NCBI GenBank assembly: GCA_035079385.1
Contig: JAVHKY010000054.1
Span: 10,207,501-10,271,500 of the forward strand
DNA from: Aspidiotus rigidus
Lineage: Eukaryota; Arthropoda; Insecta; Hemiptera; Diaspididae
DNA length: 64,000 nt
Reading direction: 5' to 3'
Below the pieces are notes generated by a model. That model worked only from the letters and a program-made list of their open reading frames with translations, did no database searches and had not been told where the DNA came from. This document shows, piece by piece, positions 1-64,000 of the stretch. How positions within the stretch are numbered: position 1 is the first letter of the stretch; each line of letters opens with the position of its first letter. Position numbers and translations under genes: made by a program.

Positions 1-3000
1 TGGATCGTCGTTCTTGATAACAGAGCCCACTTACGTTGTCAATCATTCTTTGTCCGGCAGATTAGAGGTGCGTTCTCAAATTGGGCTATGTTATTTGGAC
101 CGGGCAGCCATACGCGCACTGCAATTGATGAGTTGATTGTGAAAAAGTGGTCTGCGTACATTTGTCTAATGGGCGCAGTGTGTGAATACGGTCATCTTTG
201 AAAACTTAAATTTAATTCAGTATTGGTTCTAAGAAGCTGAATATTTGTACGTTTGTTTCTATAACTCTAATGAAAATAATTTACAAAAATGAATAGTTCC
301 ATGTTGGTTTTACAATGAGTTATAAGCTCTTGAAGAAATTGGTTTCTCCATAAACTGATTGTTGGCCTAGAGTCAAAAGGTTGTAACTCCCAAAATTAGT
401 GGTTTTGAGTGGATGATAGTTTCTAGTTCTCGTGATCATAATTCATCGTTCTACAATGATAAAATGATGTATACCTAATTCTTAAATTATTTTCCATTTA
501 TTGTAACTCCATTCAGTACCAAAGAAAGTTGTTTTTTGACTCTCCTGTGAAATTACCATTTTCTGAGACACATCATTTTGACTCTAGGCCGACGTGATAT
601 ACACCCAACGCAGCGATCACTTTTTCATTTTCAGCAGTGAAGTATGCGTGTAGTAGTGTATGTATATGCGAATGTGTTTTGTGGTTGGCGATTGCAGAGC
701 GCCGCGCCGGCGGTAGCCCGGTTCAAAAAGCTGGATGGCTAAGTTGCAGATTTGGACGGGGCAAATCATAGGGTCGCTAGCACATCGTTTGATAAGGAAA
801 CTGGGGAATCTGGAATGATGTTCTGCGTGGAATTGATGTGTTAGTGTGTAAAATTGGTTCCTTCAAAAGTGCGATTCTAGCGCTGCCTGGTCCAAATAGA
901 CAAGTTGTGTACTAACAAGCAGCAATTAGTCGATCACGCAACCTAGCTATCCGGCTATTAAAAATAACCAAAAATCCAAGAAGACCTCTCCAAAAGCAGA
1001 TATATTTGATGGAATTGGAAGGTCAACATTTTATTTTGTATCTAACCAGAACTTGACAGAATGATGACCCGCTTGTGTCAAACCGAAACCAACTCCATAT
1101 CAGGCCAAAATAATTATGAAAAATCCCAACAGTTGATGCAGAAGTTTGCTTTTCAACAATGCTTTGTGACTGTACTGCACTTCTTGCCTCCTGTCTTGCT
1201 TTTCGTTTTTCTTTTGCAGCAATATTTTGCCATTATTGGGTTAAATAATTTGAAGAAAGAAATTTTGTTCGTGCAAGGTTAGATTAAGAATAGAAAACAC
1301 TTTGGCTTTGCCCGCTTTCAAGTTTTCCAAAAACCTCGCCCAACAGTCAAAATATTCAAATATCTCCCTTTTCCATACTTTGTGTTCAACGGCCTTACAT
1401 GTGTGAGGTAGACCGGAGCCAAACCGTCCTTTTTACTGATGTGTAAGGTTGGATTTACGTTTATCTGGGTCATCATATCATTATGGTAAGCAGTTTGATC
1501 AATTTCAAGTCAAAGTTTCACAAATATAGTTTCCTGGAAAGTTTTAATTGAACAATTACAAACGAAGTGCGACAAAATACAAAAGCTTAAAACAAAGTTA
1601 TAAATTATGGGCAATACCCGTCAGCGGCGTATTGTCCACGGCAAATCGTATGGGAACCATTGTGATCGAAAATCATTTATTTACAGAGTAAAGTCTTGTG
1701 TCTGCTTTTAATATTTCTCAGTTTTTTCCTCTCTCTCTCTTAATGCTCCCTGCTTTCTCTCCTCCTCGTGAGACTTTTCTTCAATTACATATGGTTCTAT
1801 CTATCTTAATTTTCCTCAATGGATGTGCTTCAAAGCAGTAGTGTAGCCAGGAGAAGGAGGAAATGAATCTTCCTTGATTCTGTTTTTTTATGGAATAATT
1901 TCAAACTGTAAAACTTGATAGAGGCCTCCCCTTCTTCAAATCCTAGCTAAGCCACTGCATAAAAGTTGAATCAAGAGGCATACCGTTATTAAGGAAGGTA
2001 TTGCAGTCAGAAGAACAAGGAGGGAGTCGAATAAGAGATACCTAGTATTGTGCTTTTTCCGGTTGTTATTTTTTTTAAGCTTAAATTTGTACAATTAAAA
2101 TATTAGGTACTTTTCTATTTTTAAAAATAACTAGTCACCCTGGAAAGAGAATAATAGTTCTGAAAAATCACAAGTCGTACAATCCAGGCTGGCTGAAAAA
2201 AAAAAATTACATCATTTATAGTGAAAGACAAATTTCAGAGTCCCAAAGGTTCTTCAGAATAATTATTCTTTATTAAACAGGCACACGCCGAGAAATTCTA
2301 CTTATTGAATTACCGGTATTTGGCCCATATTATCAGCTACGCAAACACTGCTGTTCGTTAGATGTGTTGTTGTACGTGAGTGTGTACCTACTATATCTTC
2401 TAGAGGACATTGTTGTATCATTAGACTCAAGTTGTTACTGTACTGTCGCAGACACTCTTATTGTATTCGATCACAATGCATAGCTTTCATATAGCTGAGG
2501 ATGATATTATGTTATATTATTACTCTAACAATAATAGAGACGCCCGGATGATTTACGCGCGTATAAAGGTCTACAATTACTTGAAAATGGATTGTCAATA
2601 CGAGTTAAAAATAATATTTGGTCTTTATGTATATCGATAACTCGTAGAATCGAGCAAGTTATAAAAATAATTTTTCTATCATATTCTATCGGCGTAAGTC
2701 TACAGAAACAAAATTCGTGGAATTCCATAATATGTATGTCCGATAGATAGAGGAATATTATGCTTCGTCTGCAAATGTCAACAAAGTTCTGTACTGATAA
2801 GAATAAAATCTATGCAATTACCTACGTCATTCCGCATAATACGTACTAATCAATTCTACGCTCCACTATACCAGTGATTAAGACTCTTCTATTATTATTA
2901 TTTTTTTATTTACTAAAAAAAAAAAAAAAAAAAAAAAGACCCTTCTCTTCAACGTAATGTTATAACCAGACCCGAATTTTTCGGCTTTTAAAATGAAAAT

Positions 3001-3100
3001 TTTCGGCAATTACGAACTGTATTTAGCCATTTTCTGCATAACTGAAAAAATATTGAAATAATTATTAAAAATTCGAAAAAAGACAAATGTTGAGCACTAC
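1..3100. other. Unrecognised AT-rich DNA
   Basis: No coding region, RNA gene or transposon could be recognised in this stretch on either strand. Only short open frames without familiar motifs are present. A 16-base motif reading GGCCTAGAGTCAAAA near 365 recurs inverted near 580, but no longer inverted repeat surrounds it. A run of 23 adenines lies at 2915-2937 and may be the tail of an unidentified retrotransposed sequence. Confidence 0.5.
2915..2937 (+). repeat. Poly(A) run, 23 A
   Basis: An uninterrupted stretch of 23 adenines follows a T- and A-rich lead-in. It could be a simple repeat or the 3' tail of a retrotransposed copy. No coding or SINE-like body was recognised upstream. Confidence 0.8.
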
Positions 3101-3124
3101 TTCACAGTAAAAAACTACAACAAT

Positions 3125-3623
3125 AATTTTTCATTGTGCACGACAGTTGAATGCTTTTCTAAATTGTGCTGTAGAAAACCCGTCCGTCGATCCGTTAAAA
3201 CATTCTTATACTCAGAAAATTAACGTTCCACTTCATCAGAGGTGATGGGGGCGTAATTGTAGCAACTAAGAATGGCTGGATTGGTAAGGATGATTTCAAG
3301 TATATCACAGTTTCCGTGAATCACTGCGGAATCAAGTTGTCTCAACGTTGAGTAGACCTTGTTTTTTGGAAAGACCTCATCAGCTTTCAGCTTGATTGCC
3401 TCTCCTCTAGTCCCTCGAGGGGCGCAGCAATTTTTGAACGTACATCCTCTACAAGCTCTATTTGCTTGTTTAATGAAAGACCCCTATTCTGAAGCTTGTC
3501 GATAACGTCAAGAATGAATGCAAGATGCGAATTTATAAACACCAAGTCAGTTGCTAGTGTGCGAGTTTCCTGGAACAACATTTTCATCTTCTGCATATTA
3601 TGCTTTGAATATGGTAACTTCAT
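3125..3623 (-). pseudogene. hAT-type transposase relic (C-terminal part)
   Basis: Read on the minus strand, the distal part carries the motif YAPITSDEVER, then an in-frame stop, then FSEYKNVLTDRR. This matches the pattern of the C-terminal dimerisation region of hAT-superfamily transposases and their domesticated relatives (usual form: YAP-[IL]-TS-x-DVERSFS-x-YK). The upstream part (3387-3623) is an open stretch of 78 codons with a helical segment containing LQNRGLSLNKQIELVEDV, as often found before that region. Frame changes and the stop show that it is dead. No N-terminal BED finger or catalytic core was found. It is more likely an old transposon fossil than a host gene. Confidence 0.6.
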
Positions 3624-4483
3624 TCACAATGATTCTTCCATCGCAATGACACGATTGTGCGAGGGCAAAGTTCATTTTCTTCGATGATTCATTTTTTATA
3701 GTTTTCTTCAAACTTACGAGAATGTTTTTTTAGTCGGAAATGGTTGATATCGGCAAGATTCGGCTCCAACGTCCAATTTCGGCATTTATCTCATTTTCTC
3801 ATAGCATGAATAGTAATGTACCTAAATATATAATTGTACAAATTAATTAATAAAAAAAAATTTTTAATCTCAAATTGTTTACTGTTGATAAAGCTATTGA
3901 TTTTTTTATTTATATCGAAAATAAATAATATTAAAATTCTATAATAAAAAATTCTAATTATTAAATAATAAATAAACTATTAAAAAATAATTAAATAGAA
4001 ATAATAAGTTAATTAATAAATTAATATTAAAAAAAATTAATATAAATTAAATGTATAAAAATTAATTTTATTATTAATAAATTAATAAAAAATAATATAA
4101 TTATAACAAATTTATGTTGAATTAATAAAATTACATAATATATTAAAAGAATTTTTATAAATTAATCTGTTCGGTTAAAATTTTATTACATGATTTGAGT
4201 TTAGATCGATGTAAATTAGATCGGATTTTACTGATTATTAGGAAATAATAATTTTTTTATTATTATAATATTTATATTAATTGAATATTATTATTTTTAA
4301 TTTCTTATTTATTAGTACAAAAATCTATATTATGTACAAATTAGTTTTATTCTGGCTATTATATAAAAAATTTTATTATGTATTATTATTTTTAAAACAA
4401 AAAATTCATTATTATATTAATTTTATTATTAATATTATAATATATTTATATTAAAAATAAATTTTAATTCAAAAATTAAATTT

Positions 4484-5071
4484 AGGGAACCTGCTTTATG
4501 GGGGGCTTTTTGAGAAATTTGGCTTGCGCCGTCCGCCGTCCAGCAAAAAACTTGGAAAAATTTCGACTCACGAGTCATATATGATAGGAGAGAGACTTGG
4601 AAAAATTTCGACTCCCAAGCTATATATGATAGGAAGGGGACGTGGAAAAATTTCAACTCGTGAGCTATCATATATAGCTGGAGATTCGAGAAAAATTTAG
4701 ACTTTCAAACTATATTATACTAGGCTTATAGTAGGCCTAGGTTTTCTTTATACTAGCTTTATCTAGGTCTAGGCTTCCTTGAATTTTCAATACCAAATCC
4801 CATTTGACTCATAAAACAGGTTCCCTGCGTTCCTCGTTTAACTTCGTTAAGGAAGCCGTCGTTTTTCCAAGTCCCTCTCCTATCGTATATGGCTCGAGAG
4901 TCGAAATTTTTTTTAAGTCCTCCTATCATATATAGCTCGAGAATCGAAATTTTTCTAAGTCCCTCTCCTATCATATATAGCTCGAGAGTCGAAATTTTTC
5001 CAAGTTTTTTGCCGGACGGCGGACGGCGCACCGCAAATTTCTCACAAAGCTCCCCATAAAACAGGTTCCCT
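4484..5071. mobile_element. Foldback element (AGGGAACCTG family, copy 1)
   Basis: The ends are inverted: AGGGAACCTGCTTTATGGGG at 4484, and its near-complement ending at 5071. Inside each end the inverted match continues through a segment containing a GCGCCGTCCGCCGTCC core. Next come several copies of a ~45-bp unit with CTTGGAAAAATTTCGACTC and a palindromic ATATATGATAGGA. Units at 4545-4680 run in one orientation and those at 4865-5010 in the other, so the element is one large imperfect hairpin. It has no coding capacity. A copy with the same ends sits inside PLE-A1. No convincing target duplication was resolved. Confidence 0.7.
4545..5010. repeat. Short tandem units (~45 bp) in inverted arrays
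   Basis: Three units at 4545-4680 and three at 4865-5010 share the pattern: line of A's after CTTGG, then TTTCGACTC, then CGAGCTATATATGATAGGA. The second array is the reverse complement of the first. The same unit recurs singly or in partial form near 10180-10230, 21850-21885 and 23130-23275. Confidence 0.75.
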
Positions 5072-5199
5072 GTTAAAATTTCAAAATAATTGATTTTTAA
5101 TTAATGTTATTTAATAAATTTATTTTTTAATATATTATCATTATATTTATTTTATTAAATTTATAAATTAAATTAAATATAAAAAATTCTTTAATCTCC

Positions 5200-8100
5200 A
5201 AAATTAATATTTTGTCGTTGGTACGTGACTCGCGTGAGTTTTGATGAATGCAAGCTCTTTCACTCTCTTTTTGTTGTGAGAACACTTTTTACCTACTTTC
5301 GACCTTCAAGAGGGTATTTGTAGCAGTCATTCTTCTTACCTGCAGACTTTTATGCGTCAAGTGTTACGTTCTTGATATGAATCTTCACTTTCATCCTTAA
5401 TTCTTCTTTTTTCTCTTTGTTTCTCATGTTCCGTCAGCAGTATTTCTCAAAACTAATGAAATTTTGGAAGGAAATGACATTTCCAAAAAAATGCTAAAAC
5501 GTGCAAAAACGTGCAACTTAAGATTTGGGGTGGGGTCCCTATATGTGAGATCGATCCACATTTATTGTCAGATTGACTTCAACGTTCACCAAAAAAAAAG
5601 ATGCAAAATCATGAACTTCCGGACTCTAGTACCAAACTTCATGTTACGTCTTCATATCGGTATCAGTCCAGGCATATTAGGAAATGAAAAATTAAAAAAT
5701 GCTACTTAGTTAAAACTTGATACAATCATTGAAAATTGGTTTTTAGGTGAAAACATCCCCCACGAAAATCAAAGAGTACTGAATTTTTCACCCAAATGGC
5801 CTCTGCAGCAGTGCACCATGGATCAAACCGGCTCTGCCAGTGAGCCAATGGCACTTTTCGATTTATGAACAATGAACTGTTATTAAAATCCAAAGAAGTT
5901 GTAGCGTTACGTTATTGAGAGACAACTCTAACAGCACAAACAGCGGCATTCTCAGTCGACACTAAGGGGAAAGTGAAGGTAACATTTACTTAAGCTTAGA
6001 TGATCAATTAAGGGTGTGCTTCGATCGATGGAGAACTCCAAATCGGTGTATAATACGCAGAAAATAAGATTGATGAGGTACATACGTGTATGATACTGCA
6101 AAAGGAGCATTCATGTCACCCGTAAGATACACCAAGAGGAATTTTGGAATTTTCTGAGATCCCATCCTTCTTCTTCCGCTCCGTGCTATATGCCTGTACA
6201 TAATAGAATTAAATAAAAACTGAAATACGCGTATATACCAAAATAATTGAGTACATTCTTGTACCTAAGGCTATTTTTTTGGAGAGGGGGGGCTGGGGTG
6301 GGTACGCTTTGAACTCTTTGATATCTTGGTCAGGTGGTCATACATAATAAAATAAGAAAAACCGATTATACTCTGCTAAAAATCGAATTTCTCTGAATCA
6401 GTACCTAAAATAGGCACATGACTTTATTTTCAGACTATGAACAAAAACTTGACGATAGTACGACGCACAGACGGAGTACGTGTATGGAGTAGATAGTCAA
6501 ACTTATAATTCAAGTACACTTTCTCTCTTTAATCAGATTTTAGGTAAGGAAAAAAAGCTTCAAGTACCGGACCAACTAGCAATTCTAAATCCTATACTCT
6601 CTACTTTTTTTTCTCTCTACTAAAAAACAACCTATACCTATTTTCTTTACGGATAATAACTCTTATCACATTTCAACTGCCAGTACCAGAATAAGGAAGA
6701 AACCTCGAAAGCAAGCTCGACGATCCCAGTTATCATTGTATGTATTTTAATTTTGATAAGGTTTGGAAGAGAGAGAGAAAAAATTACAAAATATTACGTA
6801 GAGATACATGAAAATAGCTACTGATGATCGGTGGAGGGAGGAGGGAAACTGAAATTGTTTTGTGTACTGACCGGAAATAGAGCACAAACGTATTTCGGAT
6901 TGCAGGCGTATGCTAGTAGATTTACAATACTGTATTAAAAAACGATTGTTGCGATCACAATGAATAAGGAAGAAACGTAGAAACAATTTCTAAAATGGTT
7001 CTACCTTTTGTTTTAGAGGAAAACGATTTTTCGGGAAAGATACAGTTATGAAGTAGCGGACGATCATTCATTCATGCTGACATATTGTCCGTGAAAAAGA
7101 TGGAGCGATGAAAATTGATTCATCTGTATCTGCGAAGATAAGGTACAAAAAATAACCTTACCCAGGGGCGTGTAAAAATTGATGTTGAATTAGAGAGTGT
7201 AAATTAATATTTTCGTATACTCCAGAAAATTGGTAATCTATTTATCATACTCATAAAGTTTGTATCCTGAAGCGTCAGTAAAAAAAGTTTTCAAAGAGCT
7301 GCTTCATCTGAAAGACAGAAAAGAAATGTCGGTTTTTTACTCCGAACGTTGTAACGGAGTGCCGTTATTAAAACAAAAATGTAATTTTCGCAATTAATGT
7401 GTCAGCGACTTCAATTTCTCGACATGTTATGATACATTAATTCTACGCGCTGCAAAAACTCCACGGCGGATTATTGTCACATGTCTCTTTCGATTTGAAC
7501 TCGGTCCAAAATCTCACTATTTACTAACACTTCCACCGGGAAACATGAATTAGTGACGATGATTTTCGTTTTTATAGATATGCAAAGGTACGGCGAACGG
7601 GTGAGACGGCCGTCTCCAGAATTTTTGGAACCAATAGAAACGCAGTCTATGTTGAAAAAACGTAAAGAAGTGAGCACAATTGTGAAGGTGAGTAAATTTA
7701 GATTAAAACGGAGAGGAGTGTGATCTCTAAAAGCTTATTTTTATGTGGCCTTTGATCGACTCTCTTACTTTACTGTATCAAAGTTGAATTTTAGGCCCTG
7801 AGGCTATCGTTTCAATTTTGTTCATCTTCCTCCCAGTAACTACTACGTGAGCAGGCTTGGCTATTGAATTCCTTGATAACTGTCATCTTTGGATTCATAT
7901 ACCTCGAGAGTGCGGCTTATCATTGAAAGTTTTTGCTAGACCTTGACAAAGGCTTGGCAATTTATTCTGAAAAAATTACTTGGAGGTACCATCTTATGCT
8001 GAACTATTAATAAAAGAGATATTAAACAAATGTTTACTTTATGATGCGCTGTGGCACCCATATTTTGGTCAGTCCGGATCTGGACGAGATTATTGCGTAC

Positions 8101-8280
8101 GCTCGGGCTCCTCCGAAACACTAAGAAGAGAAATAATGGGACTCTCCCTTCTTTAGGATTAAATCTCCAGGTGATGGTTGCGCTTGTATTCAAGCTTTGC
8201 GTTTATGGCAAAGAAGGACGTTATTAACATATAATGTAGCCATCAGTTGCAGATTCAATCCTATGTAATATATTTTCCTC
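5200..8280. other. Unrecognised DNA
   Basis: There is no supported gene. Open frames are short and on both strands, with no recognised motif. Low-complexity T-rich and G-rich patches occur, for example a G-rich tract near 6280-6300. Confidence 0.5.
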
Positions 8281-8750
8281 TATAGTATAGGCGAAATGGA
8301 CATAAAATTTAGCTAAAAAAGACTTGGTAGAAAGCAGGAGTTTGTTGGAATTTGTCCTGATTGGTGTCAGAAACAACCGAAAAAGAAACCCACCCCCAAA
8401 GTGGATGGGAAAATTTTCTGTGGCGCGTTTTAGCCCTCCAAATTTCGTTTTTTGTCAATATCTCGAAAAATACGCATCGCACGGAAAAAATTCAAGTTAC
8501 AACAATTATTCCTCGTTGAATTTCCCATAAGATCAACTATTCACCACCCAACTTTAGGCTAAATCCTTAGCCTAAAAGTATTACCGAATGAGCGCTATTT
8601 AAGAAAATTCGTTGTAAATCACCATATTTTCGTCGATAACTCGAAATTGTCGACTTGTACAAAAAAATGTGTAGGTATGAAAAAGTTTCTTTGTAAAATT
8701 TTATATAACATGAACCATATGCACATTAGCCTAGGCTAAAAATTCAGTAA
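8281..8750 (+). repeat. Left arm of a ~460-bp inverted repeat pair
   Basis: This segment matches the reverse complement of 15727-16183 nearly throughout, with short indels and scattered substitutions. Both arms start outward with a TATAGTATAGGCGAA-like end and finish inward at CACATTAGCCTAGGCT. The pair brackets about 7 kb that contains PLE-A1, PLE-B1 and a decayed protein gene. They could be the long terminal inverted repeats of one transposon or two independent copies of one repeat. Confidence 0.8.
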
Positions 8751-8802
8751 ATTCCGGTTTTATTCCGATTATAAGATTACGACTAAGAAACTGAAAAATT
8801 AT

Positions 8803-9605
8803 ATGAGGAAGAAGTGGATAAGAACAGAGTTGCGAAGATGGTATGGTAAATTTAATATTACGACTAGATTAAACCTTATGGTCCATTCGAGACTCTCCGG
8901 TATGCTCCTCCCCCTTGAGTTTGATTACTTTATGCGGGACGTCAATTTAAAGTGTCGGAAATTTGAGGTGAACATGAAGGAGAAGAAGAATAAGAAGTTA
9001 TCCTCCCTAATGAAAGTTAATGATGCGGTGGTTGAGGAAGGGGTGAGTGACGGTTTTGTCGTTCATAGATTCCATCCCCTCCTCATAAATAATAATCAGG
9101 TAGTGTTTAATAGTGACGAAACTGCCCTCCTTGAGAAAGGTTTGAAATTCAGTTTACCTCCCCTCAAGAAGGATGAAACCTTGGCGAATGTTGTTGGGGA
9201 TCTTGCGGTAAAAATTGGTCCTGGTTTTGATACCCAGAAAGTTTGTGCCGATTTAGTCCGTAATAACCCCCTCCCTTGCATGAGTAATAAATTGGGAGGA
9301 GTGATTCAAGATTTGAAGAGGAAGATGAAAGAGGGAGATTTAATCGTCATTAAGGCTGACAAGGGCAATGCTGTTGTGGTGATGGAGAAGTCGGCCTATT
9401 CTTCTAAGGTCCATGAAGTCCTCCAGCAGTGTGGTGCTAAAGAGAGTGAGGATTTCAGTTTTCCTAAGCACGTTAAAGGAGTTAGGAGTGTCATCAACAG
9501 GAGTGAGGCTATTATCAGAAATCCTGCTTTGAAAAAAGCCCTCCTTGTTCCTAACCTCACCCCCCCCTTCCTCTACGGGCTGCCCAAAGTGCATAAGAAC
9601 AAAAA
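8803..9605 (+). pseudogene. PLE-A1 polyprotein, N-terminal part
   Basis: The open frame covers the PLE N-terminal region and the first RT blocks. Recognisable motifs are the GLKFSLPP-type block (about residue 110), IKADKGNAVVVMEKS (about residue 185) and YGLPKVHKN near residue 260, where the next expected residues are the RPVVS block. The frame leaves PLE homology at about 9605, exactly where the foldback element starts, and the last ~14 codons come from that insertion. The start is the first methionine in the open frame; the true start of the family is not known here. Confidence 0.8.
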
Positions 9606-10301
9606 CTCGCAGCCCACACAGTTAGCTGCTCGGAATTGCCTTCATTAACTCTGTTAATTGAGGCAAACAGGGAACCTGTTTTATGGGAGTAATCATGTGA
9701 GTGTCATTTTTTGCTTTTTGTCGTCTCAAGTAGAGTGAACTTTGTTCCTCACCACCTTGAGATCTCTTCTCATTAGGTCAAGTTCTAGGCGCGTTTTTTT
9801 TTTAGTGGTTTCCCCTGTAGGCCTAAGCTCGGAGATCTGATGACGTCATAATCTGATGACGTCACACGATCTAATGACGTTACGATCTGGTGACGTCACG
9901 ATGGAGATCTGTGACGTCACGATCATCGTGCCATCACTATCTGATGACGTCACAGAGCTAGTAAAACCACTAATACAGACCTCCTAGACCTATAGTATAA
10001 AGGAAGCCTAAGACCTAGTACAGAGCTAGGACAAACTGCAGTATAAGCTATTGATAAAGATCTTGTAAGCTTATGGTATGAAGGATGCCTAGACCTAGTA
10101 TAAAGGAGGCTTGGACCTAGTATACGCCTAGTATAATACGTAGTATAAACCTAGTATAATATACTGCATGAAGGAGAGAGGATAAGTCCCCCTCCTATCA
10201 CTTCATCAAAATTTTTCTAAGTCCCTTTTTCTTGCCGGACGGCGCCCGGCGCCCGTCATTTTCCTTCAGTTTACCCCCCGATAAAACAGGTTCCCTGTTA
10301 A
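9606..10301. mobile_element. Foldback element (AGGGAACCTG family, copy 2)
   Basis: The element sits between the YGLPKVHK and RPV blocks of the PLE-A1 reverse transcriptase, an unambiguous insertion point. Inverted ends read ACAGGGAACCTGTTTTAT at 9667 and its complement ending near 10299. About 60 bp outside the left copy (9606-9666) also does not belong to the PLE. The interior holds an array of TGACGTCA sites, repeated words such as CCTAGTATA, and the GCCGGACGGCG core also seen in the copy at 4484-5071. It has no open frame of its own. Confidence 0.7.
9838..9955. repeat. Cluster of TGACGTCA palindromes
   Basis: Five perfect TGACGTCA octamers (9841, 9857, 9891, 9912, 9945) and one variant TGACGTTA (9875) lie within about 115 bp, most preceded by GATCTGA or GATCTGG. 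TGACGTCA is the consensus site of CREB/ATF bZIP factors. Whether the cluster works as an enhancer, or is only the unit of a short tandem repeat, cannot be decided from sequence. Confidence 0.8.
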
Positions 10302-11215
10302 TACCACGATGCGACCCGTTGTTTTTTTCGTCTCCTCCCCCACCTGCCTCCTTGCCAAATTCCTGGACCGTTGGTTCAAAAATCGTATTGATTTTGAATC
10401 TCCTCATTCGGTCTTGAATTCGGCCTCTTTAACTGACATTCTGAAGGATGTAAGCCTTCCCCCGGGAACGACCATCTGCTCGTCTAATGTTGTTGGTTTG
10501 TTCCCGAATATTCCTGAGGCTGCTACTATCCAGCGTATGGGTGAGCTACTCGTCAAAGCCAATATTCCTCACAATGAGCTTCAGGAATTTTCCGATCTTC
10601 TGAATATTTGCTGGTCCCCCAACTACTGTAAATTTGAAGGAAAATTTTTCGAGTTTCCTGATGAAGTAGGGATACCTATTGGATCACCTTTGGGCTCTCT
10701 CATCTCCGAAATTTTCTTGTCTAAGTTTGAACATGACCTCTTTTTCTCGAACCAGATGTTACTTAATCATACTCACTATTGGCACAACTACTTTGATGAC
10801 GTTCTATGTTCCTGGACTGGTCCCCCAGATTTCCTTGGTCAGTTTCGGAGGTATCTCAATTCCTGGTACCCTTCCATCAAATTTACGTTGGAAATAGGGG
10901 TATTTTCCATTAACTTTTTTGGATTTATCGATTTCTATAATAGACGGTATCCATAAGTTTGGAATTTACAGGAAAGATACTACGACCGATATTTTAGTCT
11001 ACGGTGGTTCGTTCGGTCCTGTTGCTCATAAGATGGCTGCTTTTCACAGCCTAGTTCACAGACTGACTCGTATTCCTTTGAGTCAGTCTGCCTTCAAGAA
11101 GAGTTATAAAACACCTGGCCAGAGTGAATGGGGTCAATGTCGATGTTGACGTGATGGTTCGGAGGAAAGTTACGAGGAGCCTTCTTGATTCCACCACCTC
11201 CCTCCCCCCAGACCC
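10302..11215 (+). pseudogene. PLE-A1 reverse transcriptase core (frameshifted)
   Basis: After the foldback insertion the PLE frame resumes with MRPVVFFVSSPT. It continues through NVVGLFPNIP, IPIGSPLGSLISEIF and HYWHNYFDDVL, the catalytic box in which the usual YVDD reads YFDD. Near 10918 a one-base change shifts the frame, and homology continues as LSISIIDGIHKFGIYRK. Near 11100 a short deletion breaks the frame again, followed by the SLLDSTTSLP block. Homology stops at about 11215, where a C-rich run leads into PLE-B1. Compared with PLE-A2, one of the usual pair of aspartates in the first catalytic block (SFDVVGLF) is replaced by asparagine. Confidence 0.8.
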
Positions 11216-11227
11216 CCCCCCCCCCTC

Positions 11228-13012
11228 AATAATGCCGACACTCTCGCTAATGTAGTTGCGGACCTCGAAATAAAAATTGGGCCTGGGGTCAATACCCAAA
11301 AAACTTGTGCTGCTCTCGTCCGTAATACCCCCCTCCCTCGTATAAATGACCTTGCTTCTGATGTGATTAAGAAGATTAAGAGGAGGGTCAGGGAGGAGGG
11401 CTTAACCATTACAAAGGCTGACAAAAGTAATGCCATTGTTGTAATGGATAGGTCCTCGTACGTCTCCAAGGTTTACGACGTTCTCAGCCAATGTGGGGCT
11501 AAAGAAAATGCTAATCTCAATTTTCCAAAACACGTAAAAGAAGTAAGACGTGTCATTAATAATTGTGAATTTATTATTAAAACTCCTGCTCTAAAAAAGT
11601 TGCTCCTTGAGCCTAACCCGGTGCCTCCTCTATTATACGGGCTACCGAAGATTCACAAACAGGATACCCCGATGCGCCCGGTCGTTTCATTTGTGTCCTC
11701 CCCCACTTATTCTTTGGCGAAGTATCTAGACCGATGGTTTAAATCTAGAATAGATTTCGAGTCTCCCTACTCTGTGAAGAATTCGGTGTCTTTGGCTGAT
11801 GGGCTGAAGGATGAAACTTTCCCGCCGGATTCGTCCCTTTGCTCTTTCGATGTGGTCGGCTTATTCCCCAATATTCCTAGAGCCACTGCTATGCAATATA
11901 TGGGTACCCTTTTGGTACAATTTAATATCCGTCATGAAGAATTGATGGAATTTTTCAACTTGCTTAACATCTGCTGGTCTCCCAATTTTTGCAAATTTGA
12001 GGGTAAGTTTTTTGAGTTTCCTGAGGAGGTTGGCATTCCTATTGGCTCTCCTCTGGGATCCCTCATCTCGGAGGTATTTATGTCAAAATTTGAGCTAGAT
12101 CTTTTTTCCTCTGGCCATGTGCTTTTGGGTCATATACACTATTGGCGCAGGTACGTCGATGATGTTTTGTGTGCGTGGACCGGTCCCACGATCTCCAATA
12201 GAGACGGTGTCCATGAATTCGCCATCTATAGGAAAGTTACATCGACCGATACTACTGTCCACGGCAGATCATTCTGCCCTGTCGCCCATAAATCCGCTGC
12301 ATTCAATAGCTTTGTCCACCGGTTGACCAGTATTCCGCTTGGTCAGACCGCCTTTCAAAGGGAGCTATCGACTATAAAGCATTTGGCCAGAGTGAATGAG
12401 GTGAGCATAGACATTGACCTCATGGTCCGGAGGAAGTTGACTCGGAAATGCCTGGACTCCACTACCTCCCTCCCCCGCAATCCGACATTGGAGAGTAGGA
12501 AGCGTTGGATAAGGCTCCCCTTCTTGGGGAAGTTTTCTTCTAAATTAGGTAGCGTAATCCGCCCGTTTGGGTTCCGACCAGCTTATTATAACCTTAATAC
12601 TGTAAAAAGTCTTTTTGTCAAATTGAAGGACCCTATCCCATTGCTCGAAAAAAGTGGTGTCTACAAGGTGAATTGTAATGATTGTAAAGGGATATACATA
12701 GGCGAGACTGGCCGTCAACTTAAAATTAGAATTGACGAGCATAAGAAAGCTTGGGAGAAAAAGAAATTGGGGGAGTCGGCTTTTGCGGACCATCTCATTA
12801 CCAGTGGTCACTGCTATAAAGAGGGGTCCGAGACCCTCCTCCACAGAGAGAACTCGTACTTCAAACGAACGGCGCTTGAGCACATTGAAATTATTCGGCA
12901 CTTTAATAACGACAGCCTAAATGTGCTAAACAGGCACATACCTGATGAGGGATTGATTGAATTAGTTTATGAGTATGATTCACATCGTGATGACTCGCTG
13001 GTTCAGTCATGA
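11228..13012 (+). CDS. PLE-B1 reverse transcriptase / GIY-YIG endonuclease
   Basis: This is the longest uninterrupted PLE reading frame here, open from the truncation point to a stop at 13010-13012. Blocks in order: TKADKSNAIVVMD; YGLPKIHK with RPVVSFVSSPT; SFDVVGLFPNIP with the first catalytic Asp; IPIGSPLGSLISEVF; and YWRRYVDDVL with the Asp pair. The linker SRKRWIRLPFLGKF leads to a GIY-YIG nuclease: GVYKVNCNDC, IYIGETGRQLKIRIDEH with its Arg and His, and ALEHIEI with the Glu. Compared with PLE-B2, about 45 residues are missing right after YVDDVLCAWTGP, and the deletion keeps the frame. That loss removes the region after the active site, so activity is doubtful. No methionine marks a natural start because the copy is 5'-truncated. 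Confidence 0.85.
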   Translation, partial: NNADTLANVVADLEIKIGPGVNTQKTCAALVRNTPLPRINDLASDVIKKIKRRVREEGLTITKADKSNAIVVMDRSSYVSKVYDVLSQCGAKENANLNFPKHVKEVRRVINNCEFIIKTPALKKLLLEPNPVPPLLYGLPKIHKQDTPMRPVVSFVSSPTYSLAKYLDRWFKSRIDFESPYSVKNSVSLADGLKDETFPPDSSLCSFDVVGLFPNIPRATAMQYMGTLLVQFNIRHEELMEFFNLLNICWSPNFCKFEGKFFEFPEEVGIPIGSPLGSLISEVFMSKFELDLFSSGHVLLGHIHYWRRYVDDVLCAWTGPTISNRDGVHEFAIYRKVTSTDTTVHGRSFCPVAHKSAAFNSFVHRLTSIPLGQTAFQRELSTIKHLARVNEVSIDIDLMVRRKLTRKCLDSTTSLPRNPTLESRKRWIRLPFLGKFSSKLGSVIRPFGFRPAYYNLNTVKSLFVKLKDPIPLLEKSGVYKVNCNDCKGIYIGETGRQLKIRIDEHKKAWEKKKLGESAFADHLITSGHCYKEGSETLLHRENSYFKRTALEHIEIIRHFNNDSLNVLNRHIPDEGLIELVYEYDSHRDDSLVQS

Positions 13013-13172
13013 TCTCGTCGGATGTTCTCCTTCCTAGCGGTAATTGGTTTCAGTTGCTTTCATGTCACTGTTGACAATGGTTTATTAATCGAAAGCGCTC
13101 CAGTGTGTAATCGTATTTCTGTGGCTTTGTTTAGTTTACTCCTCGTTTTACTATTTTGAGTATTTCATTCGT
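11228..13172 (+). mobile_element. Penelope-like element B1, nested in A1
   Basis: This second PLE family is inserted between the RT linker and the endonuclease of PLE-A1. It is 5'-truncated and ends in its own terminal repeat (about 13015-13172), which includes the stem-loop motif at 13071-13100. The flanking A1 has also lost about 45 codons at the insertion point. A C-rich tract (11205-11226) lies at the left junction. PLE-B2 at 34.6-37.0 kb is a close relative. Confidence 0.8.
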
Positions 13173-13602
13173 TCAGGACACCATATCTGTTGATGAGAGG
13201 AGTGGTGTTTACAAGTTGGAATGTGGGAATTGTGGAGGCTTTTATATTGGTGAGACCAGCCGCTAAATGAAAGTTAGAGTAGCTGAGCACCTGAAGTCTT
13301 AGAAGAAGGGACACTTAGGGGAGTCAGCTTTTGCTGATCATTTGATAAACAGTGGCCACAGCTTCCGCGAGGGATTCGAAAAGCTCCTCCATAAGGAGAA
13401 TTCCTATCGTAAGCGCATCGCCCTCGAGCATATAGAGATAATGCGTCATCTGAACACCGACGGTATCACTGAACTCAACTCGTACATTCCGGAAAATGGC
13501 TTGATCGAACTGGTTTATGATTCACACCGCGATTTTCGCTTGGACAATCCTAATAGCTTGCTCTTCTTTTCTGTTCGTCAGTTGCTTTCATTTCAGGCTT
13601 GA
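13170..13602 (+). pseudogene. PLE-A1 GIY-YIG endonuclease (resumed after B1)
   Basis: A1 homology resumes in the middle of the linker with VDERSGVYKLECGNCGG and FYIGETSR, the GIY-YIG signature. A stop replaces the Gln after ETSR, and a second stop replaces the Trp in the following HLKSW block. The rest (13342-13602) is open, with ADHLINSGHSF, KLLHKENSYRKRIALEHIEI and SYIPENGLIELVYDSH. Compared with PLE-A2, a shift near 13530 carries the frame past the normal stop into the terminal repeat. Confidence 0.8.
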
Positions 13603-13829
13603 AGATGGTTTATTAACCGAAAGCGCTCGTCGTCTAATATATTTTCTGCGGTTGCACTTGTATACTCTCCCTTCGGAGTATTCGTTTTTCGCGTCTATAC
13701 ATGCGCCTTAACTTGAAGTAGGTGTACAAATCTTTTCCAACACAAACACTACGAACACGTATGATACATTCTAACACGACAGATTATACAACTTCTTCTT
13801 TTTTGATGTCATAAGTGAAAAAAAAGAAC

Positions 13830-15375
13830 TCGGAATGAAGGAAAATGTCATGAGCGATTGGATACTCTCAATGCCAGCCTCAAGTACGGTTTGCGATCAT
13901 GTAAAGAAGTATGCCAACAAACAGAGCGCCAGCTCATATCAGCAAATCGATTGGAGCACAGCAAGACATGCCAGAGATGAATGAGATTGTGGTATCTTAT
14001 ATGAATGGTTTTCTCAGCACAATCCATTCGCCGACGCTCAAGATAAAGAGTTAGTTTTTCTCTCAAATGTTATTGTCGCTGGGGCACACGTAAATTGTTA
14101 TAAGGCATACGAGGAGGTGCCTTTATGCAGTTGAAAGTGGACACAGCGCCAAAGTTAAGCAAGTATATGTGATAAACACGTTGCCTATGTAGAGCGCAGT
14201 TACGAACGGAATTCTGCCATTGTATTTGATGGGTATGGAGAAAATGTAAAGGGAAGCCCAAAAGTTGCGGAACAAAAGCGCCAATACAACCGCGTCAATC
14301 GAACTGAGGTTATTGTCGGCTCAAAGACGCTCTTCACAATCAAACAAGATCAGTTTATGGCCAGCAATCGGATCAAGGAACAACTGATCAATCTTCTCAA
14401 ATAGAAATTTGGAGAAAGAAAACACATTGTTAAGCAAGCTGAAGATGACGCGGATCTTCTGATAGTGCAGAGTGCCATTGATACTGCGTCTGCGGGAAGT
14501 CAAGTCGTGCTTGTTGGGGAAGATGTGGACTTGTTGGTGCTATCAGTCGCAAACACTCCTCCCTCGTGCGACGACAAGATGATTTTCCTGAAACCGTCTA
14601 GGGGGAACACTCCACCAAAGTTGTTTTCCATTAAAGAAATTCGCGAATAAAAACCTCATCTTGAAAATAATATATTAATCGCGCATACGATGAGTCAGCG
14701 ATTTATAAGAAAAGTAAAACGTCCTGTATCAACGTCCTACAGGAAGAAGAGCAGTCAAGTGTTGTGGACACATTTAACAATACGAGAAGCTAAAAAAAAA
14801 CAGATTTTTGAAGCTGGCTGCCGATATTGCTTCGCTCTATTTGGCGCTCAGAAGAAATAGATAAATATTTTCACGATTATCGACATAAATTAGAAAAGAA
14901 AGCAAAGAAGAGTATTTTTCTGCACAGAATTTTATTTGAATATTTATTCAATGTTTCGGCCAATCTGGTGGCCTTCGTCAAGACAAAACGAGGCTTGAAT
15001 TCAAATAAAATCCTTTACGGGAAAAGCCTCGTCTTTGCTTTCTTTTCTAATTAATATCCCTACACGTGAAAAAATTCTCTCATCGACATAAATGTTTCGT
15101 CGCAAGCACGTCCTGAAGCTCCCGCCCGACCGACTCCAGAGGCGGTTCGCCATCATAGGTACCGAGCGTAGCACCAGATACTAAAATGGAGAGGCCACTT
15201 GAAGTCAGACTTGGAGTATGGATGGCGCATTGAAGAACTCCTCACAGCGATACCAATAACTGCTCCACCGCTCCAGACAATATCCTAAATTTAGTTCCCT
15301 GCGATTGCGCAAAAGGTCGTTCAACGACTTGTGGCTGCCATAAAACCGGTAATTATCGACCTTTTTTTCATCGAA
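13830..15375 (+). pseudogene. Decayed multicopy protein with PIN-like core and Cys-rich tail
   Basis: Fragments in changing frames give a consistent protein order. First come VMSDWILSMPASSTVCDHVKK and WFSQHNPFADAQDKEL with ANCHVNC-like AHVNCYKAYEE. The middle part (about 14200-14650) reads VFDGYGENVKGSPK, then ADDADLLIVQSAI and QVVLVGEDVDLLVL. Next comes FEAGCRYCFALFGAQKK, and last LVPCDCAKGRSTTCGCHKTG at about 15293-15352. The acidic DADLLIV and GEDVDLLVL pattern looks like a PIN or FEN-type fold. The cysteine tail is typical of a multicopy arthropod protein family whose name and function I do not know. Several stops and frameshifts make it a pseudogene. It may be cargo of the element defined by the surrounding inverted repeats. 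Confidence 0.5.
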
Positions 15376-15726
15376 AATAAAGTCAGGGTGCATATAATTG
15401 TTTTCCACTTCATGTTTTCTTCTTTTTTCAAGGATTGAAATGTTCGGGCCTATGCACCAACTGTCTGAGCGTTTCATAATGAAATGCTGCACCCACAACT
15501 GTCAACGATGAACGGGAAGGCAAAGAGTCAGCTTCTGACTGATGATGGTTACAACGATGTTTATTTTCAGTTTTAATTAATGTATCTGGGGGGAGAGGGA
15601 ATTGTTTTTTTTACTCGTAGCATCAAGAAAGAAGAAGCTTTATAATCTCTAGTCATAGAATTTATCGTACCTATTCCTATTGGAAGAGATACGTAGACCT
15701 ATTTTCAGTTAAGGCGCATATATAGG

Positions 15727-16183
15727 CTGAATTTTGAGCCTAGGCTAATGTGCATATGGTTCATGTTATATAAAATTTTACAAGGAAACTTTTTTATACC
15801 TACACATTTTTTTGTACAAGTCCATAATTTCTAGTTATCGACGAAAATATGGGGATTTACAACGAATTTTCGAAAATAGCGCTCATTCGGTAAAATTTTT
15901 AGGCTAAGGTCTTAGCCTGAAGTGGGGTGGTGAATAGTTGATTTTATGAGAAATTCAACGAGGGATAATTGTGGTAACTTGAAATTTTTCCGTACGATGC
16001 GTATTTTTCGAAAAAACGAAATTGGGGGCTAAAACGCGCCACAGAAAATTTTCCCATCCACTTTGAGGGTGGGGTTTTTTTCGGTTGTTTCTGACACCAA
16101 TCAGGACACATTCCAAAAAACTCCTGCTTTCTATCAAGATTGTCTTCTTTGAGGGTCTAGTTCGCCTATACTACTATAGTGTT
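15727..16183 (-). repeat. Right arm of the ~460-bp inverted repeat pair
   Basis: This is the reverse complement of 8281-8750 with a few small indels. Shared landmarks include the CACATTAGCCTAGGCT end facing inward, GAATGAGCGCTATTT, and TCCTGATTGGTGTCAG near the outer end. It contains no open frame of interest. Confidence 0.8.
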
Positions 16184-19100
16184 TCAATTCCAGGACGGCC
16201 TTGAATATGACCTGTCTGGTGGGAGTGAAGACGTCTGGAGACAGTAGATGATCACCGTGGAAAAGCTGGATCCCAAGCAAAATGGCCATCTCTCAGAGCC
16301 CTATGCGAAAATTCAGTGTTGAGTCTGGCCCCTTGACGTCAATTCCCAGTGCTAATCTTACAGGTCTCACGGTCTTATTCAAGTTACAGAATAGAGGTAG
16401 AGATTCATCGGTGCCATTCATTAGGGACGTAGCCTTACATAGAGTTCAGAAGTAAGGGCCGGGAAGTGGTGGAGAGGCTGTAAAGACATCTATAGCCCCC
16501 AGGTTAAACATTTTTAAAAGTCCAATCTTCTGGTGAAGTTATGACGTCCATTTAGGACCTCAGTAAAAGAAAGCGTACAGTATTATCCTTTTTTTTTTTC
16601 AACCGCATTTATTAGTGGCAGTTTTGAAAGATAGAATTAATATCCAAAAAGCTCAAAAGTACGTTTCTAAAGGATTATCTGCACCGGATTGAGCGAAGGA
16701 GGAAAATAAGAGGAATCAAGTTGAGTTACGTGGATGTACTATAGATTTTCATTTTATTTTTTCTACCATACGTTCAAAGGAAACTGTGTTATTGTTTAAA
16801 ATCCAGTTCGTTGTCTGACAACGGTAAAAGATTTTCCGCAGGGAATGTTTACGCTTCGGATGGTGTCCTGAAATGAATTTTAAATCAATTTGTTTGGTCG
16901 CGAATTCATCATGACGTAAGCCTTCGATTGGTAAAAATTAAATCGCCAGTTCTTGCGGAAGAGATTGCAGATCCCATAGCAGAACTTTCCTTCCTTCGCC
17001 CCCGCGCGTAAGGTTAATCACCTTTCGCCGAATCAGCTCTCGTATCGTTTCTCGCAGTTCCAACTATATGTACGTTATCTCGCGGTGAACTCTCACGACC
17101 TATAACATTTGGAAGCTGCGTGTGCTTTGTGACCGACTTGCGAAATTCAAGCTCGAAAGTCATCTCGTTAATATGTAACTAAGAACGACCTCTCGCAGCG
17201 AGACCTGTCATCGAACGGGAATATCGATTCGCGAATACTAGCGTCACATTCGGGTAGTTATATAACTACTGCCTGCAGTGAAGAATACTAGATGGTGTTG
17301 GAAATGATGCTGCGAAGGGATGAGTTGAAAATAATATCGTGTCCGTTGCAGCGTACAGGAGACGAAAATAAATGTACGTATCGAGCGCGAAAAGGTGAAT
17401 AAACGCTAAACAATTTATTTTTGCGCCGTCGAAATGGACGGTCGGTCGTTTAAAGGCCTCGCGTATTAAGAAACATATAAGCATTTTAATATTGGCACGT
17501 GATTCGTCGAGAAGAATGGTTCGTTAAATTAAAATTGTGAGTTGAGACAATTTTCTTCGACGCTAATTTAATATCGGTCTCATGAAACTATTGTAGGTCC
17601 TTTCTGTGCGTGCTGGATGGTGAGCTAGTGCGATATAAACATGACATTAAAGTACCTGTATAGCCTCTAAACAAATTCTCTTGAACTTTTCGGTTGGTGG
17701 TGCACGAGAAACTATTCCTTTAAAGTTGTGTCTTGGAGTGGTTTCGGTGACCGTCTCGCAAGTAAGGGATTCCAGCTGGAAAGAAGCGACCATTCGTACG
17801 CTGTTCATAGCTTCATAATCCCCGGCCCTTGAAATGACTTCATAATCAATTAAGTTGAAAGTTCAATAAAAATATTTTGTAATCTTATCTTGGTCGAAAG
17901 AGTGTGGGCTAAGTGAGAAAAACTGAAATGATTTGTGAAATTCGTTTTAACAATCTGAATATTACATCCTTATGTCCTTCTGAGTTTGAAGATGTATCCT
18001 AGATGTATGTGTATGAAGAGACAGTCGAAAATTTCCGGGAAGTGTGACAGGTATGGCAGCAGGTGAGAATTATGCTCTGTTAAACTAAGTTTATTCATTC
18101 AGTGGTTAGGACAAGTCTCTCTGGATGACACGGTATCTGACCGCTTGGGTACGGATTATTTCTTCAAGAAAATCTTGCGCAGTCTCGGGATTGTGGACTC
18201 CAGCGAGTGGCCTACGTACGATTTATATAATATTGGACGTTGCTTGTTATGATCGCTTTGTGACCTTGTAGAAAGATAGATTAACGAGTGATCGACTTCT
18301 TTGTTGGAAGGAAAGTTTTAAATTAAAATTACATACGGATCCAGGCGAGGGGGAAGGGGAGGGAAATACTAATTGTGGAACCGTTTGACTTTTTTGCGCA
18401 AAAATCTTTATATTCTCTGGGACGAGAGGAAGAATTTTGGAAAAAATCAGAATGCGACTTTTTCCTGTATTATAATTCGTAATGTTTCCTGAGTTTGGGA
18501 GGGTGAGGGAAATCCTCCTTCCTCCCGTGGATCCAGGCCAGCATAGTGCAGTTATCAAGAAGCTCGATCGAACCCCTTGCTTTCTATGGTTAAAATACTT
18601 CTTCGGTTTACTTCGTTCAAAAATTTGAGTGGTCTTACGATCGGACTTATTTCTCACAATCATACTGTAGGGGTTCCTTGCTCCTATTAATCATCCTCAA
18701 TTTTTCCGAGTCCTTTTTCGATCAACAGAGGGATATTTCAAAGAGTAAACTTGAGTTGAAACCGCAGAAAACATTTTATAAGTACGAGCGCTTTCGGTTC
18801 AAGAAACATCATCTAGAAACAGATGAAAGACATTCCTCCCTCAATAGGCTTAACCGGAGTTCGGGAAACGTTTCCACCCTACATACAATGAAAGCCCGTT
18901 TAATAGAATAATTCGGATTTTGGGATCAAAATCGCCTCGGACGGTTTTCTCCGCATTAGAATGCAGCCGCTTTATGGAATCAACAAATCGCTTATTATAA
19001 TCAAACATCGTCATGAAAAAAAGAAAGAAATAATACTCCACTATAAGTGCCCAACGAAGCGCTTTCTTCTGGTTTCATAAACTTACTCTTGCTACTACTG

Positions 19101-19640
19101 CGTGATCTCGTATACAATATTCGTGTGTATGTCCCTTCTTCAATCTTCCTTCGATTCCGAGTTCGCATAGAAGTGAAAAGCGTGAGGAGAAATGACGCGC
19201 TTTCCAAACTAGGTACCTCAACTTGAAGCTGCTTCAAAACTCAACATCTTGTAGGTTGTTTTATGTGTAAGCTCTCGAAGAATCGAAAAAATTTATGGGT
19301 GCAGCATTGAAGAAAGAAAATATCGACAGGAAAAGGAAAAGAAATGGTGAAGATGAGGAGGTAGAAAATGCGTTTCTCTAATGGTTCCAATATGTTCGTG
19401 ACAAAGACACACGTCTGAATGGTCTAACTAATTCGTGAGACAGCAGAAAGGTTGTCTGTGCAGATGAACATGGCTGATTTTGTTGCAATAATAGGGTCGA
19501 TGACCTGAATTAATATTTCAATGTGCCATAGCCGATGTCTACGACTCTGGCGAGACATGGTTCTACTACCGAGCACTGCAAGAGACTGCTTACACATTCA
19601 AAAATGAAATAGCATCTGAAAAATTGAAACAAAGTAAAGG
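16184..19640. other. Unrecognised DNA
   Basis: There is no supported coding region or transposon. 17000-17500 has more CpG and TCG words than the flanks but no clear promoter or exon. Open frames of up to 138 codons on the minus strand near 18250-18660 show no known motif and low-complexity composition. Confidence 0.5.
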
Positions 19641-19832
19641 AATCCAATATTTAAACGAATCCGTCCCTCCAGGTTACGGCTATCCATAATAAACGCGAAA
19701 GGACGAATACTCCGAAGGGAGAGTAAACAATGCAAACCGCAGAAAAATATACACGACGAGCGCTTTCGGTTAATGAACCATCTTCAAGCCTGAAATGAAA
19801 GCAACTGACGAACAGAAAAGAAGAGCAAGGTA

Positions 19833-20350
19833 TTAAGATTGTCCAAACGAGAAATCGCGGAGTGAATCATAAACCCGTTCGATCAGGCCATCTTCCGGAA
19901 TGTACGAGTTGAGTACAGTGATACCGTCAGTGTTTAGATGACGCATTATCTCTATATGCTCGAGGGCGATGCGCTTACGATAGGAATTCTCCTTATGGAG
20001 GAGCTTTTCGGATCCCTCACGGAAGCTGTGGCCACTGTTTATCAAATAATCAGCAATAGCTGACTCCCCTAAGTGTCCCTTCTTCCAAGACTTCAGGTGC
20101 TCAGCTACTCTAATTTTCATTTGGCGGCTGGTCTCACCAATATAAAAACCTCCACAATCCCCACATTCCAACTTGTAAACACCACTCCTCTCATCAACAG
20201 GTATGGGGTCCTTCAGTCTCACAAACAACCTCTTGACTGTGGTAGGGTTATAAAACGCGGGACTGAAGCCAAAAGGGTGGAGGGCCCGACCCATTCGGAG
20301 GGAGAACTTCCCCAAGAAAGGGAGACTGATCCAACGCAAACGGCGATCAC
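19833..20350 (-). pseudogene. PLE-A2 linker and GIY-YIG endonuclease
   Basis: Read on the minus strand: RWISLPFLGKFSLRMGR linker, DPIPVDERSGVYKLECGDC, then FYIGETSRQMKIRVAEH carrying the YIG tyrosine, the Arg and the His. SAIADYLINSGHSF and IALEHIEI with the metal-binding Glu follow. This is the most complete copy of the A-family nuclease here. It is separated from the RT by a frame break near 20350, so the two halves cannot be made as one protein without frameshifting. Confidence 0.85.
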
Positions 20351-20360
20351 GGATCGTGTC

Positions 20361-21538
20361 TCAGGGGAGGGAGGTGGTGGAGTCAAGAAGGCTCCTCGTA
20401 ACTTTCCTCCGAACCATCACGTCAACATCGACATTGACCCCATTCACTCTGGCCAGGTGTTTTATTGTGAGTAACTCTTTCTTGAAGGCAGACTGACTCA
20501 AAGGAATACGAGTCAGTCTGCGAACTAGGCTGTGAAAAGCATCCATCTTATGAGCAACAGGACCGAACGAACCACCGTAGACTAAAATATCGGTCGTAGT
20601 ATCTTTCCTGTAAATTCCAAACTTATGGGTACCGTCTATTACAGAGATCGATAAATCCAAAAAGTTAATGGAAAATACCCCTATTTCCAACGTAAATTTG
20701 ATGGAAGGGTACCAGGAATTGAGATACTTCAGAAACTCACCAAGGAGATCTGGGGGACCAGTTAGAACGTCATCAACGTACCTGTGCCAATAGTGAATAT
20801 GATTAAGTAACACCTGGTTCGAGGAAAAGAGGTCAAGTTCAAACTTAGACATGAAAATTCCGGAGATGAGAGAGCCCAAAGGTGATCCAATAGGGATCCC
20901 TGCTTCATCAGGGAACTCGAAAAATTTTCCTTCAAATTTACAGTAGTTGGGGGACCAGCAAATATTCAGAAGATCGAAAAATTCCTGAAGCTCATTGTGA
21001 GGAATATTGGCTTTGACGAGTAGCTCACCCATACACTGGATAGTAGCAGCCTTAGGAATATTCGGGAACAAACCAACAACATTAGACGAGCAGATGGTCG
21101 TTCCCGGTGGAAGACTTACATCCTTCAGAATTTCAGTTAAAGAGGCCGAATTCAAGACCGAATGAGGAGATTCAAAATCAATACGATTTTTGAACCAACA
21201 GTCCAGGAATTTGGCAAGAGGTAGGTGGGGGAGGAGACGAAAGAAACAACGGGTCGCATCGGGGTATTGTTCTTATGCACTTTGGGCAGCCCGTAGAGGA
21301 GGGGGGTGGGTGTGGGGTTAGGAACAAGGAGGGCTTGTTTCAAAGCAGGAGTTTTGATAATAGCCTCACTCCTGTTGATGACACTCCTAACTTCTTTAAC
21401 GTGCTTAGGAAAACTGAAATCCTCACTCTCTTTTGCACTACACTGCTGGAGGACTTCATGGACCTTAGAAGAATGGGCCGACTTCTCCATCACCATAATA
21501 GCATTGCCCTTGTCAGCCTTAGTGACGATTAAATCTTA
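20361..21538 (-). pseudogene. PLE-A2 reverse transcriptase (5'-truncated, broken)
   Basis: The copy begins directly at the inverted terminal repeat with a TKADKGNAIMVMEKS block and runs through YGLPKVHK and RPVVSFVSSPT. A frame break follows near 21155-21200. It resumes with NVVGLFPNIP, IPIGSPLGSLISGIF and YWHRYVDDVL. A small deletion after YVDDVL removes three or four residues that other copies have before TGP. INFLDLSISVIDGTHKFGIYRK, LARVNGVNVDVDVMVRRK and SLLDSTTSLP follow. The first catalytic Asp position is Asn, as in A1, so the change was probably present in the source copy. Confidence 0.85.
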
Positions 21539-21884
21539 ATACCTCGCTCTTCTTTTCTGTTCGTCAGTTGCTTTCATTTCAGGCTTGAAGATAGTTTATT
21601 AACCGAAAGCGCTCGTCGTGTATATTTTTCTGCGGTTTGCATTGTTTACTCTCCCTTCGGAGTATTCGTTCTTTCGCGTTTATTAATCCAATATTTCTCA
21701 AACTGTGAGCTGATGTGTGCCTATTCAGATGTATTTTCATGCATCATTTTTTAGCGGGGGACCCGCTATCCCTTTTGTTGGGGGTACTTCCAGGAATTTT
21801 TCGTCCACGAGCGTGAGCGAGGTTGATGACGTCACGAGGTTGATAACGTCACGGAAAGGGGGACTCGGAAAAATTTCGACCTCT

Positions 21885-23010
<1,126 letters not shown>

Positions 23011-23129
23011 ATAGAAAGGGGATAATGGAGATTTCTTGATTTGACAAAAAATATAGTGTATTACACACCGTATAGATATTATAAGATGAATCGCGAGCGC
23101 GTTTTCGACGGATCGTCATTATCAAGCGA

Positions 23130-23290
23130 ATGGAGAGGAACTTGGAAAAATTTCGACCCTCTGGCCATGTATGATAGGAAGGGGACTTTAAAAAATTCCT
23201 ACGTCCGAGATATATAGAAGGGGGACTTGGAAAAATGTTGACCCTCTCCATACATGATAGGAGGGGGACAGTGGACTCGGGACAGTGGGT
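23130..23290. repeat. Partial copies of the foldback-element unit
   Basis: Three units with the pattern ACTTGGAAAAATTTCGACCC, followed by a short CTC-rich stretch and TGATAGGA, recur here. They match the arrays at 4545-4680 and 4865-5010. No inverted terminal ends are visible. A related piece with TGATGACGTCAC and ACTCGGAAAAATTTCGAC lies at 21820-21885. Confidence 0.65.
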
Positions 23291-25810
23291 TCCCAGCTGC
23301 CATTGCAGTCCCGCAATGGCTTCTAATTTTTTTTTTAGTATGGCAGTAAATTTTTTTCAATTTTCTCGTCTTTTTTTTCTCGGGTAACAAATCAGCCTCT
23401 CAATACTATCAAATATGTGATTCTAATAGACATTCACTTACATACTGTAGAACTCAAAGATCGAAATTTTACCAAGTTTCTGGAGTAGGTCGGAGCGTTC
23501 CCGTGTAATTTCCCAAATATATTCTCGAACAAAAATCGGCACTGACGACGAAACTTTCCAGATCCTTCCGCCCACGAAGAGGTGCCGTATTGAAATTTCG
23601 ACTGAAAAGCGGGGAAAATGAATGGTTGTCCCAACCCCAGAGGAGATATCACCATCAGAACGTTAGGTCGTCAGCAGGAGTTGAAAAAATCTCAATTAGA
23701 GAGCGAGGGAGAGAATATGATTGATGTTCTTGAGAGACTCGGTGGAATTCTATATCCTAAACTATAAAAAGGGAGACTTTTAAAAAACTGAAATTAAAAA
23801 CAGAGCGGAAAGCTTCGATTCTATATCCCAAACTATAAAAACTGAGGCTTCAAAAAAAATTCAAATTAAGAGCGGAAGAGAGACTTGAGTGAGGCTCCCA
23901 CTACCCTCAGTATAACATCCCATAATTTCTGACGTATTTGGTCTGGGAAATTTTAGCGCTACTCCTCAATTCGCGTCCTTACGACCGTGATTATGGGACT
24001 TGATCGACCATCGGAAAATTCCGTGAAAATATCCATAGTTTGATCAATCTTCGCCTATATGACCTAATGTATCATACTAGTAAAATATAGATTTAATCAG
24101 TCTGGAGGGCGGGGCGTTTAATGATGAATTGTCATCTTCTTTCAATCCTGATGAATGTCTCACGTAGTTAAATCTTAGAATTATCGATCGCACCACTTCC
24201 ACGTCTTCTGCAGATGAAAATATCAGGAAAGATTAATTCGTTTATTCTTCTAGAAAAAATTGTAAATATTGAAGTGTCACTTCCGTCTGGTACAATTTTA
24301 CTCGAAATAAAATCGCAAATCGTCGAATATTTCGGCACTTCTAACCTTTTTCTCTTTCCATATTGGCGACTTGTAACAGCGACATTGACCTTTAAATGGA
24401 GCTTAAAGCGGTGTTTCTGCACACATTTTCTAAACAACAACTTCGAAAGAAGGTTATTAAATGCTTGACATAAAATGGTATGTCGAAAATCCTTTTAATC
24501 TATATTATGGATGGGGTGAACGCGCTCTTGTTTACCTAGTTCGAAATAGACAATTTGTACGAGCGTATCATGGGACCTATGCGCTGTGCACGGTGTCGTA
24601 ACGCGTTCTTTGACAATTTCTCTCAGCATAGAAAGTTTACTGACCTCTACAGCAATTTTTACTTTGAAAAGGAAGTATATGTGCCTGCGAATGCTGTGCA
24701 AGGTAAAAGGAAAAGGTGACGAGGAAACAAACGAACGTGATGAACTGAGAACGCAGACAACACATGAATGTAAAATGCTTTCCGCGGATTTCAAAGATTT
24801 TGAGAAAGCGAGCTGCAAAAATGTAGGTTACAAAACATTGATTTCGTAGAAATGCTCGTATCTCGCTTCTGGAACTCGGAGAGTTCGAAAACCGTGCATT
24901 GGTGCCCAAAATCGGCGGCGCTCGTGCACTCGGGGGTGTGTTTGTCATTACATAACACCCCGCAGATTTTCTCTTCTATGCTACCTCGCAACTGTAAAGT
25001 ACTTGTATTGTAATAATTAACGACTGTACATCCCCGTAATTTCTAGCAGGGCAAAGGGCATTTCGTTTAGATTGAAAATCTGTTTCTGCTCTATTGTCTC
25101 GGTAAATATACTGAGGTTTCCTGGGAGCGTGAGTAATTTACACGACCATCGAGCTACCAATGATAAACTGAATATATCAACAAAATTTATTGTATTGTCG
25201 CAGTGAAATAAGGCTGAAATCTGCCAAGAGCAGCTGTAATTGACGTTGGTATAGTTTATGTTTTTTTTTTGCAACCGACTATTATAGAAAAAAATACCTG
25301 ATCTGTTTGTTGTTGATGATTACAAATACGAGTCGACGAGAACACCTAATACGAATTTTTAATTTCTCTTTGCTGCGGTATAACATTTCAAGGCCCCTGC
25401 CTTCCTTTGCGACAAAATACTATACGTACTCGCTCGTGTGATGGATTATTTTTATTGTCTTAAAATTGATCGAACCTGTTTAGGATAATATTACCGTTGT
25501 ACAAATATTATTCTTTTACTCATTGTAAATTGTTGTACGTAACACCGAGGAAGAGATAATCCACTCTGGTTTAAAAGCGAACTTGAAAGAACTCGCAGCT
25601 CCTACAGGAGACTTCATGAAGTCATCGATGAAGAAATAGAAACTGGTAATTAGTTTCCGATTACACGAATAATTTTTTCACAGCTCTTCACCATACGATT
25701 TAGGTTTTCGACGATGACACTTTGAAAACGGGACTTTGAATTTTCCATGGATACACACTTGATAGACACAAGTAAATTTGGAGAACAGTATCTGTTGATT
25801 AAGGTTTTCA
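23291..25810. other. Unrecognised DNA
   Basis: No gene is supported. Overlapping short frames near 24170-24470 and 24500-24950 are open on both strands, which argues against real coding. Two copies of a ~60-bp segment with TCTATATCCYAAACTATAAA occur near 23750 and 23820. Confidence 0.5.
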
Positions 25811-25910
25811 TTTGTGACCTACCATTTCTCTCTGATTGGATATCTTATCAGAGAGAAATGGTGTTCCTGTCAGTGGGCAATGAGCATCCTCTTCTCATCG
25901 CAGGTCACAT
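25811..25910. mobile_element. Hairpin element, arm-deleted copy
   Basis: TGTGACCT at 25813 and AGGTCACA ending at 25909 are the inverted ends. The inner stem pairs ACCATTTCTCTCTGAT with ATCAGAGAGAAATGGT. Compared with the fuller copy at 43150-43315, the left arm lacks about 50 bp, while the right arm with CAGTGGGCAATGAGCATCC is kept. It is a short non-autonomous element without coding capacity. Confidence 0.7.
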
Positions 25911-26169
25911 TTGTAGCCTCGAAAATGACGTTATGAGAGGACAGCTCCTTGAAGAAAACTGTGTAGTGAGGGCAAAACTTGTTGAAGTATATTCTTCAAA
26001 AAGGCAATCCAGTTTTTCAGACCTGAACCGTTCTAAATAGCCCTATTATGATAGTTTCATAGTGATTTGACGATGAGATTCCAAGTGAAAAAACCCTTTC
26101 TTGGCGCCTCTCTTTCAATCACGCGGGAGTACCTATGCACGTTGCCGATTCTCAAAACAATTTGAATGA

Positions 26170-27236
26170 ACTGGCTAAATGACGAGGATACTCGAAAGAG
26201 TAACACAGAAAAAAGATGCAAAAGACCGCACGATAATTGAAAACACAAGCGCTTTCGGCTAATCAGCCATTCTCGAAGTGTGGAAAGCGACTGAACCCAG
26301 CACTGCATCAAACGAAATCATGGCCGAAGCTACGAGTCATCGAAATATGAATCATTCCCGTAGCAGGAATGTACCTGTTCAAAACGGTCACGCTATTATT
26401 ATTCTGATGTCGGAGGATTTCTATTTCCTCAAGGGCCAGACGCTTGAAGTAAGAGTTTTCCCTATGAAGGAGGACTTCGGACCCCTCTTTAAAATTGTGA
26501 CCACTTTCGATCAAATGATCAGCAAAGACTGACTCCCCTACTTTCTTCTTCCTCCAAGCTTTTTTATGTTCGTCAACTCTAATTTGGAGCTGACGGCTGG
26601 TCATTCCTATATAGACGCTAGGGCAATCTCCACAAGCCACCCTATAAACCCCTCCCCTCTCGGCCACTGGGATAGGGTCCTTAGTTTGACGAAGAGGCTC
26701 TCAACCGTGTTGGCATTATAGTAGGCCGGCCGAAAACCGAAGGGGCGGAGGATACGGCCCAACTCCGATGAAAACTTTCCCAGAAACGGGAGCTTAATCC
26801 ACCGTTTCCTACCATCTTGGCGCAAATCCCGGGGGAGGGAGGTCGTAGAGTCAAGGCATTTCCTTGTGCGCCTATTACAAACCATAAGGTCAACATCAAT
26901 CCTGACCTAGTTGACTCTAGCCAGGTGCTTTATAGTCATCAATTCTTTCTGGAAAGCGGCTTGACTCAATGGGACATGAGTCAAGCGATGTATTAGGCTA
27001 TTAAACGTAGCAACGTTGTGGGCAACAGGTACGATTGACGACCCGTGGATAGTAATATCGGTCGAGGTATTTTTCCTGTAAATACCAAATTGATGGACGC
27101 CGTCAGTAACGGAAATAGACAAGTCCAAAAAGTTTATAACGGAGCCACCAACTTCCAATGTAAATTTTATGAAAGGGTAAATGCTGTTTAAATAATGAAG
27201 AAACTCGCTAAGGAGTTCTGTTGGACCGGGTTCCAT
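26170..27236 (-). mobile_element. Penelope-like element D (5'-truncated)
   Basis: The minus-strand element runs from the second half of the reverse transcriptase to the terminal repeat. The stem-loop motif AGCGCTTTCGGCTAATCAGC, as seen on the plus strand, is at 26249-26278. The 5' end stops abruptly near 27236 within the block after YVDD, and there is no inverted copy of the end. The 3' border is approximate. Confidence 0.75.
26308..27236 (-). pseudogene. PLE-D RT C-terminal part and GIY-YIG endonuclease
   Basis: The first open piece (26907-27236) has FIKFTLEVGGSVINFLDLSIS, DGVHQFGIYRKNTSTDI and LTHVPLSQAAFQKEL. The second (26607-26885) has RKCLDSTTSLPRD and KRWIKLPFLGKFSSELGR. The third (26308-26667) has ERGGVYRVACGDC, VYIGMTSRQLQIRVDEH and LALEEIEILRH, the GIY-YIG nuclease. 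Frame changes fall near 26900 and 26660. The RT active-site box is absent because the copy is truncated 5' of it. Confidence 0.8.
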
Positions 27237-27479
27237 TTCATCTTTCCTCCCAGAAGCACGCAGCCTTCCATTTGATAATTCATCGCTTAATGTCTATATC
27301 CCTATCTCCCCCAAACTTCAGGAAAGAGTTAGACTTTTATCATCCACATAGCGAAGACCAAATATGTTAAAATTGATGTACATAGAAAAATTAGTCCGCA
27401 AAAAACTCTTCTATCGTGCTCTCAATACAACTATTTCGCTCGCGTGAGACAAGAAAAACAAAAACGAAAAGTGGATCTG

Positions 27480-27725
27480 ACTCCCCTTCCTTTGCAGCCT
27501 CACTTCAGAAATTACTCGTTTACTGAGACCCTTTAACTTGCACCCCGCATTTTATTCTGTGAACAACACCCGAAGTATCTTTTCTAAGCTCAAAGAACCC
27601 ATCTTAAAAGAGAAGAAGAGCGGTGTTTTGTTTATAGACTCCAGTGCAGTGATTGCCTCACAATGTATGTTGGACAAACTAGTCGGAAACTAAAAGAAAG
27701 AGTTCCGGAACATAATTGAGCTACT
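27480..27725 (+). pseudogene. Old Penelope-like remnant F, left half
   Basis: Weak but ordered similarity to a PLE linker and nuclease: HPAFYSVNNTRSIFSKLKEP corresponds to the PAFYNVNTVKSLFVKLKDP block of other copies. After a frame change, YRLQCSDCLTMYVGQTSRKL and KERVPEHN follow, the GIY-YIG core with YVG instead of YIG. The remnant is cut at 27725 by a hAT-like element and resumes at 32696. It is older and more diverged than the other PLEs. Confidence 0.65.
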
Positions 27726-27869
27726 CAGGGCCGGATTTAGGATTTTCAGTAAGAGGGTCCCAAGGCCCCCCTCAACACGTCTCCAAATCAAAATGTTGAC
27801 CCCCCTCCTCCCTTATCAATTTTTGCCCACATTAAAATTGGAAAGAAAGTAGTTGACAGTGGTGATTTA

Positions 27870-27992
27870 TATATGTTACGCTCAATACGCGTAATAAGCA
27901 GACGTGCTGCTCATTACGCGTATTGTGCAAAGTTGGTGCCCATTACGCGTAATCAGCAATATTTTTCTGCCTATTACGCGTATCGAGCATCC
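27870..27992. repeat. TTACGCGTAA palindrome array, left
   Basis: Several ~30-bp units built on CATTACGCGTA or TATTACGCGTA, separated by words such as AGCAGACGTGCTG and TGCAAAGTTGG. The array is an inverted counterpart of 32311-32435 at the other side of the hAT-like element. Confidence 0.8.
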
Positions 27993-28631
27993 TTATGAAT
28001 CTATTCGAATTGGTTCGGCTTGGTTCAGTGGGGACTGGGCAGGTATATTGTCGGTGCTCCTGCAGGCAGAAATGTCAAAGCAATCGATAAACATGCGTAA
28101 AGAATAGCACAGTATGCAATTCTGCGTGCCATGCAGGCCAAATAGACAGGTGGACTTTTTCTTGAAATGCATCTGTAACATTATTTCTTGAAGCATTTGG
28201 GCAACCATCAATTGGAAGGGTAAAAACACTCGCTGAATTCGAATTTCATGGTTACCAAGTCGAATTTCGCCTCCTTGTGGCCCAAATCCAAGGTGGCGGC
28301 CAAACACATTTCATTTCTGTTTCAAGGTAGAACAGAAGGTTGTAATTTTTTTTTGTTGTTGGGGGGGGGGGGGGCGTTAGTGTTCAGAACTAGATTTAGA
28401 TATTGGGATCATATACAGCCAAGATAAGGACCCAAATTTGGGTAAATTTTTTTTTTTTTTTTAATATGGTTTTTTAATAGCACTGTTATTTACAATTATA
28501 TAACATTTTCCAATATTTTTCACATTATTTGATGACGAGAGGGGAGACGACCAGCGTCGTGGTCCCCGTATAAGAAAATTAAACATGCTAATTTTACATT
28601 GAGAAAAAGAAAAATGTTGGGTGCTTCTGCA

Positions 28632-31240
28632 CTACGTTAAGTCGCCCGGCTTGAGGCGTTTAAGTCTACTTACATCATCTGTGGTGTCTAGTAGTATGAT
28701 TGCTTCGGTGTTGGGGTGATTATGCAACCTCCTTTCATGTCGTACGGCTGACGATTGAATACACTCGTCTATTGTCTTGATGCATAGTTCTTGGTGGAGT
28801 GCCTTATTACGTACAAACCAAGGCGCGTTGGTTATGATCCTCAAGATCTTATTCTGGAATCGTTGAATTCTCTCACGGTTGCTTCGCTTGCAGCAATCCC
28901 AGATCTGGACTCCATAGTGCCAAACCGGTTGAAGGAACATTAGATATAATAAGCGTTTGTTGCTTAGGCTGAGTGGGGCCGAGCGTCCCATTAGCCAGTG
29001 CATGTTTCTAAGGCGGAGCTCTAACTCTCTTCTCTTGACTTTTAGGTGGTGACTCCACGTTAACCGGCTGTCGAGGTGGAGTCCAAAATATTTTGCCACT
29101 TCCGCTCTGGGGATTAGATTCCCATTCAACGTGATCGGATGGAAGTGGTATTGACGGAGAGAAAATGTGACCTGGACCGACTTGGTCTCATTTAGCTTTA
29201 CCCTCCACTCTTCAGTCTAGCGGGCTATTTGGTTTACTGCGGATTGTAGATTCCTAACAGCCTCCTCTTGGTTTGTTGAAACTGAGAGAACGGCTTTGTC
29301 GTCGGCGAAAGATGCTATTGTAGTACCGTTGAGGTTGGGTATGTCAGCTGTGAACAAGGTGTATAGAAGAGGCCCCAAGACACTGCCTTGGGGAACTCCG
29401 GCTGAAATGGAGTACTCATATGATTTTGCTGTTCTGTAGTGGACCTGAAATTTACGTTCCGAGAGGTAGGATTCGATGATATCGCACCAGTTACCTGGAA
29501 GCAGGGAACTCAGTTTGGCCATTAATCCCTGATGCCAAACCCGATCAAAAGCTTGGGAGACATCTAGAAACGCAGCTACACAATACTGCTTTTCCTCAAA
29601 GGCTCGTTCAATTACGCTGGTGACTCGGTGTAGTCGATCAACTGCCGCGTGCTTTGCTCTGATACCAAACTGATGATCGGGGATCGGGCTGGTGTGTTTC
29701 AACCTCTCTAGCAACCTTCTTAGTAGAATACATTCAAACATTTTTGCACCAATAGGCAAGAGAGAGATTGGTCTGTAGGATGTTACCTCGTCTAGTGGTT
29801 TGCCGGGTTTGTAGATTGGAATTACTTTAGCTCGTTTCCATTGACTATCGCTTTTTTTGGAAGTTCTTTTAGAATAGTTGCTGGTATTCCGTCTATACCA
29901 GGAGCTTTCTTTGCATTCAGATTATCGATTTCTCTCGCTACTTCCAGGGGTGAACAGAGTTTAAAAGGCAAGTCCTCTTTGGTCTCAAATAGCAAGTCCA
30001 TCTCTGAGACTGGAGGATGCGGTTGAAAAGTTCGGTGCAGGTGCCTGGCAAAGACTTCTGCAATTTCCTCATCGCTTTTGGCCCAGCTGCCATCCTCACT
30101 TTTTACGGGAGGAACACGTTGTTGAGGGTGCTTCATTTTTTGAGTAGCCTTCCATAACAAGTAGTCGCTGTTTTTCCCTGGTGAAAGGTTAGCGACGTAA
30201 TGCCTGAAGGATTCATTTTTAACTTTCTGAATTAGTTTGGAGGTTTGTCTGCTCAATTTGTTGAATATGGCTTTGCTTTCTGGTGTGCGAGTTGCTTGCC
30301 ATCTTTTTCGAGCTCGTTGCCGTTCCGCCACCAGCTGTCGGACTCGTGTTGGATAAGACGTTACAGCAGATTCAAGTTTAATTGGTGGGGTGGATTTCTC
30401 CGCCGCCTCTTCTATCATGGACTGGAAGTCGTTGGTAGCATCTTCAAGTTCGTGGATAGATTTCAAACGAGTCCGCAGGTTTATTAACTCAGAGAGGACG
30501 TTACGAAATTTCATCCAATCAGTTTTCACGTTTGTAAGTGTTGGTGGTTTAGTTATTCTAATCACCGAATCGCTAATTTGTAGCAAAACTGGCGAGTGAT
30601 CCGATGAAAGGTCCTCGAAGTTGTCTGCCTCTATGAATCTTGGCGATACATTTCTGACTAGGAAGAAGTCTAGGAGGTCAGGTTTTCTCCAATTGTCAGT
30701 TGGCCAGAACGTGGGTCGGCCTGAAGAGATGCCTGCTACATTGGATTGAGCCATAGCAGCCTCAAGTACACAACCTCTGGGTGTTGTAAGTCGCGAGCCC
30801 CATCTAGTGTTTTTAGCATTATAGTCACCTCCAGCGATCCACCTGTCGCCGAGGGTGGTGAAGAGCTCTTCAAATTCCTGCATCTTGATACTTGGGGTTG
30901 CGTTTGGAGGGCAATAAACCGCCGCTAAGTTGGTTGAAACGCCGGAGATTTGAACTGTAACAGCAACTGCTTGGATATATTTGGTACTGATTTGTGAGTG
31001 TTCATAGTGGCTTATGTTGTTTCGGATTAGGAGGGCCGCTCCTCCCTGAGCTTTACCGCTGGGGTGGGTTTAGTGGTACACCTTATAATCTCGCATCTTC
31101 TTGATTAGGAAACGCTCTGTGAAGTGGGTCTTGGATATGAGGACAATATCAATTTTGTTGTCAATTATAACCTGCTCAAGCTCAAACTTCTTTGGTAAAA
31201 GTCCGTTTGCGTTCCAGGTAAGGATTGTTGTAGGCGATAT
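28632..31240 (-). pseudogene. Jockey-like ORF2: endonuclease and reverse transcriptase
   Basis: Read on the minus strand. The endonuclease starts with ILTWNANGLLPKK (catalytic Asn). The next block reads DIVLISKTHF, where the catalytic Glu of the usual ISETH is Lys. It continues with GGDYNAKNTRWGS, DLLDFFLV and SSDHSPVLL (Asp and His). A stop lies near 31075. The RT has YRPISLLPIGAKMFE, AAFLDVSQAFDRVWH with the first Asp, SAGVPQGSVLGPLLY and ASFADDKAVLS with the Asp pair. A deletion with frameshift lies near 29822 between LKELPKKA and QWKRAK. Another stop near 29217 replaces Trp. The frame ends with a Jockey-type C-terminal region at 28632. A functional protein is not expected. Confidence 0.85.
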
Positions 31241-31752
31241 AATTTTCTTGACTTTTTCATATTTGTAGGCTTGGCCGCCTCTTCTAATCGAGATATTCTA
31301 GCATTGATCTGTTGAATCAATGTAGTTAGGTGATTTAGGGTTCTTAGGATTTCTGCTAACTGGTTGGTAGGTTGGGATGAAGTGGGATTCTCTAGAGAAT
31401 CGTCGTTCAATTTATTGGCTGCAGGATTGACTACAGCTGCATATGTACTCTTCTGGTTGACTTCTCTGTTAGACCTTTTTAGTCTTGCTACTGCTGACGT
31501 TTTTGCTGGTTCAAGTAGGCTACTGATTTTAGTTTGGTAGACGGAGCAGCCTCTATAATTCGCGGTATGGTCTCCAAGGCAATTGGCACATTTTGGCTTT
31601 GCCTTTTTGGATTTGGTGCATTCAGCAGTTAGGTGGCCTTCACCACACTTTACGCATTTGGGTGGACGGTGACAATAGTTTCTACTGTGTCCGATATCCT
31701 GGCACCGCTTGCATCGCGGAATCTTATCCGCTTTGTCTTTTGGTGCTCTAGG
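31165..31752 (-). pseudogene. Jockey-like ORF1 (gag-like), C-terminal fragment
   Basis: Three zinc knuckles lie in order: CKRCQDIGHSRNYC, CVKCGEGHLTAEC and CANCLGDHTANYRGC, spaced as in Jockey-clade ORF1 proteins. A coiled-coil-like segment follows (LAEILRTLNHLTTLIQQI and INARISRLEEA). The reading frame runs past the start of ORF2, overlapping its endonuclease by about 60 bp in another frame. The N-terminal part is missing because of 5' truncation. Confidence 0.8.
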
Positions 31753-32310
31753 TCAGCAAATGCTCCCGGAATAAATGCTCGATGAAATGCTCGCTGAGTA
31801 TTTCTTGAAAACTGTGTGCTGGCATATCAATTTATATCAATTTTCAACGTAGAATTCGTTAATGAGGACCGTTCGCTAAACTTTATCTTCTTTCAAATGT
31901 GTTCAAAACGATTTATGTGCTATTTAAAAACTTAATTTCAGTTCACCATTTGATTCTTTTCCAATGATGGAAAATGCTCTTTCAAGGAGCATTTGCTAGC
32001 AATCGCTGGGTGATATTAAATGCTCGAGCATTTTCCATCACTGCTCATAACCGATGGTTGCCCAAATGTCTCGAGAAATAATGTTAGAATGAAAAAATTA
32101 ACTATTTTCATGATTTGTCCATCAGTCTAGAAGTTGTGCCAATCACAATGAAATAAGAAAATAAGATTTTGAATTTAGAAAAAAAATGTCGATCTCCTTA
32201 AGTGATAATAGAAAGTCATTTACATTATAATGATTTTTCGGAGTATTCCAAGTAAAATGAAAATACCATTATTTTAAAATCAAATCAGCTTCTCATTGGT
32301 CAATTCCACC

Positions 32311-32435
32311 TGCTCATTACGCGTAATGGGCAGCAACTTTGCACAATACGTGTAATGAGCAGCACGTCTGCTTATTACGCGTATTGAGCAATTTTGCTGC
32401 TCATTACGCGTAATGAGCAATTGCGTGAATTGAGC
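32311..32435. repeat. TTACGCGTAA palindrome array, right
   Basis: Four units with ATTACGCGTAAT or close variants in about 125 bp. One is a perfect 20-bp palindrome, GCTCATTACGCGTAATGAGC, at 32399-32418. The array repeats in inverted order the one at 27870-27992. Confidence 0.85.
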
Positions 32436-32695
32436 GTAACATATATAATATGTATTCAATGAAATTTTGAAATGAGAAGGAAAATGTGGAGGCCCCGCCT
32501 CAATATTTCTCCAAATCAAAATGTTGACTCCCCTCCTCTCTTATAAATTTTTGCCCACTTTAAAATTGGAAAGAGAGTGTTTGATAAGTTATATATAATA
32601 TACATTCAATGAAATTTTGAAATGAGAGGAAAAATGTGGAAGCCCCCCTAAATGGAAAGGCCCGGGTCCCTGGGCCCCCGCTAAATCGGGCCCTG

Positions 32696-32865
32696 GAGTT
32701 ACTCGAATACTGTCCTCCAAGCCGAAAAACCCCCACTCCCTTTTGACGCTCATTAGGGCATACTTTTGACAAAGTCACAGGTGTCCGTCTTTTGTACGAG
32801 GAAGACGCTGAAAAGAAACACTTCGCGCTAGAGAAACTAGAAATGAAAAATGCCATTTTCAATTA
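32696..32865 (+). pseudogene. Old Penelope-like remnant F, right half
   Basis: After the duplicated GAGTTACT the sequence continues the nuclease of 27480-27725. In frame it reads THPSLLTLI-like residues, then AYFDKVTGVRLLYEEDAEKK and HFALEKLEMKNA, the equivalent of the LLHRENSYFKRLALEEIEI block. Joining it to the left half at the duplication keeps the expected order, which supports insertion of the hAT-like element into this PLE. Confidence 0.65.
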
Positions 32866-34550
32866 GAAAAAAAATGAACATTTCTCGAGAATTAATAATC
32901 TGATCCTCGCAGGTGCACATCTTCAGATATAACACTACAATATGGCCAAGTTGCAAAACTTCCGTACAGTAAACAAGGTGTCTCCTCTTTCATATCGCCG
33001 ATTTGATTTACGGTAATAATCATGATATCAATGAGAATGATAATGACGCATAATTTTGACATGTGGACACTTGACTTACGAGGTTTTGGTCGCACTATAC
33101 GGAGGTGACTTTACGAGTCAAAGTCAGAGGACTGACAAAAATTCGCTCTAAACTGAGCCGAGGATCGCACTGTAGAGAGGCGCTCTATGGCTCTATATCC
33201 AAACTCTACTGTATCATTATTCAAAATCGAAAATGAAAATATAGCTACGTCCGGTTTAATTAGTTGTCAGAGTGCGCGATGAAATCATTTCCTTTTCATT
33301 TCGTCTGACGTTCTTCGTTACAATCTTCGTCCTAGTCCATAAGCTATGCATGAAGAAAAAAATCAGTATGAACGATGTTACAACAACATTATTGATGTAA
33401 AAAGTACGTAATTAATCGTACGAGTACTTGCTTGTTTCTTTTCAAGTGAAAAATTGCTCGAAATGCGGTAAAAATTTATGATTTATTTATAAATAAAATT
33501 TATTTTGCGCCCTTAGGACTCACGATCGAAATGCACAATATTTTTATGTGTTCTTTTCATTGGTTTCAGCTGAAGAATGAAACATGTGCTCTAGAAACGA
33601 CGATAGCCAGTTGCAGTAGTTATAGATGTTGTGTGAACCGCGATACATTGCCAAAAAATGCCAAGTAAGATACTTTTTTTTTTTTTTTTCTCCGTCTCCT
33701 CCTGCCTCTTTATTCACTCTCATTCCTTTTAATCTTCTCCCCCCTCTCTCCATTGCTAACATTCCGTGTAATCTCGCACCATATTATGACGACGATGAAG
33801 AATAGGAAAGAAAAAAAAAGTATTTAAATCTGAAGTCGTAGACATTATATTTTTAAACTGGGTCAAAAATATACAAAATCGTGATATTCGACGAGAGTAC
33901 TTCGCTTTGTTTCGAAAGTAAGATGTTGCCTATTAATGATGATTCGATAGAGTGAAGTTCGTTGTAAGATTTGAAAATTTAAGTGAATTTCTAAACATCG
34001 AAAGAATAATGCGGAGTCGAGTGTGGTACATAGCGAAAAATGGTAGGTGAGTACTTTCAATATTCTATGAAGTACCATGTTGCGGTGTAGGCCTTGTACA
34101 AAAAGAATGATGTAAGCAGTTTTCGAGTAAAATGGGAGAATATTTCCGCGTAATTTATTTCACGACGAAAAATTTTCTCTTCCGTAAATTGAATTAGTGG
34201 AAAGTGTGGAGTAATTATTTTTATCAAAATTTTCTCGTTCGTGTACCATGTACGCGCCGTGCTTCATTATTTTTCTTCATTTAATTCTTCGCATCGTTGT
34301 TGCTAACAAAACTTCTCCGTTAATATTACAGAGCTAAAATCAAAATTGAATGTGAAACTGTGATTGGAGAAGAATAAGTGTACGATCACAAAAAAGGAGG
34401 GAGCTCCCTATGAACTATATTGATCATAAATATACTTGCCGTCCACTCTTATCTATCCAAAATATTGAATAAAAATCAACAGAAAATTGACCTAGTGTAA
34501 GGTTTATTGGCTGTATGTTGACTATGCTATGAGATCAATAAAAGATCCGA
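32866..34550. other. Unrecognised DNA
   Basis: No gene or repeat with recognisable features was found. Low-complexity pyrimidine tracts occur at 33670-33760. Confidence 0.5.
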
Positions 34551-34748
34551 TTTTGATGACTTACAATTAATTCGGTTCTCTAAAATATGACCAGAAACAT
34601 CTAACGACGACATACTCAACGATTAAAACGTACGGAGTAATTTGAATAGAGCCACAGAAATGAAAAAACACCGGAGCGCTTTCGATTAAAAAACCATTGT
34701 CAACGGGGACGTGAAAGCAACTGAACCAACTCCGGCCGGCAACAAGAA

Positions 34749-35255
34749 CTACCGAGGAGGACATGACTGAACTAGAGAGTCATCACAATGTGAATCATAC
34801 TCGTAAACTAATTCAATCAAACCCTCATCAGGTATGTACCTGTTGAGCACATTTAGGTTATCGTTATTCAGATGGCGAATAATTTCGATGTGTTCTAGCG
34901 CGGTACGTTTGAAAGCCGAGGACTCTCTATGGAGGAGGGACTCGGATCCCTCTATGAAGCCATGGCCAGTGGTAATAAGATGGTCCGCAAAAGCCGAATC
35001 ACCCAATTTCTTCTTTTCCCACGCCTTCCTATGCTCATCTATTCTAATTTTGAGCTGACGTCCAGTCTCGCCTAAATAATTTCCATTAAAATCATTACAC
35101 TCAATTTTGTAAACCCCGCTTCTTTCGACCAGTGGGATGGGGTCCTCTAACTTAACGAAGAAGCTTTTTACAGTGTTCAGATTGTAAAACACTGGCCGGA
35201 ACCCAAATGGGCGGAGGACACGACCTAATTGGGGAGAAAATTTCCCCTAAAACGG
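34749..35255 (-). pseudogene. PLE-B2 inverted end copy: GIY-YIG endonuclease fragment
   Basis: On the minus strand an open frame encodes the end of the linker (VFYNLNTVKSFFVKLEDP) and a GIY-YIG nuclease (GVYKIECNDFNGNYLGETGR). Compared with the plus-strand copy, the zinc-type Cys is Phe and the YIG is YLG, so this copy is diverging. It has no RT and is probably a by-product of the integration mechanism. Confidence 0.8.
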
Positions 35256-35261
35256 GTGTGG

Positions 35262-36889
35262 CGCCAAGGAAAATGCGGATTTCAATTTTCCAAATCACGT
35301 CAAAGAAGTTAGACGTGTTATAAACACTTGTGAATTTATTATTAAGACCCCTAAGCTTAAAAGAATGCTTCTTGAGCCCAATCCAGTGCCGCCCCTCTTG
35401 TACGGGCTACCTAAGGTTCATAAGAGGGACACCCCGATGCGGCCGGTCGTTTCTTTTGTGTCTTCCCCCCCGTACTTCTTGGCGAAATTTTTGGACCGTT
35501 GGTTCAAATCTATGGAATTTGAGTCATCCTACTCTGTGAAGAATTCGGTCTCTTTGGCTAATAAGCTTAAGGATGACATTCTTCCGCCTGATTCAACCGT
35601 ATGCTCCTTTGACGTTGTCGGCTTAATTTCCGAGTATCCCTAGAGCTACTGCCATGCAACATATGGGAGACCTTTTGATCCAATCTAATATCTGTCACGA
35701 AGAGTTGACAGAATTTTTTAATTTACTCAATATTTGTTGGTCTCCCAACTTTCGCAAATTTGAAGGCAAATTTTTCGGATTTCCTGAGGAGGTAGGTATC
35801 CCTATTGGCTCTCCTCTGGGTTCCCTCATTTCGGAGGTTTTCATGTCTAAATTTGAGCTTGATCTCTTTTCCTCTGGTCAGGCGTTTTTGGGTCATATAT
35901 ATTATTGGCACAGGTACGTCGACGATGTGTTGTGTTTGTGGACCGGTCAACGGGATCTCCTTTTGGAGTTTCTCAGGTATCTTAACAGTTTATACCCATC
36001 CATCAAATTCACGTTGGAAGTAGGCGGTTCATCTATAAATTTTTTGGACCTTACTATCTCTTATAGAGAAGGTGCCCACGAATTCGCCATATATAGAAAA
36101 GATACCTCGACCGATATTACTGTCCACGGCAGATCTTTCTGCCCGATTGCTCACAAATATGCCGGTTTTAATAGTTATATCCACCGGTTGACGAGTATTC
36201 CTTTAGGTCAGCTCGCTTTTCAACAGGAGCTCTTGACTATAAAGCACTTGGCCAGAGTGAACGAGATCAGCTTGGATATTGACATGATGGTCCATAGGAA
36301 ATTGACTCGGAAATGCCTTGATTCCACTACATCCCTCCCCCGTAATCCAGCGTCAGATAGTAGGAAACGTTGGATTAGGCTTCCGTTTTTGGGGCAATTT
36401 TCTTCCCAATTAGGTCGTGTCCTCCGCCCATTTGGGTTCCGGCCAGTGTTTTACAATCTGAACACTGTAAAAAGCTTGTTCGTTAAGTTAAAGGACCCCA
36501 TCCCACTGGTCGAAAGAAGCGGGGTTTACAAAATTGAGTGTAATGATTGTAATGGAATCTATATAGGCGAGACTGGACGTCAGCTCAAAATCAGAATAGA
36601 TGAGCATAGGAAGGCGTGGGAAAAGAAGAAATTGGGTGATTCGGCATTTGCGGACCATCTTATTACCACTGGCCATGGCTTCATAGAGGGATCCGAGTCC
36701 CTCCTCCATAGAGAGTCCTCGGCTTTCAAACGTACTGCGCTAGAACACATCGAAATTATTCGCCATCTGAATAACGATAACCTAAATGTGCTTAACAGGT
36801 ACATACCTGATGAGGGTTTGATTGAATTAGTTTACGAGTATGATTCACATTGTGATGACTCGCTAGTTCAGTCATGTCCTCCTCGGTAG
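35262..36889 (+). pseudogene. PLE-B2 reverse transcriptase / GIY-YIG endonuclease
   Basis: The first open part (to about 35643) has FIIKTPKLKRMLLEPNPVPP, YGLPKVHKRDTPMRP and CSFDVVGL. A frameshift near 35625 destroys the FPNIP motif. The second part (35654-36889, 411 codons) has GIPIGSPLGSLISEVF, YWHRYVDDVLCLW with the catalytic Asp pair, and INFLDLTISYREGAHEFAIYR. The linker KRWIRLPFLGQFSSQLGR leads to a complete GIY-YIG nuclease, GVYKIECNDC, IYIGETGRQLKIRIDEH and ALEHIEIIRH, and the frame stops at 36887. The N-terminal third of the protein is missing. Apart from the frameshift, RT and nuclease key residues are intact. Confidence 0.85.
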
Positions 36890-37049
36890 TTCTTGTTGCC
36901 GGCCGGAGTTGGTTCAGTTGCTTTCACGTCCCCGTTGACAATGGTTTTTTAATCGAAAGCGCTCCGGTGTTTTTTCATTTCTGTGGCTCTATTCAAATTA
37001 CTCCGTACGTTTTAATCGTTGAGTATGTCGTCGTTAGATTTGATGACTT

Positions 37050-37995
37050 CATCACAGCTCATTTGTAACGTTGGATCGAGCGAGGATTCAAAATTGGACT
37101 TTGAAAGGGAGATATTTCATTTTCCAAAAAAGACACGAAATTTATTGTACCGTAGCGCAAAAAATGAAGATCATGTTTCATGTCTGTCTCATCTCTTTAG
37201 CCTTATAGGGATGAACAGGAAGTAGACGCAAATATTGTAAGTAGAGGAGTGTGTAGAGCAGAGACACGGAGCTCATTACTATCAATTTTTACTTTTGTTT
37301 TACGGCAAGTAACGATTATTATTGATAAAGGAACCTAGTAAATGTCTAGTCTTCTTGCTCTTGGGGCTCAGGTGTTCCGCTCGCTCGTCCCCATTTTTTG
37401 CTACATGTCTAGTATGCTATATATTCGACTAAATTTTTTCCGTGAACCTGGTATGAGTCTTGTTAGGCTGAGTGGCTCCCATTCTTAGCATAGTTCAAGG
37501 ACTTTCTTTGTTGTTTTATAAACCTCCAACTCTTTCCTTAGCATAGCATTCTTGTGAACTTGTCCGCTCTCATTAATTTTGCGTCAATCTCTCTAAACGC
37601 TTCATCGAATTAACTTCAATATCTAGTGTTCTAAAAGTCCAAGCCGATCGACTTTGAATTCATTTTAAATGGATATCTATATCTTCGATTCAAATTTGAA
37701 TAAGTTTTGAATGAACATACTCGAAGTTTGACATCGAGTCAATTTCGACTCATTCTTGCGTCGATCATCATTCGATGCACAATCAGCCCCCCTTTTTCTA
37801 AGCTTCCTATTTATTTGGTGGCTTCCTTATTTGCAGAAAGATGTAGGTAGTCAGTATCACAATTGTGCTCGACTTATGTGGCAATGGTTGGATGGCGACT
37901 TTCAAAACTGAAGTATGATCAATTACTAAGATCGAATTTTAACTCATTTTCAATTTCAATTCTGCTAAATCTTTCTTTGATGATTGAGCAATCAA
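37050..37995. other. Unrecognised DNA
   Basis: No gene or transposon was recognised. 37600-37780 and 38150-38400 are dense in TCGA, TTCGAC and related words, which suggests a degraded simple repeat. Confidence 0.45.
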
Positions 37996-38138
37996 CATTG
38001 AAGGGTACAGGGGAAGAAGGGGTGATGTCCAAACGAAACGAGATGGAGAAACGGTTTCTTCTGAGAGGTGCAAACGATCCAATTGTCCAGCTCGTTTCGT
38101 TTGGACATCACCCATTCTTCCCCTGTACCCTTCAATTG
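37996..38138. mobile_element. Hairpin miniature element, ~143 bp
   Basis: Inverted arms of about 45 bp: AATTGAAGGGTACAGGGGAA type on the left (37996) and its complement ending at 38138. The arms continue with GATGTCCAAACGAAACGA. The ~45-bp loop has no coding capacity. No target duplication could be read with confidence. Confidence 0.75.
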
Positions 38139-38639
38139 ACGTCGATTTTTAGTCGATATTTAAATTCTACATCAGAAGTCGACTCAATGAATTTCGACAT
38201 CAACAACGAATGAATAGAACAAAATTAGCGGTCGGTTTCCGATCATTTTTGATCGATTAGCAATCGAGATTAGACAACATTTATTCCGAAAAACCCACGT
38301 CAGTTGTGAGTTTATTCTTGGCTCAAATGATGAGTCGATTAGGTTCAATTTGAGGTCGAATCGACACAGGCTCAGAGTCGACGTGGTTCATCGGATTATA
38401 TGTGTGTATGAGTCATGGCTGCACGATTCTGAGGCTTGCCCGTATCATTTATTACTTTCAACTCTAACTAAATTTCTGAAACGTACTATCCCCATCGCAT
38501 CGCTGCTTTATCTTCTCAAGAAGCCTTACTTCACTTTCTCAAATCTCATCTTCATTACCTCTCCAAACTCAATTCACTTGTCCACATCAAATCATCCATC
38601 TCTCTTTCTGTCAAGCTCAATCTTATAAATATACCTCAA

Positions 38640-39543
38640 CCAGATATCGACACCCCCTACCAAAAACTATAATTACTGAGATTATATTATTCCAGTGGTT
38701 CCTGAAAGAAACTAAGACAATTTATACTTATAATAAATATTAATTCGATCCAGAACTCGACTGCTGTCGATCGCTGTGGAAACTCAGCCTCTAGATTCAC
38801 TGCTGAACTGAACACTATTGGCTCGTGTCTCGTAAGACTTACCGCAGCATCTCCATCAAACTCAACCACTTCTCACCATCAATATTCGCAAGACTGATAA
38901 ACAACCCCATCACCTCACGCATTCTTGTCATTGTCACATCGGCCATGCTCAACATGGAAAAATTCAGGGATGTCCAGCTAAAGCCAGCCAAACGTAAGCC
39001 AAAAACTTAAGCCAATGTTGTGACCGTTTTTGCGGAAGCTAAAAGTCAGCTAATGAAATGCGCCCTGTTTGGTTGTCAGCCCAAAGTCAGCCAATCATCA
39101 GCCCAAAGTCAAACAATCATCAAAAAATTGGATATCGGCTTTGGAACGATATAAACCGGCTCCGAAACGGTATAAAGCGACTCCGGAACGATAAATGAAT
39201 AAGCTATTAGCCAATGGTAAGTCAGCCAATGAAATCAAGAACCATTGGCTTTCAGCTTGAGCCAATGCGAGGAAAGAGCTGAAAGCCATAAGCTAAGTTT
39301 AAGTCAATGATGATTGGCTGGACATCCCTGGAAAAATTGCATGATCACGTAGCCCAGGAAACTCCACTTTCTAACCATCGCATTTTCAACAGAGTATTAC
39401 AGCCGAAAATTTCAGCGTTATCTTTCGGCCTAATTAATTGGTTCTCGACTGATGAATATTATACAGAAATGATCGTCCAAAAGAATCGATCAGGAGAATT
39501 GGGGCTTTGTTATGGGTCTGAAAGATACCTATTCCCCATTTGA
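38640..39543 (+). other. Possible decayed coding region split by a hAT-type element
   Basis: With the 366-bp element at 38965-39330 removed at its duplication, one frame is continuous from about 38870 to 39541. It runs from LINNPITSRILVIVTSAMLN into HDHVAQETPLSNHRIF and ends SERYLFPI. I do not recognise the protein. A continuous frame across the repaired site is mildly suggestive, but the segment is short and composition is not strongly coding-like. Confidence 0.25.
38965..39330. mobile_element. hAT-type miniature element with 8-bp duplication (family 1, short)
   Basis: The ends are CAGGGATGTCCAGC at 38965 and its near-complement GCTGGACATCCCTG ending at 39330. A perfect 8-bp duplication, GAAAAATT, flanks it (38957-38964 and 39331-39338). 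The interior is rich in AAAGTCAGCCAAT and ATTGGCT words of opposite orientation, so the single strand can fold extensively. It has no coding capacity and needs a hAT transposase supplied elsewhere. Confidence 0.9.
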
Positions 39544-41677
39544 TTTTAATCTTGAGTGGATGACTGCGGGCTTCAGTGCTAAACAGTTTTTAGTCTTCAT
39601 AGAAATTGGTTTTAATAAAGTAACGTATAGTTGATTAATATTTTTGGAATTTGAAATGAGAAATTAATTTTTTCATCCGATATTACTGCGGTTCTTGTTT
39701 GGTTTTCAGCTGATAAAAGTGTAAGTAAAGCTGGCTTCCGCTTCTCTTTTATCGGCCAAAATTTGGCTGAATTCAGCTTTCAGCTGGCTTTAATACGCTG
39801 AGGTCGCGTACTGATGATGATGAACCTTACTTGATCCTAGCATCTTGGCATCAAGACCCAGCTACAAATTTAGAACAATCAAAAGTAAATCTATTTGCTG
39901 GTCCTCATGAAAACAGAAACTTTTCATTGTCTCAGGATTAACTACGCCCCTCCCTCTCCTTCTGGTCTCCATGCCCTTGGTCATGTAACTGCTACCATGC
40001 AGATCATCTAACAATCCCAACATTTGCCCTACAAAACCAATGTACTCTTGAATTTATTCAATTTTCAAGGTTATGGTCATACATATTGAAGGGAGAAGCG
40101 GTTTTTATAGCATTTGTATTGTTGGATTACTTGATTGAGTATTCTCTCGTAGACGATGTGCTCTTCTTCATTGCACCCTCATCCATATCCTACCAAAAAA
40201 ATAACAACTAACTCTCTTGACTGGCAGCGCATTTTACCTTTTCTTCCTTTTACTTTATTTAGGGTCGGCTCGCGTTGCTGAATGCTGAGGCCGACACCAT
40301 TTAAATCATGTTTTTTCTAACTATGTTTTACGCGTGATGGTATGATAGTCTACCTTGTGGGTAGAGATCGTCATGCTACACTCCCCTGTTTGTATAGATT
40401 GATTTTTTGTGACGTCACTGCACTGATAACTGTAGACAAAAGTACCCGAAAAGCAGTCCATCAGCTTTGAGCAGCATCACAATTAGCATAGGAATAACAG
40501 AAACATTTTAATCATTCATTCATACTCAAAAAAAAAATAAAAAAAATGAACTTAGAAATAAAGAATGCATTTTTACTCATAGGGAAGCTTAAAGATTGTA
40601 AATGTCAACTTTTTATTCTCAACTTATTCTTCTTTATGATCAAAACCTTTCCGGTAGTAATCTTGAGTTGAATCGAGTTCTATTGAAGCCGGTCAAGCGA
40701 CCTGACAACATTTTGGAGGAAGATATTTCTTGTATTTGTACGATAGACCTTATTTTATAGATTGTTGTTATGTCGCTTGACCGGCTTTTACAGAACTCCG
40801 TTCAGTTGATTATGCTGTTTGCTGAGATGTGCATGTTATTGATATATATGACGTCACAAGAAAATCCTATTCATATTCCAAATTTGACGTCAGTAGAATT
40901 TTGGATAAGCTGAAATATTGTCGTTTTACTTATTGAGCCATTGAATCGTTATTTGCAATGTGTTTGTTCTGATTCTTTAGTCTTTACTTTGAGGTATTGG
41001 ATAGGCATCCTTCTACTCATTTATTGGATTCCTCCATCACCTCTGGGTAGTCTTAGATTGAAGTGTGCAGTCTTTGGTGTCAGATAGAATGAAAGAGATG
41101 GTCGATGAATTCTTGTGTTGGAATACAAGTATTATGAAAGAATAGGAGTAGCGAATGTCGGAGCAACGTGAATGAATGTGGACTAGTATCTGAACATAAC
41201 ATGGTGCAAATATTTATTTTTGAGAATCCTAGGAAGACGTAAGAGTGTGATAGGTGAATAATTCTTGACTAATTCAGGCCGGACAGCGCTAGCATCGCGC
41301 TGCATTTCTACCAAACTTAAAAAGATTGAAAACAGCAACTAAACTATGGCAGTATATGGGAGAAAAATGGAAAAATTGAAATAGTGCTTGAATGAAGCAG
41401 GTTTGGCTTTCTGACATCCCGTAAAAGATGTTCACGAACACAAACTCTACAAATTAGATGAGATATCAAAACTCCGCTTTGTTCAAGAGTTATTCCAAAT
41501 TTTTCATTTTTCTTCCATACAACCATAGTTTGGCTCCTGTTTTCAGATACAGCAATAATACTTTCACTGGTGAGCAAATCACGCGCGCTGTTAGCAATAC
41601 TGCACAAATTTTGCTGCAAACGTTTGGTGTAGCTCTTGAACATTGACTGTGCTATACCTTAGACCATTAAGAGAAGT
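39544..41677. other. Unrecognised DNA with one small hairpin
   Basis: No gene is supported. 39700-39800 has GGCTTT/AAAGCC-rich sequence like the nearby hAT-type elements but no clear ends. A hairpin lies at 40663-40807. Single TGACGTCA sites occur near 40850. Confidence 0.45.
40663..40807. repeat. Small inverted repeat (hairpin), ~145 bp
   Basis: Left arm GAAGCCGGTCAAGCGAC near 40684 pairs with GTCGCTTGACCGGCTT near 40772. Pairing extends outward through GAGTTCT and AGAACTC to about 40663 and 40807. It probably is a short non-autonomous transposon; no target duplication was read. Confidence 0.65.
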
Positions 41678-41796
41678 TGTAGCAACGTTGCATCTCTTCT
41701 CATAGACTAACTGCAATATGCAGCCTACATAGTGTAGTGGGAACATCGTTTTTGTATCAAGATCCCGTCGACGGTTGAGTTACCTTGTCCTCTACA
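41678..41796 (+). repeat. TRIM 5' LTR
   Basis: 119 bp, starting TGTAGCAACGTTGC and ending GTCCTCTACA. It differs from the 3' LTR at only about five positions, so the insertion is fairly recent. U3, R and U5 borders cannot be set from sequence alone. Confidence 0.85.
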
Positions 41797-42231
41797 AGTG
41801 GCGACCGTGACAGGACCTCTCTGTGGATGAGTCCAGTACCCAAATATCCGAACTGTGAACATCAGCAGAGCGATAGGCTCACTTGGTACTAGTAGTGAGG
41901 GTACTGTCACTATGCCAGCCAACTAGGCTGGAGTGGAGCATCACAATTACCTTATTAACTCGTTTTCTTATCGTACAATTGACTCGTTTTGTTATCTGTT
42001 TACACGCAACCGTTCCAATCCTTAACTTGTATTATCTGGTTAACATTTAGATCCAGTGATATTTCCTGAACATTTGCATTATCTGGTTAACATTTTGATC
42101 CAGTATTCTGCATCAATTCTGTTTTGTATCCATTGCATTATCATTATCCTTAATTTGTATCATCTGGCTAACGCTTTGATCCAGTGATACCTCGCATCAC
42201 TATGGCTCCGCTTCCCAGAGAGGGACATTCT

Positions 42232-42350
42232 TGTAGCAACGTTGCATCTCTTCTCATAGAGTAACTGCGATATGCAGCCTACATAGTGTAGTAGGAAAAT
42301 CGTTTTTGTATCAAGCTCCCGTCGACGGTTGAGTTACCTTGTCCTCTACA
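42232..42350 (+). repeat. TRIM 3' LTR
   Basis: This is the direct-repeat partner of 41678-41796, preceded by a purine-rich tract and followed by the AAGT target duplication. Confidence 0.85.
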
Positions 42351-42589
42351 AAGTAGATGGCAAGCGCTTCATAGAAGCCCGTGTTACAGAGTCTGACCAA
42401 CACCAAATACCCGCGCGCTCACGGAGAAATTCCCCTTATAATCAGCTGTTCCCATGTATTAGGTATAGGATGAGGGTCACAGCATTTTGTAAACATTGGT
42501 GGTCTATCTCTCATAATGGTCCGATTGCTATATACTTATCAGACAATTTCTCGCATTATTGTTATTATTGAAAAGTAAATACTCGCATT

Positions 42590-42740
42590 GTTGAAAAAGT
42601 CAACGGTTTGTTGGATACTACCACAAGATTGCGCTGCGTGTTGTAACAGAGAGGGAACGATGTTCTTTCTCTTTCACTCTGCTGGTCAACACGCAGCTCA
42701 CCCTTGTGGTAGTATTCAACAAACTGTCTACTTTTTCAAC
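42590..42740. mobile_element. Hairpin miniature element, 151 bp
   Basis: The ends are GTTGAAAAAGTCAACGGTTT at 42590 and its near-complement ending CTTTTTCAAC at 42740. The inverted match continues over about 60 bp through TACTACCACAAG and GCTGCGTGTTG. It has no coding capacity, and a target duplication is not clear. Confidence 0.75.
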
Positions 42741-42800
42741 GATACAAATTTTTGTCTGGTACGTGTGCAGTCAATGCTCTTGAATAAAGACTCATAGAAG

Positions 42801-43569
42801 CAAAGTATTGCAGCTGAATGATTTGGCTTAAGCTTTCGGCTTAAACTCATAACCTTGAAAAAATAGCTTTGGCGTTCAGCTTTTGGCTTTTCAGAAAATA
42901 GAGCTAGCTTTTGGCTTTTTTTTTGGCTAGCTTTCAGCCTGCACAATGTAGGTATTGCATTGTAGCAAACCAGATTTGCGCAGTGGAGAAAGGGGTGACG
43001 TGTAACGTGTGTATTTTGACTATAATTATTCATTACACCTTATCGCATATCTGTGGACGTTTTTTTTGGTCGTTTTATACACGCTGGCGCAGTCCACATA
43101 ATCTATAGTCAAAGGCGAGACTCCTATTCTTTTTCAAAGAATGAAGATTTCATGATATGTGACCTATGCAATGAGAAAAAGATAAGGATGCTCATTGCCC
43201 ACTGACAGGAACACTATTTCTCTCTGATAAGATGTCCAATCAGAGAGAAATGGTGCTCCTGCGTCAGTGGGCAATATGAGCATCCTTTTCTCATCGCAGG
43301 TCACATATTATGATGACTGGCTGTTTGTTGGTTAGGTGAATGTGATGGTTGGATATTGAAGAGATGAGTTGAAACCTTTTTCTTTTCTCGGGAAAATACG
43401 CATTTTCTACAGAAAAATATATTTTCTTGAAAAGCTTTTAAAAAGCTGAAAAATATAGCTTTTGGCTGGCTTTCTGATACTGTAGGAAAAATCTAGCTAG
43501 CTTTCAGCTTCTAGTTTCTTGATAAAATACGGCTTTTGGCTTTAGCTTTCAGCTAGCTGCAATACACTG
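42801..43569. mobile_element. hAT-type miniature element with 8-bp duplication (family 2)
   Basis: The ends are CAAAGTATTGCAGCT at 42801 and, inverted, AGCTGCAATACACTG ending at 43569 (two mismatches). A perfect 8-bp duplication, CATAGAAG, flanks it (42793-42800 and 43570-43577). The subterminal regions are filled with TTTGGCT and AGCTTTCAGCTAGC words in opposite orientation. The element contains a nested hairpin element at 43150-43315. No transposase is encoded. Confidence 0.85.
43150..43315. mobile_element. Hairpin element nested in a hAT-type element
   Basis: Near-perfect inverted arms of about 75 bp: TCATGATATGTGACCT at 43150 pairs with AGGTCACATATTATGA ending near 43314. The inner stem pairs ATTTCTCTCTGAT with ATCAGAGAGAAAT around a 9-base loop. 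A shorter relative lies at 25811-25910. It has no coding capacity. Confidence 0.8.
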
Positions 43570-43609
43570 CATAGAAGTATAATAAAGATGGGGTCAGGTC
43601 GTCTTTGGG

Positions 43610-44161
43610 CAGGGATGGAAAGCTTAAGCCATTGATGGCTTAAGTTAAGTTTTAAGTCAATGTTTTGCCGTTTTTTGTTAAGCCAATATCAGCCAATCGT
43701 TTTTTTCGTCATTAGCTTAAAGCCAAATATCAGCTGAAAGCCAATTTCATTGGCTTAAAATAAAAGCGCTTAAGCTTGCGCACAACAAGAAAAAAAGTTG
43801 AAAGCGGGAAGCCGTGAAGCAGCCGGCAATCGGTAGCTGGCCATCTTATTTTAATAAACTAATGTCGAACGCTTCACTTTCAAATCATAAATCATCATGA
43901 TGAACCCATATCAAATTTCAAAATGATAAAAAAAGGTGGTAAAGTTTTTCATTGGTTGGAGTTGAGCCAATCTATTGGTCTAATTAAGCCGATACATTGG
44001 CTCAAATTGGACCAATGGATTGGCTCAACTTCAGCCAAAAGTCAAACGTCAGAAGCTCATCCGTGGCGCAAAATGATCGCTTATATTTTAAGCCGTTATC
44101 CGCAATCAGCTTAAAGCTAAAAGCCAGTTTTAAGCCAATGACGATTAGCTTTTCATCCCTG
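43610..44161. mobile_element. hAT-type miniature element with 8-bp duplication (family 1, long)
   Basis: The ends are CAGGGATGGAAAGCTTAA at 43610 and its near-complement ending TTTTCATCCCTG at 44161. A perfect 8-bp duplication, TCTTTGGG, flanks it (43602-43609 and 44162-44169). It shares the CAGGGATG end and the dense ATTGGCT/AGCCAAT interior with the element at 38965-39330, so both belong to one family with different internal length. Confidence 0.9.
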
Positions 44162-44696
44162 TCTTTGGGGGAAGAATTTTGGTAAATTACGAGAGTGAGT
44201 ACAAATTGCAAAAAAATCACTGCTTTTGAAGCATCGCTAGTCATCTGTTTCAAGCGATCCAAGTTGTGGATTGTGGAATATGACCTTGCTGTTGGATGGA
44301 GAAGATGATTGACGCTGCTCACGAACCAGTTGTAGGATTTGGTAATGTTGAATGAATGGATTTGTCAATGAATACACTTCTGTTGACCTGTTTGGAATTT
44401 GGGTATTGTTAGAAATTGGTGATGGTGTTGAATGAGGTAGCATATCAAGATTTTTGTACAAAGGACAGACATCCATTAATCGGTAATGTGTTCAGCGGAG
44501 AAGCTTCCATAAGTTGAGAATATAGAAGCGTCAAGATCACGTTTGGTGTGGCGGATGAGCCCACTATAAGATAAGAATTGAAAAAGGATGAAAATATTAA
44601 GTTGTGTGACGTGATCACCGTCTACAAGTTCAAGGAAATATCTAGGATAGTGCTGGAGAACATATGTGTATAAGGCCAGGAAACGGCTGGATTAAC
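44162..44696. other. Unrecognised DNA
   Basis: No gene or repeat is supported between the hAT-type element and PLE-C. Confidence 0.5.
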
Positions 44697-44708
44697 GATC
44701 AGTAGTTG

Positions 44709-47108
44709 TTTATGCAAACTAAGATGACATAAAAATACAATTCCCGTATAAACTGTACTGCGCGAGCGCTTTCGGCGTGAGCCATTGACGAGCGAACAAA
44801 CTGAACTAGGAAAAATAATGAGTGCAAAAACTACATAAAGCGATATCAGAAAGGTGAGAAAACAAGTAAAAACGTTGACCTCAATAAACTCATAATCGAT
44901 CTAGAGACGCAACTCTATGTTTTAACACCAATCTCGCAGAGAAATGTGCTTCGATCGTCTGTTCAAATCCAGTACCAGTCTGTGAACCCAAAACGAAACG
45001 TCTTATCCGCAATCTTACCAAGAAAATACATGACCATGACCTCGTTGTCACCAAGGCTGACAAAGGACAATCACTAATCATCATTAATCCTTCCACGTAT
45101 AACCTCAAGCTTTCAGATTTTTTAGATAGTAGTAATGCACACGCCGACGCTGATTTCAATTTTGTCTCTCATGTCAAATCTGTCCGTGAAGCCATCAACA
45201 ACAGTATTCATATAATACAGACAGAATCCCAGAAGAAGAAAATCCTCATCTCAAACCCCATTCCTCCGCGTTTATATGGTTTAGCAAAAATCCACAAAGA
45301 TGGTTCCCCCGTGAGACCTGTTGTGTCGTTTATTTCAGCTCCAACCTACGAACTCTCAAAACACTTGGACTTCTGGATCAAGTCTCCATGCGCCGTCGTT
45401 AATAGCCAACACTTGATCCAATGTATTGCTGATGTTCCCGTTCCGGAAGGATCCACTTTAATTTCCCTCGATGTCGTTGCTCTCTTCCCAAATGTTCTCC
45501 ACCAACCTTCCATTGAGTTTTTAAAGAGAAAACTATTAGAGATCCATGTTCCCGATTTCTTCATTACTGAGCTTATTCATCTGCTACAAGTATGCCTCGA
45601 TCCTAATTTCTGTAAGTTCCGCGATCAATATTATCGGTTTCCTGATGGAATTGGAGTACCTATGGGGTCTCCACTCGCTTCCACCTTAGCTGAATTATTT
45701 ATGCATAAATTCGAAACGGGAGTTTTTTACCAATAATCCGGAATTCAACAACCACATCATATATTGGAAGCGTTATGTAGACGATATCCTACTCCTTTGG
45801 AATGGTACGGCTGACTCCTTCCAAAATTTGATCGCTAAGCTTAATAATAATTACCATTCTATTAAATTTACTGCTGAGTACGGAGGTAAAGAAATTCCCT
45901 TCCTTGACATCAAAGTGTCTGTTATGGACAATACTCATACTTTCGGCATCTACAGGAAGCCTACGGAGCTCTGATACTTTCATTAACCAAACTTCCTATT
46001 GTCCTGCTGCCCATAAGTATGCCGCTTTTCATTCCCTTATCCATCGCCTTGTTACCCTCCCTCTTTCTAACTCCGAGTTCAATAAAGAACTTTCTATTAT
46101 CCACCAGCTTGCCACTGCCAATGGCTTACACAATCTGGAAATTCATAAATTGGTAAGAAAGAAACGTATAAAAAGAACCCTTGATTCTACCACTGCCCTC
46201 CCCCGCCAGCTGCATGATCGCAAGAAGAAACGGTGGTTCCGTTTGCCCTTCCTGGCTGATCTTTCGTCTAAAATTTCCAAAGTTCAACAACCTCATGGCT
46301 TTCAAGCTGCTTTTTACACCATCCATTCTACCTTGGCGTTCCTCTGTAATCGCAAGGACCCTATCCCTCGCCAAGACAAGAGTAGCGTCTACATTCTCCC
46401 TTGTCACAACTGTGATTCCGTTTACATAGGTGAGACTGGCAGACAACTTCGCACTAGAATACACGAACACCTCGATCATAAATCTTCTAATTCGCCCTTC
46501 TATAAACACCTTGCCACCCATAGGCATATGTTTCGTGTTGGCACTGAAAGACTTCTCCACTTGGAAGATTCTTCCCGTAGGCGCCTAGCTCTTGAAACTC
46601 TTGAATCTGCCAGGTATACTAAAGCAGGTTTCAACGTCCTCAATTATTCTCAACCTAGCCATGGCGTTATTTCTTGCCTTTTCCCCACTGACCTTACCTG
46701 ATTTTATTATTTTATTTCATTTTATTTATTTTTAATTTATTTTGTTTTATTTGTTTTAATTAATTAATTAATTTTATTTATTTAATTTTTAATTTCGATG
46801 TGTTTCCTCTGTTGTGCATTCTGACTCATTTTTACTTTTCCTCGTTCTACCCGTTGATTTTAGTATTTCTTTATCTCCTTTTGTCCATTAATTTCTCGTT
46901 TTTACTTCCTTTCTGATATCGCTTTATGTAGTTTTTGCACTCATTATTTTTCCCAGTTCAGATTGTTCGCTCGTCAATGGCTCACGCCGAAAGCGCTCGC
47001 GCAGTACAGTTTATACGGGAATTGTTTTTTTTTATTTTTTTATTTCATCTTAGTTTGCATAAATATACTACCTATGAACCGTAATTTTATCCAGGATAAA
47101 ATATCAGT
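44709..47108 (+). mobile_element. Penelope-like element C with inverted end copy
   Basis: The plus-strand PLE carries its ~168-bp terminal repeat at both ends in opposite orientation: 44709-44876 and 46895-47063. A 12-bp direct repeat, GATCAGTAGTTG, flanks it (44697-44708 and 47109-47120). A 45-bp extension (47064-47108) lies on the right between terminal repeat and duplication. The coding part differs clearly from families A, B, D and E. This is the most complete element structurally in the window, with only two frameshifts detected. Confidence 0.85.
44924..46701 (+). pseudogene. PLE-C reverse transcriptase / GIY-YIG endonuclease (two frameshifts)
   Basis: The frame starts after the inverted repeat without a clear methionine. 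Blocks are VVTKADKGQSLIIINPSTY, YGLAKIHKDG with RPVVSFISAPTYELSKHLD, and ISLDVVALFPN with the first Asp. GVPMGSPLASTLAELF follows. A frameshift near 45728 precedes IIYWKRYVDDILLLW with the catalytic Asp pair. One extra base near 45965 shifts the frame again before TFINQTSYCPAAHKYAAFHS. The linker KKRWFRLPFLADLSSKI leads to the nuclease: SVYILPCHNC, VYIGETGRQLRTRIHEH and RLALETLESARY. The stop is at 46699. Key residues of both enzymes are present, so repair of two single-base changes would leave an open frame; the copy as it stands cannot make a full protein. Confidence 0.85.
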
Positions 47109-47135
47109 GATCAGTAGTTGATCAGTATTAGATTA

Positions 47136-47497
47136 CACTACTGAACAGCTATCCTGTTACAAGGTTCTATTACGTGATTCTTGGATACTTTTCAACGCTG
47201 AACACGAATCCGTTGTCCATTTTTTTCTAGCACGTCACAATTTTTAGTAATCACGATTAAAGTTCTCGTCTACTTGCCTCGCGCTGTTGCGGAACGTAAC
47301 GAACGTTTTCGATAGCGACGCTGCCATCGTCGATGTGTTTCGCGACGACGCGCGACAAGTAAACGAAAACTTTAATCGTGATGACTAAAAATTGTGACGT
47401 GCTAGAAAAAAATGGACAACGGATTCGTGTTCAGCGTTGAAAAGTATCCAACAATCACGTAATAGAATCTTTGTAACAGGATAGCTGTTCAGTAGTG
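47136..47497. mobile_element. CACTA-like foldback element, 362 bp
   Basis: The ends are CACTACTGAACAGCTATCCT at 47136 and its complement ending TTCAGTAGTG at 47497. The inverted arms are about 135 bp each, almost identical, around an ~80-bp CG-rich centre. TTA lies directly outside both ends (47133-47135 and 47498-47500), a possible 3-bp target duplication. CACTA/TAGTG ends and 3-bp duplications are the hallmark of the CACTA (EnSpm) superfamily. Chapaev-type elements also start CAC but make 4-bp duplications. No coding capacity. Confidence 0.7.
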
Positions 47498-47814
47498 TTA
47501 TAGAAACTGTCCGGAATTGTGCTTTCGCATTTATTACAATTGCATACTGCTCTAGTATATTTGTGGTACTAGTAATAAAGTTCGGTCATTTGTAGCTGTT
47601 CTTCGTTTGAATCCAGTGACCGATGGAACTCACACTATTTCGGTAACCAAAAATCGTCTGGTTTTTCTAAGATGGAGTGAGCTTTACACAAGAGGAGTGT
47701 ACACCCGAAGGTGCAGTGTAGCAAATTATATTGAACCACAAGAAAATCAGCCGCTAAACGTTTTCGGTTAAACAACCATCATCGGAGCGTAAACGAAAGC
47801 GACTGAATCCAACA

Positions 47815-49060
47815 TCAACAAAGACAGAGGGAGTTAACCAGCGAGTCATCGAAGTTTGAATCATTCTCATATATTAGCTCAATCAGACCCTCTTCAGGAA
47901 TGAACCTGTTTAAAACCGTGAAGTCTTCGTTATTCCGGTGTCGTATGATTTCTATATTTTCTAAAGCCAACCGTTTGAAATATGAGTTCTCCCTATGGAG
48001 GAGGGTACCAGAGCCTTCCTTGAATTTATGGCCATTCTCGAGTAGATGATCAGCGAAAGCCGAATCACCCAAATTACCCTTCTCCCACGCTTTTTTATGC
48101 TCCTCAATCCTTATTTGGAGCTGACGCCCAGTCATCCCTATATAAATACCTGGGCAATCGTTGCAGGCTATACTGTATACCCCACTTCTTTCGACTGGAG
48201 GAATCGGGTCCTTCAATTTTACAAATAAACTTTTCACAGTATTGACATTATAAAACGCCGGCCGGAACCCAAAAGGACCGAGGACCCTGCCCAACTTCAA
48301 CGAAAACCTGCCCAAGTAAGGGAGTCTAATCCAACGCTTTCTACTGTTATGCAAATCCCTAGGGAGGGAGGTGGTAGAATCGAGGCATTTTTCGTAAGCC
48401 TCCTTCGGACCATTAAAACAATGTCCACTCGAACTTGGTTCACTCTGGCCAGGTACTTAATCGTCCCTAGTTCCTTCTGGAAAGCATCCTGACTCAAGGG
48501 AATACTAGTCAGTCGATGTATCAAACTATTGAAGGTAGCGATCTTGTGTGCAGCGGGACAGAAAGATGACCCATGGATTGTTATATCAGTTGAAGTTTCT
48601 TTTCTATAAATACCAAATTCATGGACGCCATCTCTAATAAATATGGACAAATCCAAGAAATTTATTAATAATCCGCCAACTTCCAGAGTGAATTTTATGG
48701 AAGGATATCGGCCATTTAAGTGAGAAAGGAACTCACTAAGGAGTTCCACTGGGCCAGTCCACGCGCACAATATGTCGTCTACATACCTATGCCAGTAAAA
48801 GACATAATTTAGAAGTACCCGGCCCGAAGAAAACAATTCGACTTCAAATCTGGACATGAAAACCACCGATATTAATGAGGCCAAAGGGGACCCAATAGGG
48901 ATCCCCACTTCTTCCGGGAATTCGAAAAATTTTTTCCCTCAAATTTACAAAAATTGGGAGTCCAACAAACTCTCAGAAGGTCGAAGAATTCTACCAATTC
49001 CTCATGGGGGACACCAGTTTTTACAAGCAATTCGCCCATATGTTGGATTGCGACAGCCTT
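47815..49060 (-). pseudogene. PLE-E reverse transcriptase / GIY-YIG endonuclease (truncated)
   Basis: On the minus strand the frame starts with IQHMGELLVKTGVPHEELVE (about 49050). A frameshift lies near 48935 (KKFFEFPEEVGIPIGSP). The block VFYWHRYVDDILCAW holds the Asp pair, and INFLDLSIFIRDGVHEFGIYR follows. A frame change near 48390 comes before KRWIRLPYLGRFSLKLGR. The nuclease has GVYSIACNDC, IYIGMTGRQLQIRIEEH and LALENIEIIRH and ends at 47815. The N-terminal half of the RT is missing. Confidence 0.85.
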
Positions 49061-49061
49061 C

Positions 49062-49558
49062 GGCCTTACTTGGGCAGGTTTTCGTTGAAGTTGGGCAGGG
49101 TACTCGGTCCTTTTGGGTTCCGGCCGGCGTTTTATAATGTCAATACTGTGAAAAGTTTATTTGTGAAATTGAAGGACCCGATTCCTCCAGTCGAGCGAAG
49201 TGGGGTATACAGTATAGCCTGCAATGATTGCCCGGGTATTTATATAGGGATGACTGGGCGTCAGCTCCAAATAAGGATTGAGGAGCATAAAAAAGCGTGG
49301 GAGAAGGGTAATTTGGGTGATTCGGTTTTTGCTGATCATCTACTCGAGAATGGCCATAAATTCAAGGAAGGCTCTGGTGCCCTCCTCCATAGGGAGAACT
49401 CATATTTCAAACGGTTGGCTTTAGAAAATATAGAAATCATACGACACCGGAATAACGAAGGCTTCACGGTTTTAAACAGGTTCATTCCTGAAGAGGGTCT
49501 GATTGAGCTAGTATATGAGAATGATTCAAACTTCGATGACTCGCTGGTTAAATCATGA
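49062..49558 (+). pseudogene. PLE-E inverted end copy: GIY-YIG endonuclease
   Basis: The frame is open from LGRFSLKLGRVLGPFGFRP through GVYSIACNDC, IYIGMTGRQLQIRIEEH, GDSVFADHLLENGHKFKEG and LALENIEIIRH to a stop at 49558. It differs from the minus-strand arm at only a few residues. It encodes a full nuclease domain without RT and has no start of its own. Confidence 0.8.
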
Positions 49559-49767
49559 TCTTCTGGTTAACTGCCTCTGTCTTTGTTGATGTTGGATTCA
49601 GTCGCTTTCGTTTACGCTCCGATGATGGTTGTTTAGCCGAAAACGTTTAGCGGCTGATTTTCTTGTGGTTTAATATAATTTGCTACACCTTCGGGTGCAC
49701 ACTCCTCTTGTGTAATATAAATAACCATAAATTAGAACAACGTATCGATTCGATGGAGTGAGCTTTA

Positions 49768-50420
49768 TGTAGCAGACAAGATATAGTCTAGACTTGGAGT
49801 CATATGAGGAAAGAATGTACAAATAATTCTGAGATCGGTTCGTGACTCGAATTTGTCGTCAAAAATAGCTTAGTGAGATATTCTCGTGATCACTTCTTAA
49901 ATCAAAGTCTATATTTTGTTAGTGTTGTCGTTCTTATGCGTACTGGTTCATCTCATCACTCTCGAGACTCGTACGTTGACACTGTAACAGAGGGAAACTT
50001 GGCTGCATTTGTTGCTGTCTCTTTCAAAAAAAGAGTATGATCCCAGGCACAAGATTTGGTTGACAGATATCAAATGACAATGGTAGTATATTCTTAAGTG
50101 AGTTATATACTCGTACATATTCAGTCCGGAAATGCGCATCTATTTCATTTCCTCTCGTTTCTTTTTTCTTTACTTTTTTCAATGGCCACGCGAATTCACT
50201 TTTAATTACGAACAGCTTGACGTCTCTCCACATAAACCGAGAAAACGACGATTTAAACGAACACAATGGACATCTACTTTTCATCCCACAAGTTAATTGT
50301 GTAATCCATATCGCCTAAGAATGGGATCGTTAAAAAAGTACGTAGCGTAAGTTCAAAAAAATCAAGTCTACGCATTCGTCGTCGTACGTTCTTATCGTCG
50401 TTAGCGCAGACATTCAGACG
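49768..50420. other. Unrecognised DNA
   Basis: No gene or transposon was recognised between PLE-E and the CpG-richer region upstream of the host gene. Confidence 0.5.
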
Positions 50421-52061
50421 CTGCACAAATTTTCTATTATTGTTCCGGGTGTTTCTTCTCGACTTTTGTGCAGAAATCTCGACTTATGCACCGAATGAAA
50501 CGTTTCGCTCCTGAAAAGCTGCGGGCTATGGCGGCGTTGGCTGCACTGATTAAAACGAACGTCGAAAACTCTTGTCCATAAAATTTGATATTTGTTGCAC
50601 AGTTGAGACGTATCGCATATCGGCCGCGTTAGGTTGGGACGTGTGGAGCCGGAGCGCTGGAGCTGGATATAGACTCTATTGTACGTTCGCCCGTACCGAA
50701 AACGCACGTGAATGAATAGAATGAAAGCCGGTACTGTATCCAGCATCCGACGAAGTATTTCACGCATACTCTTTGGGTGGCGGGAAGCTCCATTTCCCCC
50801 CCTTCTGTCGCGCGGTACTGTGAGCTGCTTCGTACGTTCGACGCTTCCGAGTCTCTCGGAGGGTTGACTTGCAGAACGAATATACCGAGTGTCGGTCGCG
50901 GTTTACAGTTCCCGAATTCGAGCGCCTGTATTTATTTTATTTTTTTTTTTTTGGGTCAATTTCGTTATCCCGGGAACGCACTGGTACGTTTCGGAGTCGC
51001 GGAGTGAGTGGTGTTTTTCGAGTACGACAGTGAAGTGGAAAAAGTCGATGTTTCTCGGGATTGACCCGCGGGATAAAGGTTCACCGTAATTTTCTCATAC
51101 AACTATTTTTCAAAAAAGACGTTCTTGCGATATTCGCGCAATTTGTGCCTTGCGAATTGCGGCGCAGTTACAGTGGTGCCACACATTTTCGGAATCCGTA
51201 CGGACTAAATTACGAATTTGTCCCTTCATTTTTTAATGATTGATAATTCGATAAATTCGGTTTATCGTTTAGGTGCGGTGGATGAGCCATCCTCTGTAGG
51301 CGAGGAAAGGTGGAGGAGTTCGTGTGAAAATGCAAAGAAGAAATGAAATTTGATAAACAAAGAATTCGCGAAGGCACGCATGCTCAGTGAAGTCCGAAGA
51401 GTTGAATGCGAGAGAAAGCTCGATGTTTTTTGCAATTTTGTGTAGTGAATTGTGTTGAAAGCTGTAGCGAAGAATGCACCGCAATTGAAGCACAGCTACA
51501 TCGTAGAAACATCGACGAATAAAAGTGAGGTTATTTTCGAGTAACGAAACTCTAGAAAGTAGTACCGTAAGACGATACGCGAGCACCCCTTCTTTAATTT
51601 TCTGTATTTCGATCTAGTATCGTAATGAAGATACGCAAAAGAGTCGATTGCGTAGTAAACATCAGTCGTAATCTCGTCGCCTTTTATAGCCACGACGCTC
51701 TCGTCTTTTAAATACCATTACTTACTTTCAAAAAAGAACCATTACTTCGTATTTTGAATTCTCGTATTCCCCCTTTGTTCTGCACGTAGGTGTGGACCAG
51801 TAGAAGGGTGAAGTGATTTAGTGTATGGGCTTCCTGTTGTGTGGCACCCTGTTTCATAATTTCTTTTCGGATGCACAGTTCGCAATGTATGTGTTTTTTA
51901 ATGTTTAGACTCTTCGAGGGAGTCGAAATTGTCGCTGTGGAACTTTTTTCGCGATGGCATTAGAATTTAGAATTTGATCGGCCTTTACGACGTGTACGTA
52001 GGACATTCCACGAATTGAATTTCGCGAGCAATATTTTCGTGGCGCGCTAAAGGCGGAAACA
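50421..52061 (+). promoter_or_regulatory. Probable promoter and 5' UTR region of the otopetrin-like gene
   Basis: The stretch 50420-51200 has clearly more CpG, TCG and ACG words than the flanking AT-rich DNA, as often seen around insect transcription starts. No transposon was recognised up to the ATG at 52062. Transcription start and any untranslated upstream exon cannot be placed by eye. The start codon context is GAAACAATGCC, with the favourable A at -3. Confidence 0.35.
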
Positions 52062-52261
52062 ATGCCGGGTAGCGAGGTGAAATTACCTGGCGTAGCCCAG
52101 AGCGAAAGTTTGGATACGATGGCGACGTTGCCGATTTCAGTTTCGCGACATCAGCAGCAGCCGCAACATGCGTCTGAAAAAGTTAGTTCGGCTGCGAAAG
52201 AAAAGGAGGCGGAAGCGAAAGTCGCTTCGAAAGCCCATTTCGTTTATCATCAGATTAAAAG
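52062..52261 (+). CDS. Otopetrin-like proton channel, exon with start codon
   Basis: The exon encodes a cytosolic N-terminus of 66 complete codons, MPGSEVKLPGVAQSESLD onward. It is rich in Ala, Lys, Glu and Gln (SSAAKEKEAEAKVASKAHF) and ends YHQIK with two bases of the next codon before a GTAAAT donor. The phase matches the exon at 58506, which supplies one base to complete an arginine codon. The start has a good context and no in-frame ATG lies just upstream. The identification rests on the downstream exons. Confidence in this exon belonging to them is moderate, because the intron between is 6.2 kb. Confidence 0.6.
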
Positions 52262-54229
52262 GTAAATAGACAAATTATGTAGAAGAAGAAGGGGAGGAAT
52301 TGTTTTGGCTATTGGTTTGTACGATGTCTCAGGTTCCAATTTTTTTGAAAAGTAGCACTTTTATCGTTTTATGAGCGTGGTGTTATTACGACCAATCGCT
52401 AACGAATTTTTTCGACTCGGAGCTGGAGAGAGCTTTTGGGATATGTAGATAATCAAGTATTGCAAAAGTACGGGTAAAATGAGGATTTGAAGATATTATT
52501 TTTCATTGAAACTAAAAACTAGAATAGACCTTACGTAACTTCAAGGGGTATTTATTTGCACTTGATATATTGCTAGATACAACGGAAAAGGGTTACACAA
52601 CCTGAGAGATGTGGAGAAAACAAGGCAGTGGTGTTCAAAAAGTTACCGGCTTGTTGTGTCTAGAATGTAGTATAGTGCAGGTACTACAGGTCTCTTTTCA
52701 TTAGTCTCGTCCTGCGTGGTGATAGAATCTTCGAGCCTGAATGATGCGTTCTCTTACTGGTGCTCAAAATATGATTAATAATATCAGTATTGATTCTTGT
52801 GCTTTTTGACTGGAGGTGCTCGCCCTCTTTTGTACCTCTCAGGAAGGTTATTTCCAACTTGAAAGTGTTGTAAAGTACAGGTAAATCTGTGCCGGTGGTT
52901 GAATGAAGTTGTTCTCAAGTTATATCCAGTGTTGAAAAAATTTCGGAGTGACTTTAATTTCCAAATCGTGCGATGAGAGCAATTCTTATACAAAAAACTT
53001 TTACTTATTCGAAGTTCTATATTGAATTTTGGTAAAGGTATGTTTTGGGGTCTTGATCGTTCTTTTTGTCGCTCAAAGCCATCTGTATTGAGCTAAAAGT
53101 CTACAGAATTTCTTCGAAGTCATATTTTTCAATGTAAATTTAAGCCTAAATCGTACTCGATGACGTCACTTCTTAATATTACCCTCTCCCTCTCAACTCA
53201 TTAATCGATTGTTTTCTGAAATCCACTGATGACGTCATATTGTGACGTAATGAACTTTCAAATTTTAACGTCATACTATCCTGATTTTTGTGAATGCTCT
53301 CTATACAAGCGTTTAAGATGGAAATTATCCTTTCATGACGTCACTCCCTGATGTCGAGCTCTTCCCCAGGTTCTACTGAATAATCAATATTTTTCTAGAT
53401 CTTACCGATAAAGTCACACACTAATACCACATCTTACTTGAGCTTGTGATTTTTTCTTAACGTCTCGCTTTGATTTCAACAAGTTTTTCCTATATGGGGG
53501 TTCAAGCTGAAAACCATTCGTTGATTACATCACTTCCTGATGTTGAGGGCCCCCATAGTATTGCCAAGTGAAAGCCGGAAACCGAATTCAGCCGAATTTC
53601 TGCTGATAAGAGCAAAGCTAAAAGTCGGCTTTATTTAAACTTTCATAGGTTGAAAGCCAAAGTGAATCAAATATTTCAGTTTTCCCGATCCCCAATATGG
53701 CAAAATATTGGAACTGCTCGAGTGTTCGAGTTCAACTACTCAACTCTTGAGGCAGGGTTGGCTCTGCCAAAGATTAGAAACACCATCACAAAGTCACAGA
53801 CAGAAGTGCTATGATCCAGCTTTAAGCCTATAGTCATCTAATCGAGATGAAAACAAACTGGAGAATAGTTATCTTCTACAAGTGTAACAAAGCCCCAATT
53901 TTCCTGATCCTTGGCTACATTTTTGCATAACATCGATCGACTGAAAGCCATCTCCTAAATTAATCCAAACTTTCAACGTAAGTTTTAGCCGAAACCCGAT
54001 TTTCGGATTTGAATCACAAAATCACCCTTCAACGACGTTACTTTCTAATATTACTCCTCTCCATCCTCAACTCTTCAATCGATTTTCTTCAGAAATCCAC
54101 TGATGACGTTACATCGCGACGTAATGAGCTTAGAACGTCCTGATTTGTGAGAACCCTACATTAAAATTACCATTTCATGATGTCAAGCCCCAATCTATAT
54201 TTTTGTAACACATCCTACCTGAGTACGAG
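52262..54229 (+). other. Large intron, first part
   Basis: Intronic DNA between the start exon and the first transmembrane exon. No exon or RNA gene was seen. 53560-53690 has AAAGCC/GGCTTT words like the hAT-type elements near 43 kb but no ends. Several TGACGTCA or TGATGACGT words are scattered at 53160-53550 and 54100-54180. Confidence 0.45.
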
Positions 54230-54328
54230 GGAAATTGACTCGGAAATGCCTTGATTCCACTACCTCCCTCCCCCGTAATCCAGCGTCAGATAGTAGGAAA
54301 CGTTGGATTAGGCTTCCGTTTTTGGGGA
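54230..54328 (+). mobile_element. Internal 100-bp fragment of a B-family PLE
   Basis: This stretch is nearly identical to 36296-36394 in PLE-B2, coding for KLTRKCLDSTTSLPRNP and KRWIRLPFLG. Only about two base changes were counted. It is an internal piece: neither RT nor nuclease nor terminal repeat is attached. Confidence 0.85.
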
Positions 54329-55450
54329 AATCTCGTATATTAATATTTTCTCGTCACGCCCTGGTTTCAGTGAGTTTTTTCTATGTTTCAGCAAAAAATC
54401 AGAGGCGCTCTCCTCCTTCTATTTCTTAATAGATATTTCTTCAATTCTTCTGATGACGTCATACTCTCCACATAATCATGTCTTCAAACAGTTCAAACTC
54501 GAGATTATCTTGACAACAAACCTCACTTGAAATTGAACTCTCGTTACGTGCCTGTGTAACTCTCGTTCCCTTTTAATTATTTTGAACAAACTCTGCTCTT
54601 TGTAAGTCCTGCCTGTACAGAATTAGCCAAAAATCTTCCTTCTATAGAATTTTTTGTTGCTGTCAAGCTCCCGTCCACCTTGTATTTTTTGTGATTCTTC
54701 AAATTAATTCGAGGTCATGGTTGACGTCGTATCCTCTGGTCCGTAATTTTCCCGAAACCCTCCCCCAGAAGAATTCAGTATAAAATACTTCCCGAATGCC
54801 GTCCACCCATATTTGAGTTGTAGTTCGTAATTCCTCCGACTTCGATACCAACAAGAATAAAAACGGTATTTTTCCTTTTGAAGTTCATTTTTCAAACTCA
54901 CATGATGACATCAAAATGTGCGTTCGCAATTTGTAGTGTCAAGTTCTGCGATCTTTGAAGGGGTTTAACTCGAAATTTCCCTGTCGAAGTTTGGAGATTG
55001 ACATTTTTTAGTCCCTCCAGCCTTCCTCGATGAAAATATCTACTATTGCTCAGGGGTCGAAAACTCTGCTTGGGAGTTGAAATAGCTGTGAGTTCTACTG
55101 GTCATCTAAATTTATCCTAGTCCCCCTTCCCGGTTATCGACAGTTGTTTAGGCTAGAGGATAGTTACTCTTTTTCTGTGCAGACGCGGACGTCTTCTGCG
55201 GATGTACTCCTAACTCGAGTAATTTTGAGTTCCCGACTTAAAAGGATTGGGAAGACATGGGAGGGGAAAGAGTTTAGATGAAGAATAGTCAAGGTAAGAT
55301 GAGGATAGGTCACAAAGAATTGAAGAAGTCTGCAAAAAGAATGAAAGACGTTAGAGAAGAGTGAGATGGGTGTAAGGAAAAGACGAGATGAGATAAGAAT
55401 ATCCCAAAATGTCCTTGGTACGCTGTGTATATTCTACAGCTGAAACCCGA
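54329..55450 (+). other. Intronic DNA, nothing recognised
   Basis: No exon, RNA gene or element with ends was found here. Confidence 0.45.
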
Positions 55451-56598
55451 AATCAGTAAATTCTAAAATTCCCTAGTCGAAACTAGTTGCCACAAATGAC
55501 TTTAGTCAGAACTAGTTTTGACTAGTTAACACTGGAATTTACTGGGACCCTCAACGTTGGAGCTAGTTTCAACTGAAATAATTTCAGATAAAACTAGTTT
55601 TTACTTGTGAAAACTAGAATTGACTAAAAAGTGAAATAGAGAAGAAATTATAATCGTCAGGAAAAACTAGTTTTAACTTGTGAAAACAAGGAGGGTGAAT
55701 CCAATCAGTAAAATGAATTTCTTCCCTCGTACAAATGTAATTGCATTTTTATCAAGGGTGTTGGAGGCATAATTTTTTTTAGAGGCCTCCGGAACGAATA
55801 CAGAAAATGACCCTCCGACTTTGGTTGCCTCCAGTGGACACATTTGGAGGCGCCTCCTGACCTCCAAAGTATGTCTCTGGAGGTACCTCCAAGTGCCTCC
55901 AGCGCAGTTACTGAAATTGGAGAAAATGCCCCCGGCGGCAGTGTCGAAGACGCCTCCGGAGGCAATTGTAACGTTGATGAGTGTGACCAGATGTAGCATA
56001 TTGGCCTATCAGTGTTACCAGATGACAGATGATACTCAGAAGTTTTTGGCTTTTATTCGAATCGAGCAGCGCTACCATCAAAGTGGCTGAATGAGGTTTT
56101 AAGGAATAGAATACTGTTGAAAAAAATGCCTCCTAAATGCCTCTAGGTGGAAGCAAAGTACCTCCGGAGGCAAAATGCTCCAGCCTCCAACACCTTTGTT
56201 TAAATCCTCACTATCTTCGCCTCATTGGAGACGGAGCCAAGGTACCTCCAGAGGCAAATTGCCTCCAGCCTCCAATGCCCTGGAATTTTTATTTTTCACA
56301 AAGCTTGTTTGTACTTGAATGACGTGCGTCAATTAGTGACTGAAGACTGTTAGATTTGCTCTTGTAACGTTCAGAGGCCAACGAATTTATAATGATGTAC
56401 GGTTCAATGTGTGAATTAAGGAAGAAAAAATTAGAACTTTTTCATATATTTTATCCCAGTTTGAGCTACCAATTCTCAAAGTTGAATAGAACTACAAAAT
56501 ATCTATCAATTTTGCCGCGAAGTACGTCTGGAAACACCATCACCTTTCGAACTCAAACAATTTTAACTCATTTCAGTTAAAACTAGAATTTACTGATG
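55451..56598. mobile_element. Candidate non-autonomous element rich in AACTAGTTT
   Basis: Inverted ends: ATCAGTAAATTCTA at 55452 and TAGAATTTACTGAT at 56584-56597. The subterminal parts are dense in AACTAGTT and AAAACTAG words. A second candidate element (55752-56285) lies inside. No clear target duplication was found, so the borders are provisional. Confidence 0.5.
55752..56285. mobile_element. Candidate foldback element rich in GCCTCC/GGAGGC
   Basis: Left end TCAAGGGTGTTGGAGGC at 55752 and, inverted, GCCTCCAATGCCCTGGA ending near 56285. An alternative right end with GCCTCCAACACCTTTG lies at 56183-56198. The interior has many ACCTCC, GCCTCC and palindromic CCTCCGGAGG words. ATTTTTA lies outside both outer ends and may be a target duplication, but it is low-complexity sequence. 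Confidence 0.5.
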
Positions 56599-57059
56599 AA
56601 TCCAAACCATTTTTTACTCTAGAAATGAACCAATCACAAAGCAACATGTCATAGCCAAGAGGATACAGTGTGATATTGTCGTAAGAATTGATAGGCTATG
56701 TTCTAAGAGTGAACTAATCACAACACAGCATCTTTGTAGCCAATAGGATCACAGTGTTATACTATAAAAACTCATGTTCAAGGCCTTGTTCTCAATAGCA
56801 AAACAACTATTGATGGGGTAGTACCCAAAAGTACTCTTGTAAGGTAACTAACAAAGTAGAATTGTACCCTTGAGAATTTTTCAATATCTACTGCTCTATT
56901 TACACCAGGTTATCAACCGTGGCACTTTTGTGCCACAATTGGCACTCTTCAATTCTGCTGGCATTTTTTGTGGCACATTCGGCGACACATTTCATATTTT
57001 TTGTATTTCTTACACTGACTGGCTGACTAGAGAATTTACATGTCTTAAACTTTATAAGA
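56599..57059 (+). other. Intronic DNA with a short direct duplication
   Basis: Two diverged copies of a ~70-bp segment (AACCAATCACAAAGCAACAT at 56626 and a similar AACTAATCACAACACAGCAT at 56711) are visible. A hairpin, GTGGCACTTTTGTGCCAC, lies at 56928-56945 just before the tandem array. Confidence 0.5.
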
Positions 57060-58035
57060 ATACCAAAATAGCAATCCGGAGAAAGGAGTATCCTTCAAAA
57101 AAACACAGTCTCTTGATTGTTGTTCTACATTAGAGCTCCTCCAATTCTCATTGTTATCCCAAGATAGCAATCCAGAGAAAGGAGTCTTTTGTTCTCTTAC
57201 AAAAAACCCATTTCTCTCGATCGTTATGTTACAAAATACGTCATTCTGGCATAGGACGAATTTTGAAATATGGCACATTTTTGGCCTCCCAGTTTGGCGT
57301 GACTGATTTACACTTCACCACACTCAATCCAGAGAAAAGAGTCTTTGGTTCTCTTACAAAAAACCCATTTCTCTCGATTGTTATGTTACAAAATATGTCA
57401 TTCTGGCATAGCACGGCAGTGTGGCACGGTGGCACATTTGGAATGTTGAAATATGGCACATTTTTGACCTCCCAGTTTGGCATGGCTGATTTACACTTCA
57501 CCACACTCAATCCAGAGAAAAGAGTCTTTGGTTCTCTTACAAAAAACCCATTTCTCTCGATTGTTATGTTACAAAATATGTCATTCTGGCATAGCACGGC
57601 AGTGTGGCACGGTGGCACATTTGGAATGTTGAAATATGGCACATTTTTGACCTCCCAGTTTGGCATGACTGATTTACACTTCACCACACTCAATCCAGAG
57701 AAAAGAGTCTTTTGTTCTCTTACAAAAAACCCATTTCTCTCGATCGTTATGTTACAAAATATGTCATTCTGGCATAGCACGGCAGTGTGGCACGGTGACA
57801 CATTTGGAATGTTGAAATATGGCACATTTTTGGCCTCCCAATTACTCAATCCAGAGAAAAGAGTCTTTTGTTCTGTTACAAAAAACCCATTTCTCTCGAT
57901 CGTTATGTTTCAAAATACGTCATTCTGGCATAGCACGGCAGTGTGGCACGGTGGCACATTTGGAATGTTGAAATATGGCACATTTTTGGCCTCCCAGTTC
58001 GGCATGGCTAATTTACACTTCACCACACTCAATAT
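57060..58035. repeat. Tandem array, 183-bp unit, in the otopetrin-like intron
   Basis: The word CCAGAGAAAAGAGTCTTT recurs at 57329, 57512 and 57695 (spacing 183 bp) and at 57851 (spacing 156 bp, one unit with a 27-bp deletion). Diverged copies precede at about 57060 and 57170. Because 183 and 27 are multiples of three, one frame stays open through the array on the plus strand (57263-58174) and another on the minus strand (57241-57849). The unit contains CATAGCACGGCAGTGTGGCA and the hairpin-like GTGGCACGGTGGCAC. The frames are best seen as a by-product of the period and are not annotated as genes. Confidence 0.9.
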
Positions 58036-58505
58036 GAGTCTCAATGAATTTCATTTCCGTCCCAGTCTCGGCTCCACGAGTAGCTCAAACATGTTGAAAA
58101 TTGTTGATGTCAGGTTTGTCAGTGATTTTAGCGATTATAAAGGTGGAAGGAAAGTTCTCCTCCTCGATCAATAATACTCACGAAATGAAAGTCTTGCATT
58201 AGCCCTTGCGCTCCTCCTTTCTACTCCCGTGCCTGATAGGGTTTGATATTTTTCTTGCGTAGAGCAGAAGGATGTTACCAATTTCCTGTGAGAGCAAATG
58301 CAAAAGAGGTAACATCGCTTCATCAATAGAATGAACGGAGCCCGGAAGATTGCGAAGGTTTTTTTTCATCGTCGAGTTTTCTTCTGTCACTAGCCATTCG
58401 TACGAATTTTTACTTTTTTCGGTCGTATGATTATGGCAAAAATAATTAGTTTATGATTTGCCTAGAATAGATTTTACAAAACCGAAAACATCTGCTCTGT
58501 TTCAG
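58036..58505 (+). other. End of the large intron
   Basis: No repeat or exon was recognised. The last bases form the pyrimidine-rich acceptor tract of the exon at 58506. Confidence 0.5.
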
Positions 58506-58620
58506 AACGTCAACGTTTGTCGTGCTTAGTTTACTATATGGAAAATTAGTCATCGTCGCCTGTATCGGCTTCGTCGTATCTCAAGAACTAACGAACAGCT
58601 TACCAGTACTGTATTATGAG
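58506..58620 (+). CDS. Otopetrin-like proton channel, transmembrane exon 1
   Basis: The acceptor TCTGTTTCAG and donor GTAAGT are strong. The exon encodes TSTFVVLSLLYGKLVIVACI and GFVVSQELTNSLPVLYYE, one hydrophobic helix followed by a short extracellular loop. The YGKLVIV helix, the Q-E-L-T loop and the LYYE end fit the first transmembrane segment of insect otopetrin-like proteins. These are proton-conducting channels of 12 helices in the plasma membrane, used for acid sensing and pH handling. The exon ends in phase 0. Confidence 0.7.
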
Positions 58621-58717
58621 GTAAGTGCGGTTTAAACGTTCCCATGTACATTTGATCTTCGGCCGGGCGTTTGTTTACTAAAATTACTGTCGTTGTTATT
58701 CTTGTCACTGTGTTCAG

Positions 58718-58948
58718 GGTTTCTTCACGTTTCTGTTCGGCGTCAGTATCGTATTCCTTTTGTATCTATTCTGTTTCCTGCTACAAGATAGTTCCTGTTG
58801 TCCGGGAAACAGAGATAGAGAGAGGAAGCCGGTCGCGAAGAAGACACCGAAAAGTGGGGCCGCAGAGAAGAGCAAGAAAAAGGACAAGAATAAGAAAGAT
58901 TCCGCCGCGGAACAGTCAGGATCACGAAATAGACCGAGTGTGTTACAG
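58718..58948 (+). CDS. Otopetrin-like proton channel, transmembrane exon 2
   Basis: The acceptor CACTGTGTTCAG and donor GTAAGA flank 77 codons in phase 0. The exon starts GFFTFLFGVSIVFLLYLFCF, a second membrane helix, then LLQDSSCCPGNRDRERKP and a long Lys-rich cytosolic segment with AEKSKKKDKNKKDSAAEQS. Drosophila otopetrin-like a has, as I recall, the same arrangement: GFFTYLYG-type helix, FLLQESSCC and a lysine-rich linker. This is the main basis for the name. It is family knowledge from memory, not a search result. Confidence 0.75.
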
Positions 58949-59302
58949 GTAAGACAAACTGTAATGAAAAGTGGTCGCGTCTTGAAGTTTTTCTCTTTTT
59001 TGATGCGCATTGAGCGTATGTGCTTCACGCGAAGTGAAAACTACGATTTCCCATTTACAAATCTCAAAGCTATCGCTATACTTTATTGAAATACGAGTAT
59101 TACGCTAATTTTTCTGCGTGTAAGGTGTTCGTAAATTGCGTCTGTTTGCTTTTGAAGATTGATTTGAAAGATGGGACGTGCGGCGGTCCTAGAAATGCTC
59201 TTCGGACGCCCTACCTAAATGAAATTTATATTTCTCGGATAAATATATCTCGTACGTATCTATCGTAGATTAAGCTGATCACTGAAAACACGTGTTTTGT
59301 AG

Positions 59303-59416
59303 AGGGAAGTATTTCCGCGTAAGATCAAGGATAAAACGAAATCAAAAGAAGAAGCTGAAAGGGTAGAGGGTAGTACAAATAGTACGGATGGCGCGGATGA
59401 AAAAACAAGTTTGGTG
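59303..59416 (+). CDS. Otopetrin-like proton channel, charged linker exon
   Basis: The acceptor TGTTTTGTAG and donor GTGAGT flank 38 codons in phase 0. They encode REVFPRKIKDKTKSKEEAER and EGSTNSTDGADEKTSLV, a charged, probably disordered cytosolic linker that continues the one in the preceding exon. The remaining ten or so transmembrane helices are not in the window up to 64000. They must lie beyond the satellite array, so the present model is partial at its 3' end. Confidence 0.6.
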
Positions 59417-60329
59417 GTGAGTTTCTGTCACATACACATACACACACACGCGCGCGCGTTTGCATGGTGACATGACAGTGTTGTGCCGATTCGAGTCCCC
59501 ATACATCATCTTTATTAACGTAATATTTTGTAAGTCGTGATACGTGCTGTGTATTGTGTAGTGAAAAAAATAAAAATAAAAAGAACAAAGAAAAATAAAA
59601 GAATATTACTATTATTGTAATAAATGTGACTCAATTCAATGTTGCGTCGATGCTTCTAACCTTCTTTAGAACTTTTTTTTTATTTTTGAAGGGAAAAGCA
59701 TAAGTACTGTATAGTGCTGCGGAGAATATTTATCTACCCCAGGATTATATTGTACTCATACTTTGACTAGTAGCCGGTCTGCATGTGGGAATATACGTAT
59801 CTTGCGCTGTTCTTTCTTCCTTCTTATCCGAGTTTTTCCACGATATGAAGACCCTGGGTACTTCTGTTGTCGGTAAAATTCCCTTACGTTTACAAATGTG
59901 TAAGTCTATTGCATATAGCATTGTTCTTAACTGCATGACGCTCGTAAAAGTAGTGCTTTTGAACACGATTGAAAGTACTGAAAATAAAAATGAACTTTGA
60001 TAAATTATATTTTATTTCTCCTCTCGCTTGGTACGAGTACTTTTTTGTTTTGTTGTATGATGGAGGAAAACTAGAAACCAATATCGTTGACCTACTCCCT
60101 CGGGTGAATGGGAACCTGCTAGTGAAAGAATGCATTTCTGATTAATGTGGAAATTGATTTTGCGGCACATACAAACTAAGGGGTTTGCAAAGAATCGGAA
60201 AACTTTTTTCGAACTATAATACGAAGATTTTGATCAAAGTGCTGTCTGTGTGAATCATCTAGTCAAACTCGAATAAAAAGAAGACGACGAGGAAGACATC
60301 TCGTGAGTTGAAATCTTCTCAAGTCCTCA
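59417..60329 (+). other. Intronic DNA before the satellite
   Basis: No exon or transposon was recognised. An ACACAC/GCGCGC dinucleotide patch lies at 59430-59460. If the gene model is right, this belongs to the intron after the charged linker exon. Confidence 0.45.
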
Positions 60330-63300
60330 TCTATCACTTTTTTTTTCTTCTTTTCAAGTCCTTAAACTAGGTCACAGCCCTCGTCCCCACGAAATTTTTC
60401 GAATCATCGCTGAACCTTGATTTTCCTATTATCTAACCTAGACATCCTTCTTTTCCAATTCCCTCATCTCATATATTCTTTCTTCCTTGTTTTTCTCATT
60501 CTTCTCCAAGTCTTCTGATCCCTATGCTCAACCATTCCAAGAAACAGGAGCTCAATCAGATACTCTGCAAAGAGGTCGAGTTTTTATCGAGGTCCTCCTC
60601 GCCGAGCCTGCATTTTCCTATTATCTAGCCTAGACCTCCCTCTCAGTGTCTTAAAAGACTAGTCCAATTCTTTTCAGTTCCCTCGCCTCGTCTTCTTTCT
60701 TTCTTATTTTTCTCCTTCTTCTCCAAGTCTTTAGATCCCTAACGGCCAACCGTTCCAAGAAACAGGAGCTTAATCAGATACTCTGCGCAGAGGTCGAACT
60801 TTCTTCAAGGTCCTCCTCGCCGGCCTGGACTTTCCTATTATCCAACCTGCCCTCCTGATGGCTCAGAAGTCTACTCCAATTGTTAACAATTCCCTCATCT
60901 CATATACTCCTTGTTTCTTCTTTTTCTTCTCCAAGTCTTCAGATCCCTATACGCTTAACCACTACAAGAAACAGGAGCTCAATCAGATACTCCGCAAAGA
61001 GGTCGAGTTTTCTTCGAGGTCCTCCTCACCGAGCCTGCATTTTCCTATTATCTAGCTTAGACCTCCCTCTCAGTATCTTAAAAGACCACTCCAATTCTTT
61101 TCAGTTCTTCCGCCTCGTCTTCTTTCTTTCTTATTTTTCTCATTCTTCTCCAAGTCTTTAGATCCCTAACGGCCAACCGTTCCAAGAAACAGGAGCTTAA
61201 TCAGATACTCTGCGAAGAGGTCGAACTTCTTTCGAGGTCCTCCTCGCCGGCCTTGACTTTCCTATTATTCAATCTGCCCTCCTAATGGCTCAGAAGTATA
61301 CTCCAATTGTTTACGATTCCCTCATCTCATACACTCTTTGTTTCTTCTTTTTCTCATTCTTCTCCAAGTCTTTAGATCCTTACGGTCAACCATTCCAAGA
61401 AACAGGAGCTCACACAGATACTTTGCGAAGAGGTCGAACTTCCCTCAAGGTCCTCCTCATCGGCCTGGACTTTCCTATTATCCAACCTGCCCTCTTAATG
61501 GCTCACAAGTCTACTCCAATTGTTTACAATTCCCTCATCTCATGCACTCTTTGTTTCTTCTTTTTCTCATTCTTCTCCAAGTCTTCAGATCCCTACGGTC
61601 AAACATTCCAAGAAACAAGAGCTCAATCGGATGCTCTGTGAAAAGGTCGCGCTTTCTTCGAGGTCCTTCTCGCCGAGCCTGCATTCTCCTATTATCTAGC
61701 CTAGACCTCCCTCTCAGTGTCTTAAAAGACTAGTCCAATTCTTTTCAGTTCCCTCGCCTCGTCTTCTTTCTTTCTTATTTTTCTCCTTCTTCTCCAAGTC
61801 TTTAGATCCCTAACGGCCAACCGTTCCAAGAAACAGGAGCTTAATCAGATACTCTGCGCAGAGGTCGAACTTTCTTCAAGGTCCTCCTCGCCGGCCTGGA
61901 CTTTCCTATTATCCAACCTGCCCTCCTGATGGCTCAGAAGTCTACTCCAATTGTTTACAATTCTCTCATCTCATATACTCCTTGTTTCTTCTTTTTCTTC
62001 TCCAAGTCTTCAGATCCCTATACGCTTAACCACTACAAGAAACAGGAGCTCAATCAGATACTCCGCAAAGAGGTCGAGTTTTCTTCGAGGTCCTCCTCAC
62101 CGAGCCTGCATTTTCCTATTATCTAGCTTAGACCTCCCTCTCAGTATCTTAAGAGACCACTCCAATTCTTTTCAGTTCTTCCGCCTCGTCTTCTTTCTTT
62201 CTTATTTTTTTCATTCTTCTCCAAGTCTTTAGATCCCTACGGCCAACCATTCCAAGAAACAGGAGCTCAATCAGATACTTTGCGAAGAGGTCGAACTTCC
62301 CTCAAGGTCCTCCTCGCCGGCCTGGACTTTCCTATTATACAACCTGCCCTCCTAATGGCTCAGAAATCTACTCCAATTTTTTACAATTCCCTCATCTCAT
62401 ACACTCTTTGTTTCTTCTTTTTCTCATTCTTCTCCAAGTCTTCAGATCCCTACGTTCAAACATTCCAAGAAACAAGAGCTCAATCGGATGCTCTGTGAAA
62501 AGGTCGCGCTTTCTTCGAGGTCCTTCTCGCCGAGCCTGCATTCTCCTATTATCTAGCCTAGACCTCCATCTCAGTGTCTTAAAAGACTAGTCCAATTCTT
62601 TTCAGTTCCCTCGCCTCGTCTTCTTTCTTTCTTATTTTTCTCCTTCTTCTCCAAGTCTTTAGATCCCTAACGGCCAACCGTTCCAAGAAACAGGAGCTTA
62701 ATCAGATACTCTGCGCAGAGGTCGAACTTTCTTCAAGGTCCTCCTCGCCGGCCTGGACTTTCCTATTATCCAACCTGCCCTCCTGATGGCTCAGAAGTCT
62801 ACTCCAATTGTTTACAATTCTCTCATCTCATATACTCCTTGTTTCTTCTTTTTCTTCTCCAAGTCTTCAGATCCCTATACGCTTAACCACTACAACAAAC
62901 AGGAGCTCAATCAGATACTCCGCAAAGAGGTCGAGTTTTCTTCGAGGTCCTCCTCACCGAGCCTGCATTTTCCTATTATCTAGCTTAGATCTCCCTCTCA
63001 GTATCTTAAAAGACCACTCCAATTCTTTTCAGTTCTTCCGCCTCGTCTTCTTTCTTTCTTATTTTTTTCATTCTTCTCCAAGTCTTTAGATCCCTACGGC
63101 CAACCATTCCAAGAAACAGGAGCTCAATCAGATACTTTGCGAAGAGGTCGAACTTCCCTCAAGGTCCTCCTCGCCGGCCTGGACTTTCCTATTATACAAC
63201 CTGCCCTCCTAATGGCTCAGAAATCTACTCCAATTTTTTACAATTCCCTCATCTCATACACTCTTTGTTTCTTCTTTTTCTCATTCTTCTCCAAGTCTTC

Positions 63301-64000
63301 AGATCCCTACGTTCAAACATTCCAAGAAACAAGAGCTCAATCGGATGCTCTGTGAAAAGGTCGCGCTTTCTTCGAGGTCCTTCTCGCCGAGCCTGCATTC
63401 TCCTATTATCTAGCCTAGACCTCCCTCTCAGTGTCTTAAAAGACTAGTCCAATTCTTTTCAGTTCCCTCGCCTCGTACTTCTTTTTCTCATTCTTCTCCA
63501 AGTCTTCAGATCCTTACGGTCAACCATTCCAAGAAACGGGAACTCAATCGGATACTCTGCGAAGAGGTCGAGCTTTCTTCAATGCCCTCCTCGCCGAGCC
63601 TGGACTTTCCTATTATCTAATCTGCCCTCCTAATGGCTCAGAAGTCTACTCCAATTGTTTAAAGTTCCCTCATTCTCTCACACACTTTTTCTTTCTTCTT
63701 TTTCTCATTCTTCTCTAAGTCTTCAGATCCCTACGGTCAACCATTCCAAGAAACAGGAGCTCAATCAGATGCTCTGCGAGGAGGTCGAGCCTTTCTTCGA
63801 GGTCCTCCTCGCCGAGCCTGGATTTTCCTATGACCTAGCGTAAACATCCCTCCTAATGGCGTAAAGTCCACTCCAATTCTTTCCAGTTCCCTCGCCTCAT
63901 TATTTTATTCTTATTTTTCTCTTTCTTCCCCAAGTCGTCACGTACTTATAATCAATTCTTACAGGAAACAAAAGTTTAATCAGGTGCTCCGCAAAGATCG
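60330..64000. repeat. Satellite array, ~214-bp monomer with 857-bp higher-order unit
   Basis: The monomer contains AAGTCTTCAGATCCCTA, CCAAGAAACAGGAGCTCAAT, GAGGTCGA, TTCGAGGTCCTCCTCGCCG and TTTCCTATTATCTAGCCTAG. The word GGTCCTCCTC (or a variant) recurs at 60591, 60809, 61018, 61236, 61449, 61662, 61880, 62089, 62306, 62519, 62737, 62946, 63163, 63376, 63583 and 63801. Spacings are 207-218 bp. The order 218-209-217-213 repeats, so blocks starting at 61662 and 62519 are copies offset by exactly 857 bp with very few differences. The array starts with diverged monomers near 60330 and runs off the right edge. Short frames inside it are repeat artefacts. Confidence 0.95.

What the first reader, a model, noticed from the sequence alone, without database searches (positions are those of the whole stretch)
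13601..49650. A compact stem-loop plus GAAA shared by all five PLE families; possible hammerhead-type ribozyme
Each PLE 3' end carries the same design, read in the element's sense: a purine-rich GAxGA or GAxAA word, T, a 4-bp stem with a 4-base loop (for example GGTTTATTAACC), then CGAAA and GCGCT or ACGTT. Copies lie near 13601 (A1), 13071 (B1), 19760 and 21585 (A2), 26249 (D), 34675 and 36940 (B2), 44765 and 46975 (C), 47757 and 49625 (E): eleven in all. Stem and loop bases differ between families while pairing is kept, which suggests selection on structure. Hammerhead ribozymes are known from PLE terminal repeats, and CUGANGA-stem II-GAAA is their core. In family E the core reads CCGATGA, with CGCT upstream able to pair with AGCG downstream as stem I. 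The match is imperfect: the C3 or U4 position varies and an extra T precedes stem II.
Basis: partly seen in the sequence, partly recalled or inferred. Interest (0 to 1): 0.75.

Follow-up and report, generated by a model that had tools for sequence, protein, structure and literature searches.

The report
Variant hammerhead ribozymes in Penelope retroelements
The repeated stem-loop at the ends of these jumping genes folds like a very small hammerhead ribozyme (a self-cutting RNA) with an altered core, a variant of something already known in this group of elements; whether it still cuts has not been tested.

Summary
All eleven copies are real; 8 of 11 fit the description letter for letter. Families also have a stem I closing the motif (pair 1.1/2.1 standard in 76 of 79 copies, about 13 state changes on a tree; usually only 3 bp, and D needs a bulge), a pyrimidine at the expected cut site, and a self-complementary stem III that can only form between two copies. 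That is a minimal type I hammerhead. Its two core oddities have active precedents: U3-A8 for C3-G8 (Perreault 2011), and an extra residue between A9 and stem II (viroid CChMVd, where U cut fastest). It lies in the pseudo-LTR, 81-82 nt before the start codon in two tandem copies; the Anolis PLE has its hammerhead at the same junction. Similar motifs number in the thousands in this genome.

Against: no Rfam hammerhead match even at E of 10; the double hammerhead is not the predicted minimum-energy dimer; a family with G3.A8, probably dead, moved recently. Verdict: a new variant of a known kind. The fold is well supported; catalysis is untested, and the two primary PLE-hammerhead papers could not be read.

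The parts
13066..13110 (+). B1 hammerhead motif; stem I CACUG/CAGUG (5 bp), core UUGACAA+U, predicted cut after 13100
13594..13638 (+). A1 hammerhead motif; stem I GGC/GUC, core UUGAAGA+U, predicted cut after 13628
13663..13680 (+). 3' hairpin TACTC-loop-GAGTA of A1, between motif and element end
   Evidence: sequence; read by eye
   Evidence: E 1e-4
19748..19792 (-). A2 left copy of the hammerhead motif, predicted cut after 19758 (minus strand)
21580..21624 (+). A2 right copy; first pair of stem II is A.C
19687..21685 (.). A2 insertion with outward-facing inverted arms of 154 bp, 97.4% identical
20361..21155 (-). ORF fragment inside A2, weak RVT_1 match (19.5 bits, cut-off 29.6)
23087..23130 (-). 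copy of another family (X), truncated, core UUGAUAA+U; weak match
   Evidence: E 0.008
26237..26281 (-). D hammerhead motif, core UCGAGAA+U; stem I CACA/GUGU only with a bulged U, otherwise one pair
26189..26202 (-). 3' hairpin TACTC-TTTC-GAGTA of D
   Evidence: read by eye
34664..34708 (-). B2 left copy of the hammerhead motif
36930..36974 (+). B2 right copy; stem I CCG/CGG, core UUGACAA+U, predicted cut after 36964
34599..37039 (.). B2 insertion, outward-facing inverted arms of 657 bp, 97.9% identical
11363..13012 (+). B1 ORF, RVT_1 plus GIY-YIG (both below Pfam gathering scores), ends 53 nt before the B1 motif
35654..36889 (+). B2 ORF fragment, RVT_1 plus GIY-YIG (both below gathering scores), ends 40 nt before the motif
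45904..46701 (+). C ORF fragment with GIY-YIG domain (22.9 bits, cut-off 22.6)
44754..44796 (-). C left copy; core UCGUCAA+U (A6 is U), stem II 3 bp
46966..47008 (+). C right copy, same letters; predicted cut after 46998
44731..47031 (.). C insertion, inverted arms of at least 124 bp, 97.6% identical (alignment stops in a T-rich stretch, true ends not fixed)
47746..47790 (-). E left copy; stem I CGCU/AGCG, core CCGAUGA+U, stem III AACGUU, H17 U
49614..49658 (+). E right copy; predicted cut after 49648
47684..49715 (.). E insertion, inverted arms of 657 bp (alignment length), 94.2% identical

Best explanation
The motif is a minimal type I hammerhead ribozyme in the pseudo-LTR of Penelope/Poseidon-like retroelements, lying between the end of one ORF and the start codon of the next. 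Layout: stem I 5' strand; core Y3 Y4 G5 A6 N7 R8 A9 plus an extra U10; stem II hairpin; G12 A13 A14; stem III as a palindrome (A15.1..U16.1 = AGCGCU, AACGUU or AGAUCU); H17 (C or U), cut site; stem I 3' strand. A palindrome without a loop cannot close on itself, so the active form would be a pair of motifs, either the two copies in one pLTR-ORF-pLTR transcript or two transcripts, probably helped by the element's protein, each cutting the other's strand. Shown: the layout, covariation of stems I and II, the 3-8 pattern, the place in tandem elements. Inferred: dimerisation, cleavage, protein help, and the role (trimming or resolving tandem transcripts).
For: Window copies, 9 distinct rows: 84.3% of cells paired against 69.8 +/- 3.9 in shuffles (0 of 500), 19-50% when slid; all five stem I pairs change on both sides; pair 3-8 standard in 9 of 9 (UA 4, UG 3, CG 2). 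Window plus L001-L058, 65 distinct rows: 85.8% against 73.5 +/- 1.0 (0 of 500), slides 17-43%; 1.1/2.1 paired in 61 of 62; each of the three palindrome pairs of stem III in 64 of 65. The pattern did not cover stem I, yet 29 of its 30 loci match the structured model (L009 is the miss; two pairs of these loci overlap). On a tree of flanks, 1.1/2.1 is paired in 76 of 79 with about 13 changes of pair state. Free RNAalifold recovers stems I and II. H17 is C in 60, U in 4 of 65 rows; the last, decayed L048, has a gap there and G next. L004/L005 carry the full CUGAAGA core plus U10. Extra residue between A9 and 10.1: viroid CChMVd is active, A10U cuts 3-4 times faster, C and G are detrimental (PMC3705267, passage). 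U3-A8 natural and active (PMC3088659 section 8). PLE hammerheads are minimal, lack helix III and may act as dimers (PMC6155905; PMC7761336; passages). PAc has its hammerhead at the pLTR-ORF junction and cleaves only with protein. Tandem copies here: GAAA to ATG 81-82 nt in L057 and L079; two motifs in direct orientation 2578 and 2666 nt apart.
Against: Rfam: no hammerhead in the window at gathering score or E up to 10, nor on isolated 61-66 nt pieces of L005, B1 and E. A genome search with RF00163 found nothing but rang in no control genome, so it is uninformative. The double hammerhead is not the predicted minimum-energy dimer in any of 8 sequences, and at 37 C it is worse than two monomers for B2, both E copies and D. 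Free folding also allows a monomer pairing Y4G5 with C15.3G16.3 and U10 with G12. Stem I is paired in only 68-71% of cells overall. Family C has U6. Eight of 65 rows have G3, seven of them with A8, and one C3.A8, breaking the 3-8 pair; L039 of the G3.A8 type has arms 99.0% identical over 1028 bp and A10.1.C11.1 in both, so a copy with a probably dead core moved recently. L057 and L079 inserts run 334 and 208 nt upstream of the motif, so those templates were not trimmed at it. Most loci were fetched by patterns fixing G5, A6, R8, A9, U10 and G12-U16.1, so conservation there is partly by selection; the 13 window rows of the layout were found by CGAAARCG alone (which also gave one chance hit), and all 13 have U10.
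Confidence: 0.62

Rival explanations
1. The fold descends from a hammerhead but is now kept as a protein-binding or template-positioning RNA element next to the reverse-transcription start; cleavage is lost or irrelevant in most families.
For: The G3.A8 group, whose (A)CCG/CGG(U) could pair through positions 3 and 17, is recently mobile (L039); C family has U6; templates in L057 and L079 were not trimmed; in PAc, hammerhead mutants do not change insertion in vitro (PMC11167929 section 3); arms end 76-84 nt after GAAA in A, B and E, or tails end 12-17 codons into the ORF, close to the motif.
Against: H17 is a pyrimidine in 64 of 65 rows; 3-8 keeps a standard pair in 52 of 61 rows; the palindrome is kept when its letters change (AACGUU, AGAUCU); these are ribozyme rules that a binding element need not obey.
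Confidence: 0.3
2. A monomeric stem-loop with no relation to hammerheads: stem I, Y4G5/CG pairs, U10-G12 plus stem II.
For: This is the fold RNAalifold prefers; Y4 as U or C both pair with G16.3.
Against: The extra pairs have no two-sided change; L052:4114 (AGAUCU) breaks them while keeping the palindrome; E changes 15.2/16.2 together, unpaired in this fold; L004/L005 show the exact CUGAAGA-II-GAAA core. The two palindrome changes rest on 3 of 65 rows.
Confidence: 0.05
3. DNA-level or coding constraint (promoter, endonuclease site, C-terminal codons) or simple shared ancestry without selection on structure.
For: Copies within a family are near identical by descent; the motif lies in the pLTR, where promoters are expected.
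Against: In B1 and B2 the motif lies after the ORF stop; two-sided changes in stems I and II across families exceed all shuffles and slides in percentage paired and score and recur on a tree.
Confidence: 0.03

Closest known systems
Minimal type I hammerheads of Penelope-like elements (Cervera and De la Pena 2014; Lunse et al. 2017; both not held, known here through citing papers)
   Same: pLTR location, tandem copies, missing helix III, dimer mechanism proposed
   Different: Here the core is mostly U3-A8 or U3.G8 with U or C at 4, an extra U10, and a 3-bp palindromic stem III. Whether the original papers include such forms could not be read.
Poseidon of Anolis carolinensis, PAc hammerhead (PMC11167929)
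   Same: RT plus GIY-YIG element; hammerhead at the pLTR-ORF junction just 5' of an RT start site; optional tail
   Different: PAc has C3-G8, its ORF begins at stem II and RT starts 111-118 nt into the ORF; here the motif lies 81-82 nt before the ATG in two tandem copies and the inferred RT starts are before the ATG or at codons 12-17
CChMVd plus-strand hammerhead (viroid)
   Same: Extra residue between A9 and G10.1; U there is faster than the natural A
   Different: A viroid ribozyme that works without a partner protein; its loop-loop contacts are mentioned; its other core letters were not checked here
U3-A8 hammerheads of Perreault et al. 2011
   Same: C3-G8 replaced by U3-A8
   Different: Several examples in that paper; here most copies of whole retroelement families
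Adineta vaga Penelope elements (PMC3846280)
   Same: pLTRs direct and inverted, pLTR reaching 12 codons into the ORF, 31-bp tail
   Different: The word ribozyme does not occur in that paper's main text

Membership tests
Hammerhead ribozyme, type I | Match to an Rfam hammerhead model | tested here: not met
   none at E up to 10, both strands; no positive control from a published PLE hammerhead was available
Hammerhead ribozyme, type I | CUGANGA-stem II-GAAA core | tested here: inconclusive
   G5, A6 (not in C), A9, G12, A13, A14, A15.1 kept; C3 mostly U, U4 often C, G8 often A, plus U10; full core only in L004/L005
Hammerhead ribozyme, type I | Stem I pairing across the cut site | tested here: met
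   61 of 62 rows at 1.1/2.1 with five pair types; 76 of 79 on the tree set; usually 3 bp; family D needs a bulge
Hammerhead ribozyme, type I | Stem II pairing | tested here: met
   97.3% of cells paired, three of four pairs change on both sides
Hammerhead ribozyme, type I | Stem III with A15.1-U16.1 | tested here: inconclusive
   Only as an intermolecular palindrome; letters mostly fixed by the search patterns, two changed families (3 rows) keep it
Hammerhead ribozyme, type I | H17 not G at the cut site | tested here: met
   C 60, U 4 of 65 rows; one decayed row with a gap and G next
Hammerhead ribozyme, type I | Self-cleavage | not testable with these tools
   needs transcription and cleavage assay
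Penelope-like element, Penelope/Poseidon type | RT plus C-terminal GIY-YIG in one ORF | tested here: met
   both domains in 2 of 4 ORFs, all scores below gathering except GIY-YIG in C; relatives with both domains, such as P0019
Penelope-like element, Penelope/Poseidon type | pLTR direct repeats, inverted pLTR, tail into the ORF | tested here: met
   L079 direct 279-bp repeats, L057 direct plus inverted, 12-17 codon tails

The most novel reading that the evidence does not exclude
A hammerhead subclass that present Rfam models do not pick up, retuned as a set (U3-A8 or U3.G8, pyrimidine 4, U10, loopless 3-bp palindromic stem III) so that it works only as a homodimer with the element's protein, and that persists as an RNP-recognition fold in lineages such as the G3.A8 family whose catalytic core is gone. 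PLEs would then show the step from ribozyme to structural RNA element inside one genome.
Probability: 0.27. Interest if true: 0.68.

Novelty: new variant of a known kind. Interest (0 to 1): 0.45.

Why it matters
The role of PLE hammerheads is still called unknown in a review (PMC7761336, passages). This genome offers thousands of natural variants, with probably competent and probably dead cores side by side in one element group, so the need for cleavage in transposition becomes directly testable. It also gives an abundant natural example of the extra-residue core known from a viroid, and shows that searches with the Rfam models miss at least this group.

Tried and rejected
Type III hammerhead reading (stem III from the conserved upstream GCUUUC pairing with GAAAGC): rejected by reading, since no stem I hairpin fits between cut site and core; the GCUUUC complementarity itself stays unexplained. 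Model R1 was built in a wrong register and not used; one search used the same wrong string and its slide of +2 pointed to the right one, used. Viral-contig scans for canonical hammerheads with and without an extra base (9 and 13 stretches) were not followed up; the loci were not inspected. RF00163 genome search was uninformative. The miRNA, pestivirus and sRNA matches are all below gathering scores; those I looked at lie on inverted repeats or low-complexity DNA. Dimer energies neither support nor exclude the double hammerhead. Not done because the genome search stayed unanswered: counts of AACGTT-type copies, the control for other bases at position 10, and the mapping of full-length 5' ends against the cut site.


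Full report
Observation. The eleven motifs exist at the places given. Eight of eleven match the wording strictly; both C copies read GTCAA with a 3-bp stem and A2 at 21580 has A.C as first stem pair. Two more copies lie outside the list, 18776-18820(-) and 23087-23130(-). The short pattern by itself gives 2-15 rows (mean 5.1) in 20 shuffled windows against 16 here, so the case rests on homology and covariation, not on rarity. In the host assembly (441 Mb, 102 contigs) the exact A 22-mer occurs 832 times, control 0, and the pattern AGCGCTTTCG-N(9-14)-ATTNTC, the complement of the A8 form, 2788 times, control 3. Each call lists only the first 100 places.

What the motif is. Read in element sense the layout is: stem I 5' strand, eight core bases Y3 Y4 G5 A6 N7 R8 A9 U10, stem II hairpin, G12 A13 A14, a six-base palindrome, one pyrimidine, stem I 3' strand. 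On the eleven window copies (9 distinct rows) the named structure pairs in 84.3% of cells, shuffles 69.8 +/- 3.9, none of 500 as high; sliding the partners gives 19-50%. The number of pairs with two-sided change (7) was reached by 38 of 500 shuffles and the number of pair types (15) by 19. On 93 matches, 65 distinct, from the window and L001-L058 it is 85.8% against 73.5 +/- 1.0 and slides of 17-43%, with no shuffle of 500 reaching any of the five measures. Pair 1.1/2.1 is CG 25, GC 20, UA 9, UG 6, GU 1 and broken once of 62. Of the outer pairs 2.4/1.4 is paired in 11 of 59 and 2.5/1.5 in 34 of 62, so stem I is usually 3 bp. In 79 copies placed on a tree built from flanks outside the motif, 1.1/2.1 is standard in 76 with about 13 changes of state by parsimony, the 5' side changing at least 8 and the 3' side at least 10 times; 1.2/2.2 is standard in 65 and 1.3/2.3 in 66 of 79. 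RNAalifold without guidance finds stems I and II.

Bias. Loci L001-L008 were chosen by an exact A-family word and L009-L038 by a pattern that fixes G5, A6, A8, A9, U10 and CGAAAGCGCU; the regions were picked from the same lists, many because two hits lay close together. Positions 3, 4, 7, 17 and stems I and II were not fixed by the second pattern. Conservation at the fixed positions therefore counts only in unselected rows: which asked only for CGAAARCG and two further loose bases, gave 14 window rows, one a chance hit (47289), and the other 13 all have U10, G5, A9, G12, A13 and A14. L009, a pattern hit, does not fit the model. In one search rows with more than 8 gap columns of 50 were dropped and rows identical in motif and flank merged, leaving 79 of 93.

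Core. Position 3/8 is UA 38, UG 9, CG 5, other 9 of 61 rows; since R8 was fixed by the patterns, only the answer of position 3 to it is free. Perreault et al. 2011 report natural C3-G8 to U3-A8 hammerheads and that such pairs are active (PMC3088659, section 8 read). The extra U sits between A9 and 10.1, as the extra A of the CChMVd plus ribozyme; there A10U raised the trans-cleavage rate 3-4 fold and C or G was detrimental (PMC3705267, passage; the original paper was not read). U4 to C and, in family C, A6 to U have no such precedent that I read; A6C is reported as slow. L004 and L005 carry the complete CUGAAGA core plus U10.

Stem III. AGCGCU, AACGUU (E) and AGAUCU (L052:4114) are self-complementary with no loop, so they can only pair between two molecules or two motifs. 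PLE hammerheads are described as lacking helix III and possibly acting as dimers (PMC6155905 and PMC7761336, passages; Cervera 2014 and Lunse 2017 not held). Nearest-neighbour energies do not make the double hammerhead the minimum in any of 8 sequences at 25 or 37 C; at 37 C it is below two monomers for B1, A1, A2b and C and above them for B2, both E copies and D.

Place in the element. L079 holds pLTR-ORF-pLTR: direct 279-bp repeats, 95.7% identical, a motif in each (GAAA at 529 and 3195), and an ORF start 81 nt after the first GAAA whose peptide is PLE-like (MDSRNLEERIRLIENASAAHLQFLFLKFRK). L057 shows the same (82 nt) with a third, inverted motif; its frame is decayed. A peptide pattern found 27 matches among 93 examined (23 distinct places, since loci overlap; L023 is doubtful) in which the sequence after the motif runs into the first 12-17 codons; the L057 copy at 4561 continues into its ORF, the others leave the reading there. 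This resembles the pLTR and tail layout of A. vaga Penelope (PMC3846280, passages) and of PAc, where the tail ends are RT start sites (PMC11167929, section 3 read). Between motif and end there is a hairpin, TACTC..GAGTA in several families and TACAC..GTGTA in E, read by eye. Arms end 76-84 nt after GAAA in A, B and E; in C the alignment stops at 42 nt in a T-rich stretch.

Inverted ends. The four two-ended insertions of the window (A2, B2, C, E) have the motif facing outward at both ends. In the fetched regions matched arms are 61-1028 bp, but those regions were partly chosen for such pairs and one search tested only outward ones. Among the 100 listed of 832 places, neighbours closer than 5 kb are outward 11 times, direct 3, inward 0 (counted by eye). 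PAc extends both target strands, which would give such ends; that link is inference, and the A. vaga paper favours self-priming.

Does it cut. Not testable here. Against a need for cutting: the G3.A8 group (L014, L015, L020, L022, L029, L039, L052, and L050 in a gapped alignment) can pair (A)CCG with CGG(U) through positions 3 and 17; L039 has arms 99.0% identical over 1028 bp and both arms also carry A10.1.C11.1, so its template very probably had a dead core and moved recently, perhaps in trans. Inserts L057 and L079 begin 334 and 208 nt upstream of the motif, so their templates were not trimmed there. PAc hammerhead mutants insert normally in vitro. For cutting: H17 is a pyrimidine in 64 of 65 rows and the 3-8 pair is kept in 52 of 61.

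Rfam. No hammerhead at gathering score or E up to 10 in the window or on three isolated pieces. I had no published PLE hammerhead as a positive control, so this shows that the models do not pick up the group, not that the fold is absent.

Print. Six searches of the held library (listings, with passages of eleven papers read) brought up no description of this core combination in PLEs; the two primary papers are not in that library, so novelty of the combination is unproven.

Noticed in passing
13585-13640, 36921-36976, 49605-49660 and other copies: A conserved GCUUUC (E: CGUUU) lies some 10-20 nt upstream of the core and is complementary to GAAAGC (AAACG); it could mask the catalytic strand. 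Unexplained.
   Followed up: partly
window 13663-13680, 26189-26202; several of L001-L038: Second conserved hairpin TACTC..GAGTA (E: TACAC..GTGTA) and a TGYGGYT word between motif and element end, near the inferred RT start.
   Followed up: partly
19687-21685, 34599-37039, 44731-47031, 47684-49715: The four two-ended insertions of the window have outward-facing inverted ends of variable arm length.
   Followed up: partly
window 14957(-): Another hammerhead-like stretch, TTGACGA-A-GGCCA..TGGCC-GAAACATTG, with A in place of the extra U and no palindrome; not matched by model R2; may be another PLE family.
   Followed up: no
window 4550-5005, 23134-23259; also L005, L010, L011, L020, L029, L036, L050: A minisatellite of about 43 bp (GGGGGACTTGG..CCATATATGATA) matches in 13 of 59 sources; by eye PLE ends abut it in X, L011, L020 and L050.
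   Followed up: partly
window 27898-27968, 32318-32412, 38005-38129, 47217-47415: Inverted repeats that give sub-threshold miRNA matches; look like small palindromic repeats or MITEs.
   Followed up: no
L009 around 1500: C-like family end (MSRRNFVEERI start, GAAAGCGCTCGCGC kept) whose core and stem II no longer fit the hammerhead layout.
   Followed up: no
L043 2391-2434(+): Copy whose upstream homology to its partner arm stops near the 5' side of stem I; possible template switch at the motif.
   Followed up: no
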